Below are positions 1-64,000 of a DNA stretch of 64,000 bases, one piece after another. How positions within the stretch are numbered: the first letter of the stretch is position 1; every line of letters starts with the position of its first letter. The notes under the pieces are model-generated. The model ran no database searches. It had not been told where the DNA came from and saw only the letters and a program-made list of their open reading frames with translations. The position numbers and the translations under genes are program-made. Source of the DNA: Paracyclopina nana (lineage: Eukaryota > Arthropoda > Copepoda > Cyclopoida > Cyclopettidae). The DNA lies in contig JAGUCH010000002.1 in NCBI GenBank assembly GCA_019096065.1, positions 942,501 to 1,006,500 on the forward strand. Reading direction: 5' to 3'.

Positions 1-760
1 GAGTTTACTTTCAGTATTCAGTAGTTTATCTGTACAGTACAGCTTATTGTCTCAGTTTTGAATCAGTTTAGTATTAGAATTGTCTCAGTAGTTTTTCAGT
101 AAGAGCTAAGTATCTCAGTACTGAATAATTTAAGTCTCAGTATTGCCTCAGTATTTCTCAGCAAGAGCCAATAGTCTCAGTACTGAATAAGTAAGTTTAG
201 TGACTGAATTCCCTCAGTAGTTTCTCAGTTAGACCTTAGTGTCTCAGTACTGAATAATGTTAGTCTCAGTATTGCCTCAGTAGTTTCTCAGTAAGAACTT
301 ATAGTCTCAGTACTGAATAAGAAAGTTTAGTGTCAGAATTCCCTCAGTAGTTTTTCAGTTAGACCTTAGTGTCTCAGTACTGAATAATTTTAGTCTCAGT
401 ATTGCCTCAGTAGTTTCTCAGTAAGAACTTATAGTCTCAGTACTGAATGAGTAAGTTTAGTGACTGAATTCCCTCAGTAGTTTCTCAGTTGGAGCTTAGT
501 GTCTCAGTACTGAATAAGCTGTACCTCAGTAATACCTCAGTAGTTTTTCATTAAGAGCTGAGTGTCTCAGTACTTTAGTACTGAAAAAGTATAGTCTCAG
601 TGCTCAGTAGTTTCTCAGCAAGAGGTCATAGTGTCAAAACTGAATAAGTAAGCATAGTCTCAGTATCCCCTCAGTAGTTTCACAGTTAAAGCTTAGTGTC
701 TCAGTATACTAAATAAGTTTAGTCTCAGTATTACCTCAGTAGTTTAGAGCTTGTTATCTC
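1..760. repeat. minisatellite built on TCTCAGTACTGAATAA
   Basis: Short units such as TCTCAGTACTGAATAA and CCTCAGTAGTTTCTCAGT recur with a higher-order period of about 120 bp and degrade towards 850. No reading frame runs through it. It starts at the window edge, so its true left limit is unknown. Confidence 0.9.
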
Positions 761-1435
761 AGTTAATAATTAGCAAGGTCTTAATTGCCTCCTTTGTGTC
801 TCAGAAATCCCTTTGATAATTCTCAGTAATGGCTCAGTTCTTTTAAGCCTGGTCTCAATTTTAATCACAGCATGGAATTGAATTGAAGCAAAGTTATTCA
901 AAAGCAAAACTCATGCTTGAGTTCAGCTAATTGAACAGGATTAGCTATGCTCTACAGATAGACGATAATGCAGTGCAGAAAAGCAAATTGGTCCCCTTTA
1001 AAAGGAAAATGAATGCGACCTTCACTTGGAAAAATCCTCATAGATATTCCAATGCATTTCCATCCCCCAAATTGAGTGGTTAAAAGTTGACCTGAGAAAT
1101 GGGGGTTGAAAAAGCAGCAGACTTTTATATGCATCCTTGTGAAAGTTTTCACCCACTTTGAGAGCTCGTGAAATGACCTTAAAAAAGGTGGACCCCTCCC
1201 TGTGAGAGCTCTGAATAAATTCCCACTTTTGTCACCTGGGCCATAAATTTCAGAGGATTTCTTTTCCCCCAATGGCTACTTCGAGCCACCTGGGCGTCCA
1301 AGTCAATTTGCCTCGGATTACTTCTGGACTTCCAAAATTTCCTTTTTTCCACCTTGAATACAAGATCGTTGAGAAAAGGACGTTTCTCTATAAATTACAA
1401 GGCATTATGATCATATTTAAATGCTAAATTGAAAA
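761..1435. other. no gene seen
   Basis: Decaying edge of the minisatellite followed by unique AT-rich sequence. The small frames here lack splice sites, coding bias or recognisable motifs. Confidence 0.5.
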
Positions 1436-1745
1436 GCTGAGACTTCTTTAGAGGCTTTTTATCGTTTTTGGCACTTTTTGAAATTGGAAGAAACATTCCA
1501 GAATTCATAATTATTTACAATTTTACACTAGCTTTTTCGATATAAAATAGAGATTGTTAGCTTTTGGCACTTTTTTAAATTGGACAACATTCCAGAATTC
1601 ATAATAATTTGCAATATCACTCTAGCTTTTTCCATGTAAAAAAGAGACTGTTAGCTTTTGGCCCTTTTTTTAAATGGACAACATTCCAGAATTCAATGTA
1701 ATTTTCAATTTCACACTAGCTTTTTTCATATAGAATAGATATTCT
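1436..1745. repeat. three tandem units of about 105 bp
   Basis: The block containing AGCTTTTGGCAC, ACATTCCAGAATTCA and CACTAGCTTTTT appears three times in direct order with point differences. Non-coding. Confidence 0.8.
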
Positions 1746-2184
1746 TTAAAAGTTATCTAGATACTCTCCGCTACGTAATAATGGATGTCAAACCCGTCGG
1801 GCCTCCGCTCGGCGCTCCGCTCCGCTCGAAAGACCAGATTCCAGTTCTCCCTGCGAATGGGCCCTGTTCTATGGCAGACCAGGGGTAGACAGACATGACC
1901 ATGATCTTAGAAAAGCTGCCGATCTCGAAATTCTCGTTTTTGACTGCTAGTACAGCGTGTGCCTTATGTTGTAGTAGTACAACTAGGAATCCTGCTACCT
2001 TGAATTTCCTGTTTCGCATATAAAACAAGTTGGGCCACATCAATAGCTGAGACTTCTTCTACTAGCTCAGTGGCAATCCTAAAACACCATCAGCAACAAC
2101 AACCCTTGAAAATTGAGTGCGACCATTTGACGAAATTCGCCATTGGACCTTTGGACTCTCGCCGTGCTGCAACGAGTGCTTGAT
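1746..2184. other. no gene seen
   Basis: Unique sequence between the 105-bp tandem units and the MITE-like element. A 90-codon minus-strand frame here shows no splice signals or domain pattern and is treated as chance. Confidence 0.4.
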
Positions 2185-2565
2185 TTAATGTGGCGTTCAT
2201 CTACTACTTTTGAAATCGGGGCATTAACGGCGCGTTGGCCCGAATTCAGTTTTTGAGGCTGAAACTGACGTGGAAAATTGCTTTGAAAATTGGCCCGAAT
2301 TGACATTTTTCAGGCCAGTCTTCAAATCAGATTTTAGAATTGAGCTGAAATCAATCATTAAAAAATTGAAGTTTTAGCCAAAAGAAAAAAAAAATTTTTA
2401 ATGCAAAATATGTTCAATCTTGATGCTAAAAAACAACCTCAATTTGGCTTTATTTCCGTTTTTGAAACTGAAATTGATATTTCTCATTTGAAAAAGTGCC
2501 TTCTTTTAGAATATTGGTTTTAACGGAAATAAAAGAAGAAAGTGAACGTAGATGAACACCACATA
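2185..2565. mobile_element. MITE-like element, TIR TGTGGCGTTCATCTAC
   Basis: Left end contains TGTGGCGTTCATCTAC and the right end contains GTAGATGAACACCACA, its near-exact reverse complement. The element is about 380 bp with no transposase. The same TIR motif bounds related elements at 40.2-40.6 kb, 52.58-52.78 kb and 53.02-53.41 kb, defining a dispersed non-autonomous family. Confidence 0.6.
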
Positions 2566-3179
2566 AGAATGCAGTAAAGTGATTATTTGCCTAATTATTG
2601 TCTGCAATAAAAAATATATTTTTTTGCACTGAGGGATTGGCTCATAATCATTTCAAAGCCCGAAATAAAAACAAAGTGGGCGCGAAGACACAGTGGAAAA
2701 ATGGTGCACTTTTTGCAAGTCCTGCTGCAGCGCAAAAAGAGGCCACTGTGGGCGTGAGAATTAAAAAATGCAACCATTTTTACGGACAAATCTTGGCTGA
2801 AATAATAATGCATCTCATGTTGAGTTCATTTTCTCGTGAAAATAGCATTGAGTAACAAGTTTTTCTTTTTGTTTGAACATCTCGTTTTGTCGCCAAATGT
2901 CGTAGGAGTGAAGGAAACGAGTTTTGCTGGCTTCAACATCTAAACACAATTAATCTTGGCCCCGATTATTGCTATGTATTGAAAAGTGCACACATGAGCC
3001 AATTGACAGCCCGACCGACCAGCAAATATCATTCAATCTCTCGTGATAATAAGCAATTCTGGGCTCAATTCAAGCTTTCATTTGCATTCCGTCAGCTGAT
3101 ATGAAGCAAGAACTGAGTTTGTTACTTTTGATGAGAAACCGAATTGACCAAATTGAATTTATGCTGAGTCATGATACCA
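2566..3179. other. no gene seen
   Basis: AT-rich unique sequence. Short overlapping frames on both strands near 2.6-2.8 kb are mutually antisense and show no coding signature. Confidence 0.4.
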
Positions 3180-3885
3180 ATTTTCACAACTCAGTTAAAG
3201 TTGAGTTGAAGTTGAATTAAGGCTCTGTTAAAGTTGAATTTAAGCTGAGTTGAAGCTGAATTAAAGCTGAGTCGAAGCTGAATTAAAGCTGAATCAAAGC
3301 TGAATCAAAGCTGAGTTGAAGCTGAATTGAAGCTGAATTAAGGCTGAGTTGAAGTTGAGTCAAAGCTGAGTTGAAGCTGAATTAAAGCTGAGTTGAAGTT
3401 GAATTACAGCAGAGTCATTGCTGAGTTAAAGCTGAGTCAGAGGTTAATTAAAGCTGAGCCAAAGCCTAATTAAAGCCGAGTTGAAGCTGAATTAAAAGTT
3501 GACATGAAGCTGGGTTAAAGCTGAGATGTCAGCTGAATTAAAGCTGAGTTGAGGCTGAATTAAACTTTGGCTGAAGCAGGATTAAAGCTGAGTCGAAGCT
3601 GAATTAAAGCTGAGTCAAAGCTGAATCAAAGCTGAGTTGAAGCTGGATTAAAGGTGAGTTGAATCTCAATAAATACTGAGTCAAAGCTAAACTCAAGCTG
3701 AGTCTATACTGAGTCTACGCTATGTTAAAGCTGATTAGAAGCTGAGTTAAAGATAAATTCAATAATTGGGCAAAAACTGATTTAAAGCTGATCCAAAGTT
3801 GGAAAAAGAGTGATCTAATACTGAGCCGAAGCTGGGTCAAAGATTAATCCAAGCTGAGTAAAGTGAGGGTCAAAGCTGAAAAGTA
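3180..3885. repeat. minisatellite of AAGCTGAGTTGAAGCTGAATT units
   Basis: About 700 bp of 10-11 bp half-units (AAGCTGAGTT or AAGCTGAATT) in direct order, degenerating towards the right. Non-coding. Confidence 0.9.
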
Positions 3886-6400
3886 ATGTAATAGTGCAGC
3901 AAGAAGCCAAGACAAGCACTTTAAACTTTTTGACTTTATTGGCAGCTGAGATTTGAATAGTTTGCTGTCAGATGCATGCAATTTCAGGCCACTGAAGCTC
4001 GAGCATTTTTCTTGGCTCGACCTTGTGGAAAAAGAGCCATTTTGGAGGATTAAAAGCCTAATTTATTGAGCCACTTTTGCTAAAAGCTTTTTCTTCTCTC
4101 AATTGCGTGACCATTTATCAATGTTGAGAATAAGAAATTGATACCCAAGGAAGAAAAAACCTTGAGCTCTTATTTTAAAGTTTGCGTGACATTCAAAAAA
4201 ATAAAAGGTCTTTTTTCACATAGTACATACATTTCGCCAAATTGGCTTTGTTGGTGATTTAATATTATGTATGTGGAATGTTTGTCCACTCACCAAACAC
4301 TTCTCATGTTCGGACCTAAGCCTCTTTGTTCACCTGAGCCTATTAAATAATGGGGTGGTCATCTACTGTGCCCAACTTGCAGTAGATGACCTCACACTTT
4401 AAAGCACAAATACTAATGTGCTTCCTTCTTTATATCATTGATTAGCATATTAAGTGAATCAAGGGTTAGTTTTATTTATGGCTTTGATTTTAAAGATATT
4501 TTTGGATTTTCCTTGAAAAAACAGTTTTTTGCCTTTGTGACTTTCCAAGCAATCTAATTTGCAGTTTTCAAAAATTGGAACTAAAAAAAGTTGGTTTAAA
4601 AGAATAAATTGGAATTAAAAGATGACTAAGCCAAAAAAAGAGCAAAGAAATAAGATTGTTTACAGTGCGCGGGTCATGGCGCGGCACGCCCTGAAATGTA
4701 AACAAAACAAGCTGTGGCTGAAGACTTACGAATTATTAGTGATGCTTTTCATAGATGCAGCATCAGCTATAAAGCAATATAGCCATTATTTGCACTGCCT
4801 TGTCAGCTCAGTTGGCAATGAACTCATCAGATGTGCTGCAACTGCTACTACTATTCAGCATTAAGGATGAGTGTGCAAAATTGTCCTCCTGTAAGTCTAT
4901 TGTGTACCGGAAGCCAAAACTTGACCTTACTTCCCACAGGTCAAAAGCAGATCCAGCCATTGATAGTTGAATTTGAAATGCCTGCAATTGTCCACTGAAC
5001 TTCAAGAGATTGTTTTTTAAAAATAATAATTGTTAAAATGGCGGTAGGCCCTAATGTTTCAGGCTAATTTGCTATAGCTGGTAAATTAACGTATAATTAA
5101 TTAGGCGCACTTAAATACATTCATGAAGCGAAAGCAATAAATGATCGCCTTTTTACATTGACTGCATTAGAGTAAGCGTGTCATTTTTAGTTTTGATCTG
5201 ACAAACTGCACGTGATTGATCCAACCAAAAGAGGAGTTCTCAAAGGATTGAGCATTCAAGATGCGAGTCTGAGTCTGTCTGAGTACTTAAAGCAATTTTG
5301 TTGTTGTCTCTTGATAACAGTTCGTCCTTCACAAGTTCATAGACAGAGAGATCTAAGAGGGTCAATCTGGCCAAACCTTTTCTTGCCGCCCCTTTTTCAC
5401 TTCACATGGCATGTCAACTCGGATGGTCACTTAGAATTTAACGAGCACAGCAGCCGAGGAGATTATCATTTCAGCTCCTTTAAAAATGAACCTACCTGGG
5501 AAAATGACGTGGGCTGGCCCTCAAAAACCTATACTACAAATAAATATACGATATGTGACAAGAGTACAAATGAAACGACTGTTTCCAATCGCTACCAATC
5601 AGAAGTGGAGCAAGACTCAGCCAGACTCATGTTTTCATCCGGAATGCTCAATCCTCAGAGGTTCCCTTTTTGGCTTGGCGCAATCTCGTGCAGTTTGTAA
5701 GAAGAGAACTAGAAGCGTCTCGAGTGCTTCTCAGCAGTTAATGTTCAATTCAAAGCGTTTATTTCTTTTGCGACATTTCGCTTAAAAAGTGCGCTTAATT
5801 CAACATTAACGCTCTAATTGGGCGTGTATACACTCTAGATATTTGTCAGTGGAAGCTGCCGCTGTGCAACTGATGATTGCAGCTTGGAGAGTGTTTATCG
5901 ATTGATCAGTCCCACTTTAGCCAAGGGTCATGGCATATTAGCTGTGCAGGCCAGCTAGCCAGCATCAGCCTACGCCTTGTGGTGGACCTAGCTCAATTCA
6001 ATTGAGCTGAGCTGAACTGGCCAAATGTACTACTACAACAACATGCCCAACAATTCATGACCACAATGTGTGTCCTCACTCGCTGCTACTTCTTATGAAA
6101 TGATCCACCAAATTTAAGGCCTCATTTTGCTATTTATGACACTCACTCAGGTTGGTGGTGCTCGACTTTGAGGCACATAAACTAGGGTTATAATATCTGT
6201 TGGGAGTTGGCTCAAGGCATTAAAGCTCTCTGTCAGATTAGAGCAGAAGTTGAATCTTTTTGAAAAACTTGGGCAACTGACCAGTGGAAAAATAGATGAT
6301 CAATGCATTTTGCAAACTTTCTAATTAATGCCAACATATCTCACTCCACTTCATTTACTCTAGGTCACGAGCTGGGCATTATTACATAATTGCAAAAGGT
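3886..6400. other. 2.5 kb gene-poor interval
   Basis: Contains no gene I can support. A GC-rich near-palindromic block lies at about 4655-4710 (GCGCGGGTC...GCACGCC between TTGTTTACA and TGTAAACA) and recurs near 10.31 kb. The 162-codon plus frame ending at 5700 begins with GTG, lacks splice sites and matches nothing I know. Confidence 0.45.
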
Positions 6401-6738
6401 CCTAGGCGGAGTTCACCTCTATGTAATTATGACTAATGAACATATTTCTATTAAGCTTTGGGGAGCTGAAAATCAATGCTTGAAAAATGCTGAGCCAAAT
6501 TTTTTCAAATGTTTTGTTTTGAGAATGCCAGAAAGTGTAATTCAAAGCTAAAAAGTGCCATTTGTAAGAGTTTTGAAATATTTTCAAAACAAATTGGAAA
6601 ATTGCTCAAAAAGTATACTTTAGAATCTAACATTCAAAGCAGAATTGCAAAATTTCAAGAGTTTTTGGAAGTGAAAAAAAAAGCAGGAAAATGCAATTTA
6701 GATTTATTGGGTTACTCAGATGAACGCCACATCCAATG
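6401..6738. mobile_element. degenerate MITE-like element
   Basis: The right end has AGATGAACGCCACAT, the TIR motif of the 2.2-kb element. The left end has GGCGGAGTTCACCTCT, a weak inverted match. AT-rich interior without coding capacity. Confidence 0.35.
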
Positions 6739-7431
6739 TTAATGCAGAGAATGCTCTTTTTGCTCCAATCATTCTTTGAGGCCATTTCAGCAGAGCCATG
6801 GCAAAAAAATATGAGAGTCTAGCCACTTTGTTGTGAGTGTGTCATTTCTTGGTCAAAAATGATGGGGAGATTTTGGCCACCACATGTGTGAGTGAAGTGG
6901 TGAAGAAAAAACATTCCATTTTCAGCTGGTGTGGCAGTTTTGTCACTTTTCTCTCAGCTTGTCATGGCAAAGATGAATGATATTGACCTCAGAGAGATTT
7001 TATTATTGTTGACCCTTTAAAAGCGAGAAGCTTCTTCTCAGCAGTGGGTGAGCGTGGGCGGAAATGGAGTGTCATCAATTGTAAACAAACAGCTGACTTT
7101 TTTATGCTCGCTTTTTTTTTCGAATATGTCATCCTCCATACTTTTGCTTTGTTATTGATTGTAATGCCCATTTCATGCGCCAACAAAAGCAATTGTTTAA
7201 AGTAGTGAACTCCTCGTCGCATGGCTTTGAGCACACATGTCACCAACCGGAATGTTGACATCCCTAGGATTGACAATTTTGTGCCAACTCTCGACACTTA
7301 TTTGCAATTTTTAAAATCCGCCATCCCAATAAACTAATGAATCAACGATAGTTCCACTAAGACATTATTACACTCATCAATGTAATGGGCTTGATTACCT
7401 ATACGATAGAAATAGAAACAAACTTGACTTT
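6739..7431. other. no gene seen
   Basis: Unique AT-rich sequence. The 102-codon minus-strand frame has no splice context or recognisable domain. Confidence 0.4.
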
Positions 7432-7576
7432 GGCTTATAATCTTCCACGTCTTTGATCGTGGCATGCTCACGGTAGTTATCAGTTCTTATTTACTGACAT
7501 TGCAACCTCGTCAGTAAATAAGAACCGATAACAACCGTGAGCATGCCACGATCAAAGACGCGGAAGATAATAAGCC
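7432..7576. repeat. near-perfect hairpin, 67-bp arms
   Basis: Arms at 7432-7498 and 7510-7576 are reverse complements with about four mismatches, separated by an 11-bp loop. The shared core includes TTTGATCGTGGCATGCTCAC. It is either a foldback element or a structured RNA precursor; no protein is encoded. Confidence 0.85.
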
Positions 7577-8493
7577 TTAAATGCAAGTTTTGGAAAAATA
7601 TACGTAACTTATATTATGTTATTGAGCGAATTAATAAACGCGCACATCATTCAGAATGTGGAACGATTGGTTTGCTCTTGTATTGTGAGTAAGCGACTAT
7701 TTTGCAGGTAGGATTGTGCAAACTAGTGAGCTCAACATTCTGGTTGGTGGCATGCGTGCACTTGCACATTTCTGAAGGATACAAACGTCGTTTCAAAGCG
7801 TCCATCAAGTGTGCGGTCATTTTTTCAATGCTCAACAACTATCAGCTATGCAGTATACAGAAGAGCTCTGCTACATCTCTGCTCGAGCTGCGAGCCACGC
7901 CAAAGCGCTGCAGCAATCGGCTATCAGAGTGGACAATCTTGGAGGGTCTTGGGATCCAACCCAATTGGGATCATCAGGCTCGAAGAAAAGCTCAAATGAC
8001 ACCTTTACAGCCTTTTTCAAGTCCCTTTAAAAGGCCTGGGATCCTGGGGAGAATCCTGGCAAACCGGCTTGACTGGAAAAGTGTTTCTGCGTCAATCATC
8101 CACCTGCTTTCAATGAAAACGGGTTTGACCCCAGAGCGCGTCAGCTGACTGTTGTCAAAACGCGAGCCGGCGGCGCGGGGTCGCTTTTTTTAAGGCCTTT
8201 TTTTAAATATCACACATATAGTATGTGAATCCGCCAATAGCTCGCGTTGGTAACACACACACACATGAGCACAGAGAGATAAAGGGGCCAGCATTGAGCT
8301 GAGCCCACAGTGGGCGAGCAGGCGCGCATGTGGGGCGCGCGCGCGTGCACAGTGCGCGGCAGGCGCGCCAAGATGTTGTCAAGTCTCCATTGGGTCGGGC
8401 TGAGATCAATACAACTTGTTGCTCGCACGATTAGCATCAGCAAAGGCCAGAAAATTGAAAATTGGCCTTTTTGGGCGGAGAATTGCCGAAAAC
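7577..8493 (+). promoter_or_regulatory. upstream region of grainyhead, GC-rich from 8.16 kb
   Basis: From about 8160 to 8420 base composition changes sharply: GCCGGCGGCGCGGGG, an (AC)n stretch and a GCGCGCGCGTGC run precede the first in-frame ATG at 8494. This looks like promoter or 5' UTR sequence of the downstream gene. No TATA box is obvious. The frame covering 7702-8148 starts at TTG and is not supported. Confidence 0.45.
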
Positions 8494-11400
8494 ATGCCCG
8501 ATGTGAAAGCCAAGACGAGGGGCGTGGCCAGAAACACGAATGTCAACAAAGGCAAAGGCCCCGCAAAAGCCCCTGGCATAACCGGTTTGACAAGAACGGC
8601 GGCGTCAGCTGACGACCAACCGGACAACAACAACGGTAAGAGCCTGTTTTTGCATATAATAAATACTGACGCAATTTTCCGGTTTTCGCTCCTTTTATTT
8701 GGGCTGACGCACTTCTACACTGTTTTCAAGTTTGAAAATGTGACAGTTGATTTATTATTATTTTTGCTTTCGTGGTTTTTCAAAAATGCAGTTTTGCGTT
8801 GTGGAAATATGCGCGATCTTTTTTTAAATGGCTCACTGTGTGCCATTATGCATTTTGCGCAGTGTCTTCAGTTACGTAGACTTGAACGCGCGCGTGCACT
8901 GTTGACCATCACGCGCGCCCCGTAAATTCGACTGATGTCCCGTTCATCTAAGAGTTGTCAAGAATTAGTTGTTTTTTTTGTTTGGGTGCAAAGTAGGCTT
9001 TTTTGCAAACTTTGCGGTCATTTTGAAGTAGGCAGGCAAAATTGGATTTCAATTTTTGGGTATTTAAAGATGCAACTGAATAGGGAAATAATTTAGATTT
9101 TTGCAGTATTTGCGTCTTTTTTATCGCATTTTCAGAGTTTTGGGTCAGTTCCACCTCCCGAAAATCAACAAAAAGAGCTGATAGCAATTTTTGACAACGA
9201 GGCTCCATTTTTAGCCACAAAGTGATTATTTGTTAGCTTTGTGCTGATCTAGTCACACTATTGAATTACTGAGGAAATCCGAGTCGAACATCTTGCACAT
9301 TTTCTTCAAGCTTTAGCTTCAAATTTAGATTCGAATTTGCACTAAAAATTGTTCAAATACATAATTTTTGGCAGCTCTGAAAATATTTGAAATCAGACAT
9401 AATTTGAGTATTTTTGAGTAAATATTTTCTTTAAAAGTTAGATACTGCTATAATATAGGTTGAAGAACAGTTTAAAAATTCCTTAATAAATCCTGTCATT
9501 AATCTCTCCTTAGTTGGAGCCAGGCTAAGAAATATATGGGCAAGACAGCTTTGGCCTTGATTCCACTCAATGGTAGTATATAATGTGTCACTGTCAATAA
9601 ATGTGACCACTACGACGACGATTTTTGCCCGTAACAAAAATCCCACGGTTTTCCCTCATTTAAGACTAGCACTCAAAATTTGCCTCAGAAATGTCAATAA
9701 AGCCAAAAAAGGGGGCGAGTTGTTTTTCCCACCAAATCTCTCCCAACTTTGTTTTTCCTCTAGATAAATATCTTTTTAAAAAGATGGTAAACAAAATAAC
9801 ACAGCATGTTTTTCAGGGTTTTTTTTTCTCAAGTGGGGAAAATGATTATTAAAATTCTGCATGTTTTGTCTGCATGAACTGCCATTTTTTTTGCACTTAC
9901 CTCGAGGCCTTTCTGTCCTGTCAAGATTTTCCTCAAAAGGTTAAAAACAGAATTGCGTGCTATTGATAATAATGATTCTGACATGATTTTTCGCGAGAGA
10001 AAAACAACCTCAAAAACACCAACCTTCATGTGCAATAAAACCGAGAAAAGTGACCCATGTGGAGGTCATTATTTTCCCCTCGTTTTCATGCACCAGCTTA
10101 AAATTGGAGCTTCCCTTTAAAACCACGTGGCAGTCAGCTGTTTTTTGTTTTGATTAACTTTTCCCAGAAAAGCTTGCCTACTCTAATGAATCACACAAAT
10201 TTGATGCCTTAAATACAAATCCATTTAAGCTACTTTAGCCAAAAAAAAAGCCAAAAAAAAGCTTCCTTGCTGTGCTGTTAAAGGTTATAGCTTGATGACG
10301 TCATAATTTGTTTACAACACGCGGGTCGCCGCCCGGCACGGCTTGTTTACATTTCTACTTGCGCGCGCGCGCGCGCTGCGACCACGTGTTTTCCGGGTTG
10401 TTTTGCTCGCGCCTCGCGAAAAATATGGATCATGTCAGGAGGGGGAAAGTTTTGACCATGTGCAAAATTGATTTGGCATGTAAGGAGCAGCAGCGTTGAG
10501 CTTCCTCGTGTGGTGTCTGCGAATGAGTGCCTAAGGTGTTTTTCCAGGCCCATCAATAGCTGTGGCAGCAGCAGCAGTGGAATCGACGGCGACTTCGTTG
10601 GTCCTCGCGGAAAACGTGGCGCCCAACGCGGGGGACTCGAGCGGAGGAGCAGCGCAAGGCAAAGGGTCAAACCATCTCAGTCTTAGTAGCAGCTCAGCAT
10701 CCAGTGACACAATTACTCCGCCGGTCGCCAACAACAACAACAATAATAATAACAACAACAGCACAAATAGTGCGGGAAAAAAGCACCTGAATGGCAGCAG
10801 GAGCCGGAGGATTGCTCCGCCGCTAAAACAAGTGACCTTGAGTGCTACTCCTGTAACGGCAACAACAGGTGAGTTTATGATGCATGAAATTTTTTTTTGG
10901 GTGGATTATGTCCTTTAACAACAGCATATTGGGATTGTTGTGATCGTTGTTATCTTTTGGGTTGCGTTGTTGGACAAGCCAATTTGAGGCTTGACATTTT
11001 CTCCAAACCAAGTGTGACTCTGATGAAACTCGGGTGAACTCTTTGCATTTCGATTTCAGTTTGCCAAACTGAAATTGCATTTTTAAGCATTTTTTACATT
11101 CATTTATAGTTAATTGGGAGGTTTTAGTTTGAACTCAAAAGTTACCTTTTCCGCTTCAAGAATGATGGATGTAATCAATTATTTAATTTGCAAAAAGAGC
11201 GAGAAAATGCATTAAGGCACTAAGGTTTCGCAGAACGTTACATAATTAAGGTTATCATAATTACATAATGATTTGTCTTTTGAATTAATAAACTACTTTC
11301 AACTGTTTCAACTTTTAGCAGTAACTATGAAAACAACAGCCCTTACCCAACATTTTTAAGCGACATTGGCTGGGTTCTAAGAACATTGCATAATTAAGAT

Positions 11401-14400
11401 TATCGTTACATAATTATTTGGCTTTTAAATTAAATGCTTTGAAATGTTTCAACTTTTAACTGAAATAGTTAAAAGTCAGCTTTTGCAACTTAAGCGAATT
11501 ACTTTTTTATCATTTGTAAGCGGCATTTGCTGTGCATTGTCAAAAAAGCCATGTTGAGGCTTGCAATTTCTTCCAAACCAAATGTGAATTTAATGAGACA
11601 GCATTGAACTCGCTCGATTTCGCAGTCAGTTTGCAAGACTGACATTGGCACATGAAGCTATTGCATTCATAAATCTATAATATATCGATAACTTGATAAG
11701 CTAGCCTAGCTTAAAGGTGTGTTCTCCTTGCTCTGAGTTTGTTAGCAGCTTCTGGCCAATTTTGAGGCTTATCTGATGTCCCCGCAACCACAGCTGAAAA
11801 CTGCTGTGCATGCAACCAAAAGATGTGAATATATATATGACATAATTTCGTCCATTTGAATGTGGCTAATTAGTTTCCAATTCACATATCAATTCCATCA
11901 TATCTTAAGAGCCACCCAGAAATACCTGGAAAAGCCTAATTGGCCATTAAATGCCATCACAGAAATTCATAGACATAATTTATGGCCCAGTGTGTAAAAT
12001 GGGCCCTAATGCCCACCTGTAAGCCCTGATGGGAAAATGGACTTCGTTAAAATCACCCGGACTTACTATATTCTAAGTGCCCATCAATTGGTCACGTGCG
12101 TCAAAAATTACATATACGAAAGGTTTCGTGACTTACGTTCTAACTTTCCACTTGCCTTTTACCTACTTCAAAAAAATAACTACTGAATTGAGAAAAAAAA
12201 TTAAGGCTAGGTTATCTACAAAATTATGGCCTGAAAGGAAAATTTCCATGATATTTGCCAATTTCAGGTGTTTCTTTATTGACACAACATTTGGACATTT
12301 TTTCTTTGAAATTGTGCTTTAACATTAAGGTTAATTTAAAGTTTAATTAGCCGAAAAATCCTGCAACTTCAGTCGTAATTTGTAGGTGATTTTGGCCTAT
12401 TTTCCTACTGCTGTGATTTGTCGAAAACTAAAAAAAAACTACTATGATTTGTCAAAAAACTGTCCATATGCCTACACCGCTTTGTCAAAAAACTGTCGAA
12501 AAACTACATTGATTAGTCAAAACCTGTCAAATAACCTACAAAGTTATGCCAAAAAACTTAAGTGCAATTTGTATAAAAACTGTCAAAAAACCTACTTAGA
12601 TATGCCAATGAACTGTCTAAAAACCTACAGTTATGAGTTGATAAACTGTCAAAAAACCTCCTGTGATTTGCCAAAAAACCACAAACATAATTTTATGGCA
12701 ATAAAGCCCACTCAATTTTTGCCCTACTTTTTTTAGGTTCTTTAAAGTTTATAAATAGTTATTTTTGCTTTTTTACAGCATCCACTGGAGAGGTGACGTT
12801 TGACCGCAAAAGGCATTTGATTGGGGACGAATTTTTTCGGTCCAATTCCCTTGCCAAAAGTGAATCATCAGCTGAAGATCTGACCAGAATTCCAACTACT
12901 ATCATCTCATCAGCCTCATGTGAGCATTATTAGCAGTTTCTTTGCACATTTCAAATTTGACCGCAAAACCATTCAATTTAGCTGAGAATGGTTTGATCTA
13001 CGAAGAGGAGGAGGAGAACGCAAGCAGTCAAAGTTTGGCAGCTTTTGAGCAAACAAACCCGAGTCCAGCCAACTCAGAGGGGAACACAATCACGCTCACC
13101 GAAGAAGAGCTGAGATTCGAAAATGCCGGCTCGGACATTGTGACAGGTTTGTCTACATTTTTTCACACGTAGCTCAAAATACCTACTTGAATATGTTTGA
13201 TACTTCCAAAATCGGTTTCTTTTTCAAGCAAAAACTAGCTAAGAATAGCATAGTGAAAAAGTTGTAAGGAAATAAGAGTACCTGGTGATTTTCTTTCCAG
13301 GAAAGTGATTAACCAGGGAAATTATTTGTTTTCATTCTTAACTATAAGAGTACCTGGTGATTTTCTATCCTGGAAAGTGAGTTACCAGGGAAATCATTTG
13401 CTTTCATTCTTAACTGGGCGCGCCACGTGTCTTTGTTGACAAATTGCGATTCCTCCGCGCTGAAAGTGAGATGGAAAATAGTCCAGCATGAAATGCCAAC
13501 CAGTTTGTTGACTTTTTTGACCGGCAGCTCAAAATCCCTACTTGCATAGGTTTGAATTCCCAAAATCAGTTTCTTCAGATAGAAAACAGTTGTAAGGAAA
13601 TAAGAGTACCTGGTGATTTTCTTTCCTGGAAAGTGAGGTACCAGGGAAATTATTTGCTTTCATTCTTCACTCGGCGCGCCACGTGGTTTTGTTTACAAAT
13701 CGCGATTCCTCCGCGCTGAAGGTGAGATGGAAAATAGTCCAGCATGAAATAGCAGCTGACTCCCAATCTAGACAACCAGTTTGTTTACTTTTTGGTGTGT
13801 ACGCCAATTTCGCGATTTGCAGAGTCTCCTTAAATTGAGCTCCCAAAAATAGCCAATGTTGAAGGCGCAATTAGGGAATTGCTCAGTTTAATACCAATCA
13901 TGATATGGTCGTTTTTGAGAGGAGAGAAGCGATAGCATTATCAAATAGTGTTAATGGGTCTGCTGAGAGCCTTTTGGGGCGATAATGATAGCAGCAAATG
14001 CAGTTTTAAGTGGTTTGTTTCTCATTTTCTTCAGATGCTCCCGTGTTGTTGTACTCGAGTGATGGCTCCATCACGTCTCCCTCAATAATTGACGCATCCA
14101 AGCTGGGCCTCTATGGGTCCGGAACAGTCACAGTGGCGGACTTTGCTCAACCACAGTCAGTGTCTTACATGGCCGCCCTTCTGTCCCAGGTGAGTTAACC
14201 AGTTCGATCAATAAACACCTCACAGCCACCTCTACATCAAGCCTTATTCACAGTCCACCTTCAAATAATTAATTTAATACCAAAGTGTTTTCAATGAAGA
14301 AAAAGTGAACAGAAGATATTTCAATATTGGTGAAATTTTGTGAAAACTGGCAGCAAAATTCAAAAATTGACTTTTTAAAATTAGGAATGTTCAGATGTGA

Positions 14401-17400
14401 ATAAGTACAAAAATACATTCAGGACTAAGCATTTTTGGAAAGAAGGGGCTCAAATGTGGCCTCAATTTGCTCATATTATGAATAATGAGCTTCACTATTT
14501 CAGGATATCAAGAATGAGCCTGAAGATCTCACTGGCAACAGAAGGGGCTCGCCTCACGATGTCTCAGAGGGCCTACACAAGTAGTATACTTAAGCCATTA
14601 GCTTAACCTGTATCATGACACTAAAAACAATTTATTCCAACAGCTTAACTGGGCTCAAGGACAAGTCCTCACCTCTGGTGGTGAGCACTGCTGATGGCCA
14701 AGTGGTGCTCACTGCTGCTGACCTCTCCAATGCAACATTTCAGCCTGTGGTCACCTCCTCAGATGGTGGGCCCAACTTTGGCTCTCCTGGAGACTTTGGC
14801 GGCTATGACAACCCCAGGCCAATCAGCTTCCCTGGGGAATACAGGCCTGACAGTGACCTGTACTCAGCTCCTGGGGAATTCCCTCAGAGGCTGACCAATT
14901 CAGATGGACATTTTGTGCCATACCAATACAAGGTGGCTGGCCCTCCAGGACCTCCCAATGCTAATCATATCAACAGCCCTGACTCAGGGATCGGTGATGC
15001 CATCAATGCAAGTACGTCCAACCAGGTTTCAAGCCTTAGTCTTCGATATGTTCTTCAAAGCGTTGCATAAGTCAGTGGAGGGACAAACTTTTTCGCTAGA
15101 TGGCGCTTTTCAAGCAAGTACTTTTGGAAAAACAGCCACTCGCTAAACTTGTCAACTGATTATGAGCGGCAATTCGATTGGCTGATCCTCAAACCAGGCT
15201 AGAAAAATTTGGTTTCAACAAGGAAAAGCTTGAAAATTTGCGTGAATTGTAAAATGGTTTTATGGCTTGAAAGGGTCCCATTTTGTCCGTAGATTATGTC
15301 GTTTTAATGAAGTTATCGACTCAAGTGCTCCAAGAGCGTAACAATTACCTATTCCGGATCGTCTTTGTATCACAGCCATGTCAAATGTACTTGCTCAAGT
15401 TGACGCACTAGATGGCGCTGTGAATTTAGCGACTTTGCGCCTTTGGCTTATTTCAACTGGCCAATTTTGAATAGTTCATTGCTTGGTTATCGATGCTAAT
15501 CCAAGCTTGTTCCAGGTCAACAACCAGAGAGCTTTGACACATATCCACACTCGGAGATCCTCAACGATGTGACCAGTCGCAGGCCTTCTTGGCACCATGA
15601 CTATGGTCGACCCAACGAGGAGAAAGTGGTGATCCCCAAGACTTACAGCCCATATGGGTTCAAGTACACTCTGGAGGCTCCCACTTCCTCCTCAGTGCGC
15701 AAGGAGGATGACAAAATCACCTATGTCAACAAGGGCCAGTTCTATGGCATCACCCTTGAGTACATCCTGGATCCGGATGGACCTCCGCTCAAGTCCACCA
15801 CAGTCAAGTCCATCATCATGGTGGTCTTCAGGGAGGGCAAGTCTGTGGAGGATGAGATGAAGTTCTGGAACTTTTGGCACACCAGACAGCACTCAGTGAA
15901 GCAGAGGATCCTGGATGCCGACACCAAGAACTCTGTTGGCCTTGTCGGCCATATTGAAGAAATCTCCCACAACGCTCTGGCTGTTTATTGGAACCCCTTC
16001 GAAAGCTCTGCCAAGGTATGCTCAAAGCAAAAAATGCTCTACATTTGAATATTTTGGAAATCAATAGAAGAGGCTTTGGTAAGCTATTCAACCAGAAATT
16101 CTGAGGCCTCATATGCCAAAAGAATCCTCAGTGAAACTTGTATGTTTAATCAACATTGAGTTTATGTCATTGTGTTGCATCATCTACCTTGCCACCAAAG
16201 TAAAATCGAAAGCACGAATTTTCAGCGTCTCCTTCGATTTTTTCACATAGATGGTCAAGCAGTTAGTGCTACATTACGACAATAACTTAATAAGGATAAT
16301 ACAAACAAGTGCCAATGTGTTACAATAACTTTCAGAAAACTTGGGAAAGCGAAACTTGTATGCTTTAGCAACATCGAGTTAATGTCATTGTGTAACATTA
16401 ACTGCCTTGCCACCAAAGTAAAATTGAAAGCAACAACTTTCAGCGTCACCTTCGATTTTTTCACTAAGGTGGTAAAGCAGTTAAAGCTACATATCAACAT
16501 AAACTCAACCTGGGTAAAACAAATGAGTGCCAACGTGTTACAATTAGCTATCTGAAAACTTGGTATAGCTGAACTTGTAGATTTAATCAACATCAAGTTT
16601 ATGTCATTGTGTTGCATTATCTGCCTTGCCACCAAAGTAAAATCGAAAGCACCAATTTTCAGCGTCTCCTTCGATTTTTTCACATAGATGGTCAAGCAGT
16701 TAGTGCTACATTACGACAATAACTTAATAAGGATAATACAAACAAGTGCCAATGTGTTACAATAGCATTCTGAAAGCTTGGGATAGCTGAACTTGTAGAT
16801 TTAATCAACATCAAGTTTATGTCATTGTGTTGCATTATCTGCCTTGCCACCAAAGTAAAATCGAAAGCACCAATTTTCAGCGTCACCTTCGATTTTTTCA
16901 CATAGGTGGTAAAGCAGTTAATGCTACATAACAACATAAACTCAACCTGGGTAAAACGAATGAGTGCCAAGGTGTTACAACAGCTTTCAGAAAACTTGGG
17001 AAATTTTCTGGTTGGGCTATATATTTAACGATGATTTCAGGTCAGTCTTGCCGTCCAATGTTTGTCAACTGACTTCAGCACCCAGAAGGGTGTGAAGGGC
17101 ATGCCCCTGCATGTGCAGATTGACACCTACGATGACCCTCGAGAGACCCCAGGTGCTCCAGTGTTCCACAGAGGTTACTGCCAGATCAAGGTGTTTTGTG
17201 ACAAAGGTGCTGAGAGGAAGGCCAGAGATGAGGAGAGGAGGGCCAATAAGAGGAAGTTGGGCAATTCTGGCAAGAGGAGGTTGGATGAGATGTACCACAC
17301 AGCTTGTGAGAGGTCAGAGTTCTATTCCATGGCTGACCTCAGCAAGCCTCCAATCCTCTTCACTCCATCCGCTGATCCGGACAAGGCAGCCCTGGAGTTT

Positions 17401-19241
17401 GGCACTGAATTACCAGGGTAATTAGTTTGAATTAATTATTAATAATATTTTTGTTAATTTTATATGAATTAATTAATTAATTTGAATTAATTATTATTAA
17501 TATTTTTGTTAATTTTATGTTAATTAGTTTATAATTAATTAATTTGAATTAATGATTATTGTTTATAATATATTAATTAATTTGAATTAATTATTATTAA
17601 TATTATTGTTTGTAATATATTAATTAATTAATAGTTAATTTGAATTTCTCAAGTGCTGTTGGTATACACAAGTCATTTCAGATTTTACTCATCCGGATCT
17701 CGAGGATCTCCTTCAGATCATCATCCCATGCTCAAGATGAATGGATCCACAGGATCTCCTCCACCCTCAGAAACCGTGAGTTCACCAATTGATTTTTATA
17801 ACTCAAAAAATGTCTGTTGTTGGCTATAAAGCCGTGTTCATCGCAAATCATCGTTCAGTTTTGGCAGCCCTTGCAAGCCAATTCAATGCTTTGATGTAAT
17901 TTGCAATGCTGATCCGGATGAACACAAATTTTTAATTTTGCTTATAGCCTACAACAGTGGATGTTCAAATGCCTACTATGCCAGAATATGAAGTTGCTAA
18001 GAAGGTAAAAAAACTTGAATCCGGACTCAAAATGTCCATTCTTAAGACTTTGTAAGACTTACAACTCTACCCTGAAATAGAGCCCATTCTACTTGCAGTC
18101 AGTGCTGCCCAGTGGGAACGGGGTGATTTTGAGCAGCCCCGGGGGTGGGGGGCTGCCCGGGCATTTGCCCCCCGAGAAGAGGGCCCGCCTCATGCCGCCC
18201 ACCTCTGAGCGGATCATGATCTACGTGAGGCAGGAGACGGAGAGCACCTTCACACCTTTGCACCTGGTGCCACCTACTGTGACTGGACTGATTCGAGCCA
18301 TCGAGTCCAAGTACAAAATCACTGCGAGCAGCATCCGATATTTGTTCAAGAAGAACCGGAATGATCATGTGGTGAAAATTGATGATGACATGATTACTTA
18401 CTACTCCAACGAAGCCACCTTCCTCATGCAGGTAAATGTAATTTCAAACCTTTGTTTTGGCCAGTGAAACGCTAGTTTTGTTGCCAAAACAAGGATGAAC
18501 TCAAACACCGTTTATTTATCACTTGGGACTCGTGAAAATTAGCCTTCTTCACTTCAGTTGAGTGCTGTAATTAATTTATTTTTGGCTCAATTAGGAAAGA
18601 TTTTAAACTTAAAGGGCGTTCCCGTATTGGCCAGTTAGTCAAGTTAAGTTAGGTAGAAAGTTAAGTTTAGTTCAGTTCCGTTCCCAGATATTTATGTAGG
18701 TAGAACTGAACTTAGCTTGATTTTATGTAGTATTAGCTTACTTGCCCAGCTAAGTTCAGTTGCCGAACTGAACTTGGCTACAAAAAGTGTTCTCATATGC
18801 GTAGTAAGCGAAGCTCGCTTAATTGAGAAAAGCTAACTTTGCTCATCAGCTGCTGATGTACAACGCGTTGGCGTGTCAGCTCAGCGGTCAACTGAACATT
18901 GCTAAAACGAACCGAACTTGGCTAGGACAAGCTGAACTTAACTGATCAAGTAAGGTTGCTCTTTTAGCAACGTAACTTGACTAAAAATTTGAATATGGGA
19001 TCGTCCTTAAGAAATTATGCTAGTAAACAGCATTTAAAATTCATGATTGTTTTGAAATTTTTTGTATGAGGATTTACAGCAATCTTTTTTTTCTTCATTT
19101 GATCTAGAGAAAAACTTTTTTCTTGATAGCAAATAGCCATTGATTAATGACATGTCTTCATTTCAGGTTGTGGTGACTGAAGGCATGAACAACATGGTTG
19201 GTGAGGACTCTGTGTATGATATCACCCTAACAGAGATCTGA
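8494..19241 (+). CDS. grh: Grainyhead transcription factor (13 exons, 934 aa)
   Basis: Grainyhead/CP2-family transcription factor, a nuclear sequence-specific regulator of epidermal and cuticle genes. Exons: 8494-8635, 10548-10868, 12779-12919, 12982-13146, 14035-14189, 14504-14580, 14644-15011, 15516-16015, 17041-17417, 17682-17775, 17948-18004, 18099-18431, 19167-19241. All junctions are GT-AG and in frame. Exon 2 encodes Ser/Asn-rich sequence. Exon 6 encodes IKNEPEDL, a sumoylation-like motif seen in Grainyhead proteins. The DNA-binding domain (about residues 457-749) spans exons 8-9, with [30 protein letters not shown] and [16 protein letters not shown]. The C-terminal dimerisation region (about 800-934) ends YDITLTEI. 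The start is the first ATG in an open frame after a GC-rich block; alternative first exons are possible. AATAAA lies at 19288. Introns host several repeats. Confidence 0.93.
12420..12700. repeat. degenerate tandem repeat in grh intron 2
   Basis: Units around TGTCAAAAAACCTAC recur about every 30-60 bp. The frame running through it is a by-product of the repeat, not an exon. Confidence 0.6.
13246..13765. repeat. three-fold repeat in grh intron 4
   Basis: TAAGAGTACCTGGTGATTTT occurs three times, followed by TGGAAAGTGA and ACCAGGGAAAT. Two copies extend into GGCGCGCCACGTG and GCGATTCCTCCGCGCTGAA. Period is about 90 bp between the first copies and 270 bp between the longer ones. Intronic. Confidence 0.75.
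15074..15453 (+). mobile_element. dispersed 380-bp element, copy A (grh intron 7)
   Basis: Begins AGTGGAGGGACAAACTTTTT and ends GCGCCTTTGGCTTATTT. Two further copies occur at 24361-24740 and 34801-35180. Each copy has TAGATGGCGCT near both ends in the same orientation. Short, non-coding and non-autonomous. No clear TIR or target-site duplication was identified, so its class is unresolved. Confidence 0.8.
16085..17011. mobile_element. element with internal satellite, grh intron 8
   Basis: Ends CAACCAGAAATTCTGAGG (left) and TTTTCTGGTTGGGC (right) form an inverted pair. The interior is a tandem array whose units alternate GTTTATGTCATTGTG, CCTTGCCACCAAAGT, CTTCGATTTTTTCAC and GGTAAAGCAGTTAA. A second copy in reverse orientation sits in the intron before the last constant exon (58105-59417). 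Confidence 0.7.
17418..17640. repeat. TTAATTAATTTGAATTAATT low-complexity array
   Basis: AT-only repeat filling most of grh intron 9, immediately after the exon 9 donor. Confidence 0.85.
18620..19016. mobile_element. MITE-like element in grh intron 12
   Basis: Left end AAGGGCGTTCCCGTATTGG pairs with the right end AATATGGGATCGTCCTT. The interior has many AAGTTAAGTT/AACTTGACT inverted segments. No coding capacity. Confidence 0.6.
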
Positions 19242-19793
19242 TTTGCAATAAGATACACACACAAAAAAATGAACACAAGTGCCATAAAATAAATACGTGG
19301 AAAGAAAAGACAATCTGAAGAAAAAGGAAACCGAGCTGGACAGATTCTAGAGTTGACAAAAAAAAATAATAATAATCCTACTATTTTTCCACATCCCATT
19401 TTTTACACACTCATTTTGTTTTGTTGATGTTGGTGGTGAGAGCAGTACAAAAAAGCATACAAACATTATATTGAGCAAACCTAATGCAATTCTCAAGGTA
19501 AACATCTGATTATGTTTTTTGTCAAAAAAGATCATATTATTGCAATCACCTTTGGTGCAATACACTTATGTACAGCTTAATTACTACTACATGTATATAT
19601 ATAGTATCAATCTCTCCTTTGATCTTCATACCTTGATATAATACAGGAGCTTGGAAAGAAATAGTTGACTACTCTCACTAAAAAATGGAAAACTGAAGAA
19701 GAAAAATACACTCTATAGTTACATTGGAATCAAACTCTTTATTGACAATTGACCACTACTCACTTTAGGATATACATTATCAATTTCATCTCT
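19242..19793. other. convergent intergenic region with both poly(A) signals
   Basis: Lies between the grh stop and the stop of the minus-strand CUB-like gene. AATAAA on + at 19288-19293 suits grh. TTTATT at 19738-19743 is AATAAA on the minus strand, 51 bp after that gene's stop. The remainder is AT-rich and non-coding. Confidence 0.6.
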
Positions 19794-21979
19794 CTAGCAA
19801 TTTTGCTGGGCATAATTGAGGTTGAATCCCACAATTCCACCAGGAGCTTGAGCCAATTCATTGGTGAGTGAAGAGGCTCCAGCTGTTCCAACTTCACCTT
19901 GATCAGTGACAAAAGTCACCCTGAAGGGAATCATTCCAGCTGGAAAATTAAAAAAATCACAATTTGAATAAATGCAAATCTGGAAGTTGTTGAAGAGTGG
20001 CCTTCATTGCTTTCTCATTTGTAATTCATGGAAAGAAATACCTTCAATTTATTCTATTAATTTACATGTATGAATACTTACTGCATACTGATACTAAGGC
20101 ATTGGCAGCTGGTAGAGCTTGGGCTGTTGTAGGGTGGAAAACTCTGCCACAAAGCCTATTAGCAGCTCCAATGGTAACTGTATTGGCAACAGCAGCTCCA
20201 ATCACAGCATTGGGAATCTAAATCAAGCAAAGACATAATTTGAAATCTCATTAGTTGATTTGCAAAGCAATGACTATGCATTTAAAATGTTGATCAATGA
20301 AATTGTCATATTTCAAAACTTACCACTAGGTAATCAGAATCACACTCTGCTCCACTTGCAGATTGGGCAATAGCAGCATTGGGAGAAAGGCTGAAAAATC
20401 ATTTAAAGCTGATGCCTCAATCTTTAATAAGTCAGCAGTTAACATACCTAAGTCCAAATGAGGCTTGCATAGCAGCATTGGCAGCAATTCCAGCAGTCAC
20501 AGTAGTGAAACAAATGGAGCATTTTCCTACATCTCTTCTGAAGCAAATGTCATAGTTCTGATTGGCCAAATGAGTGGCTGAAAAAAAGGGATTTTTTAAA
20601 ATTTTTGTTAATTGTAAAAGGCATTTTTCTACCATCAGCAGCAATGGCAGCAGTGGTGGGAAAGTTGAAGCTTGAAAAGGTCCCAGTCAACCCTGTGTGA
20701 TACTGGAGGCATCCAATTGGGCCAGAAATGTCTTCAGTGCCACAATCATACTGAATAACTCTGAGGTTCCACTGCCTGGCTGAGGTTACTCCACTGCCAA
20801 CAAAGAAAGTGGCATCATGACACTCTTGATTGGACACATCCACAAACACTGGAAAAGAAATTTATTGACTACTTAAAAGCTCTTTAAAACATGACTTCAA
20901 AATCTTGAGAAACACCAAGCCCTACAATTACTCTTGGCTTTTAGAACATTTTGTCAGCCAAGTTTCAATTCATAAAAATGGACTAGTTTGACTTTTTTTA
21001 ATGGGAACACTTACTGTGTTGGCCTGTATTGGTTCCACAAATAACTGGGGTTCCCTTGGAACCAGGAGCTGTGATGGAGAACTTGTCTGTGGCACAGCTG
21101 CCAACTTGATCTGTAAACACCACTCAATTAAAATCCTAAAAAAACTTTTAAAAATGTTTTAATTGCCTTGGAAGCCAGTGGCAGCACCAACAATAGTTGT
21201 ACCAGTGACTGGTGGAGCAGTGACAAATGTCTGGAAGCAAATGAAGGCCGAATTAGAAGGTTGTTATTTTTTTTCTAGAAAAAAACTCAAAAGTCTCACA
21301 TCAAAGGAGAACCTAATTCTGCAGACTGCAGCACTTGCAGGGCAAATTTTGTAGGTGCAGGGAGAGGTCACAGCTGTCACAGATCCTTGGTCAATGTAAG
21401 TGTTGTTCTCAGCTGATCTTCCTCCACAACTCAGAGCAACTATTATTATAGCCAAAAATCATTAATGCTGAAGCTAAAAAAACTTAAAGTTAGCTTACAA
21501 AGACAGCAGACTCCATAGCCAGAAGCACAAGATCCTGATGAGGTTCCTCCCTTATTTGAGCATTCCTCCCTAAGAGAGAATAATTAATTAAGTCAATATG
21601 AGTTATATGCTTTCTTTTCATCAATTTTTCTGAAACGTACTTTGTGTAGCAAGTTCCAAATCTGGTAGCTGAAGCAGTGCAAACATCATTCTGAAACAAA
21701 AATGTATTCCAATACATATGAATGATTCAAGTTAGAAATACTTACTGCAAATGTCACAATGTTGAAAGGGTTGACTGAAATATGTAATGAAAACTTTATT
21801 AATGCATTATGATCAATAAAAATTAATAAAATAAAAATTACGCCTTTCATTTCTGGCTTCTGCTGAGAAGGCTGAAAGTAAGCACAGCCCAAGGCTGACA
21901 AGGCCAAATCGTCCTGGAAATACAAAAAAAGAAGTCATCATATTTCTTAAGTCTAAAAAATTTGAGAGAACTCACTCAT
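19794..21979 (-). CDS. secreted CUB-like domain protein (13 exons, 406 aa)
   Basis: Predicted extracellular protein of a family common in arthropods; substrate unknown. Exons in transcription order: 21979-21976, 21913-21842, 21774-21746, 21690-21641, 21569-21499, 21439-21300, 21230-21167, 21110-21015, 20848-20633, 20577-20448, 20390-20324, 20217-20082, 19939-19794. The first exon encodes only ATG plus one base; exon 2 supplies the hydrophobic signal peptide (RRFGLVSLGLCLLSAFSAEA). A Cys-rich segment (TCYTKEEC...GYGVCC) precedes the CUB-like core: SCGGRS, CTYKICP, CRIRFSFD, GSCATDKFSI, ICGTNTGQH, RQWNLRVIQYDC. It ends GFNLNYAQQNC. Most introns are GT-AG; the intron after exon 7 appears to be GC-AG (CAAG|GCAATT). 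It is divergent from a paralogue starting at 22500. Confidence 0.85.
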
Positions 21980-22499
21980 ATTGATGCCTAGCCGGAATGT
22001 CAAGACAGAATGACCAATTTTGAATGTCTTCTCTTTGGCTCAACTGAACTTTGGGGGAGAAAGAACCAGTTTTTGAAATGAGGACGCCTACTCACTGCTA
22101 GATATCCAAAAACAATACTAAATCAAAATAAATTAATATTTTTTATTACCATATACCATTTTTAGCAAAAAATTGCCAAATATGTCTGTTAAACCTTTTC
22201 AGCCAATCCATCCCCATGAAAATTGTTTTCATGCAGAATTGATAAATAAAAATTGGAATATTTGATGATGTCCTAGTAGTAATAAAAGTTCATTCATTCA
22301 TTTTTTTCCATTTCATATTTTTTTCTGTAAAGGATGTAGGTCATAATTATCATGTTAGAAAGACTAGTTTTCCAACATTCTTGATTACCATCGGCCCCTC
22401 GGTGTAAAGTTTGGCTCACATTATTAGGACTTCTCAGTTGAATCACTCATCTCATTCAAGAAAGATTCTCTTTTTTTGTACTGAATAACATAAAAAATC
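21980..22499. promoter_or_regulatory. divergent intergenic region between two CUB-like genes
   Basis: About 520 bp separate the two opposed start codons, so both promoters must lie here unless upstream non-coding exons exist. The sequence is AT-rich; no specific motif can be assigned. Confidence 0.5.
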
Positions 22500-25185
22500 A
22501 TGAAGTGGTTGACCACTTTGATGCTTTGCATTTATGGTGCTTCTGCTGCCATTCCAGCAAGGGACAAAAAGCAGTTTCCCATCACCCTTTTCAGTGTGGT
22601 TTCATTTCCCAATGAGTATTAAAAAAACTGTTATATATTATTTTTATGTTAATACATTTATGTTTTTCAGCCCTTGTGTCACAAATGCTGATAAAACTCT
22701 GATGGGCACCTGTTTGTCCTCAGATGAATGTTCTTCAAAAGGTGGCAAAAATGATGGAAATTGTGCATCAGGATTTGGTGTTTGCTGCCTTTTCACGTAA
22801 AAAACTATTTTTGTCATGGTTAAATGAAAATATTGATAAATTTTACTTATGTAGCAAAGATGCTTGTGGATCTACTGTTACCATGAATGGGACTTATATC
22901 CAAAATCCTGGATTTTCTTCAGGGTTTGCCCTCACTGCAGCAACCACATGCACATACAACTTGGCTGGCAATAGTGGTAATTATCATTACTAACACCCTT
23001 CAACTTAAAAGTTGGAAATTGAAACTTTGATTCTTCTTTTTTACAGATATTTGCCAAATCAGGTAACTCAAAAAAATCATAAAAACAATGGGGATAAGAA
23101 ATCAGTAGACATGATAGTGTTTGAGGGTGAAGTTACTTAGACCTAAAATGAGGTGGGTTTAAGGATCTAAAATGTGGGTGGATTTTAAAAAGCCTACACT
23201 TTATGGAGCCTGGGTATTAAGATGGTATTAAGTTATTCTTGAGCTTTCAGATACATTAAAAGGCCTGGGGTTTATAATGTACCAATTTTTAGACATCTCT
23301 ATCACAACTTATGATAATCAATTAAAGTTTTTTCCAATTACGTGCCTTTTATTAAATTTCTCATTGAGAAATGTAACTATTTCTAATTGAACAAAATATG
23401 ACATTCCCCAATGAGAAATCTTTCCTGGAGAGTTACATGTAAAAGCCCAGTTGATCAGTCCTATAAACCAAGTTGATTAGATATTACAACCAAGTTGATT
23501 AGATCTTTTAATCAAGTTGATTAGATCTTATTACCAAGTAGACCAGATCCTAAAATCATGAGGATTAGATCTTACAAGCCAGGTATATTGAAATAATGGA
23601 TTTTCAAAAACCAGGAACATAAAATGAATTTAAAGGACTGTCCCAGCATCCAAATATTAAAACTAGGAAATGTGTATTTTTACAACCTATTTCTGTTGGC
23701 CTTTATGACGTCTCCCTAGATAAGTTATTCAATGCTTGAAATCAACATCTATGCTTGAACATTTTAATAGCTGCATCAGTATGGCTCTTTTTTACATTTT
23801 AGGCTGGATTTCAACAATTTTGGCATTGCTGCCCCAACTGCTGCCAATGGTGCTTGTGCCACAGATAACTTCCAGCTTGCAGGCCAATCTGGAAAGAATC
23901 CTCCCCAAATTTGTGGAAACAACAATGGAGAGCACAGTAAATACACAATTCTGCACTTTATGCATGTAGCTTACATCCTCATTTTACATTCAAAGTGTAC
24001 TTGGAAACAAGCAAGTCCACACAAGCTTCCACTGCTACATTCACCCTCAATGGAGCTGTTGTTGCAACCAGAACCTGGAGAATCAAGGTTTCTTTCATTG
24101 AATGCATCAGTGAGTGGAAGTAAGTGCAAAAAAATCAACCCAATTTTTTTAACATTAAAGCACTTTCACAATTTCAAAGGGCCCCAAGTGGTTGCACAAA
24201 ATGGTTCACTGGCACAAGTTTCATGGGTGTCAAGTCATACAACTTTGCTGGTCAACAAATGCTGATTAACCAGTTCTACACCACTTGTGTACGCAGAGAA
24301 CAAGGTATACATTTTTAGTGTCTCAAATCTTCATTTAGCCAACAATGGTTCAATAAGCAATTGGAGGGACAAACTTTCTCGGTAGATGGCGCTTTTCGAG
24401 CAAGTATTTTTGGAAAAACTGTCACACGCAAAACTTGTCACGTGATTACAAGCGGCAATTTGATTGGCTGATCGGCAAAACCAGGCTAGAATAATATGGT
24501 TTGATCAATGAAAAGCTCCAAAATTTGCGTGAATTGCATATGGATTTTATGACTTGAAAAGGTCCCATTTTATCCGTAGATTATGTCATATTAATGAAGT
24601 TTTCGACTCAAGCGCTCCCAAAGCAAAACAATTGCCAATTTTTCCTCGTATATGTATCGCTGCCATTCCAAATGTACTTGCTCAAGTTGCCGCACTAGAT
24701 GGCGCTGTGAATCTAACGACTTTACACCTTTGGCTTATTTAAGATGTAGTCTTTGAAAAATTATTAAAATATCTCAGGACTAATTTGATGGGTGTTTTTC
24801 ATAGGCTTTTGTGGCATTGAGTGGCAAGTGAGCACTGTGGCCATGCCAGCTCCATTTTTGCTTGGCGCTGGTGGTGCCACAGCTTTGAACACTCTGGTTG
24901 GTTGTGCCTTGTCTCATGTCATCATTCCTGCCACAACTTTGGATACTGGAGCAGCTCGTGGCACTGATTTGTTCTGTGGAGGCTTCTTGAACACTGAAAC
25001 GGCTGCCACTTCCAGCTCCATTGTCAGAAGTAAGTTTTTAAATTAATGTATCTATGAGTAATTTTAAAATGTTTTTGCTTACCTTAGGTAATGCTGACAC
25101 CTTCACTTTGAGGACTTTTAGCAGCGCTGCAGCCCAAGGTGCAATCACTGGCTACAATCTTGACTACTTCCAAGTGCCATGCTAA
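22500..25185 (+). CDS. secreted CUB-like domain protein (9 exons, 361 aa)
   Basis: Paralogue of the divergent minus-strand gene. Exons: 22500-22615, 22671-22796, 22855-22976, 23047-23062, 23803-23936, 23996-24119, 24180-24304, 24805-25029, 25088-25185, all GT-AG and in frame. Signal peptide MKWLTTLMLCIYGASAA is followed by a Cys-rich segment (GTCLSSDECSSKGG...CASGFGVCC). The CUB-like core has ACGSTVTMNGTYIQNPGF, CTYNLAG, CQIRLDFNNF, GACATDNFQL, ICGNNNGEH and RTWRIKVSFIEC; the C-terminus is GYNLDYFQVPC. Exon 4 is a 16-nt microexon carrying the conserved DICQIR, which supports it. Introns 4 and 7 contain a short tandem repeat and a 380-bp dispersed element. Confidence 0.85.
23449..23590. repeat. 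about five 33-bp units in CUB-like intron 4
   Basis: AAGTTGATTAGATCTTA recurs with CCAAGTTGATTAGAT variants at about 33-bp spacing. Intronic. Confidence 0.75.
24361..24740 (+). mobile_element. dispersed 380-bp element, copy B
   Basis: Lies in intron 7 of the plus-strand CUB-like gene. It matches copies at 15074 and 34801 along its length, including TAGATGGCGCTTTTC near the start and TAGATGGCGCTGTGAAT near the end. Confidence 0.8.
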
Positions 25186-25654
25186 AAATGTTTTGAATCC
25201 ATTATAGTCATTATCTTCAATAATGTTATACCATCAATTATTAGGTATTGTTGACCGTTCTCACTGCTCACTTTGGAATATACATGAACTGCTGCAAGAG
25301 ATTCTCGCATTCCTTTCTTTTATGCTTTTTAGCTCAAGAGTTTTTTATTGCATAAAATCAGTCAGAATGAACATAACATTGATTGACAACCTTAATTAAG
25401 ATAGGCCATGCCCTCAATTTTTTAATTATCAGCATTCAATTTCAAATTGAAATGTTGGCATTTTAGTTGCAACTCTAGAGTTTTTAATAGCATTTCGCAA
25501 AGTATACTAAACAAATTCAGGAAGCATTTTCGACATGAAATATGAAAATTGTTTATTAGCAAAAGCGAAGCCTGTTTTTGCAGCGTAGTGCAAAAATTAC
25601 GCCAAAAATGCATTCAATAAGCAATATGAAACAAGAAAATTGTTGAAAAATTCA

Positions 25655-25970
25655 ACTGGACCAACTCTGAGGTGTGTGGACGATTACAAACGAAATGAGC
25701 TAGAAACTGGACCAACTCATGGCAGACCATGACAGTGACCAACAAAACATATCTAGAATTGGACCAACTCATGACAGACAATGACCAAAAAAGCATACCT
25801 GGAAATGGACCAACTCATGAAAGACAATGATCAATAAAACATACATGGAATCGGACCAACTCATGACTGAGAGACCATACTTATCATTAAGTCAATGACT
25901 ACTATAACAAATCTAAAACTGGGCCAAATCATGAAAGACCAATGCATAAAAAACATTTTTGTCAGCTTGG
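25655..25970. repeat. tandem array of GGACCAACTCATG units
   Basis: Units of about 60 bp: GGACCAACTCATGACAGACA then AATGACCAA and a variable spacer, five or more copies. Related words recur at 27.3-27.7 kb. Confidence 0.75.
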
Positions 25971-26135
25971 CGGTGGGTTCACTACATACGGCAGTGAAGC
26001 GAAAATCCCTGTATTTCGCTGAGATTTGGCGTGCGCTCGCATCCACCGTACAATAATGGATTTTTTTCGTCACATGTGAAGAAATAATGTTCATTATTGT
26101 ACAGTTGGCAGCTTGAGAGTTCTTCTTCAATTAAA

Positions 26136-26206
26136 AAAAGACTTGACCAGGATTCGAACCTAGGTCGGCTGGGTGAAGGGCTAGCACTATGCCAATGTAC
26201 TACCTG
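26136..26206 (-). repeat. tRNA-like fragment or SINE head
   Basis: On the minus strand GGTTCGAATCC fits an RNA polymerase III B box, and GTAGTACATTGGC upstream resembles an A box at tRNA-like spacing. The anticodon stem does not pair, so it is not a functional tRNA. A tRNA-derived SINE or tRNA pseudogene is more likely. Confidence 0.4.
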
Positions 26207-26510
26207 AATTATCATATTTTATTGCAAATTCTGGCATATTAAAAAATGATTACTTTCTGTTCGAAATAACTCCTAATCACGTAATTCAATTTTTTTCTGT
26301 CAGAAGCCCTTCCATAGCATAGTTAGACCGCGTGTTTAGCTAATAACAGTCTTCTATTAACATTCTCATTTTAGAAAAAGTCTTTTCCACTTTTATTTAA
26401 GAAAAATCTGCAAAAATTCTTTTTTTTAAAAAGTTTTCTAGTCATCTTTGTAGAAAAAACTTAAATTGATCTTGCTAAAAAAGAATGGAATTTATCATCT
26501 TATCTTCTCC

Positions 26511-26850
26511 AAGGTACTTTGGAAACTCATAACTCAGTAAGTATTGAGCCGATTGGAACCAAATTTGGAGGGATTCATAAGAGCGTATTGAAGAATCTTC
26601 ATGCCAATTTTCATCCGGATCGTAGATCTCTAAGGAGGTTGCTGATTTTTCTCCTTTGCTTAACTGATTTGCCTCACTTACAGTAAGGCGGCCTTAGCGT
26701 CCTCCAATCCGGATGAAAATTGGCATGAAGATTCTTCTATACGTCCTTATAAATTCCTCCAAATTTGGTTCCAGTCGGACGAGTAGATGCTGAGATATAA
26801 GAGCGCAAAGTGCCTTTCTTACCTTATAAAAATGTTTATGAGAACAAGCT
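26511..26850. mobile_element. foldback element, copy 1
   Basis: Two arms around TTCATGCCAATTTTCATCCG and its inverse form a long imperfect stem. The outer end TTTATGAGAACAAGCT matches the terminus of the related element at 30.16-30.55 kb, which has the opposite orientation. Confidence 0.7.
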
Positions 26851-27076
26851 AAATTCGTCATTTTGGTGCTTTTGGAAAAATTCTGGCTAAATATCCCCGT
26901 AAAAATATCTGGTTACCCTTCAAGTGCTGAGCTCTTGCTGGAGATGCGCGTGCGGGATTGACCGCAGAGTTTGACCTGCAACTGAGCTATCTTTTTTGAG
27001 GCTATTTTCTGGATTAAATAAATGAAATTTTAGCATTTAAAAGTAATTTAGGGATTCAGAACCGTCACGAAGCTGA

Positions 27077-27246
27077 CAAAAATGTCAATACTGTCCTGAT
27101 GACTCGTCCATATAGGGTTTTTCGCTTATTCGTAGTAAAATTCCAGATCACTCGTGGCTTCGCCACTCGATGATCTTTCATTTGACTACTCATGAGCGAA
27201 AAACCCTATATGGACTCGTCATCAGGACAGTATTGTTACATTTTTG
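27077..27246. repeat. inverted repeat, arms about 50 bp
   Basis: AATACTGTCCTGATGA...CCATATAGGGTTTTTCGC is repeated in inverse at 27194-27246 with few mismatches. The centre holds smaller palindromes. Probable foldback or MITE. Confidence 0.7.
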
Positions 27247-29040
27247 GAAGTAGGCTCACACGTGAAAACCATGACCATGACCAAAAAAGTCGTCTCTGGA
27301 TACGGACCAAATTACCTCGGACCAACGAACCATTCCCACCACAAACTCTACATTTCTTTAAGTTGTCCAACTCGAGATAGATAATAAGAATTGACACACC
27401 TTAAATTTGACCAACCTGAGCTTACGACAATGACCAACTAAATGCAGACTTGGACACGAACCAACTCCCATAATACAACCTAAAATAAGCCAGATTTGGT
27501 TTAATTGACTAAGTCACCATAACTGACACTCAATAACAACAGTTGGTCTTAGTACGGATCATTCATTGAGTTGCCTAACATTTTCACGAGAAACTTGGTT
27601 GGAAAATCAGTTGGTCCTAGTCCGTCATCTAAGTTGTCTTGGCAAAGGTACAAACCGTTACAGTTGGTCCACGAGTTCGTGACAATAGTTGGTCCATGAA
27701 AAGGAGCCCTAAAATATTCCATTAATTATCCTTCAATTTCGCGCAGCTTTGAGAAATTCAATATAAATCATCAGAAGCCAAAATAAACATTTTGATCTCA
27801 CTTTTAAGATACGATTGTTCGGCGCAACTTTTATTAAACAAATAATGTCAAAATCTGTCATTGTTGCTCAAAATCCAGAATATTGTTACTGCGAATAGAT
27901 TTCCTGCTAATTTGCTTCTAAAATAGTGAAAAACTTTGAAAAAAATTCATGAAAGCTTAATTCATCCACGAAAAAATACTAAATCAATAACTGCACTTCA
28001 AAAGATGAAGGGATTCCAAAAACAAGTTTTTTCAACAATCCATTTCACATTTTTTTGGTTTGGAATGTTGACAAGTTGAGACAATCTGATAAATTAATAA
28101 AAAATTAATTGGTCATTCGACATAATTCTCCGCCTAAAATTGTCGCTGATAATGATTCAGGTTTTTGCCTCAATTTCACTTTGAATTTCACATTTTTTCA
28201 GCAAATGAAAATAAGCTACCATCCAGAGGTAATTAGACGTCCAAAGCAATAAAAAATCACCTTGAATTACTCGAGCACACAGCATAATTTATTTGATGAA
28301 AAAACAATGTAAAAGAGTAATCAAACATGTAAAAAAGCGACAAGCTCTCAAACAAAAAGAAGTGAAACTTGGGAGAAAATCTATGAAAAGGTTCGAAAAA
28401 TGACCAAATCAAGTGAAACGAGCATACAAATCTGAAGCACTAGTAAAAAAGCCTTTTGGCGAGGCCAAAGTTTGAACTAATACATAATTTCTTAGACAAA
28501 AACCAGCTTTATGTAACTAGGCTTAGGAAATTGCTCCAAATGCATCCAGACCGGCAAAAAATGTTCCGCTCAGCTGCTGAGTCGAATTAGTTTTCAAAAA
28601 AGAAGAAGTTTTCGTATATTTCTGGAAACTATTTTAAAATCTATTTTAAAATTGAAAAGACATTAACAAAAAACTGAGAAAATGACACGAATTATATAAA
28701 TAAAAAACTGTCAGTGAAAAAAAATTTCTTAAGTGCCCCAAATAATTATTTTTTGTGTCTAAATAATTTTATTTGTGTCCAAAGTAACTATTCTAGCGAT
28801 CAAAATAACTATTTTTTGTGTCTAAATAATTTTAATTAGTGTCCAAAATAATTATTTTTGGAGCCCGAAATAATTATTTTTTTGGTCCATAGTAATTAAT
28901 TTTTGGTCTAACGTAATTTTTCATTGTAGATGAACTTCACATCTGGGTACGCTTCAACCCCGAATATTTATTTAGTTATTAGAGTGTTTACTTCAGACCC
29001 TTTTTTGATATGAGTGTCAGTTCAAGATCTTCTTGGCGCG

Positions 29041-32000
29041 ATGACAAACTCTCTAAATACTCATGATGATACCAGCCCACTTCTTGGGAATAACGAGGAC
29101 CTCGAAAATGGCCAAGAATGTACTGAAGAGGATCAGCCAGAGCTGGAAGGAAACTCCAATAACACCAGCCCTGATTCAGTCAGCCAAACTAGCAATGAAA
29201 ACTGCGTTACAGCTGGGTAACTTTAAATTAACTAAATAATTGCAATTGAGAACCTAAATTATTCCTTGAAAAAATATGATTATTAAAAAAGCTGTAGCTT
29301 TTGCATGAATAGGAGCAAATTCGTCCAATTTATCAAAGTGAATAAAGACTAGCTCAAAAAATACTGAACTTGCCTAATTTTGCGTTAATATCCTCTTAAT
29401 TCCTCTTTTGGATAATTTTCACCTCAAAAAGTCCTTTTTGCCCAATCACACATGAATGAATTACTCCAAATAGTTATTTTAGCAAAATCTTCTACTACAA
29501 TTGGTAAGGATATAATATAAAAAAATGATGACGAAAAAGCTGATTATTACACTATGCTTTCTAGGATAAAAAAGTTTTCAACTGAATTTTTTGAAATTAA
29601 CAATTTTTAGTGACATTTTTTTATGTTTTTTTAAAAACTAGTCTAGTTTTTAATGCTACTCATTAAATGAAAAGTATTGAGAGCTTTCCAGTGAACTAGA
29701 GAAAATTGGCCCGAAAAGTGAGATCATTTTTTCGGATCAGACTTTAGCTTGTTCTCATAAACATTTCTATAAGGTAAGCAAGGCACTTTGCGCGCTTATA
29801 TCTCAGCATCTACTCGTCTGATTGGAACCAAATTTGGTGGAATTCATAAGGACGTATTGAAGAATCTTCATGCCAATTTTCATCCGGATTGGAGGACGCT
29901 AAGGCCGCCTTACTGAAAGTGAGGCAAATCAGTTAAGCAAATGATGACGAAAAAGCTGATTATTACACTATGCTTTCTAGGATAAAAAAGTTTTCAACTG
30001 AATTTTTTGAAATTAACAATTTTTAGTGACATTTTTTTATGTTTTTTTAAAAACTAGTCTAGTTTTTAATGCTACTCATTAAATGAAAAGTATTGAGAGC
30101 TTTCCAGTGAACTAGAGAAAATTGGCCCGAAAAGTGAGATCATTTTTTCGGATCAGACTTTAGCTTGTTCTCATAAACATTTCTATAAGGTAAGCAAGGC
30201 ACTTTGCGCGCTTATATCTCAGCATCTACTCGTCTGATTGGAACCAAATTTGGTGGAATTCATAAGGACGTATTGAAGAATCTTCATGCCAATTTTCATC
30301 CGGATTGGAGGACGCTAAGGCCGCCTTACTGAAAGTGAGGCAAATCAGTTAAGCAAAGGAGAAAAATCAGCCACCTCCTTTGAGACCTCCGATCCGGATG
30401 AAAATTGGTATGACGATTCTTCAATACGCTCTTATGAATCCCTCCAAATTTGGTTCCAATCGGCTCAATACTTACTGAGTTATGAGCTTCCAAAGTGCCT
30501 TGCTTTGCTTACCGCCTGCCTTACTGAGTTTTATGAGAACAAGCTTTTATGCTCAAAGTGTTAGCACCGCACAAAACTGATGAGTGACAAATGTAAGTTT
30601 CATAATAAAACTGATGATTGAATTTTGCCACATCTCATCATCAAAATAATTAGAAACTTTGAAAAAATCACATAAATCCATTTTTATAAAAATAAGTGAG
30701 TTTTTGCCATTATGTAACAATTTCTAGAAAATTGAATGACTTGAAGAAATCATTTTCCAATAAAAATTAACCTATAGATCATAAGTAAAAAAAGGCTTTT
30801 TTCCCTTTTTTGAAAAATGATCCTACATAACGTTAAAGGGCTTTTTGAGAGCTTTTAAATAATGGGGGGCGTTAACTGAAAAAGGAACATTGATCATAGT
30901 AGTTCCTTTTTCAGTTAATGCACCCCCATACTGAAAACATCCCTAGAAGCATTGATTTGCATTGTGGGGTAGAGCAAAAGTCTAACAAAAACAAGCAATT
31001 CTTGTAATGAGCTCAGTAGAATTATCCAAAATTGTTTTTTATCCTCAGATGCTCTAATGGTCAGCTGAATTGGCTGTTGAAGCCATGGGATGTTTTCAAG
31101 GCTTCAGACAGTTTTTACCAAGTGATTGGTGGGGCTTTTGCCCTCATAGCTGGTTGCTGTTTCACTGGAAGTGATTTTGTCTTGCAAGAATTCCGGCTGG
31201 ATTATGTGGAAGTTTTACTCATGCGATGCTTTCTGCAAATTGTCTCCAATGCCATATTCATGAAGGCCAAAGGCTACCAATTTTGGCCCACGGCAGCCAC
31301 AAACAAGGCCAAACTTTTCATGATTCTAAATGTGAGCATTGCAAACTCTTGAAAAAAATTTGGTCCTACCTTCAAAGAGTTCCTTTTTTTCAGTCAATTT
31401 TCTCGGCTTTGAGGATGGTTTGCATCTACTCCTCCTTGCTTTTACTTCCACTCGGAGATGCTATCACTATTTTCTTCACAATTCCATTGTTCACCATGGT
31501 TTTTGCTTTCATTTTCCTGAGGTAATTCACACTTTTTCCATCAAAAGACACTTTTCTGTTATAAAACACGTTTTCTATCAAAAAGACAACTTTTTCTGTC
31601 TAAAAGACAACTTTTTCTGTCAAAAAGACAACTTTTTATGTCTAAAAGACAACTTTTTCTGTCAAACAGACAACTTTTTCTGTCAAAAAGACAACTTTTA
31701 CTGTCAAAAAAAAACCACTTCTGTCAAGACGGTTTTACCGACAAAAAGACACTTTTTCTGTCAAAAAGACAACTTTTTCTGTCAAAAAGACAACTTTTTC
31801 TGTCAAAAAGACAACTTTTTCTGTCAAAAAGACAACTTTTTCTGTCAAAAAGACAACTTTTACTTAAAAAACACTTCTGTCAAGACACTTTTTCTGACAA
31901 AAAGACACTTTTTCTGACAAAAAGACACTTTTTCTGACAAAAAGACACTTTTTCTGACAAAAAGACACTTTTTCTGACAAAAAGACACTTTTTCTGACAA

Positions 32001-33471
32001 AAAGACACTTTTTCAGTCAAAAGACACTTTTTCAGTCAAAAGACACCTTTTCAGTCAAAAGACATTTTTTCAGTCAAAAGACACTGTTTCAGTCAAAAGA
32101 CACTTTTTCAGTCAAAAGACACTTTTTCAGTCAAAAGACACTTTTTCAGTCAAAAGACACTTTTTCAGTCAAAAGACACTTTTTCAGTCAAAAGATACTT
32201 TTTCACTCAAAAGACACTTTTTATGTTATAAGACACTTTATTAGTCAAAAGACACTTTTTCAGTCAAAAGACACTTTTTCTGTTATAAGACACTTTTTCA
32301 GTCAAAAGACACTTTTTCTGTTATAAGACACTTTTTCAGTCAAAAGACACCAAATGCCATTTTTTGAAGAGCCACTCATTTAGGTCAAATTGAACATTTT
32401 TTTCAGGACTCCAATTAAGTTGTGGAAAGTGACTTTTGGCTTTTTCCTGATGCTCGGCATTGTTTTGATTGTGAGGCCACCATTCCTTTTCTCTCCAGAT
32501 GAATCTGGCATTTCAGCTGACATTTTCCCCGTTCTCCCATTCTGGAGCGAAAATGATGAGCCTGTCATGGCTCTTGGTAAATTTCTGCCAAATTGCAAAA
32601 TGAAAAAAATTGTCATTACATTTTTCCAAAGGCTTGTCTGAAGATGAACATACTCATTTGTATTATTTTGGAGTCCTTTTGGCCTTGGGAGTGGCCCTTT
32701 TTGGAGCCTTGGCCAATATGGCCGTGGCTGTGTGTGGATCCAATGTGGACTCATCTGTGCTCATTTTCTACTGTGGAATCATCTGTATTCCAGTGGGGCT
32801 GGTCGCGTCCAGCTTCGATCCCCACCAGAGATTCATCTCGCGAGAAATTGTCAACATTCCTGCAAGCGAATGGGGAGAGCTGATATTACAATGTAACTTT
32901 AAAATTCATGCTTTTATATTATTAGAGTATATCAAAAAGTAGTATTTCAAGTAAAATTAATCCTCCTAAGCTGAGCAGTGAATTAAAAAAAAATTAGTAA
33001 CACAGTTTATTTTGGTTTTTGAGTACTTGAAACTTAACTTTCCAAATCGTGTAGATGATTTCAGTTTTTTTAATTAATTTTAAATAGTCAAATTTTAGAG
33101 TTTGCCTTAGTTGAGTTTTTCTCAAGTTTCCAAGAGTGTTCTCATGTCATTGTTTATTTTCTTTCAGCTTCTTTATCATTGAGTGGAACAATTTTGGTCA
33201 CGTTATCCATCAAGATGGCCAATCCAATTGTCTCCAGTGTTCTGACTCCAGTTGTGGAAATTGTCTTGGGCTACATCATTCAGACAACAGTGATGGGAGA
33301 TGTAACTATTTATTTCTTTTTTTTAATTCTTAAAATAAAATATATTCTTCTTAGACTCCAGATGCAATGGCTGTGAGTGGGGCCACAATTGTGATTGCAA
33401 GTGTTGTGGGCATCACCCTGGAAAAGCTGTGTGTCTCCAAGATTCCAGAAGGATGTAGAAACTATTGGTGA
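29041..33471 (+). CDS. SLC35G1: SLC35G1-like EamA/DMT-family transporter (7 exons, 422 aa)
   Basis: Multi-pass membrane protein of the drug/metabolite transporter superfamily; substrate not established from sequence. Exons: 29041-29216, 31049-31331, 31394-31521, 32407-32576, 32632-32892, 33168-33301, 33355-33471, all GT-AG and in frame. The N-terminal 58 residues are acidic and soluble. Hydrophobic segments follow from GGAFALIAGCCFTGSDFVLQ to GATIVIASVVGITLEKL, about ten helices. LIVRPPFLFSPDESG in exon 4 closely matches the remembered vertebrate SLC35G1 motif LIVRPPFLF. The start chosen is ATG 29041. An upstream ATG at 29010 in another frame terminates at 29066 and overlaps it. AATAAA occurs at 33504. 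Intron 1 contains duplicated repeats and intron 3 an 800-bp minisatellite. Confidence 0.85.
29525..30361. repeat. 416-bp direct tandem duplication in intron 1
   Basis: The segment starting ATGATGACGAAAAAGCTGAT at 29525 restarts at 29941 and is nearly identical over its whole length, so the duplication is recent. Each copy includes half of a foldback element. Confidence 0.85.
30160..30550. mobile_element. foldback element, copy 2
   Basis: Bounded by GCTTGTTCTCATAAA and its inverse TTTTATGAGAACAAGC. Internal arms around AATCTTCATGCCAATTTTC and its inverse form a stem longer than 100 bp. Same family as 26511-26850, inverted. Confidence 0.75.
31540..32355. repeat. minisatellite of about 20 bp units in SLC35G1-like intron 3
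   Basis: Units drift from CTGTCAAAAAGACAACTTTT through CTGACAAAAAGACACTTTTT to CAGTCAAAAGACACTTTTT over about 800 bp, more than 35 copies. Long open frames inside (a repeating CQKDNFF peptide) reflect the unit, not a gene. Confidence 0.95.
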
Positions 33472-33977
33472 ACTTTAGCCATGATCTGCTTTAGTCAAAC
33501 GTGAATAAAACACCGTTTTCTGTCACTTCTTGCCACGTCATCTCTCACCCCAAAGCAACACGATCTTTACTCTTCATCCAGCTACTAGAACTTGCTTTTT
33601 TCCCCTTAATATTTGTAGCTTAAAAAAAGAGTAAAATCTCCTAAGCCGAGCGTACCTTTGCACGTCCGAGCCATAGCGAGTGCCGTAAATCTTAGATCAA
33701 AGCCTATGACAATTTCCATTAAAGAAAAAATTCTTTGACCCCACAATTGAAGCAAGAATTTCACAAATTAGGCTTCAATAAAGTCTTTATAGAGAAAGAG
33801 GAATGATTGGCATTTTCAGTATGATTTTAAGAAGTGCTCAGTCTTGTTTGTTGAAGAAAAGGAAGTAAGCACTGGTGAGCCAGAGTTGGGAGAATAAAAC
33901 AGGTAAACAAAAAGCCATTCAAGTCCAGTCGCAAGTCAGTCCTTTGCACTAGCAAATCACACCCCAGGTTCATAGCT
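33472..33977. other. intergenic, upstream of the cassette array
   Basis: Contains the SLC35G1-like 3' end and a second AATAAA near 33777. It must hold the promoter of the first cassette if that is transcribed from its own start; no motif is clear. Confidence 0.4.
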
Positions 33978-34368
33978 ATGAAAGCCATCAAGGCAGAGGC
34001 CCTAGTGTCCCACCCCGAGGGAGGTTCCCAGTACTCCTCCGGAAGTGGCAGCAATAGCAACAATTATGTCTCAGATTACTATAGCAGTGGCCAAAGGAGA
34101 CTTCCCATGTCCGATTACTACTATGCCAATAATGCCAGGTCCGGATATGGCCACGGGGGCCATGGAGGCTGCTGTTGTTGTGATGGCAAGGGGGGCTCAG
34201 GGGGTCTCCTTGGGGGTGCAGGGGGGTTGGGGGATGCTGGCCTCTTGGCGGCAGGAGCAGCTGCAGTTGCCCTGCTCTACACTGCCATCACCATGGGAAG
34301 ACGAAGGAAAAGAGCCACCATTGATGACAATGCTGGAAATCGGATCATGGAAGATCTTCTTTGGCAAG
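33978..34368 (+). CDS. variable cassette V1 (alternative first coding exon)
   Basis: First of 22 related cassettes. Its 130 residues run from ATG to a phase-1 donor (CAAG|GTAGGA). The N-terminus is Ser/Tyr/Gly-rich (SDYYYANNARSGYGHGGHGG) with CCCC, then GLLAAGAAAVALLYTAITM as the hydrophobic helix and MGRRRKRA as the basic motif, ending RIMEDLLWQ before the split Gly codon. It lacks the CC-x-x-V-x-DP motif of V5-V16. No signal peptide is visible. Joining to the exon at 57615 keeps the frame. Function unknown. Confidence 0.75.
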
Positions 34369-34800
34369 GTAGGAAAAACACATACAAGAGCGATGGCATA
34401 TTTTTCAAAAAAGCTGCCTTGGAGCTGGGCAAAGCAACTTTGAAGGCTTGCGATACTTCCAATGCCAAATCAGTTGGAATCAATATTTTGTTAATGAGCA
34501 CAATTCTCATATACGCTAAGGTCAAAAGAGCTAAGTTGAGTTGTGATTAAATCTAAGTTTATAATAGGTCACCAATTGACTTAAAAATATTTTTTTTATC
34601 GCTCTTGCAAATCATACTTAATTTGATGTTTAGTGAATGTTGAGCTGTCATTCCTATGGCCTTAAAGAAAATGAGAAATGTGCTCATTACAATAAGATTT
34701 GTTCCAATTGATTCAGAGCTTCATGAACAACAAGCCTTTAAAGTTGCTTTGCTCAGCTTTCAGCAAGCAAAATTGAAAACATGACAACACACTATAAGCC

Positions 34801-35180
34801 AGTGGAGGGACAAACTTTTTCGTTAGATGGCGCTTTTCAAGCAAGTACTTTTGGAAAAACTATCACACGCATAACTTGTCATGTGATTATGGGCGGCAAT
34901 TAGATTGGCTGATTGGCGGAACTAGGCTAGATAAATTTGGTTTCAATAGTGAAAGGCTTAGATATTTGCGTACTTAGCAAATGGTGTTATGGCTTGAAAG
35001 GGTGCCGTTTGGCATGTAGGTTATGTCATGTTAATGAAGTTATCGGCACAAGTGCTCGAAAAGCGAAACAATTGCCAATCCAGGATCGTCTTTGTATCAC
35101 AGCCATGTCAAATGTACTTGCTCAAGTTGCCGCACTAGATGGCGCTGTGAATCTAGCGACATTTCGCCTTCGGCTTATAT
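34801..35180 (+). mobile_element. dispersed 380-bp element, copy C
   Basis: Full-length match to copies at 15074 and 24361. Its right end lies 48 bp before the ATG of cassette V2, so it forms that cassette's immediate 5' flank. Confidence 0.8.
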
Positions 35181-35228
35181 ACACCGTATCTATGAACCTG
35201 GGGTAGTTCAAGAAGAGGATTTGCCATT

Positions 35229-35472
35229 ATGCCGTATTTGAATGACTTGTATGCGGCTGGAAGTGGATCAGGGTATGGAGGAGGGCATGGTGGTGGTGGG
35301 TGTTATTGTGGGAAAAATGACCAAGGTGGACTGGGAGACCTTGGCCTTTTGGCCGCTGCTGGAGCGGCCTTCTTCCTCCTTTACCAAGCCATCACAATGA
35401 TGGCCAGGAGGAAGAGGGAGAACACCAATGGCAATTATCTTGCTGATAATATCTTTGGCACTCTTTGGAAAG
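35229..35472 (+). CDS. variable cassette V2
   Basis: 81 residues. Gly/Tyr-rich start (GSGSGYGGGHGGGGCYCGKN), helix LGLLAAAGAAFFLLYQAITMM, basic ARRKRE, tail DNIFGTLWK, then donor AAAG|GTAGGC in phase 1. Closest to V1 in its central Gly-rich segment and tail. Its 5' flank is a dispersed repeat copy. Confidence 0.75.
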
Positions 35473-35777
35473 GTAGGCACTCAACCCAAAAAGAGTACAT
35501 TTTCTAAATAACAATTAACTTGACATTTCAAACTAATTTTTTCAAAAATATTTATGAAAATTTTGGGCTAAAAAATGAGTGAGTTCATGGTATTACGTAA
35601 TGCCAAGGTACCTATTTCAACATCCTCTTAAAAGCCATAAAATAATTGACTTAGGCAGCATTGACATCACCAACCACAATTATCTTTCTAAAAATATGAA
35701 TGTCTGATCTAAGAGAGTCATACAAGGCTTAGAGAGGTTTAATTTTTTAGCATGAAATGTAGCAGGTTTGCGCTTCA

Positions 35778-36102
35778 ATGGTTCAAAGTAGAGAAAAGTG
35801 TGATGCTACAAGTTTTCACTTTGAAGTTTATCACAACTTTCTCTCTTGGAGATCAGTTGACAAAATGCGTCATTTCAGCAAACAATTGTGCTACTGTCCT
35901 TCTCCTGGCAATCAAATTGACAGATCTGATATGCAGTCAAATCTGCTCACAACTGTGAGCCAACTTTTGGGAGTGGCCACAGGACTCATAACAGCCTACA
36001 ATTTTGCAATTGGCAGGCGAAGGAAAAAGAGAAAAAGAAGAAATGTTAACTTTCAAAGCATTCACAATTTGTTCACACTACAAGAATGTTATGTTCCTCA
36101 AG
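35778..36102 (+). CDS. variable cassette V3 (divergent)
   Basis: 108 residues to donor CAAG|GTACAA, phase 1. The N-terminus lacks the Gly/Tyr-rich region; CYCPSPGNQIDRSD precedes a weak helix (TVSQLLGVATGLITAYNFAI) and a long basic stretch GRRRKKRKRRN. The start could instead be the internal Met of MRHFSKQL. Membership rests on helix-basic-donor order and phase, so it is the least certain single-exon cassette. Confidence 0.55.
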
Positions 36103-37649
36103 GTACAACATTTTCCTTATAATGAAAAGATATTTAGACATTAATTTAAATATCATCAAAAAATCAATTGTCTTGGTGAAACTAGAAAAAAGTGACGAAA
36201 TGACAGTTCCAAAAAAAATCTAAGGTACTTTTTAAGATATTTTCCTTTTGCTTTTTGCTAATTCCAACTTTCAAGCATATAAGCTAAAAAGTTAAATAAC
36301 AAGATTACTTAACAATTTTGACTGAAACAAAAAGGTTTTAAAAAGCGTTAAAAAAGATTAAACTTACTAAGAGCAGCAAGACACGAAATTCGCGGGCTTT
36401 CTTGCAAATGTGACTTTTTTCTCCATTTTGGGGGCGTGTCGTTGGGTGTGCAGTTATTCGAAATGTTCAAGATCCGTGTGATAATCTCCAATTTCAGTGA
36501 ATCCGGAATCCGACTTCAATTTCTTATTTCTTGTCTTCAGTGTTGACGCTCTATGATTTGGCGAGTTTTTTCAAGTTTCTGCTTCTGCAAGGATTCGAAT
36601 TTTTGTTTACAAAGCTCAACTAGTTTTTGGACGCGCAGAATCAAAACGATAAATTTCGGGCTTTTCACGATAGATTAAACGTAAATATTTCAGGTGTTCA
36701 ATTTCGTTAGCTCCTTAACAGCAGTAGGAATTCTAGAAGAATATTTAATGGGATCAACTCTTAACAAACATTATGTTTTTGTTTTGTTATTTTCTCTCGA
36801 TGTTTCTCGCGAAATTGAATGGGGTTACAAATCCGAGCCGTTATTAAACAAGAGCGCTTACGAAATTACGCTGAGTTAAATCAGTAAAATTATCTTGGAA
36901 AAATCTAAATTTTGTGGCCTTGAAGAAACTTAAAAGTGTTCCAAGTTTTCGAATTTAGTGTTTTTAAACTGCTCATATCTTTGTTGAAAATGTCGAGAAT
37001 GCCCGTGGCCTCATTGAGGCCAAAATGGCGGCAGACCAATTCGGGCCACTGAAAAGCTCTTATTGGAATCTCCAAGCAGGTCAGTTTTTTACATGTGAAA
37101 AATCCAAGATTGAATCTTCGAATCGATTAACAGCTTCCTTTTTTTTCCTCCTGCTAAAAAGCTACAAAAAATTGATAATTATGTTTGAACTCCGGATTGA
37201 AGGCATTGGTAAAATCTGGACCTGATTTTTAAGTCATTAAAATACGTCTGATTTATGATTTCATTAACCATTTAGATTTGCTTGATATTTCCCGGCCATT
37301 AATGGCGCTCTCTTTATATTTTCAGGTAAGCTCACGCAATGAAGAATTCAAATGAACTCTGAATCCGGATTCAAGGTACCAATTCTAGATTGCTCCGTCA
37401 TTCGTAATCTCCAGAAGCCCTTAACTAAGCTATGAAATTGAATTTTCTTATGATAATGTTGGTGTAGATCTTTTAAGAATGGCTTTGGGCCTCCGATTTG
37501 TCATTCCGGATGTTCATATGTTGGTTAGCTTTACCCATTTGAGGAGATAGTGTGTGAGGATGCAATTCCGGATAAGTGAGCAGCTTCAAAGCAGCTTCTT
37601 TTTTACTAAGTCCTTGCATTGCTCATTGGTGTTTTAGGCCCAACGCCTC
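36103..37649. other. no cassette or gene seen
   Basis: AT-rich spacer. Small frames at 36694-36879 and 37025-37225 lack the cassette pattern and start at non-ATG codons or lack splice context. Confidence 0.45.
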
Positions 37650-38565
37650 AGTTCAGTTATGGCCTGGTGATAAGTTTGTGGCACTTGAGTGCCATCACAA
37701 ATGACTTCTCTTGCTGTAACACTTTTAAGGTTCAACATCATTGATCTGAACAGGGTCAAGTGATAAGTTTGCGGCACTTTGTGTGCTTACAATTGACTTG
37801 TTGTGCTCTCAAGAGTTAAAGGTTCAACATCAATTACCTGAACAGAGACAAGTGTTAAGTTTACAGCACTTAGTGCGCCTACAATTGACTTGTTTTGCTG
37901 TTCATCGTTAAAGGATCAACATCAATGACATGAACAGAGACAAGTGTTAAGTTTGCGGCACTTGAGTGCCAGTTGTTAAGCGTTAAAGGTTCAACATCAA
38001 TGACATGAATAGAGACAAGTGTTAAGTTTGCGGTACTTGAGTGCCAACACAATTGACTTCTTTCGCTGTAACACTTTTAAGGTTCAACATCATTGATCTG
38101 AACAGGGTCAAGTGATAAGTTTGCAGCACTTGAGTGCCAGTTGTTAAGCGTTAAAGGTTCAACATCAATGACATGAACAGAGACGAGTGTTAAGTTTGCG
38201 GCACTTGAGTGCCAGTTGTTAAGCGTTAAAGGTTCAACATCAATGACATGAATAGAGACAAGTGTTAAGTTTGCGGTACTTGAGTGCCAACACGATTGAC
38301 TTCTTTCGCTGTAACACTTTTAAGGTTCAACATCATTGATCTGAACAGGGTCAAGTGATAAGTTTGCAGCACTTGAGTGCCAGTTGTTAAGCGTTAAAGG
38401 TTCAACATCAATGACATGAACAGAGACGAGTGTTAAGTTTGCGGCACTTGAGTGCCATCACAACTGACTTATTATGCTCTCAAGTATTTAAGGTCCAACA
38501 TCGATAACCTGATCAGCGACAAGTGATAAGTTTGCGACGCTGATTGCCATTCCGGATAAGCAAGT
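37650..38565. repeat. coding-derived minisatellite downstream of a 229-aa ORF
   Basis: Units of about 65-130 bp built on AAGTTTGCGGCACTTGAGTG, GGTTCAACATCAATGAC and AGAGACAAGTGTTAAG. The same words (AGTTTGCGGCACTTGAGTGC, GTCCAACATCAGTG) occur once at 38714-38775 inside the adjacent ORF, so the array appears to derive from that gene's 3' coding end. Confidence 0.8.
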
Positions 38566-38649
38566 AGTTAAGTAGCTTCTTCATACAGTTGACAAATGTT
38601 GAAAAAAATCTAAATAGAGTTAACAAAGTGTATTTGTCGCCTCTCAGTT

Positions 38650-39339
38650 TTACATGTAATCAATCATGTAGTCGGACAATCCCCCCGGAATGCCTTGCTT
38701 TGCTCGCAGGTGTTTGAGGTCCAACATCAGTGCCCCGGTGAGGGACAAGTGGTAAGTTTGCGGCACTTGAGTGCCATTCCGGATGGCTTGGAGCAGATCA
38801 TGGCCGGCCTTCATGTATTCCATTTGCGATGCCAATCCACATTGCCACTTCTTGTTCACAATCTCGAAATCATCCTGGAGATCTTCAGTGAGCCACAGCA
38901 AGGCCACGGCGATTTTCTTCGCTAGGAAAGCCTCGCCAAAGGCTCGGTTCAATTCTGAATTTCTGCACTGGGAGCAGTGGCAGAAATCAAAATGGCGGCC
39001 TTGCTCAATGTCAAAATAGATGACATGGTCCTCAATGGGCCAGCCTTCAAAAGGGGAGCATTTTTTGGCGGAAAACAGGTAGATGACGTAATTGTCATCG
39101 TGGAAGGGGCATTCGGGGCATGCACAGTAGGCCACGTGTTTACACCCCAAAAACTCCTTGGTGACCTCGTGGTAGAGGAAGGCCAGCCTCGGTTTGACCT
39201 TGTCGGTGATGGCAGCCTCAATTTGCCTCCATTGGTAGTCGATTTTCACTTGGTCCAGGCGATGCTCCACCAGATGATCCAAATGATCCAAAACTGTGTG
39301 TGGGATCAAATTGGCTGAACTGGACCCAGAGAAACCCAT
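38650..39339 (-). CDS. single-exon ORF, Cys-rich protein of unknown function (229 aa)
   Basis: Uninterrupted ATG-to-TAA frame of 229 codons, opposite in strand to the surrounding array. I do not recognise the family. There are two CxCxxC motifs (C72-A-C-P-E-C77 and C120-H-C-S-Q-C125) plus C66 and C94, suggesting metal binding. The N-terminus MGFSGSSS fits an N-myristoylation pattern. There is no signal peptide or membrane helix. It may be a retrogene or a nested gene. Its last third is the apparent source of the minisatellite downstream. Sequence balance and sustained openness support coding status, but expression is untested. Confidence 0.65.
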   Translation of the reverse strand: MGFSGSSSANLIPHTVLDHLDHLVEHRLDQVKIDYQWRQIEAAITDKVKPRLAFLYHEVTKEFLGCKHVAYCACPECPFHDDNYVIYLFSAKKCSPFEGWPIEDHVIYFDIEQGRHFDFCHCSQCRNSELNRAFGEAFLAKKIAVALLWLTEDLQDDFEIVNKKWQCGLASQMEYMKAGHDLLQAIRNGTQVPQTYHLSLTGALMLDLKHLRAKQGIPGGLSDYMIDYM

Positions 39340-39390
39340 TTTGCTACTGACATTGTCATTGGAGTACCCTTTTGAAGGGTGAAGAGACGC

Positions 39391-39965
39391 GGAAAATGGC
39401 CATATTCCGGGAAATTCCTATCTATGCTCCGCCCACTTTCATTACCTTGCTAATTGATTTTTCGGAATTGATCATTATTTTTGTGTTAGAATTATATGGC
39501 CAAGATGCAAATTGAGGTTTCCGGACGTTTTTGCTTCAAAACACAATTTTAATGCAAGATATTCTCAAAAATGGTCTTTTTCCGCGAAAGGTTCCTTTTA
39601 AATCGCTCCGCCTACTGTCAATACTTTGGTAATTGATTTTCATGTAAATAAGCTAAATTTTCATAAGGCAATTCGCTGAATTAAAAAATTAAGACCTATT
39701 TAGTATGAAATTACTTTATTTTCAAGCAAGACATGTAAATTGGTCATTTTCCGGGAATCTCCGCGAATATAAGCTCCGCCCACTTTCAATACTTGAGTAA
39801 CTGATTTTTATGCAAATTAAGCATTGTTTTAGTGAGGCAATTTGATGAATTAAAAAATTAATACTATTTCAATTTGAAATCGCACTATTTTCAACCAAGA
39901 ATTGTAAATTGGCCATTTTCCGCGAATCTCCGCTATAATAAGCTCCGCCCACTCTCATACTCGAA
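39391..39965. repeat. about four degenerate 150-190 bp tandem units
   Basis: GGCCATTTTCCGCGAATCTCCG...AAGCTCCGCCCACTTTCA and relatives recur four times just upstream of the 229-aa ORF on its strand. Non-coding. Confidence 0.7.
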
Positions 39966-40239
39966 TTTTAAAGATATGAGCATTTTTTGCCTCGCATTGA
40001 TTTTATTTGTTGATGGGTATTTTTGAAATGGCTTTCTTTATTGTAGAAATTGGCTACCAATTTGTGCTGCGTCAACCTCGTGATTTCGCGCAATTTTTTG
40101 GATGTGGCTGTGTCAACTGACCCAATTTTTCTTGAAGTTCAATTTCCCGTTTTTTTGCCATACAGCAGCAGCAACTTTTGGCCCGCTACTTCGAACCGCT
40201 GGACCACAAAAGTCACCAAGTAGGCATTAACCGTTTCAC

Positions 40240-40612
40240 TCCATGCCGCCTCAATGCGGCGTTCATCTGCCAATCCTTCAAAACAGAAATATTTTTTTTT
40301 GTCTTTTCACCTTTTATTTTTACAAATATACAAAGCTAGGTTTTTGATTGTCATTATTATTTACGGGAAAGCCAGGCATTAAAAAAGTTTTTAAAAGCAC
40401 ATTTTTTTCTATATTATCTAAGAAAAATTAGAAAATAAAATTTTGAATTATTGTATTAGATGTAGTTTCCCTGCTTGTTTAGCTTGTGAAAAAGTACTTT
40501 CAGAAGCAAATTTTCCGAAAAAAATGAAGAAGAAAGAAATTTGCTTTTAGCTCGGCTCACAGGGAAAAAAATAATATAAAACAGATCATTCGGTAGATGA
40601 GCGCCGCCTGAG
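40240..40612. mobile_element. MITE-like element, TGTGGCGTTCATCTAC family
   Basis: Left end CTCAATGCGGCGTTCATCTG pairs with right end AGATGAGCGCCGCCTGAG. About 370 bp, AT-rich, non-coding. Same family as 2185-2565. Confidence 0.6.
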
Positions 40613-41384
40613 AAAAGTAGAGATCGGTGGATGCCTAGCGCAGTACAATTGGCTTACTGTTACATTGCTGTAGCTTCTTCTTCTTCGTTTTGTTGAGCGC
40701 ATTTTAACTGTAGTTGTTTCCACCCTTCGCCATTCGAATTTCAGGCCAGAAAGCGTGACAATCAAGTAGTGACATTTGGCCACAACAACAAAACAGTCAA
40801 CCATCAGCAGCAGACCTGTGGTCTATCAGTGACTTTAAAAACAGTGCTTAAATTTGAGAACTCTAAAAAGTGCGACTTCCATTTTTTCGACATCCCCGAA
40901 GAATCCACACCATCAGGTTTTTATCCTACAGAGAGATCTTTCACTGTGACAGCTTTTTCAAACCTTTTTTTCAACATCTCACTTATTAGAACCTGAAAAG
41001 CTACTAATAAGAGATGAGAACTTTAAAAAAGTGCTAGGATTTCAAGCTTAGATTTCATGCAACTGTTCACATGCTTTTTGAATTAAGGCTGTTTTTTATC
41101 AACTTTTTTCTTAATTATGTTACCAGACAATCTTTCAATATTTGCAAAAAAAGCATTTTTTAGTACAAAAAACAAGTTGTAAACATTGAGAAAGATTTTA
41201 ATTTCAAATTCAAACATTCCAATTTTTATTTCAAATTTGACAAATTGTTTTTTTTAAAAAAAATTCAAAAATGTCCATTTCGTGCTTTAGATTTTGAAAT
41301 TTTTAAAAAATTAGCTTAAGCTGGAAATGTTGATAAATTATCAGCCTTAATAAAAGTTGTATGTGAACGCGGCCTTAGTTTAGA
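40613..41384. other. spacer before V4, no gene seen
   Basis: AT-rich. A 75-codon frame at 40769-40996 lacks splice context and the cassette pattern. Confidence 0.4.
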
Positions 41385-42327
41385 ATGGGCAATGCTAATT
41401 GTGGGGCCAAGAGGCGGGCAGCTGCGGCGGCGGCGGCGGCAGATAGGCGGGCCGGTTTGGCGGCGGCCGGGTCATCATCAGCTGACGCGATGACAGCTGC
41501 AAGTTCAGACTTGTCTGCCGCCCAATCATCGGGCTACGGCAGTCCTGGATACGTCTATGCCATGATGTGTCCTGAGGGGATTGATCAGGATATCGCAATG
41601 TTGGCCACAGCGGCCGCTTTGGCCGTTGGCATCTATGTTGTTTACAGGTTATTTCCCGCTTTTTTTTTAACTTAAATTTCGGGCCTGTTCAGCTGCTTTT
41701 TTCGGCCGTTACTAGGCGAAAACGCAAAACTTCAGCTAAAAAAGAGTTGCTAGAATACGGCCGAAAGTGGCTAAGCAATCGAAAAATAGCGACAAAAGGC
41801 GATAATTTTTTGGTAATATTGCCAATATTTGAACAGGTGAACCGGGCTTTAAAAGGTGCTTTTTAAAAAAATCCCAAATTGCAAGCTTTGTGAATTTCTG
41901 AATTTGGGCTTTTCAGCCCATTTTCTAATCCATTAAGATTTTTTTTTATAAAACTGTAAACATTGAAGAATTGTCATATTTCAAACTTGCCAGCAAAATA
42001 GGTTTTTTTAATTCTGAAATAATGAAAAAAAACCGTTACTTTTTCAAACTTCCCTAGAAAGCTTGCATTTTTAACGAAAAGTCCAGCAAAGCATTACATG
42101 TCACCAATTTCAAAAAAAACTCAACTGAAAATTAGCGCTTTTTCTGTTTCTTGTAAATTGAAATCAATTGAAAATTTCTCTCACATAGATGAACGCCACA
42201 TTAATTTTGGGTCCGTTTCTTAAAAATTTGTTTAGGCAAATAACCTTACAAACAATGGGCCGTAAAAAGCGATCTCTTGATGTTCCCACTCCTGTTAACG
42301 ACAAAATCATGGATTTTATCTATTTGG
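41385..42327 (+). CDS. variable cassette V4 (two exons)
   Basis: Exon a 41385-41647 and exon b 42236-42327; the junction AG|G is phase 2 and gives YVVYRQITLQTMGRKKRS. The protein starts MGNANCGAKRRAAAAAAAAD, with Gly2 and Cys6 (possible lipidation), then an Ala/Ser-rich stretch, SSGYGSPGY and MCPEGIDQDIAMLATAAALA leading into the helix. Tail is DKIMDFIYL with donor TTGG|GTAGGT in phase 1. CPEGI is shared with V17, 11 kb away. Only V4-V6 have an intron between helix and basic motif. Confidence 0.7.
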
Positions 42328-43379
42328 GTAGGTACCAACAAAAAAAGAAAATAACGGTTTTTTTCGTTACGGGGATCTGCTGGTTGATGTTGCCTCGTTA
42401 TTTTTGCTGCACCCTCAATTAAAAAAATCTCTCTTTGCTTATTGTGACCGCTGATTCATGATTGGGTAAGTAACCAAAAAAAAGAACCGTAATTAGAAGT
42501 AATTTGTAGGCTTGCACCTAATTTAGGTTGACAAATTATTTTTTGCATCACACTTTATCATAGTGTAGATAATTAGAGTTTTTGTACCAACAGATGGCGC
42601 CAAAATTGAGTCTTGTTGCTTCTATATTTCAATTGAACTACAGTTAAGCCAATTATTGCAAAAAAAGGCGCGCGAAAACGGTTTTTAACGGTTTCTTGTA
42701 AATATGGTGAAATAACGGTTCCTCATGCCCAATTGAGGCCGAGAATTCCTATTCAATTCTTTGGGCTTGAAATTTCAGCTTAGTCACGGACTTTTTCTTC
42801 TGTTCGTTTTTTTTTTATGGGAAACCCTCTAATTATGGCAACAACGGTGATTTTTCGTTTAGCACCTGTTGCTGTTCCGCTTTTCCACCGTAATGCATTG
42901 TCACGAGTTGGCAATCATTTTTCATCATCATCTTCATTTCTCATCGCTTAATTGAAGGGTGTTTTTCGTTGCACTTTTTTTCTGCGTGCCAAAATTGAAA
43001 TGCAAACTTCAAAGAGAAAATTAAAAATAGTAAAAATGGCCATTTATTATATGCCGAAATCTAGAGCTTTTTCAATTGAATTTTAATGAAGATTTTTCTC
43101 GGCAAATTTCAAAATTACATTTAGCATTCATTTTTGTCCTCAATTTCCTTGACTGGAAAATTCATTTTTTTGTTTATTATGATTTTGGATTTGGAGCAGA
43201 TGAGCTGGGCCGTGCTGTGACGTTTTCTGGTCTGATAACAAAATGCATCACTTTACCTTTTTCCAAAGTGCTGACAAATTATCATCATCAATCAATCTTT
43301 CGCATCGTTGCAAAAATTGGCGAATTTTTCGCGAGGCTGAGTTGTCTCGACTCAGTCTCTATTTTGATCTCAGTTTGCC

Positions 43380-43934
43380 ATGTTTCCTGAAAGAAGCGAC
43401 ACTGAGGAAAAAGCTGGTGGCAATTTCATCGGGCAAGCTTCGAGTGGTTACGGTGGTTACGGTGACCACTCGAGTTACGGTGGTTATGATGACCACATTT
43501 CTTATGGCAGCTACAGCCACCAAGAGTGTTGTCCACTTGTGATTGATCCAATGTTATTGGTAGCCCTTTTGGGCTTTCTGGCGGCAGCCACCTACTTTTT
43601 GCAGTAATTATTCAAATGTTATTTTAGAGTCTGCTCCAAAAATAACAAGAGTAAAATAATCATTTTTATGACGAAAAAACAATTATCAAAATTATCAAAA
43701 TTCATATATGCAGTAAATTTTGGGAAATTTTGTTTCGGAATTATTTTTCAAAAAAGTGCAAAATCGTTAAAACTCGGCAAAAATTGAAGAAATATTTGAA
43801 GGAAAATTCAATCAAAACAAAAATTAAGTAAGATAATCTTTTTTTAAGGATTGCAATAACAATGACTTTGGGGAAAAAGAAGCGAAGGAAGCGAAGCTTC
43901 AAAGTTGAAAATCACTTCTGCTTGCTTCTTCAAG
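43380..43934 (+). CDS. variable cassette V5 (two exons)
   Basis: Exon a 43380-43603, exon b 43849-43934. Junction CA|G gives YFLQIAITMTLGKKKRRKRS. Gly/Tyr-rich region (SSGYGGYGDHSSYGGYDD), then ECCPLVIDP, the membrane helix LLVALLGFLAAATYFL, the basic motif and tail HFCLLLQ. Phase-1 donor CAAG|GTATTT. Without the intron the frame would stop immediately after the helix. Confidence 0.72.
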
Positions 43935-43950
43935 GTATTTTATAACAATA

Positions 43951-44159
43951 GGCCGTTCTCATATTGCCGGAAAAAGCTAAGCTAAGGTGAAAATAGCTAA
44001 GCTAAGGTAAAAATAGCTAAGCAAACGCTCAACATTTCAAGCAAAGTAGCTGCTTTTTGTGAATGTTGAGCGAAATAACCGGTTTTCGTTGCATAATTTT
44101 TACCTTAGCTTAGCTAATTTTACCTTAGCTTAGCTTTTTCCGGCAATATGAGAACGGCC
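43951..44159. mobile_element. 209-bp MITE-like element
   Basis: Ends GGCCGTTCTCATATTGCCGG and CCGGCAATATGAGAACGGCC are perfect inverse repeats of 20 bp. Flanking GCTAAGCTAAGGT motifs extend the stem. Lies just after V5 exon b. Confidence 0.85.
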
Positions 44160-44320
44160 TAATCATAACAAATGGGCTCATTAGAGTCCCGCAATTTTTT
44201 GCTCACTCTCTAGGAAAAAGTGCAGTTATTTCTCAAGTTCACTTCCATGCCCCCCGTAATTTTATTTATATCAAATCGGGCCCTTTGCAAAATTGAAATA
44301 TTTCTTATCAGATGAAATCT

Positions 44321-44497
44321 GCACCACAGTGGATAATTTTCGCATTTTCCGCGCGCATCCAAAATCGATTTTTTTTTACATTTATTTACATTTAAATTAT
44401 CTTTTTAGTGAGCCACAACTAAATTTAAATTTAGATTTTGAGCACCCTAAAAAAGTAGCTATTTTCGCTTAGATGCGCGGCAAATAATCCACTGTGC
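44321..44497. mobile_element. short MITE-like element with CACAGTGGAT ends
   Basis: GCACCACAGTGGATAATTTT...GCGCGCAT at left is mirrored by ATGCGCGGCAAATAATCC-ACTGTGC at right. Related ends bound the element at 53996-54475. Confidence 0.55.
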
Positions 44498-44649
44498 CGA
44501 AGCGATGATTTGGCTGCTGCACGATGGATTATCATCCTCGCATCTGTTGCTGCTTTATCGTCGAGGTGTGATACGGTAAAAAGCAGCTTTGTAACGGGTT
44601 TTGTTTTTCATAACGCCACAGATCAGTTGGCCGAAAATCCCGCGTGGAA

Positions 44650-45671
44650 ATGTCGGTCGAAAAGTTGCTCAGTGGTCAATTCGAGGATTTTTTGTTCGCG
44701 AAATCGCAGTGCGAAAATCGCGTGTGGAAGTGGCGGCAAAAGCGCGAGGTTTGGGACAATTTGGCCAGCCCTAGTCAAGGCTACGAAGAGTGCTGCCCTC
44801 TCGTGATTGACCCGTTAACCTTTCTTGCCCTTATGGCCTTTATTGTGGCCGCTACGTACTTCCTAAGAGGTCTTTGCAAAAAATTCCCCTCAATTTTCGC
44901 GTGGCTTTTGAAGTGCTCATCAAATTTAATTGTTGCCAAATCGTGACTGGCGCATTTTCCTTCTCTTGGAAATAACGGAAAAAGTGCAGCTTTTCGTTAC
45001 TTTTCATTACTGGTCGACCAAATTTCTGTTTTTAGGCCATTTTCAGCCATTTTTTGCATTTTTGACCCAATAATTTAGGATATTTCTAGTCTACCAAATT
45101 TCAGTTTCTGGGCCTTTTTCAGCTACTTTTTGCATTTATGATTTTTCCAGTCGACCAAATTTCAGTTTCTAGGCCTTTTTCAGCCATGTTTTGCATTTTT
45201 TATTTTTCCAGTCGACCAAACGCTTCTGTCCTCTTATGCATATGTAGAGAAATCCCGCGCGCCAAATGCCGATTGTGAGACATCCCCTTTTCAAATGATT
45301 TTTATCCTTGGCTTTTTTGTGCCAAAAAAACAAAACAAAACACTTTTGATGGTTGATGGCTAATTTTGCCTTTTAAAAAGTACATTTTATATAGGCTATT
45401 TCAGCCTTAAGAGCTAATTTTTATTGGCTATTTCTAGCTAAGAAATGGAATCTAAAAAAAGAGTATTTGATTGATACTTTTCAGTTGTAAAGAGGTTGCG
45501 CGACTTTGTTTACCTTTTTTTCGCGGAAGATTTCCACCTTTAAAAGCCACGTGTTTTTCCCGCTCAAAGTTGCCATAACCATGAACATTATGGGTAGAAG
45601 GAGGAAAAGGTCTGACATTTCATCTGCATCCAGTACAAAAAGTCATAATGAAGTCATCTTGCTATTAAAAG
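44650..45671 (+). CDS. variable cassette V6 (two exons)
   Basis: Exon a 44650-44869, exon b 45570-45671; junction G|TT is phase 1 and yields YFLRVAITMNIMGRRRKRS. The N-terminal region is unusual: charged and aromatic (ENRVWKWRQKREVW) instead of Gly/Tyr-rich. It is followed by ECCPLVIDPLTFLALMAFIV. Tail NEVILLLK, donor AAAG|GTAAAA in phase 1. The first in-frame ATG is used; the frame opens upstream with no better ATG. Confidence 0.68.
45005..45230. repeat. about 65-bp tandem repeat in the V6 intron
   Basis: CCAGTCGACCAAATTTCAGT and GGCCTTTTTCAGCCA recur three to four times between V6 exons a and b. Confidence 0.7.
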
Positions 45672-45839
45672 GTAAAAAAAAGTCATTAGGGCAGGTGTGC
45701 TATCATAACAATTGTTGTTTTCTTGCTGCCTCATCACTCCCCTTTTCCTACCGAGTAATTTTTGCCAAGTCATCCTAATTGTTGACAATTGTTGTTGATG
45801 CTTTAGTCCATCAAAAAACTTCCAAGCAGTTGGAGTGGC

Positions 45840-46125
45840 ATGGAGCAGTATTTGGCTTCCATGGATTTTCCTATAGGTGACCGGCGTGCTGGTGGCTTTT
45901 TTTCAAAACAATCAGCTGATAACGACATTTTGGCGGCGGGCAGCTCGGGCTATGGCAGCAGCTGCTGCCCGCCCGTGATTGACCCGTTGCTCTTGATAAC
46001 GCTGCTGGCGTTTTTGGCAGCTGCCACATTTTTGCTCCAAATGGTCATCACTATGACCATCATGATGATGAGAAGGAAGAGAGGGGCTGGCACACCCCAA
46101 GAGTTCCACTTAGCAGCCCTCCAAG
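45840..46125 (+). CDS. variable cassette V7
   Basis: 95 residues, one exon. SSGYGSSCCPPVIDP, then LLLITLLAFLAAATFLLQMV as the helix, ITMTIMMMRRKRG, and tail EFHLAALQ before donor CAAG|GTAAAA, phase 1. The Gly/Tyr-rich stretch is short. The post-helix TIMMMRRKR segment is shared with V9, implying duplication. Confidence 0.78.
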
Positions 46126-46436
46126 GTAAAAAATAATCAGCTGACTTTACTACTTTATAAGTGAGCTAACAGCTGATTTCTTTAGAAGTAAATAGTCAGC
46201 TGACTTCATCAGAAGTAAACAATCAGCTGACTTTACTACTTTATAAGTGAGCTAACAGCTTATTTCTTTAGAAGCAAGCAATCAGCTGACTAGACTACTT
46301 TAGAAGTAAACAATGAGCTGACTTCTTAAAAGTAAACAATCAGCTGACGATTTAAGAAGTAAACAATCAGCTGACGATTTAAGAAGTAAACTATCAGCTG
46401 AAAACGCACTCAACAATAAGCTGACATTCAGCTGAT
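46126..46436. repeat. GTAAACAATCAGCTGAC tandem array 1 (V7-V8 spacer)
   Basis: AGTAAACAATCAGCTGAC and variants recur about ten times at 25-50 bp spacing. Each unit joins a forkhead-like GTAAACA to a CAGCTG E-box. The first unit begins directly after the V7 donor. Confidence 0.85.
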
Positions 46437-46590
46437 AGCCCGGTTCCAACATGGTAAATCAGCATAGCCAAGAGACGTAACTTGACTTTTTAGCATAGTC
46501 AGGTCACAGCTAGCTCACGCGCTCAGCTCGACCTGACTTAACTGGTTTACCGCACTGCACTATGCTGATATCCCGTGTTAGAACCGGGCT
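46437..46590. mobile_element. 154-bp MITE-like element in the V7-V8 spacer
   Basis: AGCCCGGTTCCAACATGG at left pairs with CCGTGTTAGAACCGGGCT at right. Inner ATCAGCATAG/CTATGCTGAT also pair. Confidence 0.75.
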
Positions 46591-46780
46591 GATTTGTAGT
46601 TAAACTTGAACTGACTTCACTTTTAAAAATAGTCAAAAGGTCACATTTTATTAGTAACCTAATTGCTTTCTTCGATGTAAACAAACAGCTGACTCAGTTC
46701 AATATGCAAACAGCTGACTTCTCAGTGAAACATCTCCTCTGTTTATTTGCAAGCAGAATCATGGACTCTGATTGATAAAC

Positions 46781-47081
46781 ATGAGCTCTTATGATGAAGA
46801 CTATGATTATTACCCTAACTATAGCTATGAAAGCTCAAGTCAGCAAAATCAGAGAGTTTCCTCAGATTTAGTGGGAGCCGCAAGCGGGGGCGGGGGGGAA
46901 TGTTGCCCCCACGTGGTTGACCCCCTTTTATTTGTGGGGGCTTTGGCAGGAGCTGCTGTGGCTGTTTTCCTATTGAGGCAAGCCATCACCATGAATTTGG
47001 GACGTAGGAAAAGGCGGAAAAGGCAGGCCAAGTTTTGCTACTTGGATGACTGCCAAACAGCCCAGTGTGCCATAAATGCAG
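46781..47081 (+). CDS. variable cassette V8
   Basis: 100 residues. Acidic, Tyr-rich start (MSSYDEDYDYYPNYSYESSS), a Gly run, ECCPHVVDP, helix LLFVGALAGAAVAVFLLRQA, ITMNLGRRKRRKRQ. The tail is distinctive, with three cysteines (CYLDDCQTAQC) before donor GCAG|GTAACC, phase 1. A five-codon upstream frame starts at 46761. Confidence 0.78.
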
Positions 47082-47164
47082 GTAACCGAAAATGGCATAA
47101 TTGCCTGGTAAAAGCCAGTTTTAAACAGTGAAAGCAGTTGGTTTTTTATGAATTGATGACCCAG

Positions 47165-47625
47165 GGTGTTAACAAATAGCTGACATGGATTGTACACAAA
47201 CAGCTGACGAAAATTGTAATCAATTGGCTCAGTTAAATTATTAACTATCAGCTGACCTAAATTGTAATCAATTGGTTCAGTTAAATTATTAACTATCAGC
47301 TGACCTAAGATGTAGACAATCAGCTGACCTATGGTGTAAACAATTAGCTGACCTTAAATGTGAACAATCGCTGACCTAAATTGTGCACAATTAGCTGACT
47401 TTATAGAGTTTTGTAAAAATCAGCTGACTTTATAGTTATGTAAATAATCAGCTGACTTTATGAGTATGTAAATAATCAGCTGACCTAATATGTAAACAAT
47501 CAGGTCGGTTGAATTGTCAATGATCAGCTGAATTATAAATTATGAACGGTCAGCTGACTCTAAAATATAAACAATCAGCTTACCTAAATGGTAAACAATC
47601 AGCTGACTCAGCATTGCTACCAGAA
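47165..47625. repeat. GTAAACAATCAGCTGAC tandem array 2 (V8-V9 spacer)
   Basis: At least twelve copies of AACAATCAGCTGACCTA-type units at about 28-45 bp spacing, same orientation as array 1. An 80-bp block with TGTAATCAATTGG is itself duplicated inside. Confidence 0.85.
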
Positions 47626-47837
47626 GCAATGGCGCATCTGGAGCTTATGATAAGGATTAATTGCGGACAACACTTTCTATTTTCTTCTCATAGATGATTT
47701 GAGGTCATTGAAGTGCAAAAAATAAAATTATATGGCGTCACCAAAAAATTAAGGGGAAAGTGTTGTAATAGCAGAGGGCGCTTTGCCAAATGGCTTTTTT
47801 GAAAGTGTTGGTCAGTTGCTGCCGGTGATTCAACGTA

Positions 47838-48142
47838 ATGACAGCCAATTTGGTGAAGCTGAAAAAACCCTTTGATTTGCTGAGGGAGCTTCTTCCAGTG
47901 GTTATGGACATTCTGGTTATGGCTCATCTGGTTACGAGTCCAGTAGCCACTATGGCGGATATTCATCTAGTTATGACCAGTGCTGCCCTCTGGTGGTCGA
48001 TCCGCTCACATTCACTGCATTATTAGGCTTTTGGCTGCTGCAACTTATTTGCTGCAAACTGTGATCACCATGACTATAATGATGATGAGACGTAAAAGAT
48101 CCGCTAAAAGTGACCAAAATTTGACAGCAATTATTAAACAAG
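47838..48142 (+). pseudogene. variable cassette V9, frameshifted
   Basis: All cassette parts are recognisable but lie in three frames: ATG 47838 (MTANLVKLKKPFDLL), then from about 47882 a Gly/Tyr-rich part with SSYDQCCPLVVDPLTF, then from about 48030 AAATYLLQTVITMTIMMMRR and KRSAKS. Each shift fits loss of one base; the second lies in a TTTT run of the helix. Donor CAAG|GTAAAT is intact. It is either a decayed cassette or carries homopolymer base-calling errors. The tail is AIIKQ. Closest relative is V7. Confidence 0.65.
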
Positions 48143-48299
48143 GTAAATTCAGTCCATCACTTTTCAACTTTTCTGGTAATTTCTTTTTAAAATCGTGTCA
48201 ATGTCTTCTGTTAGTTTACGATTTCACTTTAGGCTAGCTTTTTGTTTAGTTCAAAAATTAGTTGCTTAATTTTACAGCCATCTGTTTGTTTAATTTTTC

Positions 48300-48565
48300 T
48301 GTCGAGTGTTTATTTACTTATAAAAGTCAGCTGTTTGTTTACTTTTGAAGTCAGCTGTTTGTTTACTTGTAAAGTCAGCTGATTGTTTACTTTTAAAGTC
48401 AGCTGATTGTTTACTTTTGAAGTCAGCTGATTGTTTACTTTTAATGTCAGCTAAATATTTACTTTTATTCTCAGCTATTTGTTTACATTAAAAACCACCT
48501 CCTTTCAATGTCAGCTGTTTGTTGATCTTCAAAGTCAGCTGATTTTTAAGTTTACAAGTTGCCTG
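48300..48565. repeat. tandem array 3, inverted orientation (V9-V10 spacer)
   Basis: AGTCAGCTGATTGTTTACTT units, the reverse complement of arrays 1, 2 and 4, about nine copies at 23-33 bp spacing. Confidence 0.85.
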
Positions 48566-48810
48566 TTTATCAACATTCAGCATTCACTTGTCTGTTTTTC
48601 TATTGCCTGCTAAAAACTTGCTGTGGCAACTCTATATGATGAGGTGGACATGATTCTGGGCAATCATTTTAATTATAGGTGCCAAATCGCCACTTTTTCT
48701 CACGTGCAGCAACTGCATCTGAGATCCGTTATGAGTAGCAAGAAAGTGGGCCGACTAATTGATTTTCTTGCCCATTCAACTTTGAGCTTTTGCTGTCAGT
48801 AGCGCAATAA

Positions 48811-49084
48811 ATGTTGCGAAGTAAGGACAAAAACGATTTGATTGTGTCTTTGGGCTCCAGTGGTTATGGCCACACAAGTTATGGCCATGACAGTTACGGT
48901 CATGGATATTCATCCTATGACTACAATTGCTGTCCTTTAGTAATTGACCCTTTGACATTTTCTGCCATCATTGGATTCATAGCAGCTGCCACTTATTTGC
49001 TCAGAACTGTCATTGTTATGACCACTTTCACAATGGGGAAACGGAAACGTGAAGCTTTAGCTTATCCGAATTTCCTCACATTAG
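48811..49084 (+). CDS. variable cassette V10
   Basis: 91 residues. MLRSKDKNDLIVSL, then SSGYGHTSYGHDSYGHGY, NCCPLVIDP, helix LTFSAIIGFIAAATYLLRTV, then IVMTTFTMGKRKRE and tail YPNFLTL. Donor TTAG|GTAAAT, phase 1. Clean single exon of the CCPLVIDP subfamily (V5-V10). Confidence 0.8.
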
Positions 49085-49139
49085 GTAAATATTAAGAAAG
49101 TTAATAAAAACCTTGACTTTCTACTTAAATAAACAAGTT

Positions 49140-49290
49140 GAATTGCATAGTAAACAAACAGCTGAATTTCAAAGTAAACAAACAGCTGAATTTCAAAGTA
49201 AACAAACAGCTGACTTCTAAAGTGAATAAAGACTTTTTTGCGTTTAAAAAATAAACTAAAGATTTCAAAGGAAAAATCAGCTGATTTGCA
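49140..49290. repeat. tandem array 4 (V10-V11 spacer)
   Basis: AGTAAACAAACAGCTGAATT is repeated three to four times at about 30 bp spacing, forward orientation. Confidence 0.8.
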
Positions 49291-49596
49291 ACCAAAATGA
49301 ATTCTTTAGTTGATATTCTACCCTCGAAATCAGACAAGCAATGCAATTCTTAAAAGTTGCTAACTGTTTCATATTGAACTTGGCTAGCGTTGAAATCTCC
49401 AAGCTTAGAGTAATTGCAAAGGTTCCGTGAGCCCTCATTAAAGTTCCGTTAAATCTTGGCGCAATCCGGAGCGGGATACAAAAACAGTACTTTTCTCCTT
49501 CGAGAAATAGGTCAATTGTAATCTGCCGTCAGTTGAAACTATATCAGTTAGAATTTTACGCTTGTGCATCAAGGTTGTGTACCTTACTTTTTTGGC

Positions 49597-49828
49597 ATGG
49601 GGAACCTTTTAGGAGGTTCCTCAAATGGAAGTGGGGGAGGTTATGGTTACGATTCTTACGGACTTGAAAAGCAGTGTTGTGATGGAGTCGTGGACCCAAT
49701 TTCACTTTTGGTCACTCTTGCAGCCATCGCAGCTTTGACACTTTTTCTGAGGCAAGCTGTCATTGACTTCATGATCATTGCTGGCCGAAAGAAGAGAGAA
49801 ACATTGTTTCATGGCATCTTTATGGAAG
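49597..49828 (+). CDS. variable cassette V11
   Basis: 77 residues from ATG 49597 (MGNLLGGSSNGSGGGYGYDS). QCCDGVVDP, helix ISLLVTLAAIAALTLFLRQA, then VIDFMIIAGRKKRE replaces the ITM segment. Tail LFHGIFME, donor GAAG|GTAAAA, phase 1. First member of the CCDAVVDP subfamily (V11-V16). From residue CCD onward it is nearly identical to V12. Confidence 0.8.
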
Positions 49829-50750
49829 GTAAAAATCGATAAAAATCGATATTTGATTTTAAAAAAGTTGGGAAAATGGCAGTTGCTTTTCGTTTGAGAA
49901 ATCAAATGAAAACAGTTATAAATTGGCTGGTATGAAAAAATCCATTGTTGTTTCAAAGACCGTTTCTGGTGAAAGCTCACAGATTGGAAAGTTTCATTTT
50001 TTTCTGGAGGCATCGTGTACTGCAATTTTAGAAGCTGAGTGAAAATTCAGGTCGGAGCAATAGAGATGTACAGTTATGATTTTGACAGACATTAGACCCC
50101 GAGTTCAGTTAATTGTTGCAGTTAGAGGTGGAGACTCCTCAGTTTTTTGAGTGTCGAATGTCAGGCTATGGAGCATCCGGATACAACCAAGGACTGCAGT
50201 GTTGTGATGCAGTCGTCGACCCAATTTCACTTTTGGTCACTCTTGCTGCCATCGCAGCTTTGACACTTTTTCTGAGGCAAGCTGTCATTGACTTCATGAT
50301 CATTGCTGGCCGAAAGAAGAGAGAAACATTGTTTCATGGCATCTTTATGGAAGGTAAAAATCGATAAAAATCGATATTTGATTTTAAAAAAGTTGGGAAA
50401 ATGGCAATTGCTTTTCGTTTGAGAAATCAAATGAAAACAGTTATAAATTGGCTGGTATGAAAAAATCCATTGTTGTTTCAAAGACCGTTTCTGGTGAAAG
50501 CTCACAGATTGGAAAGTTTCATTTTTTTCTGGAGGCATCGTGTACTGCAATTTTAGAAGCTGAGTGAAAATTCAGGTCGGAGCAATAGAGATGTACAGTT
50601 ATGATTTTGACAGACATTAGACCCCGAGTTCAGTTAATTGTTGCAGTTAGAGGTGGAGACTCCTCAGTTTTTTGAGTGTCGAATGTCAGGCTATGGAGCA
50701 TCCGGATACAACCAAGGACTGCAGTGTTGTGATGCAGTCGTCGACCCAAT
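49700..50750 (+). repeat. 525-bp recent tandem duplication
   Basis: The segment from the V11 3' half through the spacer and the V12 5' half repeats from V12 to V13 with very few differences (one apparent substitution over more than 300 bp of spacer). It generated V12 and V13. Confidence 0.9.
50158..50353 (+). CDS. variable cassette V12
   Basis: 65 residues from ATG 50158: MSGYGASGYNQGLQCCDAVV, then the ISLLVTLAAIAALTLFLRQA helix, VIDFMIIAGRKKRE, LFHGIFME and donor GAAG|GTAAAA, phase 1. It has one of the shortest N-terminal regions in the array. Upstream in-frame codons lack ATG and stop just before 50113. Confidence 0.78.
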
Positions 50751-50878
50751 TTCACTTTTGGTCACTCTTGCTGCCATCGCAGCGTTGACACTTTTTCTGA
50801 GGCAAGCTGTCATTGACTTCATGATCATGGGCGGTCGAAAGAAAAGAGAAACATTGTTTCATGGCATCTTTCTGGAAG
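50683..50878 (+). CDS. variable cassette V13
   Basis: 65 residues, near-identical to V12. Differences cluster after the helix: IIAG becomes IMGG and FME becomes FLE, and the 3' flank then diverges. Phase-1 donor GAAG|GTAAAA. Confidence 0.78.
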
Positions 50879-51014
50879 GTAAAATCATCGTAACTGTTTG
50901 CAATTGCAATTTTTTCAACTCTTTGCTTGGCTAAGCCCAATTTTTTTGCAAGACTCCAATTTGATATCCAGTATCATAGAAGACTTAAATCCGAACAGAC
51001 ACTAAAAGAATATC

Positions 51015-51279
51015 ATGGGAAGTAGCCTGAGTGGACTTCTTGGTGGTCTTGGGGGCTCTAGTGGTAATGGAGGTCAAGGGTACGGTCAAATGGGTTCTTA
51101 TGGGTACGGGCCTGAATTGCAGTGTTGCGATGCAGTGGTGGACCCCATTTCACTGTTGGCCACCATTGGTGCCATTGCAGCTTTGACTCTTTTTCTGAGG
51201 CAAGCTGTCATTGACTTCATGATTGTGGGTGGTCGAAAGAAGCGAAGAGCAGCAACGTTTGGTAGCATATTGCTGTTAG
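51015..51279 (+). CDS. variable cassette V14
   Basis: 88 residues. MGSSLSGLLGGLGG (Gly2, Ser6: N-myristoylation-like), a Gly/Asn/Tyr stretch, ELQCCDAVVDP, helix ISLLATIGAIAALTLFLRQA, VIDFMIVGGRKKRRA, tail FGSILLL and donor TTAG|GTACGT, phase 1. Confidence 0.8.
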
Positions 51280-51490
51280 GTACGTCAGACATGATATTTT
51301 GGAACGGTTCCTTCTGGAGCATTATTGCAGATGCCAGCATCTCTTGATGCTGTTGCCAAAATAGAAAACCTATGATGACAAAAGGTTATTTCTCAAATGG
51401 CGTCATGGCTGGTTGATCTTTATGACAAGAGCTGTTGAACAGAAATGGTTTAATTCCATCTTGAACGTTGCTTTGTCCACATCTCATCCA

Positions 51491-51755
51491 ATGGGTAACA
51501 GTTTGAATGGGATTCTTGGAGGTAATGGAGGAGGAGGAGGTGGTAACAATGTAGGCTATGGAGGTGGCTCCTATGGGTACGGGCCTGAATTGCAGTGTTG
51601 CGATGCAGTGGTGGACCCCATTTCACTGTTGGCCACCATTGGTGCCATTGCAGCTTTGACTCTTTTTCTGAGGCAAGCTGTCATTGACTTCATGATCATG
51701 GGTGGTCGAAAGAAGCGAAGGAAGCGACAAAACATGGGGGAAGTGTTCATCGAAG
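51491..51755 (+). CDS. variable cassette V15
   Basis: 88 residues. MGNSLNGILGGNGGGGGGNN, YGYGPELQCCDAVVDP, the same helix as V14, IMGGRKKRRKRQ, tail MGEVFIE and donor GAAG|GTATGA, phase 1. An in-frame upstream ATG at 51413 would add 26 residues; MGNS is preferred because V14 and V16 start alike. Confidence 0.8.
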
Positions 51756-51938
51756 GTATGAAACAGCCAATTGTTCTAGCCAGAGTGGCAACCTTTAGCA
51801 GCATGATTTGGCACCAATTTGCCCTCCTTTTCCTTGGATGTCATCAATGATGGCTGAGTCGACAACTTTTCAGTTTTAAATGTCGCAGTCTCAGTTCGTC
51901 TTCAGCTCAGTTTTGTGATAGGCCTACAGTGAAATAAG

Positions 51939-52203
51939 ATGGGAAATTCCCTCAATGGCATCCTTGGAGGAGGTGGAGGTGGTAATAATAATGGGGGGTA
52001 TGGAGGCTCGCCCACTTATGGGTACGGGCCTGAGTTGCAGTGTTGTGATGCAGTGGTGGACCCCATTTCACTGTTGACCACCATTGGTGGCATTGCAGCT
52101 TTGTCTCTTTTTCTGAGGCAAGCTGTCATTGACTTCATGATCATGGGTGGTCGAAAGAAAAGGCGAAGAAGCCTAGGCCATACCCAGGGCCTTTTGATGC
52201 AAG
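51939..52203 (+). CDS. variable cassette V16
   Basis: 88 residues. MGNSLNGILGGGGGGNNNGG, ELQCCDAVVDP, helix ISLLTTIGGIAALSLFLRQA, IMGGRKKRRRS, tail TQGLLMQ. Donor CAAG|GTTAGA has T at +3, weaker than the other cassettes, but the phase is kept. Confidence 0.78.
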
Positions 52204-52249
52204 GTTAGACACTCTTGAAAGATCTCTCTGTTGTGGCTAACTAAACATT

Positions 52250-52541
52250 ATGGACTTGATGGGAACTAGGTCAGCTGTTGTTGAGGCTCCAGTGCTGAGC
52301 AGAGTTGACCGACAAGCTGACCTAGTGGGCGCTTATTCGGGGTATGGCAGCTACTGCCCTGAGGGTATCCCCATAGAGACAGCCATTTTTGCCATTCTTG
52401 GAGCCTTTGGAGTGGCCTTTGGTGTCCTTTACAGGGCTGTCACTCTCATAACTGGAGGCAGGAGGAGGAAAAAGAGGGAATCTCCACCCAAAGACCTTTG
52501 GGAGCAAGTCAGCTACAAGCTAGCTGACATTTTCTGGTGGG
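52250..52541 (+). CDS. variable cassette V17
   Basis: 97 residues. MDLMGTRSAVVEAPVLSRVD, YSGYGSYCPEGIPIETAIFA, helix ending FGVLYRAVTLIT, GGRRRKKRE, and tail YKLADIFWW before donor GGG|GTAATG, phase 1. It lacks CC-DP; CPEGI links it to V4 despite twelve cassettes between. The 46-bp spacer before it is the shortest and contains GAAAGATCTCTCT. Confidence 0.78.
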
Positions 52542-52579
52542 GTAATGAACCTAAATAGCCCTAGCTGCATGGTGAAAGA

Positions 52580-52782
52580 TCTTTATGCGGTGTTCATCTA
52601 TAAAAAATCTTGAAAACCTACTAGCCTTTCCAATTCAGTTTTGGGGACTGAAAGCGAAATAGGTTGTAGTAAATCAAGACTCACTTCTTGAATATTTGTT
52701 TTGGGACTGGTTTTTTGCCGAAAAATAGTTACTCCGCGACAAAAATGAAAATGTCGTGCTAAAGATGAACATCGCATTAAAA
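52580..52782. mobile_element. short MITE-like element overlapping the V18 start
   Basis: Left TTTATGCGGTGTTCATCTA and right AAGATGAACATCGCATTAAA are imperfect inverse repeats of the TGTGGCGTTCATCTAC family. The right repeat contains the ATG of V18 (MNIAL). Confidence 0.5.
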
Positions 52783-52987
52783 GGATTGAGAGGCATGGAC
52801 AATAGTGCAAATTTTAAGCTCAGGCCAAAGAGAAGTAGTGGAAGCAGTTGTGGTGATATTTGGGTGGATGGAGACTTGGTTTTTGGCGCTTTTGCGGCTG
52901 CTGGAGCGGCTTTGGCCTATTTCTTGTACACAACCATCACCATGATGGGAAGAAGGCGGAAAAGAAGGACTCTTTCGCCCTGGCTAG
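52765..52987 (+). CDS. variable cassette V18
   Basis: 74 residues. MNIALKGLRGMDNSANFKLR, PKRSSGSSCGDIWVDGDLVF, helix GAFAAAGAALAYFLYTTITM, MGRRRKRR, tail LSPWL, donor CTAG|GTAACG in phase 1. It lacks the Gly/Tyr-rich stretch. The start could also be the internal Met of MDNSAN. Confidence 0.75.
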
Positions 52988-53021
52988 GTAACGAAAATTA
53001 ATTAAGTAGTGAAAGGTCTCT

Positions 53022-53412
53022 CTTGGCTCTGACGTTCATCTACACAATCTAAGATTTGCCTTTCCAATTCAGTTTTCGGGACTGAAAGTGAAGTAGCTTG
53101 AAACAAATCCAGTCTCGCAGCTCTGATATTTGTTTTACAAAAGATTTTTTCCAAAAAAATTGTCTCTGTCAACATAAATATAATATCGTCAAAACTTGAA
53201 AAATTTGTAAAAGTCTGGTCAAAACATGACAAAAAATAAGAATATTGTCAAATCTTGAGTTAATTAAAAATGTCGTCAAAACTTTAAAATATTGTAAAAA
53301 TGGCGTCAAAACTTGAAAATATTGCAAAAATGTAGTCAAAACTTGGCAAAAAGTGCAAATAAGGAATTTGCCAGAATTCATTAAGGTTTGTAGATGAACG
53401 TCACATTAGTTT
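53022..53412. mobile_element. MITE-like element overlapping the V19 start
   Basis: Left TGACGTTCATCTACA is the exact inverse of right TGTAGATGAACGTCA, about 390 bp apart. The V19 ATG lies inside the right repeat. The interior holds TTTTGACGACATTTT-like repeats. Confidence 0.6.
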
Positions 53413-53694
53413 CAAAAAGTGCTATGAGTTATGGTCATGAAGTGGTGTACATCAAGCAGCCTTCAAAATCCTCACTTGGCCTCGATTTGACCTTGGACAT
53501 TTGTCCGGATTTGATTTTGGCAGCAGTGGCCGTAGCTGGTGCAGCTTTCTTCTTTCTCATTTACACTGCCACAACAATGGCTGGTAGGCGTAGGAAAAAG
53601 AGGGCGCTTTTGTGCCACCCAGGAGACCACGTGTTGGCTCAAATCCACACCTCCGCAGCTGTGTGCCACTCACCGCACCATTTAGACTTTTTAG
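53394..53694 (+). CDS. variable cassette V19
   Basis: 100 residues. MNVTLVSKSAMSYGHEVVYI, LDLTLDICPDLILAAVAVAG into helix AAFFFLIYTATTM, AGRRRKKRA, and the longest tail after the basic site, about 37 residues with His/Cys (CHPGDHV...CHSPHHLDFL). Donor TTAG|GTAAAC, phase 1. An internal Met at 53424 is an alternative start. DICPDL is shared with V20. Confidence 0.76.
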
Positions 53695-53995
53695 GTAAAC
53701 AAAAACACTTGAGTTGTCACAGCGAAAGACTCTTAACTTTGAAAAAATAAGGCATGGATGAGCCTCAACATGTCAGAGTGGCTCGGGGCCTTTTTAGGCA
53801 ACTTTTAAGCAACCTAGATCCGTTGGCGACTTCAGAAAGGCAAATAGTTTTTCTATAGCAAAAAATGCTTCAAAAATGTTAAATTGCGTTTTGTGTCTTG
53901 ATTCAGTTCCAGAAACTGAAATTCAGCCGGAGCGAAAACAATCAAATAACATTTCTTGCATATTTATCTTGGAACCAATTTCATGCCAAAAAATT

Positions 53996-54475
53996 TCCCT
54001 CACACAGTGGATCAGAAAGCCGATTTTACGCGCACGAGAAATTACGTCAAATCGCAGATTTCCGATTTTAGCACCCATTTTCAGTTTCTAATTTGTATGA
54101 CTTCTAGGCTATCTAAAGAGCACAAATTAATGTTAATTGAGAGATAAAGATTCAAATTTGGTGAAGGAAGCATAATTTTTGGGCAAAAGTTGATTTTGGC
54201 GAATTCAGTAGAACAGCAACTTTGCACAATTTGAGAAAAATTGAATCGCCCATAACTTTTGATTCCAAACGACTCCAATTGAGTGACTAAGTCAGGGAAG
54301 TCAAGCTAATAGCATAAATTGATAATCCACCAGAATTGGCTGCTCTTACCTGCTCTCCCGGGTGCCAGGATGCAATATTTTTAGCTTACAGCCAATAAGA
54401 AAAGGTGCTACGTTGATTTCGCGACTTTTTTCCGTGCGCGTGAAATCGGCAAATAAACCCACTGTGCCTCAGGGA
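53996..54475. mobile_element. about 480-bp MITE-like element upstream of V20
   Basis: TCCCTCACACAGTGGATC with GCCGATTTTACGCGCACG at left is mirrored by CGTGCGCGTGAAATCGGC and CACTGTGCCTCAGGGA at right. It fills the spacer where a V20 start would be expected. Confidence 0.7.
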
Positions 54476-54585
54476 CAAAAAAGCAAATTTCACTTACGCA
54501 AAGAAAAACTGTTTGCCTTTGAAGCTATCAAAGTGTTTCGAGGTTGTCGGCGGCGGCCTCTGGAGGTCATGGGTCATATTCGGGT

Positions 54586-54778
54586 ATGTCTTCGGGTAGC
54601 AGTTGCTTCACCATCGACATTTGTCCGGACTTGCTAATTGCCGCAATTGCCGCAGCTGCTGCGGGTGCGTTTTTCTTCATCTACCAAGCCATAACTATGG
54701 CGGGAAGAAGAAGAAGAAGAAAACGGTCTGCTTCAAGTGTTCCGGATGCTTCACTTGTCTTTGACCTCCTTTCTCTCG
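54586..54778 (+). CDS. variable cassette V20 (start uncertain)
   Basis: From the first in-frame ATG it gives 64 residues: MSSGSSCFTIDICPDLLIAA, an Ala-rich helix AAIAAAAAGAFFFIYQAITM, AGRRRRRKRS, tail DASLVFDLLSL. Donor TCGG|GTAAAT, phase 1. The codons just upstream still read LSAAASGGHGSYSG, the usual Gly/Tyr-rich region, but hit TGA at 54520 with no ATG. The true start may be in an unseen 5' exon, or may have been lost with the adjacent MITE insertion. Confidence 0.65.
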
Positions 54779-55518
54779 GTAAATCAAGCGAAACCAGTAC
54801 ATCATTGTGTAAATGTCACCGGAAAAAGAATCAAATTGTGCTCCACTTTCTTTAGTGGCTGTCTTTGTGTCCAGTTTCAGTTTCAGAAACTGAAATTCAG
54901 ACGGGATGACCAAAATCGCGGATCATTCCTCTAAGATTTGTTTTGAACTAAATCCCGCGTCAAAAAATCATAGTAAGCGGCAAAAATTAAAATTTCGTCT
55001 AGTTGTAGTGAATAGACATCAGTATCATAACAAAAACATCCCATCTACCGACAATTTGAAGAAACACTTGGGAGTTGAGCTCAAGTTACTTTTCGTTGAG
55101 TCGAGCTACTTTTTTTTAGAACAAGCAATTATTATAGACGGTTACTTTTACTTTACTTATGCTTAGCATCAGGACTAAAAGATCTTAATATTAAGATATT
55201 AAGGTTATTATATATTTAAAACTGCTTTATTTTTTGTGTCATGAAGCAATTCTCTGAATGGGAGCTATAAAACTTTTCTGCTTCGGTCTTTTTTCGAACT
55301 GTTACTTGAGCAGCATAAACGCAGTATCCAAGTTTTTTTTTCTAGCAGTGTTAGCTGAAAATCCCAGCTGTTGCCTTAAAAGGCCGCTAGGATCGCCCTA
55401 CATCAATGTTATTGTTATGATACCAATGTGAATAGTAGCATAGCCAGCGCCATCTGTTGTAATTATATAGCGTGTCACAGTGCAAAGATCCTGTATGTAA
55501 ATACCTTCAAGCACAGCC
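54779..55518. other. V20-V21 spacer
   Basis: Contains the palindrome TTTCAGTTTCAGAAACTGAAA at about 54876 and GCGCCATCTGTTG at 55447 (CTCF-like). No further cassette. Confidence 0.5.
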
Positions 55519-56017
55519 ATGTATTCACCCAGTAACAAAATGGCGGCTGTGGGTTCCTCTAATTACCGCAACACCAACTACAACAGCCGCAACACCAAGC
55601 AAAATACCAACTATGATTATTACGACTATTATGACTATGATAACAGCAATCAGCTGATTCAGCCGCAACAGCAGCAGCAACAGCTGCGCAGAAACAATCA
55701 GCTGATGCAGAAAAACAACAACAATTTTAACCGGCGCATGAGCAACTTGAAGACCGCCGCCTCTCACGGCGGCTACGGTAGTTATAGCGGCGGTTATGAC
55801 GAGTGCGATAACGGCATCAGCATTGGGCTCTTGCTTACCGCCGCTCTTGGTATCGCCGTCATGTTTTATACCCTGTATACCAAAATTACCATGGCGGGGC
55901 GGCGGCGGCGGCGGCGGAAACGGCTCAGCGAGACGGAGGAACTTATAGAGGACATTAACGAGCAACTGAACCCGTTACAGTTCACCGTTAACCAACTCAC
56001 TGACTTTTTGTACAGCG
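55519..56017 (+). CDS. variable cassette V21
   Basis: 166 residues. The long N-terminus is Asn/Tyr/Gln-rich (NYDYYDYYDYDNSNQLIQPQ then poly-Gln), then SHGGYGSYSGGYDECDNGIS, helix IGLLLTAALGIAVMFYTLY, TKITMAGRRRRRRKRL, and a long acidic tail LSETEELIEDINEQLN...LTDFLYS. Donor AGCG|GTAAAT, phase 1. Codon use is more GC-rich than in other cassettes. Confidence 0.8.
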
Positions 56018-56093
56018 GTAAATAACGTTACTATATAATACCACATGGGTCACAGTGAAAGATCTTCATCGGCAACAAAGTTAGTTCAGTATA

Positions 56094-56667
56094 ATGGCGG
56101 AAACTGCTCAAGTTGAGCCGAGAATTGGTTATAATACGTTACTCATGGCCAACCAAGGTTTAACCGGTACCGAAGCATCCGCCGGCTACGCCAATACCAA
56201 CGGCATTGGCTATCTTGACTATTTCGACTATTCGGACTTGAATACCCAGAATTATAACGGCCTCAAGTCGGCGCCAGCAGCCGTTACAACCAATCAGCAG
56301 CCGTATTATTCTAATTTGTTACGGCGCCGTAACGGCGGCCTGGCCGGCCTTGGCTTGTCTGGCCAGCGGCTCAAGTCAGCTGACGCCGTTGGGCTGGCCA
56401 GTAGCGGTTACGGCCATAGTGGTTACGGCGGCGGTGGCGGCCACTCAGGTTACGGCGGCGGTGGCTACGCCGGCCCGGTCTCAGTTGTGAGCGGCTACGG
56501 GCCCTCGCAGCAGTGTGATCAGGGGATTAACCCGCTGTTGGCCTTGTTGACTTTGGCTGGCGCTGCAATAGGCTTCTACTTCATTTACATTAAGCTCACC
56601 ATGTCTGGTGGGCGTGCCCTGAAGGGCGGGAGCACTTTTGAGAATATTGCTGAGATGATGTGGATCG
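56094..56667 (+). CDS. variable cassette V22 (proximal, no basic cleavage motif)
   Basis: 191 residues, the longest and the nearest to the constant exons. Tyr/Asn-rich start, GLASSGYGHSGYGGGGGHSG, QQCDQGINPLLALLTLAGAA, helix ending GFYFIYIKLTM. The position of GRRKR reads SGGRALKGGST, so the multibasic motif is absent. Tail FENIAEMMWI, donor ATCG|GTAATT, phase 1. If the motif is a cleavage site, this isoform would escape it there. Confidence 0.8.
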
Positions 56668-56739
56668 GTAATTCTAAATATTATCCAAAAATATTACGCA
56701 TATTTCTTTCTTCCTTAAGATGATAGCAATGATAATATT

Positions 56740-57365
56740 TTAGTCAATATTACAAGAGATATTAACAATGACATTTCCATAGATATTAGTAATGATATTA
56801 CCATAGATATTAGCAGTGATATTACCATATACAGTCTGTCCGTTCAAAATTGGACGGTACGGGAATCTAAACTTTTGGTCACATATGTCAAGAAATACAG
56901 GACTTTTAAATGATATCGTTGGAAAGATTGAGCCTTTTTCCATCTTTTTTGTAAAAGTAGGAAAAATCAATTGAAAGAGGAAAAAACCGGGAAAATTCAA
57001 TTTTCCCTAGGCAACCCAGAAAATTGTCACAAAAAAACTGATGCATCATTTATTTTTTGGAGTCACGCGAAATTCACAATAATATTTTTCATTTCGTCAG
57101 AAAACAAAAAAGATGTCCAAAGGTTCAAGCTTTCCAACGATACCCATTAAGCCTCAAAATTCATGAATTCATAACATAAACTTTTGATTCCCGCACCGTC
57201 CAATTTTGAACGGTCAGACGGTATATTAGCAGTGATATTAACATAGATATTAGCGATGATATCACTATTTATATTAGCAATGATATTACTATACTTATTA
57301 GAAATGATATAACATTAGATATTACTATTTATAGTAGCAATGATACTACCAGAGATATTTGCATT
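56740..57365. repeat. GATATTA-rich array with nested MITE (56828-57226)
   Basis: ATAGATATTAGCAATGATATTA units fill the intron between V22 and the constant exons. They are interrupted by an element whose ends ACAGTCTGTCCGTTCAAAAT and ATTTTGAACGGTCAGACGGT are inverse repeats of more than 40 bp. Confidence 0.85.
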
Positions 57366-57614
57366 TTCTTTAAGATCACTTTCCATTCTAGAAATGTCAC
57401 ATGTTCTAATGATCATGAGTGTTATCAAAAGTTTGGATATTTTTCAGAAATATCAATAATATTGGAGATATTATCATCAATATTGATACTATTATTTGTG
57501 ATAATAATTATTTTACCACTGATATTGTTAATCATTGATCTAGAGGGAATTCAACAGCAGATCCCTTTGTTATATCATCCTTAATATTTCTAATAATATT
57601 TTACTTTCTCATAG

Positions 57615-59802
57615 GTTTGGAGGAGTTTGAGGACAAAGTGGACAAAATCGCGAATGGACAAGAGGACGACTCATGGATAGGCCAGCTGTACAACCAATTC
57701 AGCTCTACCTTGGGCATTGATGGGTCCAAGATCGACGAGTCTGAGCTGGGCTCCAAGGATGGACTGGAGCCTCCAATCCTGGATGAAACTTGGGGACTAG
57801 AGGACATTCACAAGCTCCATGATGAAACTCCAGAAGATGGTAAAATAAAATAAAAAAAATATTTCTTTATTTTGCCATAACTCTGAGTCTGTTTTAGTCT
57901 CGGCCAATGAGCCAAGAAGTAGGACCAAGAGAGACAATGGAGTGGAACCGGATGATCTCAAGAATGAAGTGGAAGAGGATGATGAGATCATCAAGGGTCT
58001 CACTGGAGAGTCCAAATGCAAGGCCATTTTCTGGAAGTGCATGGGTGGAGTGGCATCCAAATCACTCCATTACATGAGTGAACCTGGAGGAATCACCGGG
58101 TAAAAAACATTTAAGTTTGGTATTTTCAGCTCGGAAAGTTTTTTCCCAAGTTTTCTGAAAGTTATTGTGACATGTTGGCGCCCCTTTGTTTTACCCAGGT
58201 TGAGTTTATGTCGTCATCAAACATTAACTGCCTTACCACCTATGTTAAAAAATCGAAGGTGTTGCTGAAAATTGGTGTTTTTGATTTTACTTATGCGTAA
58301 GCCAGTTAGTTAATGTCACATAATGACATAAACACGATGTTGATTAAACGTACAAGTTTATGTTGTCATGTAACATTGACTGCCTTACCACCTATGTAAA
58401 AAATCAAAGACAGCTGCAAATTGTTTTTTTCAATTTTGCTTATGCGTCAAGGCAGTTAATGTCACATAATGACATAAACACGATGTTGATTAAACGTACA
58501 AGTTTATGTCGTCATGTAACATTGACTGGCTTACCACCTATGTAAAAAATCGAAGGAGACAGCTGCAAATTGGTGTAGTCGATTTTGCTTTGGTGTCAAG
58601 CCAGTTAATGTCATACAATGACATAAACTCGATGTTGATTAAACGTCGAGTTTATGTTGTTATACTATAACGTTTAACTGCCTTACCACCTATGTAAAAA
58701 ATTGAAGGTGACTTTTGCAAATTGGTGTTGTTGATTTTACTTATGCGTAAGCCAGTTAATGTCACACAATGACATAAACACGATGTTGATTAAGCGTACA
58801 AGTTTATGTCGTCATGTAACATTGACTGCCTTACCACCTATGTAAAAATTGAAGGTGACAGCTGCAAATTGGTGTAGTCGATATTGCTTTGGTGTCAAGC
58901 CAGTTAATGTCAAATAATGACATAAACTCGATGTTGATTAAATGTCAAGTTAACGTTTAACTGCCTTACCACCTATGTAAAAAATTAAAGGTGACTTTTG
59001 CAAATTGGTATAGTCGATTTTGCTTTGGCGTCAAGCCAGTTAATGTCACATAATGACTTAAACTCAATGTGGATTAAATGTTGAGTTTATGTCGTCATGT
59101 AACATTGACTGCCTTACCACCTATGTAAAAAATTGAAGGTGACTTTTGCAAATTGGTTGTCGATTTTACTTATGCGTAAGCCAGTTAATGTCATATAAGG
59201 ACATAAATACGATGTTGATTAAACGTACAAGTTTATGTTGTTATATAACATTCAACTGCCTTACCACCTATGTAAAAAATTAAAGGTGACTTTTCCAAAT
59301 TGGTGTTGTCGATTTTTTTTTGGCGTCAAGGCAGTTAATGTCACATCATGACATAAACTCAATGTTGTTGAAGCGTTTAAGTTTCACTGAGGGTTATTTT
59401 TTCTCAGAATTTCTGGTTGGGCGTTGATGCAGTTCAGCTGCATTTTGAGCTAGTTGAGGATTTTCCAACTTCTTTTTCAGGGCTCTCAAGAAAATGATGT
59501 TCAGGGTGGCTTTCCATGGGGGCATTGGCAATGTCTGGAATGCCCTGATGACCATTCCGGAGGCTCGACAGGCGAAGAGGTGCATGAACAAGCAGGATGA
59601 TTGCATGGCCTTTGAGGTGCTCAGGCAAGAGGTGGAGACATTGGGAGAGGATGGCCAAGTGTTTGTGCCAGAGACCCAGAAAAGGCTCCTCATCAACCCT
59701 GAATTTGTGGAAGGCATGGATGCCTCAGATGGCTCTGAAAAATTCACGCCTGAAGACCAAGCCCTGGAAAACTCACTCTTGGGAGAAGAAGATGAAGCAT
59801 AA
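57615..59802 (+). CDS. constant 3' region shared by the cassettes (3 exons, 249 residues)
   Basis: Exons 57615-57839, 57898-58099 and 59481-59802. The first acceptor (TCTCATAG|GT) needs a phase-1 donor ending in G, which every cassette supplies; the junction is always Gly followed by LEEFEDKVDKI. No usable ATG opens exon 1, so it cannot be a gene by itself. Numbering from that Gly: acidic region 1-83, dibasic RTKR at 84-87 (proprotein-convertase-like), acidic 88-114, then CKAIFWKC (Cys116, Cys123), LKKMMFRVAFHGGIGNVWNA, RCMNKQDDC (Cys177, Cys184), and an acidic C-terminus ending GEEDEA. Four cysteines suggest an oxidising, lumenal or extracellular location. Family not recognised. AATAAA at 60018. 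Confidence 0.8.
58105..59417. mobile_element. satellite-bearing element in the last constant-region intron
   Basis: Reverse-orientation relative of 16085-17011. Shared outer words are CCCAAGTTTTCTGAAAGTT at left and AAGTTTCACTGAGG...CAGAATTTCTGGTTGGGC at right. The interior holds about eight to nine units of 110-150 bp with GCCTTACCACCTATGTAAAA and AAGCCAGTTAATGTCA. Confidence 0.8.
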
Positions 59803-60114
59803 TCAAGGCCATACTCATAGAAGAAGAAAAAACATTTCAAAGCCATTATTACTTTTGTTAGCATTTATAGCCCCTTTAGCTTTGTTAGCTTTATGTTTTA
59901 AGTGTGAATGTTACTCAGTATTGAGTATTGAATGCAAATTTGACTCTCTTTTGTATTATTTCTCTCTCTCTACATTTGTGCTCTCTTGGCATTAAGCTCA
60001 CTACATAACTGTGCAATAATAAATCACTTACCCTTTTTTATGGCCTGTGATATTTCATGCAAATCTGCTATTTCAGTTGGGGAAGAAGCCTTCAAGCTCT
60101 CAGTTGAGCTTGAC

Positions 60115-61212
60115 ATGGCTGCATTCATGGTGCTTAGGTTGGCTTTTGTCCTGGGCCTAGCTCAGGCTGTTTTCTGGAACTACATTGACTTTCTTCCTGG
60201 AGATTCAGGTTAATCTTGAAAAATATTATTAATAATTCAACCTGGCTCTCAAGACTGCTTTGCTTTGAGTGATAGAAAAAATTAAGCAGACTTTTTTGAA
60301 AAAATACAATGAGGAATACATTCATTTCATGTAATGGAGGTATTTTTGAAACAATACTTTAATCACTGTATTTTTTAAAAGTAAAGTATTTTTTACAAAA
60401 ATGTAATGCATAATTTAACCTGGCTTACAAGAGTGTTCTGTTTTGAGTTATGGAAAAACATTTAGCAGACTTTTTTAATTAGAAACAATGAAGACTACAT
60501 TTCGTGAAATGGAAGTATTTTAGAAAAAGTATTTTGCATTTCTGTACTTATTCACAGTAATTTTTAATACAACATTATTTAAAAGTATTTTTTGAGCAAT
60601 GTATTTTTTAAAAATTATATTCTTAATTCTTAGATGATTACCCAGATAATGACAATAGTAGCTTTTATGATGACGATTACTATGAAAGAGAATCCACCAC
60701 CAGTGAGCCCACAATTGACCCTAGAGAATTTGGATCAACCGAGCCTCATTTTGGTTCTACTGTGTTCCCTATTGGATCTACTGAGTCAAACTTTGGATCT
60801 ACAGAGTCCGAATTTGGCTCTACTGAGTCTCCTGTTCAAACTACAAAACAGCAAAACACATTGGTTGGAACTACTGCTACAACTACTACTACAAAAAAAC
60901 CAAGTAATGTCATCAAGAAATGTCGGGACAGATTCCCAAGTTTTTGTGAAAAATTCATGAATGCCAAGAGATGTTTAGACCCAATGAGAGTCGAATTTGG
61001 AGCGGATTGCCAGAAATCTTGTGGCTTCTGTGGTAACAAAGAATATTTTCAAAAAAAGCCGTTTCTTACCTGCTTTTCATTGTTGAATGTTAGGCAAGTG
61101 CGAGGATGAAATGAAGGGAGAATGTGCGGATATTGGAGGCTGGAAATGCAAATATGACTGGGACATTCGCGTGCCTTGTCGCAAAGCTTGTGCAACTTGT
61201 GGATTTTTGTAG
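60115..61212 (+). CDS. secreted protein with two ShKT-type domains (3 exons, 203 aa)
   Basis: Exons 60115-60208, 60634-61032, 61094-61212, GT-AG and in frame. Signal peptide MAAFMVLRLAFVLGLAQAVF. Then an acidic DDDYYERE segment, four imperfect FGSTE repeats and a Thr-rich linker (mucin-like, probably O-glycosylated). Two six-cysteine ShKT-type domains follow: CRDRFPSFCEKF...CQKSCGFC and CEDEMKGECADIGGWKC...CRKACATC. Such domains occur in ion-channel toxins but also in many non-toxic extracellular arthropod and nematode proteins, and nothing here indicates toxicity. An upstream in-frame ATG at 60040 would hide the signal peptide, so it was not chosen. AATAAA at 61264. Confidence 0.85.
60238..60600. 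repeat. diverged direct duplication (about 180 bp) in ShKT intron 1
   Basis: AACCTGGCT..CAAGA.TG.T.TGTTTTGAGT and AGCAGACTTTTTT recur once about 180 bp apart. Intronic. Confidence 0.65.
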
Positions 61213-61629
61213 GCATTTAAAGAAAATGCCCTGCTTTCAAAATTGTGAATTTCAAATAGTAATAATAAAATGAACACAATTGGCAACCAACGAAATGAAC
61301 AAAAGAAAGCAAATAAAGCTCATAAGAATTCTGCATTTGGGAAATTTTGTCAAAATGAAATTAAGTTTTCAAGTCTTTTAGCCATTTTTCGACCCCATCT
61401 GTTCACAACGTGGATGCGTTCACCTGATATTTACTTTGTTGACATTTGACAACGAGGTACGCGCGAAAGTTGCGCCTTGGTCAAAGTAGCTTTTTTCAAG
61501 CTCTTTTGGTGATTTTCATTAGCATCAATCTGGCCACCTTGAAGCCAGTTTAGCTGACTCAGCTGAATGTAAAAGCAGAAACACTGAACTTGCTGGACCC
61601 AAATCTCAAGTTAATTTTCACCTGAAAAA

Positions 61630-62311
61630 ATGGATGACTTGATCACTTGTCCTTACAACAGTTCTCACCAAATCCGACCTTGTCGCATCCAGTATCACAT
61701 CATCAAGTGCCAGAAGGTAACTCCGAAAAAAAGAAGCATTTTCTGTCAAAAACAAGTATTTTTGAATTTTTTCCCCAGAAACATCCAGATTTGCACCTTT
61801 CCATTTGCCCATTCAATGCTTCTCACCATTTTCGCAAAGAGGATGAAAAGGAGCACATTTTGGAGTGTCGTGACCGAAGAATTGTAGAAGTCCAAAGGTA
61901 TGCCAAAATATGTGTATTTTCAATCATCAATTAACATCAGCTTGATTTTCAAGCTACAATGAGTTGATGCCAGGGCAGCATGGGTGCTTGAACAATCCCT
62001 CGTTCTATGGATCTTCCATGATACCAAAGATGCCCACAGATGATGATGCTGGGCTTGAATGCTTGGATGACACCACTGTGTCAAGCAAGGCTCACCAAAG
62101 GGGCCGAAGGGCCAATCCGGAAGATCCAGGTCCTCCGAGAAGGCCAGAGATTCCAGGGCTGCCAAGCTACTATAATCATGCCAAGGGACTGATGAGGGCC
62201 ATTTCGCCTGCCATCGAAGGTCGACATGGGCCCAATCGAAGGTCAAGTCCCAGCCCTGCACGGCTTGGCACTTCCATGCGAAGAGCGCCTTTTCAGAGGT
62301 CAACAAAATAA
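61630..62311 (+). CDS. Gtsf1: GTSF1/Asterix-like double CHHC zinc-finger protein (3 exons, 187 aa)
   Basis: Exons 61630-61716, 61779-61897, 61954-62311, GT-AG and in frame. Two U11-48K-type CHHC fingers: [20 protein letters not shown] with IIKC, and [20 protein letters not shown] with ILEC, one finger per exon. This tandem CHHC layout at the N-terminus defines the GTSF1 family, a nuclear cofactor of Piwi/Argonaute silencing in animals. The C-terminal half is Pro/Arg/Ser-rich and disordered-looking ([20 protein letters not shown]), without the acidic tail I would expect of GTSF1 proteins. The first ATG is used; TAA at 62309. Confidence 0.88.
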
Positions 62312-62325
62312 TATGCGTTTGCTAT

Positions 62326-62460
62326 GTGTTCAACAAGGTAGAATGAGTCTGAATCAGGTTTGTTCACTCTTGAACAAATCATCTCTTAGAATTCCTGTAA
62401 AGCAAGCATTTGATCATGGTGGATTGAATTTTGCTTTCCTCCTGCTCTCACCATAATGTA
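62326..62460 (+). repeat. segment shared with 63.35-63.6 and 63.72-63.96 kb
   Basis: TTCAACAAGGTAGAATGAGT, GAATTCCTGTAAAGCAAGCA and ATCATGGTGGAT resemble words in the two downstream copies. It starts 15 bp after the GTSF1-like stop, so it is probably this gene's 3' UTR or a duplicated derivative. Confidence 0.65.
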
Positions 62461-62619
62461 TAGATTGTTTGATTTGTGCTAGAATATAACAGAATCTTGG
62501 ATCACGATATTTGCAATTCATTAGGTAAGCTGAAAATGGCAAGTTGTCATGCATGCTAATGTTATTATGCATATGTGATAAAAGTGGTGCTTGTTTACTT
62601 CAGTGTCATGGTTACGGTC

Positions 62620-63245
62620 ATGTACTGACATGGTCATGGTTATGTATTGTCAAGGCTACGGTTGTGGCCTGACCAGGTTCTGGTCATGTTCTGGTAAGGT
62701 TAAGGTCATGTAAAGAAAAGGTTATGACCATTTACTGACAAGGTAACAGTCATGTTCTGGTAAGGTTACAATCATGTAACGCCAAGGCTACTGTTATGGC
62801 CTGATATGGCTTTGGTCGTGGACAAGGTTACGGTCATACACTGAAAAGTTCATGTCAGTTCGAGGTCATGTACTGACAAGGCTATAGTTGTGTACTGACA
62901 AGGTTACGGTCATGTTCTGGCAAGGTTACGGTCATGCACTGACAAGGCTATGGTTGTGTACTGGCAAGGCTATGGTTGTGTACTGACAAGGTTACGGTCA
63001 TGTTGTGGCAAGGTTACTGTCATGCATTGACTAGGTACCTTATAGTCATGAAATGACAAGATTACGGTCATGTACTTTCAAGGTCATGGTCATGCACTGA
63101 AAAGTTTACAGTCATGTACTATCGAGGTCATGGTAATGCACTGAAAAGGTTACAGTCATGTACTATCGAGGTCATGGTCATGCACTGAAAAGGTGACATT
63201 CAATCTCAAGGTTATGGACATGTCATGGCAAGGTTACGATGCAAG
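62620..63245. repeat. minisatellite of GGTTACGGTCATGTACTGAC units
   Basis: About 22-30 bp units (AAGGTTACGGTCATGTACTG and variants), more than 20 copies. Non-coding. Confidence 0.9.
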
Positions 63246-63261
63246 TAAGTAAGTATGGCAA

Positions 63262-63960
63262 TCCATTTAGAGGACAAGTACTTGCCCTGTCCGACAAGAC
63301 ATCAGTGTACGGAGAGATCCTTAAATAGAGTCAAGAAAGAAATATCCGTTTGCAAACCGTTCAACAGGGTAGAATGCTTCAGAATCATATTTATTCTCTG
63401 ATGAAGCAATCACAAGTCATAATTCCTGTTAGGTAAGCATCGATTATGGTGGATAAGTGCAGATGATTTGCCATTCAACTCGACTTCATCCTGCTTCTTC
63501 TTCCATGGTTCGCCATGAATGGACGGCCTATGTGTAAAATCCACCACTCGGCTTATTTCAGTTGCCATTCCCAAATCATGACCATGACCATGACCCACAC
63601 GTTATTAGCATGGAGAATAAGCCCATGCACCATTTGGAGGACAAGTACTTGTCCTATCCAGCTAGACGTCTATGTACAAAAAGAACCTGAAAGAGAGCCA
63701 AGAAAGAAATATCCGTTTGCCAACCGTTCAACAGGATAGAATGCTTCAGAATCATATTTATTCTCTGATGAAGCAATCACAAGTCAGAATTCCTGTTGGG
63801 TAAGCATCGATTATGGTGGATAAGTGCAGATGATTTGCCATTCAACTCGACTTCATCCTGCTTCTTCTTCCATGGTTCGCCACGAATGGACGGCCAATGC
63901 TTAAAATCCACCACTCGGCTTATTTCAGTTGCCATGCCCAAATCCTTGGGATGCGGTTAC
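63262..63960. repeat. 367-bp tandem duplication
   Basis: CAAGAAAGAAATATCCGTTT at 63332 recurs at 63699. The following GAATGCTTCAGAATCATATT and CACTCGGCTTATTTCAGTTG are also shared. A third, more diverged copy lies at 62326-62460. Short frames inside are not convincing exons. Confidence 0.8.
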
Positions 63961-64000
63961 AACTGAGACAAGAATCCTCCATCAGTAGCATTGGGATTGC

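Follow-up and report, generated by a model that had tools for sequence, protein, structure and literature searches.

An apparent multiple-variable-first-exon locus in the copepod Paracyclopina nana, with 22 tandem cassettes and one constant region

A tandem run of related coding cassettes followed by a single set of downstream exons raises the question whether one gene can yield many proteins that differ in their N-termini and share the remainder. Such an arrangement was analysed in a window of 64 kb, meaning the whole stretch of Paracyclopina nana DNA that was examined (contig JAGUCH010000002.1, positions 942,501 to 1,006,500 of the forward strand). Judged from sequence, about twenty forms of a membrane protein seem to come from one gene, because in relatives the same ending follows starts that differ, and the locus is apparently a real multiple-variable-first-exon locus that is new to the literature searched (in part the best-ranked 20 of 310 and 12 of 333 papers).

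The organisation that we consider likely is one of alternative first exons spliced to one constant acceptor. About 21 cassettes appear usable; a transcript would begin at any one of them, have the phase-1 donor of that cassette spliced to the sole constant acceptor (57615) and end with exons A, B and C. Each isoform would be a small protein in which a variable N-terminus, a single membrane helix and a basic motif precede the shared part, made up of an acidic spacer and a helical domain. Each cassette would have a private promoter, whose choice may be cell- or stage-specific. More tentatively, the constant half would be lumenal and cut at basic sites, with the cassettes serving as alternative membrane-anchored starts for a shared released domain.

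The cassette array and its constant exons

Upstream of the constant exons, 22 cassettes lie on the plus strand over 33978-56667, in agreement with the first-pass annotation, which had claimed 22 related one-strand cassettes; 21 are intact and one, c9 (about 47836-48142), is frameshifted, its HMM match falling into two pieces that lie in different frames, and looks broken. All of the other 21 carry a continuous open frame that ends in G before a phase-1 donor GT and joins in frame to the constant exon via a Gly codon. The first ATG of the array is at 33978, and the cassette ends named earlier (34368, 35472 and 36102, each a G followed by a phase-1 GT) as well as the acceptor at 57615 have matching coordinates. 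These ends belong to c1 (33978-34368, 130 aa, an ORF with a phase-1 donor), c2 (35229-35472, 81 aa, open frame, donor and HMM match) and c3 (35865-36102, 79 aa, the weakest in support).

The earlier description of the cassettes as single exons with their own start holds for most of them, but c4 (41385-41647 and 42236-42327, beginning MGNANCG), c5 (43380-43603 and 43849-43934) and c6 (44650-44869 and 45570-45671) are split into two exons, and the open frame of c20 (54523-54778) has no clear ATG, its first ATG being 54586; the start of c20 is probably supplied by an upstream 5' exon. The unsplit cassettes further comprise c7 (45840-46125), c8 (46781-47081), c10 (48811-49084), c11 (49597-49828), c12 (50158-50353) and c13 (50683-50878), the last two being recent copies in a 525-bp tandem duplication, followed by c14 (51015-51279), c15 (51491-51755), c16 (51939-52203) and c17 (52250-52541), whose ATG follows the end of the c16 exon by only 47 bp. 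Two possible starts each were noted for c18 (52765-52987; 52765 or 52795), c19 (53394-53694; 53394 or 53424) and c21 (55519-56017; 55519 or 55540), and c22 (56094-56667), closest to the constant exons, has its ATG 77 bp downstream of the preceding exon end.

The cassettes encode 65-191 aa with cassette-specific, often Gly/Tyr-rich N-termini, five of which (c4, c11, c14, c15 and c16) begin MGN/MGS. One helix and one basic motif had been ascribed to every cassette, which is nearly so: a single hydrophobic peak (Kyte-Doolittle, 19 residues, >1.6) is present in 20/21, with c3 below the threshold at 1.38, and R-x-[KR]-R is found in 19/21, with c10 and c22 lacking it. Relatedness of the cassettes exceeds chance. 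Each cassette was sought among the 1586 six-frame ORFs of the window with an HMM from which it had been left out (c11-c16 being left out together when any one of them was tested), and 20 of 21 were recovered with E values no higher than 7.6e-5; c3, the most divergent cassette, was weak at E 0.072. In these runs no ORF on the minus strand or outside 33.5-57 kb did better than E 0.14, and an HMM of all 21 picked up, at E 0.12, a single plus-strand ORF within the array that is not a cassette (42952-43083). When two single cassettes were used as queries against the 92 Mb genome, they gave at least 4 and at least 11 matches at E<=10, counts that are lower bounds as divergent cassettes may be missed, and all matches but one (E 0.6) lie in the window array or in a second array.

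The single three-exon constant set that had been claimed was found after the array, also on the plus strand, as exon A (57615-57839, with the acceptor at 57615), exon B (57898-58099, with an R-T-K-R site and the first C-x6-C) and exon C (59481-59802, with the second C-x6-C and a stop codon ending at 59802). The resulting constant half of 249 aa consists of an acidic spacer and then a helical domain with the two C-x6-C pairs, whose four Cys are invariant in a 12-row alignment; in a 63-row alignment two are invariant and two are kept at 90% or more. The AATAAA downstream of these exons (60018-60023, plus strand) is not specific, since 14 AATAAA occur in 33.5-60.6 kb. Neither half had been assignable to a named family, and Pfam and PDB likewise revealed no known family, with 17 of the 22 cassettes and 3 full-length relatives among the Pfam queries.

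Joined proteins in relatives and a paralogous locus

Databases contain 113 relatives of the constant half; the junction motif is present in 104 of them and is preceded by 20 or more residues in 87. They are protein predictions from contigs, which we take to be cDNA because the frames traverse all constant exons on 1-2 kb contigs; their source label 'merc' presumably stands for a marine eukaryote catalogue. Single linkage by local identity over at least 100 residues gave 18 groups of at least two proteins each with constant halves at least 97% identical, and 14 of the 18 contain at least two different cassette types, as read by eye from N-termini that include some fragments. In 4 of 17 checked pairs, the constant half is 100% identical over 259-264 residues and the cassettes differ (P0016/P0017, 262/262; P0065/P0066, 263/263; P0049/P0050, 259/259; P0067/P0071, 264/264). 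This joining of different cassettes to the same constant half supports the earlier proposal of about 20 isoforms that differ in their N-termini and have the C-terminal half in common, and joined proteins recur across public predicted-protein sets.

In a cassette tree, window cassettes group with relatives by type, as observed for c4 (100/99, with P0006, P0007 and P0017), c11-c16 (100/100), c18 (100/84, with P0014, both on long branches) and c22 (100/99). N-termini joined to the constant half in relatives include those best matching c4, c6, c14 or c15, and c17, as well as those best matching c18, c20, c21 or c22, the groupings of c6, c17, c20 and c21 not being starred in the tree. By BLAST, c17 is the best match of P0003, P0005, P0010, P0016 and P0019, c20 that of P0065, P0097 and P0107, and c21 that of the Tigriopus isoform P0021; for c1, c2, c3, c8 and c10 the tree gives no relative as a well-supported counterpart. 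Two relatives, P0100 and P0101, run from a c22-type cassette via unspliced sequence into constant exon A, and hence a c22-type cassette and this exon are close together in other species too. An uncharacterized protein of Tigriopus californicus (LOC131891730, isoform X3), unnamed in the literature searched, matches 95% of the constant-half query at 51% identity.

Genome-wide (92 Mb), the constant half matches the window set and one paralogous set 3.1 Mb away, with no second constant half in the window array. The paralogous locus has a constant half of four exons and its own array of at least 4 cassettes, which end in the same phase; two of its cassettes have no ATG before the helix in the open frame. 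P0129 carries a cassette of this second-locus type (99/99) and, judged by eye, the corresponding constant-half type also.

Routes to the proposed isoforms

The same isoforms could arise from one upstream promoter, through a common noncoding leader exon or a trans-spliced leader, with the cassette chosen by splicing, an account that we regard as unlikely. It would accommodate the starts of c17 and c22 just 47 and 77 bp past the previous exon end, and also c20 (its late ATG apart) and the two second-locus cassettes without an ATG before the helix. However, acceptor-like sites before the starts are ordinary for noncoding array sequence: in a scan for the best site within 120 bp, using a matrix from only 10 acceptors and hand-set starts for c9 and c20, percentiles ranged from 0.04 to 0.96 relative to noncoding array positions, with no general excess. 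Spliced-leader trans-splicing is reported in calanoid copepods, but the calanoid-type leader was not found by the authors in cyclopoid or harpacticoid data (PMC4664967). We searched the genome for the published calanoid leader core, which has no exact match there; its 17 one-mismatch matches are to a palindrome-like pattern (1 for the reversed control). As for promoter elements, there is no shared k-mer upstream of the cassettes, the commonest 8-mers being no better than shuffles, and there is no excess of TATA-like sites (TATAWA at 3/22 cassette starts); TCAGT, a motif chosen post hoc, occurs near 12/22 starts, including the near-copies c12 and c13, vs 20.5% of noncoding positions.

In Drosophila mod(mdg4), separately transcribed parts are joined by trans-splicing. 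A similar joining of cassettes and constant exons transcribed apart would lessen the need for a long primary transcript, and an opposite-strand ORF is indeed present inside the array. This account is nevertheless very improbable, as every part is on the same strand and the order is the usual one, ending in a single distal constant set, for which cis splicing is enough, and P0100 and P0101 link a c22-type cassette to exon A through unspliced sequence. A reading of the cassettes as separate genes that have private 3' exons, or as duplicates that are mostly dead, is scarcely credible despite the broken c9 and the recent 525-bp copies c12 and c13, since 21/22 frames are open with donors, several cassette types are joined to the constant half in relatives, the array has no other constant-like exon, in line with the earlier statement that cassettes lack a 3' partner of their own, and the private-exon version fails because the constant half is represented genome-wide by the window set and one paralogous set.

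Topology and comparison with known systems

With alternative first exons joined to one acceptor as the preferred organisation, the orientation of the products is less firmly indicated. From sequence features, we lean towards a constant half that is lumenal and cut at basic sites. The opposite orientation, with the N-terminus outside, the constant half cytoplasmic and the basic cluster acting as a stop-transfer anchor instead of a cleavage site, is somewhat less probable; the variable outer tip and shared inner domain that it entails, as in protocadherins, carry the same weight. A cytoplasmic constant half is favoured by the flank charges, since the hydrophobic peak is preceded by 15 residues of net negative charge in 21/21 cassettes and followed by 15 of net positive charge in 20/21, and the constant half has no second hydrophobic stretch (peak 0.78). 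Against it stands an excess of N-x-S/T sequons in the spacer (67 seen vs 34.4 expected by shuffling; in the domain, 7 vs 23.8). The spacer of P. nana itself has no sequon, which counts against the lumenal orientation. Also against a cytoplasmic constant half, KR is kept in at least 90% of rows of the 63-row alignment within a poorly conserved stretch, and the MGN/MGS starts of c4, c11, c14, c15 and c16 resemble the motif of myristoylated cytosolic N-termini. Lumenal processing is further favoured by the R-x-[KR]-R motif of 19/21 cassettes, by the conservation of the four Cys and by an R at P4 of the spacer's final dibasic site, seen in 28 of 36 non-redundant constant halves having such a site (41 examined). 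A further and rather doubtful extension of the lumenal orientation is that the roughly 20 cassettes are membrane anchors with a convertase site, removed by proteolysis to release the same two-disulfide domain. If true, diversity would concern the place and time at which one shared secreted protein is released and the membrane that it comes from, and the variable part of the locus would not be its working part.

The likeness to protocadherins and UGT1A drawn in the first-pass annotation stands as one of architecture, namely tandem homologous first exons, one shared downstream set and compatible phase. In clustered protocadherin alpha and gamma (PMC4978886), one of the tandem variable exons is spliced to three distal constant exons. 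As in protocadherins, cassette types are common to several species, whereas cassettes here are 65-191 aa, some with two exons, and no CSE-like shared promoter element was found. No cadherin match was obtained in Pfam (17/22 cassettes, four of them trimmed, and 3 full-length relatives), nor a UDP-glucuronosyltransferase domain match that would place the locus in UGT1. Insect odorant and gustatory receptor genes provide an arthropod case of tandem first exons leading into shared C-terminal exons, exemplified by the 13 receptors BgerGr60a-m, in a gene set with three shared final exons (PMC6175461). Here, in contrast, there is one hydrophobic helix and the shared half makes up most of the protein; membership among these seven-helix receptors was rejected, with one peak in 20/21 cassettes, none in the constant half and no Pfam match. 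Dscam1 likewise generates arthropod isoform diversity via tandem exon arrays, but these are internal mutually exclusive exons, whereas the present cassettes carry start codons and, with the small 10-acceptor matrix, seem to have no acceptor signal above background.

To our knowledge, large alternative-first-exon arrays are few, and those of protocadherins, UGT1 and insect chemoreceptors each underlie a diversity system. The present locus would add another such array in a family with no Pfam or PDB match, with several cassette types common to species, a second paralogous array in the same genome and joined proteins recurring across relatives that are probably copepods. The nearest likeness is LOC131891730 of Tigriopus californicus, which has the same constant half and a c21-like N-terminus, and of which one isoform was seen under a name, isoform X3, that implies several.

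Layout of the array and likeness of its cassettes

In this genome of 92 Mb in 10 contigs, with the window at C2:942501-1006500, the array comprises 22 putative alternative first coding exons (cassettes c1-c22, numbered 5' to 3'), all on the plus strand and spanning 33978-56667, followed on the same strand by constant exons A (57615-57839), B (57898-58099) and C (59481-59802), which when spliced together encode a constant half of 249 residues with a stop at its end; an AATAAA lies downstream at 60018. A phase 1 donor (...G|GT) closes a continuous frame in 21 of the 22 cassettes. Recheck of frames, donors and constant exons found the array coordinates of the first-pass annotation correct, and added to its account that c4, c5 and c6 are each split into two exons, that c9 is distributed across frames and looks like a broken cassette, and that the open frame of c20 lacks a clear ATG. 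Chance likeness of the cassettes can be dismissed, since leave-one-out HMMs omitting the tested cassette (for c11-c16 all six) regained 20 of 21 among 1586 window ORFs at E 7.6e-5 or better, with c3 a weak exception (E 0.072), while E 0.14 was the best value for any ORF lying beyond the 33.5-57 kb interval or read from the minus strand. An HMM of all 21 gave a weak plus-strand non-cassette match within the array (42952-43083, E 0.12). Genome-wide queries with two single cassettes, which may overlook divergent ones, gave 15 matches at E<=10, 14 of them in this array or the second one described below.

Other features lie within or beside the array. An intronless ORF of 229 amino acids (38650-39339, minus strand) occupies the c3-c4 interval, opposite in strand to the array, with no match in Pfam and no second copy in a genome search at E<=0.001. 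Minisatellites of 24-27 bp period with CAGCTG at the centre lie in the c7-c11 interval (46131-46401, 47201-47607, 48262-48493, 49126-49213), a tandem repeat of 7.9 copies of a 146-bp unit (58203-59367) occupies the greater part of the intron that separates constant exons B and C, and inverted-repeat-like CAGTT...RACTG is found between c17 and c21 at 52635, 53069, 53903 and 54877, the first two copies being parts of a 106-bp repeat. A neighbour gene at 60050-61215, its bounds set by eye, carries ShK-like domains (Pfam ShK E 0.0043, under that family's cut-off), and another at 61630-62310 has, judged by eye, a CHHC zinc finger (GTSF1-like) look.

Joining of different cassettes to one constant half in related proteins

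Querying the database with the constant half yielded 113 proteins at E<=1 (P-numbered here), one from Tigriopus californicus among them; the junction motif is present in 104, and in 87 at least 20 residues precede it. Clustering of constant halves at 97% identity gave 18 groups with at least two members, and in 14 of these at least two cassette types were read from the N-termini, those of the N-terminal fragments P0027, P0039 and P0052 being assigned by eye; the remaining four comprise two with a single cassette, one with two c17-like variants and one with an untypable fragment. When 17 pairs were compared ungapped, position by position, constant halves were 100% identical in P0016/P0017, P0065/P0066, P0049/P0050 and P0067/P0071, and identities were 261/262 in P0014/P0015, 258/260 in both P0036/P0044 and P0036/P0038, 249/251 in P0010/P0012, 233/234 in P0125/P0126, 166/167 in P0077/P0098, 254/258 in P0040/P0046, 256/262 in P0014/P0016, 238/247 in P0007/P0009 and 221/253 in P0032/P0034; P0049/P0056, P0047/P0057 and P0063/P0115 (89, 117 and 118 identities) are uninformative, because a gap shift would give such low counts. 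We infer that these records are cDNA, given frames that stay open across every constant exon. P0100 and P0101 are exceptions that look genomic: both continue out of a cassette of the c22 type, across unspliced sequence, and into constant exon A, and they show that this cassette type adjoins exon A in other species too.

A cassette tree was built from 100 rows and 101 columns, and many of its forks are unresolved. In it the window cassettes fall into more than one group (11 label changes, of which at least 8 are required by well-supported branches), yet they cluster more tightly than under label shuffling (mean 19.4 changes; 0 of 500 shuffles gave so few). c4 groups with P0017, P0006 and P0007 (100/99), c11-c16 with P0012, P0015 and P0022 (100/100), c22 with P0100 and P0101 (100/99) and c18, on long branches, with P0014 (100/84); c5-c7, c17, c20 and c21 are placed with relatives less certainly, c1 and c2 pair with each other only, and no clear counterpart of c3, c8 or c10 was found among relatives in this tree. 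Several cassette types thus predate the species split; recent copies are present within c11-c16.

Family and topology of the protein

Neither a credible Pfam match nor any PDB match was obtained for the family, and nothing on it was found in the non-subscription papers searched, long result lists being covered at their top-ranked entries. Protocadherin (PMC4978886), UGT1 and insect OR/GR (PMC6175461) loci share this architecture; the array is a locus of a known kind that encodes an apparently undescribed family.

A single hydrophobic peak is present in 20 of 21 cassettes, and the constant half lacks one. A constant half that is lumenal and cleaved is indicated by the motif R-x-[KR]-R, which 19 of 21 cassettes contain, by R at P4 of the dibasic site in 28 of 36 site-bearing relatives (41 examined), and by sequons numbering 67 against 34.4 expected in the spacer preceding the helical domain (an excess inflated by relatedness of the sequences) and 7 against 23.8 in the domain. 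Charges flanking the peak indicate a cytoplasmic one; with modest confidence, the lumenal placement is favoured from these sequence features. AlphaFold predicted a helical C-terminal domain (block pLDDT 70-91, yet a pTM of 0.45), for which fold search gave no match.

Cassette starts and a second array

Acceptor-like scores ahead of the cassette starts are ordinary, which speaks, at low power, against a common leader. Spliced leaders are used by calanoid copepods (PMC4664967); the genome contains no exact match to the calanoid leader core. The start of c17 lies 47 bp past the c16 exon end, so close that a private promoter is hard to accommodate except within the c16 exon. TCAGT, picked post hoc, occurs within 120 bp of 12 of the 22 starts, against a background of 20.5% (binomial P 4e-4), but c12/c13 are near-copies and hand-set starts were used for c9 and c20; no k-mer stood out in a search near the starts.

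One paralogue of the constant half, of four exons, lies on the same contig (C2:4115004-4115820), with 43% identity in the best stretch. In the 60 kb upstream, the cassette HMM picked out four cassettes, all with an in-phase donor and two without an ATG ahead of the helix; together with this constant half they make up a second array (C2:4111604-4115820), smaller and of the same design. The database protein P0129 combines a cassette of second-array type, by the tree, with a constant half of that type, as judged by eye.
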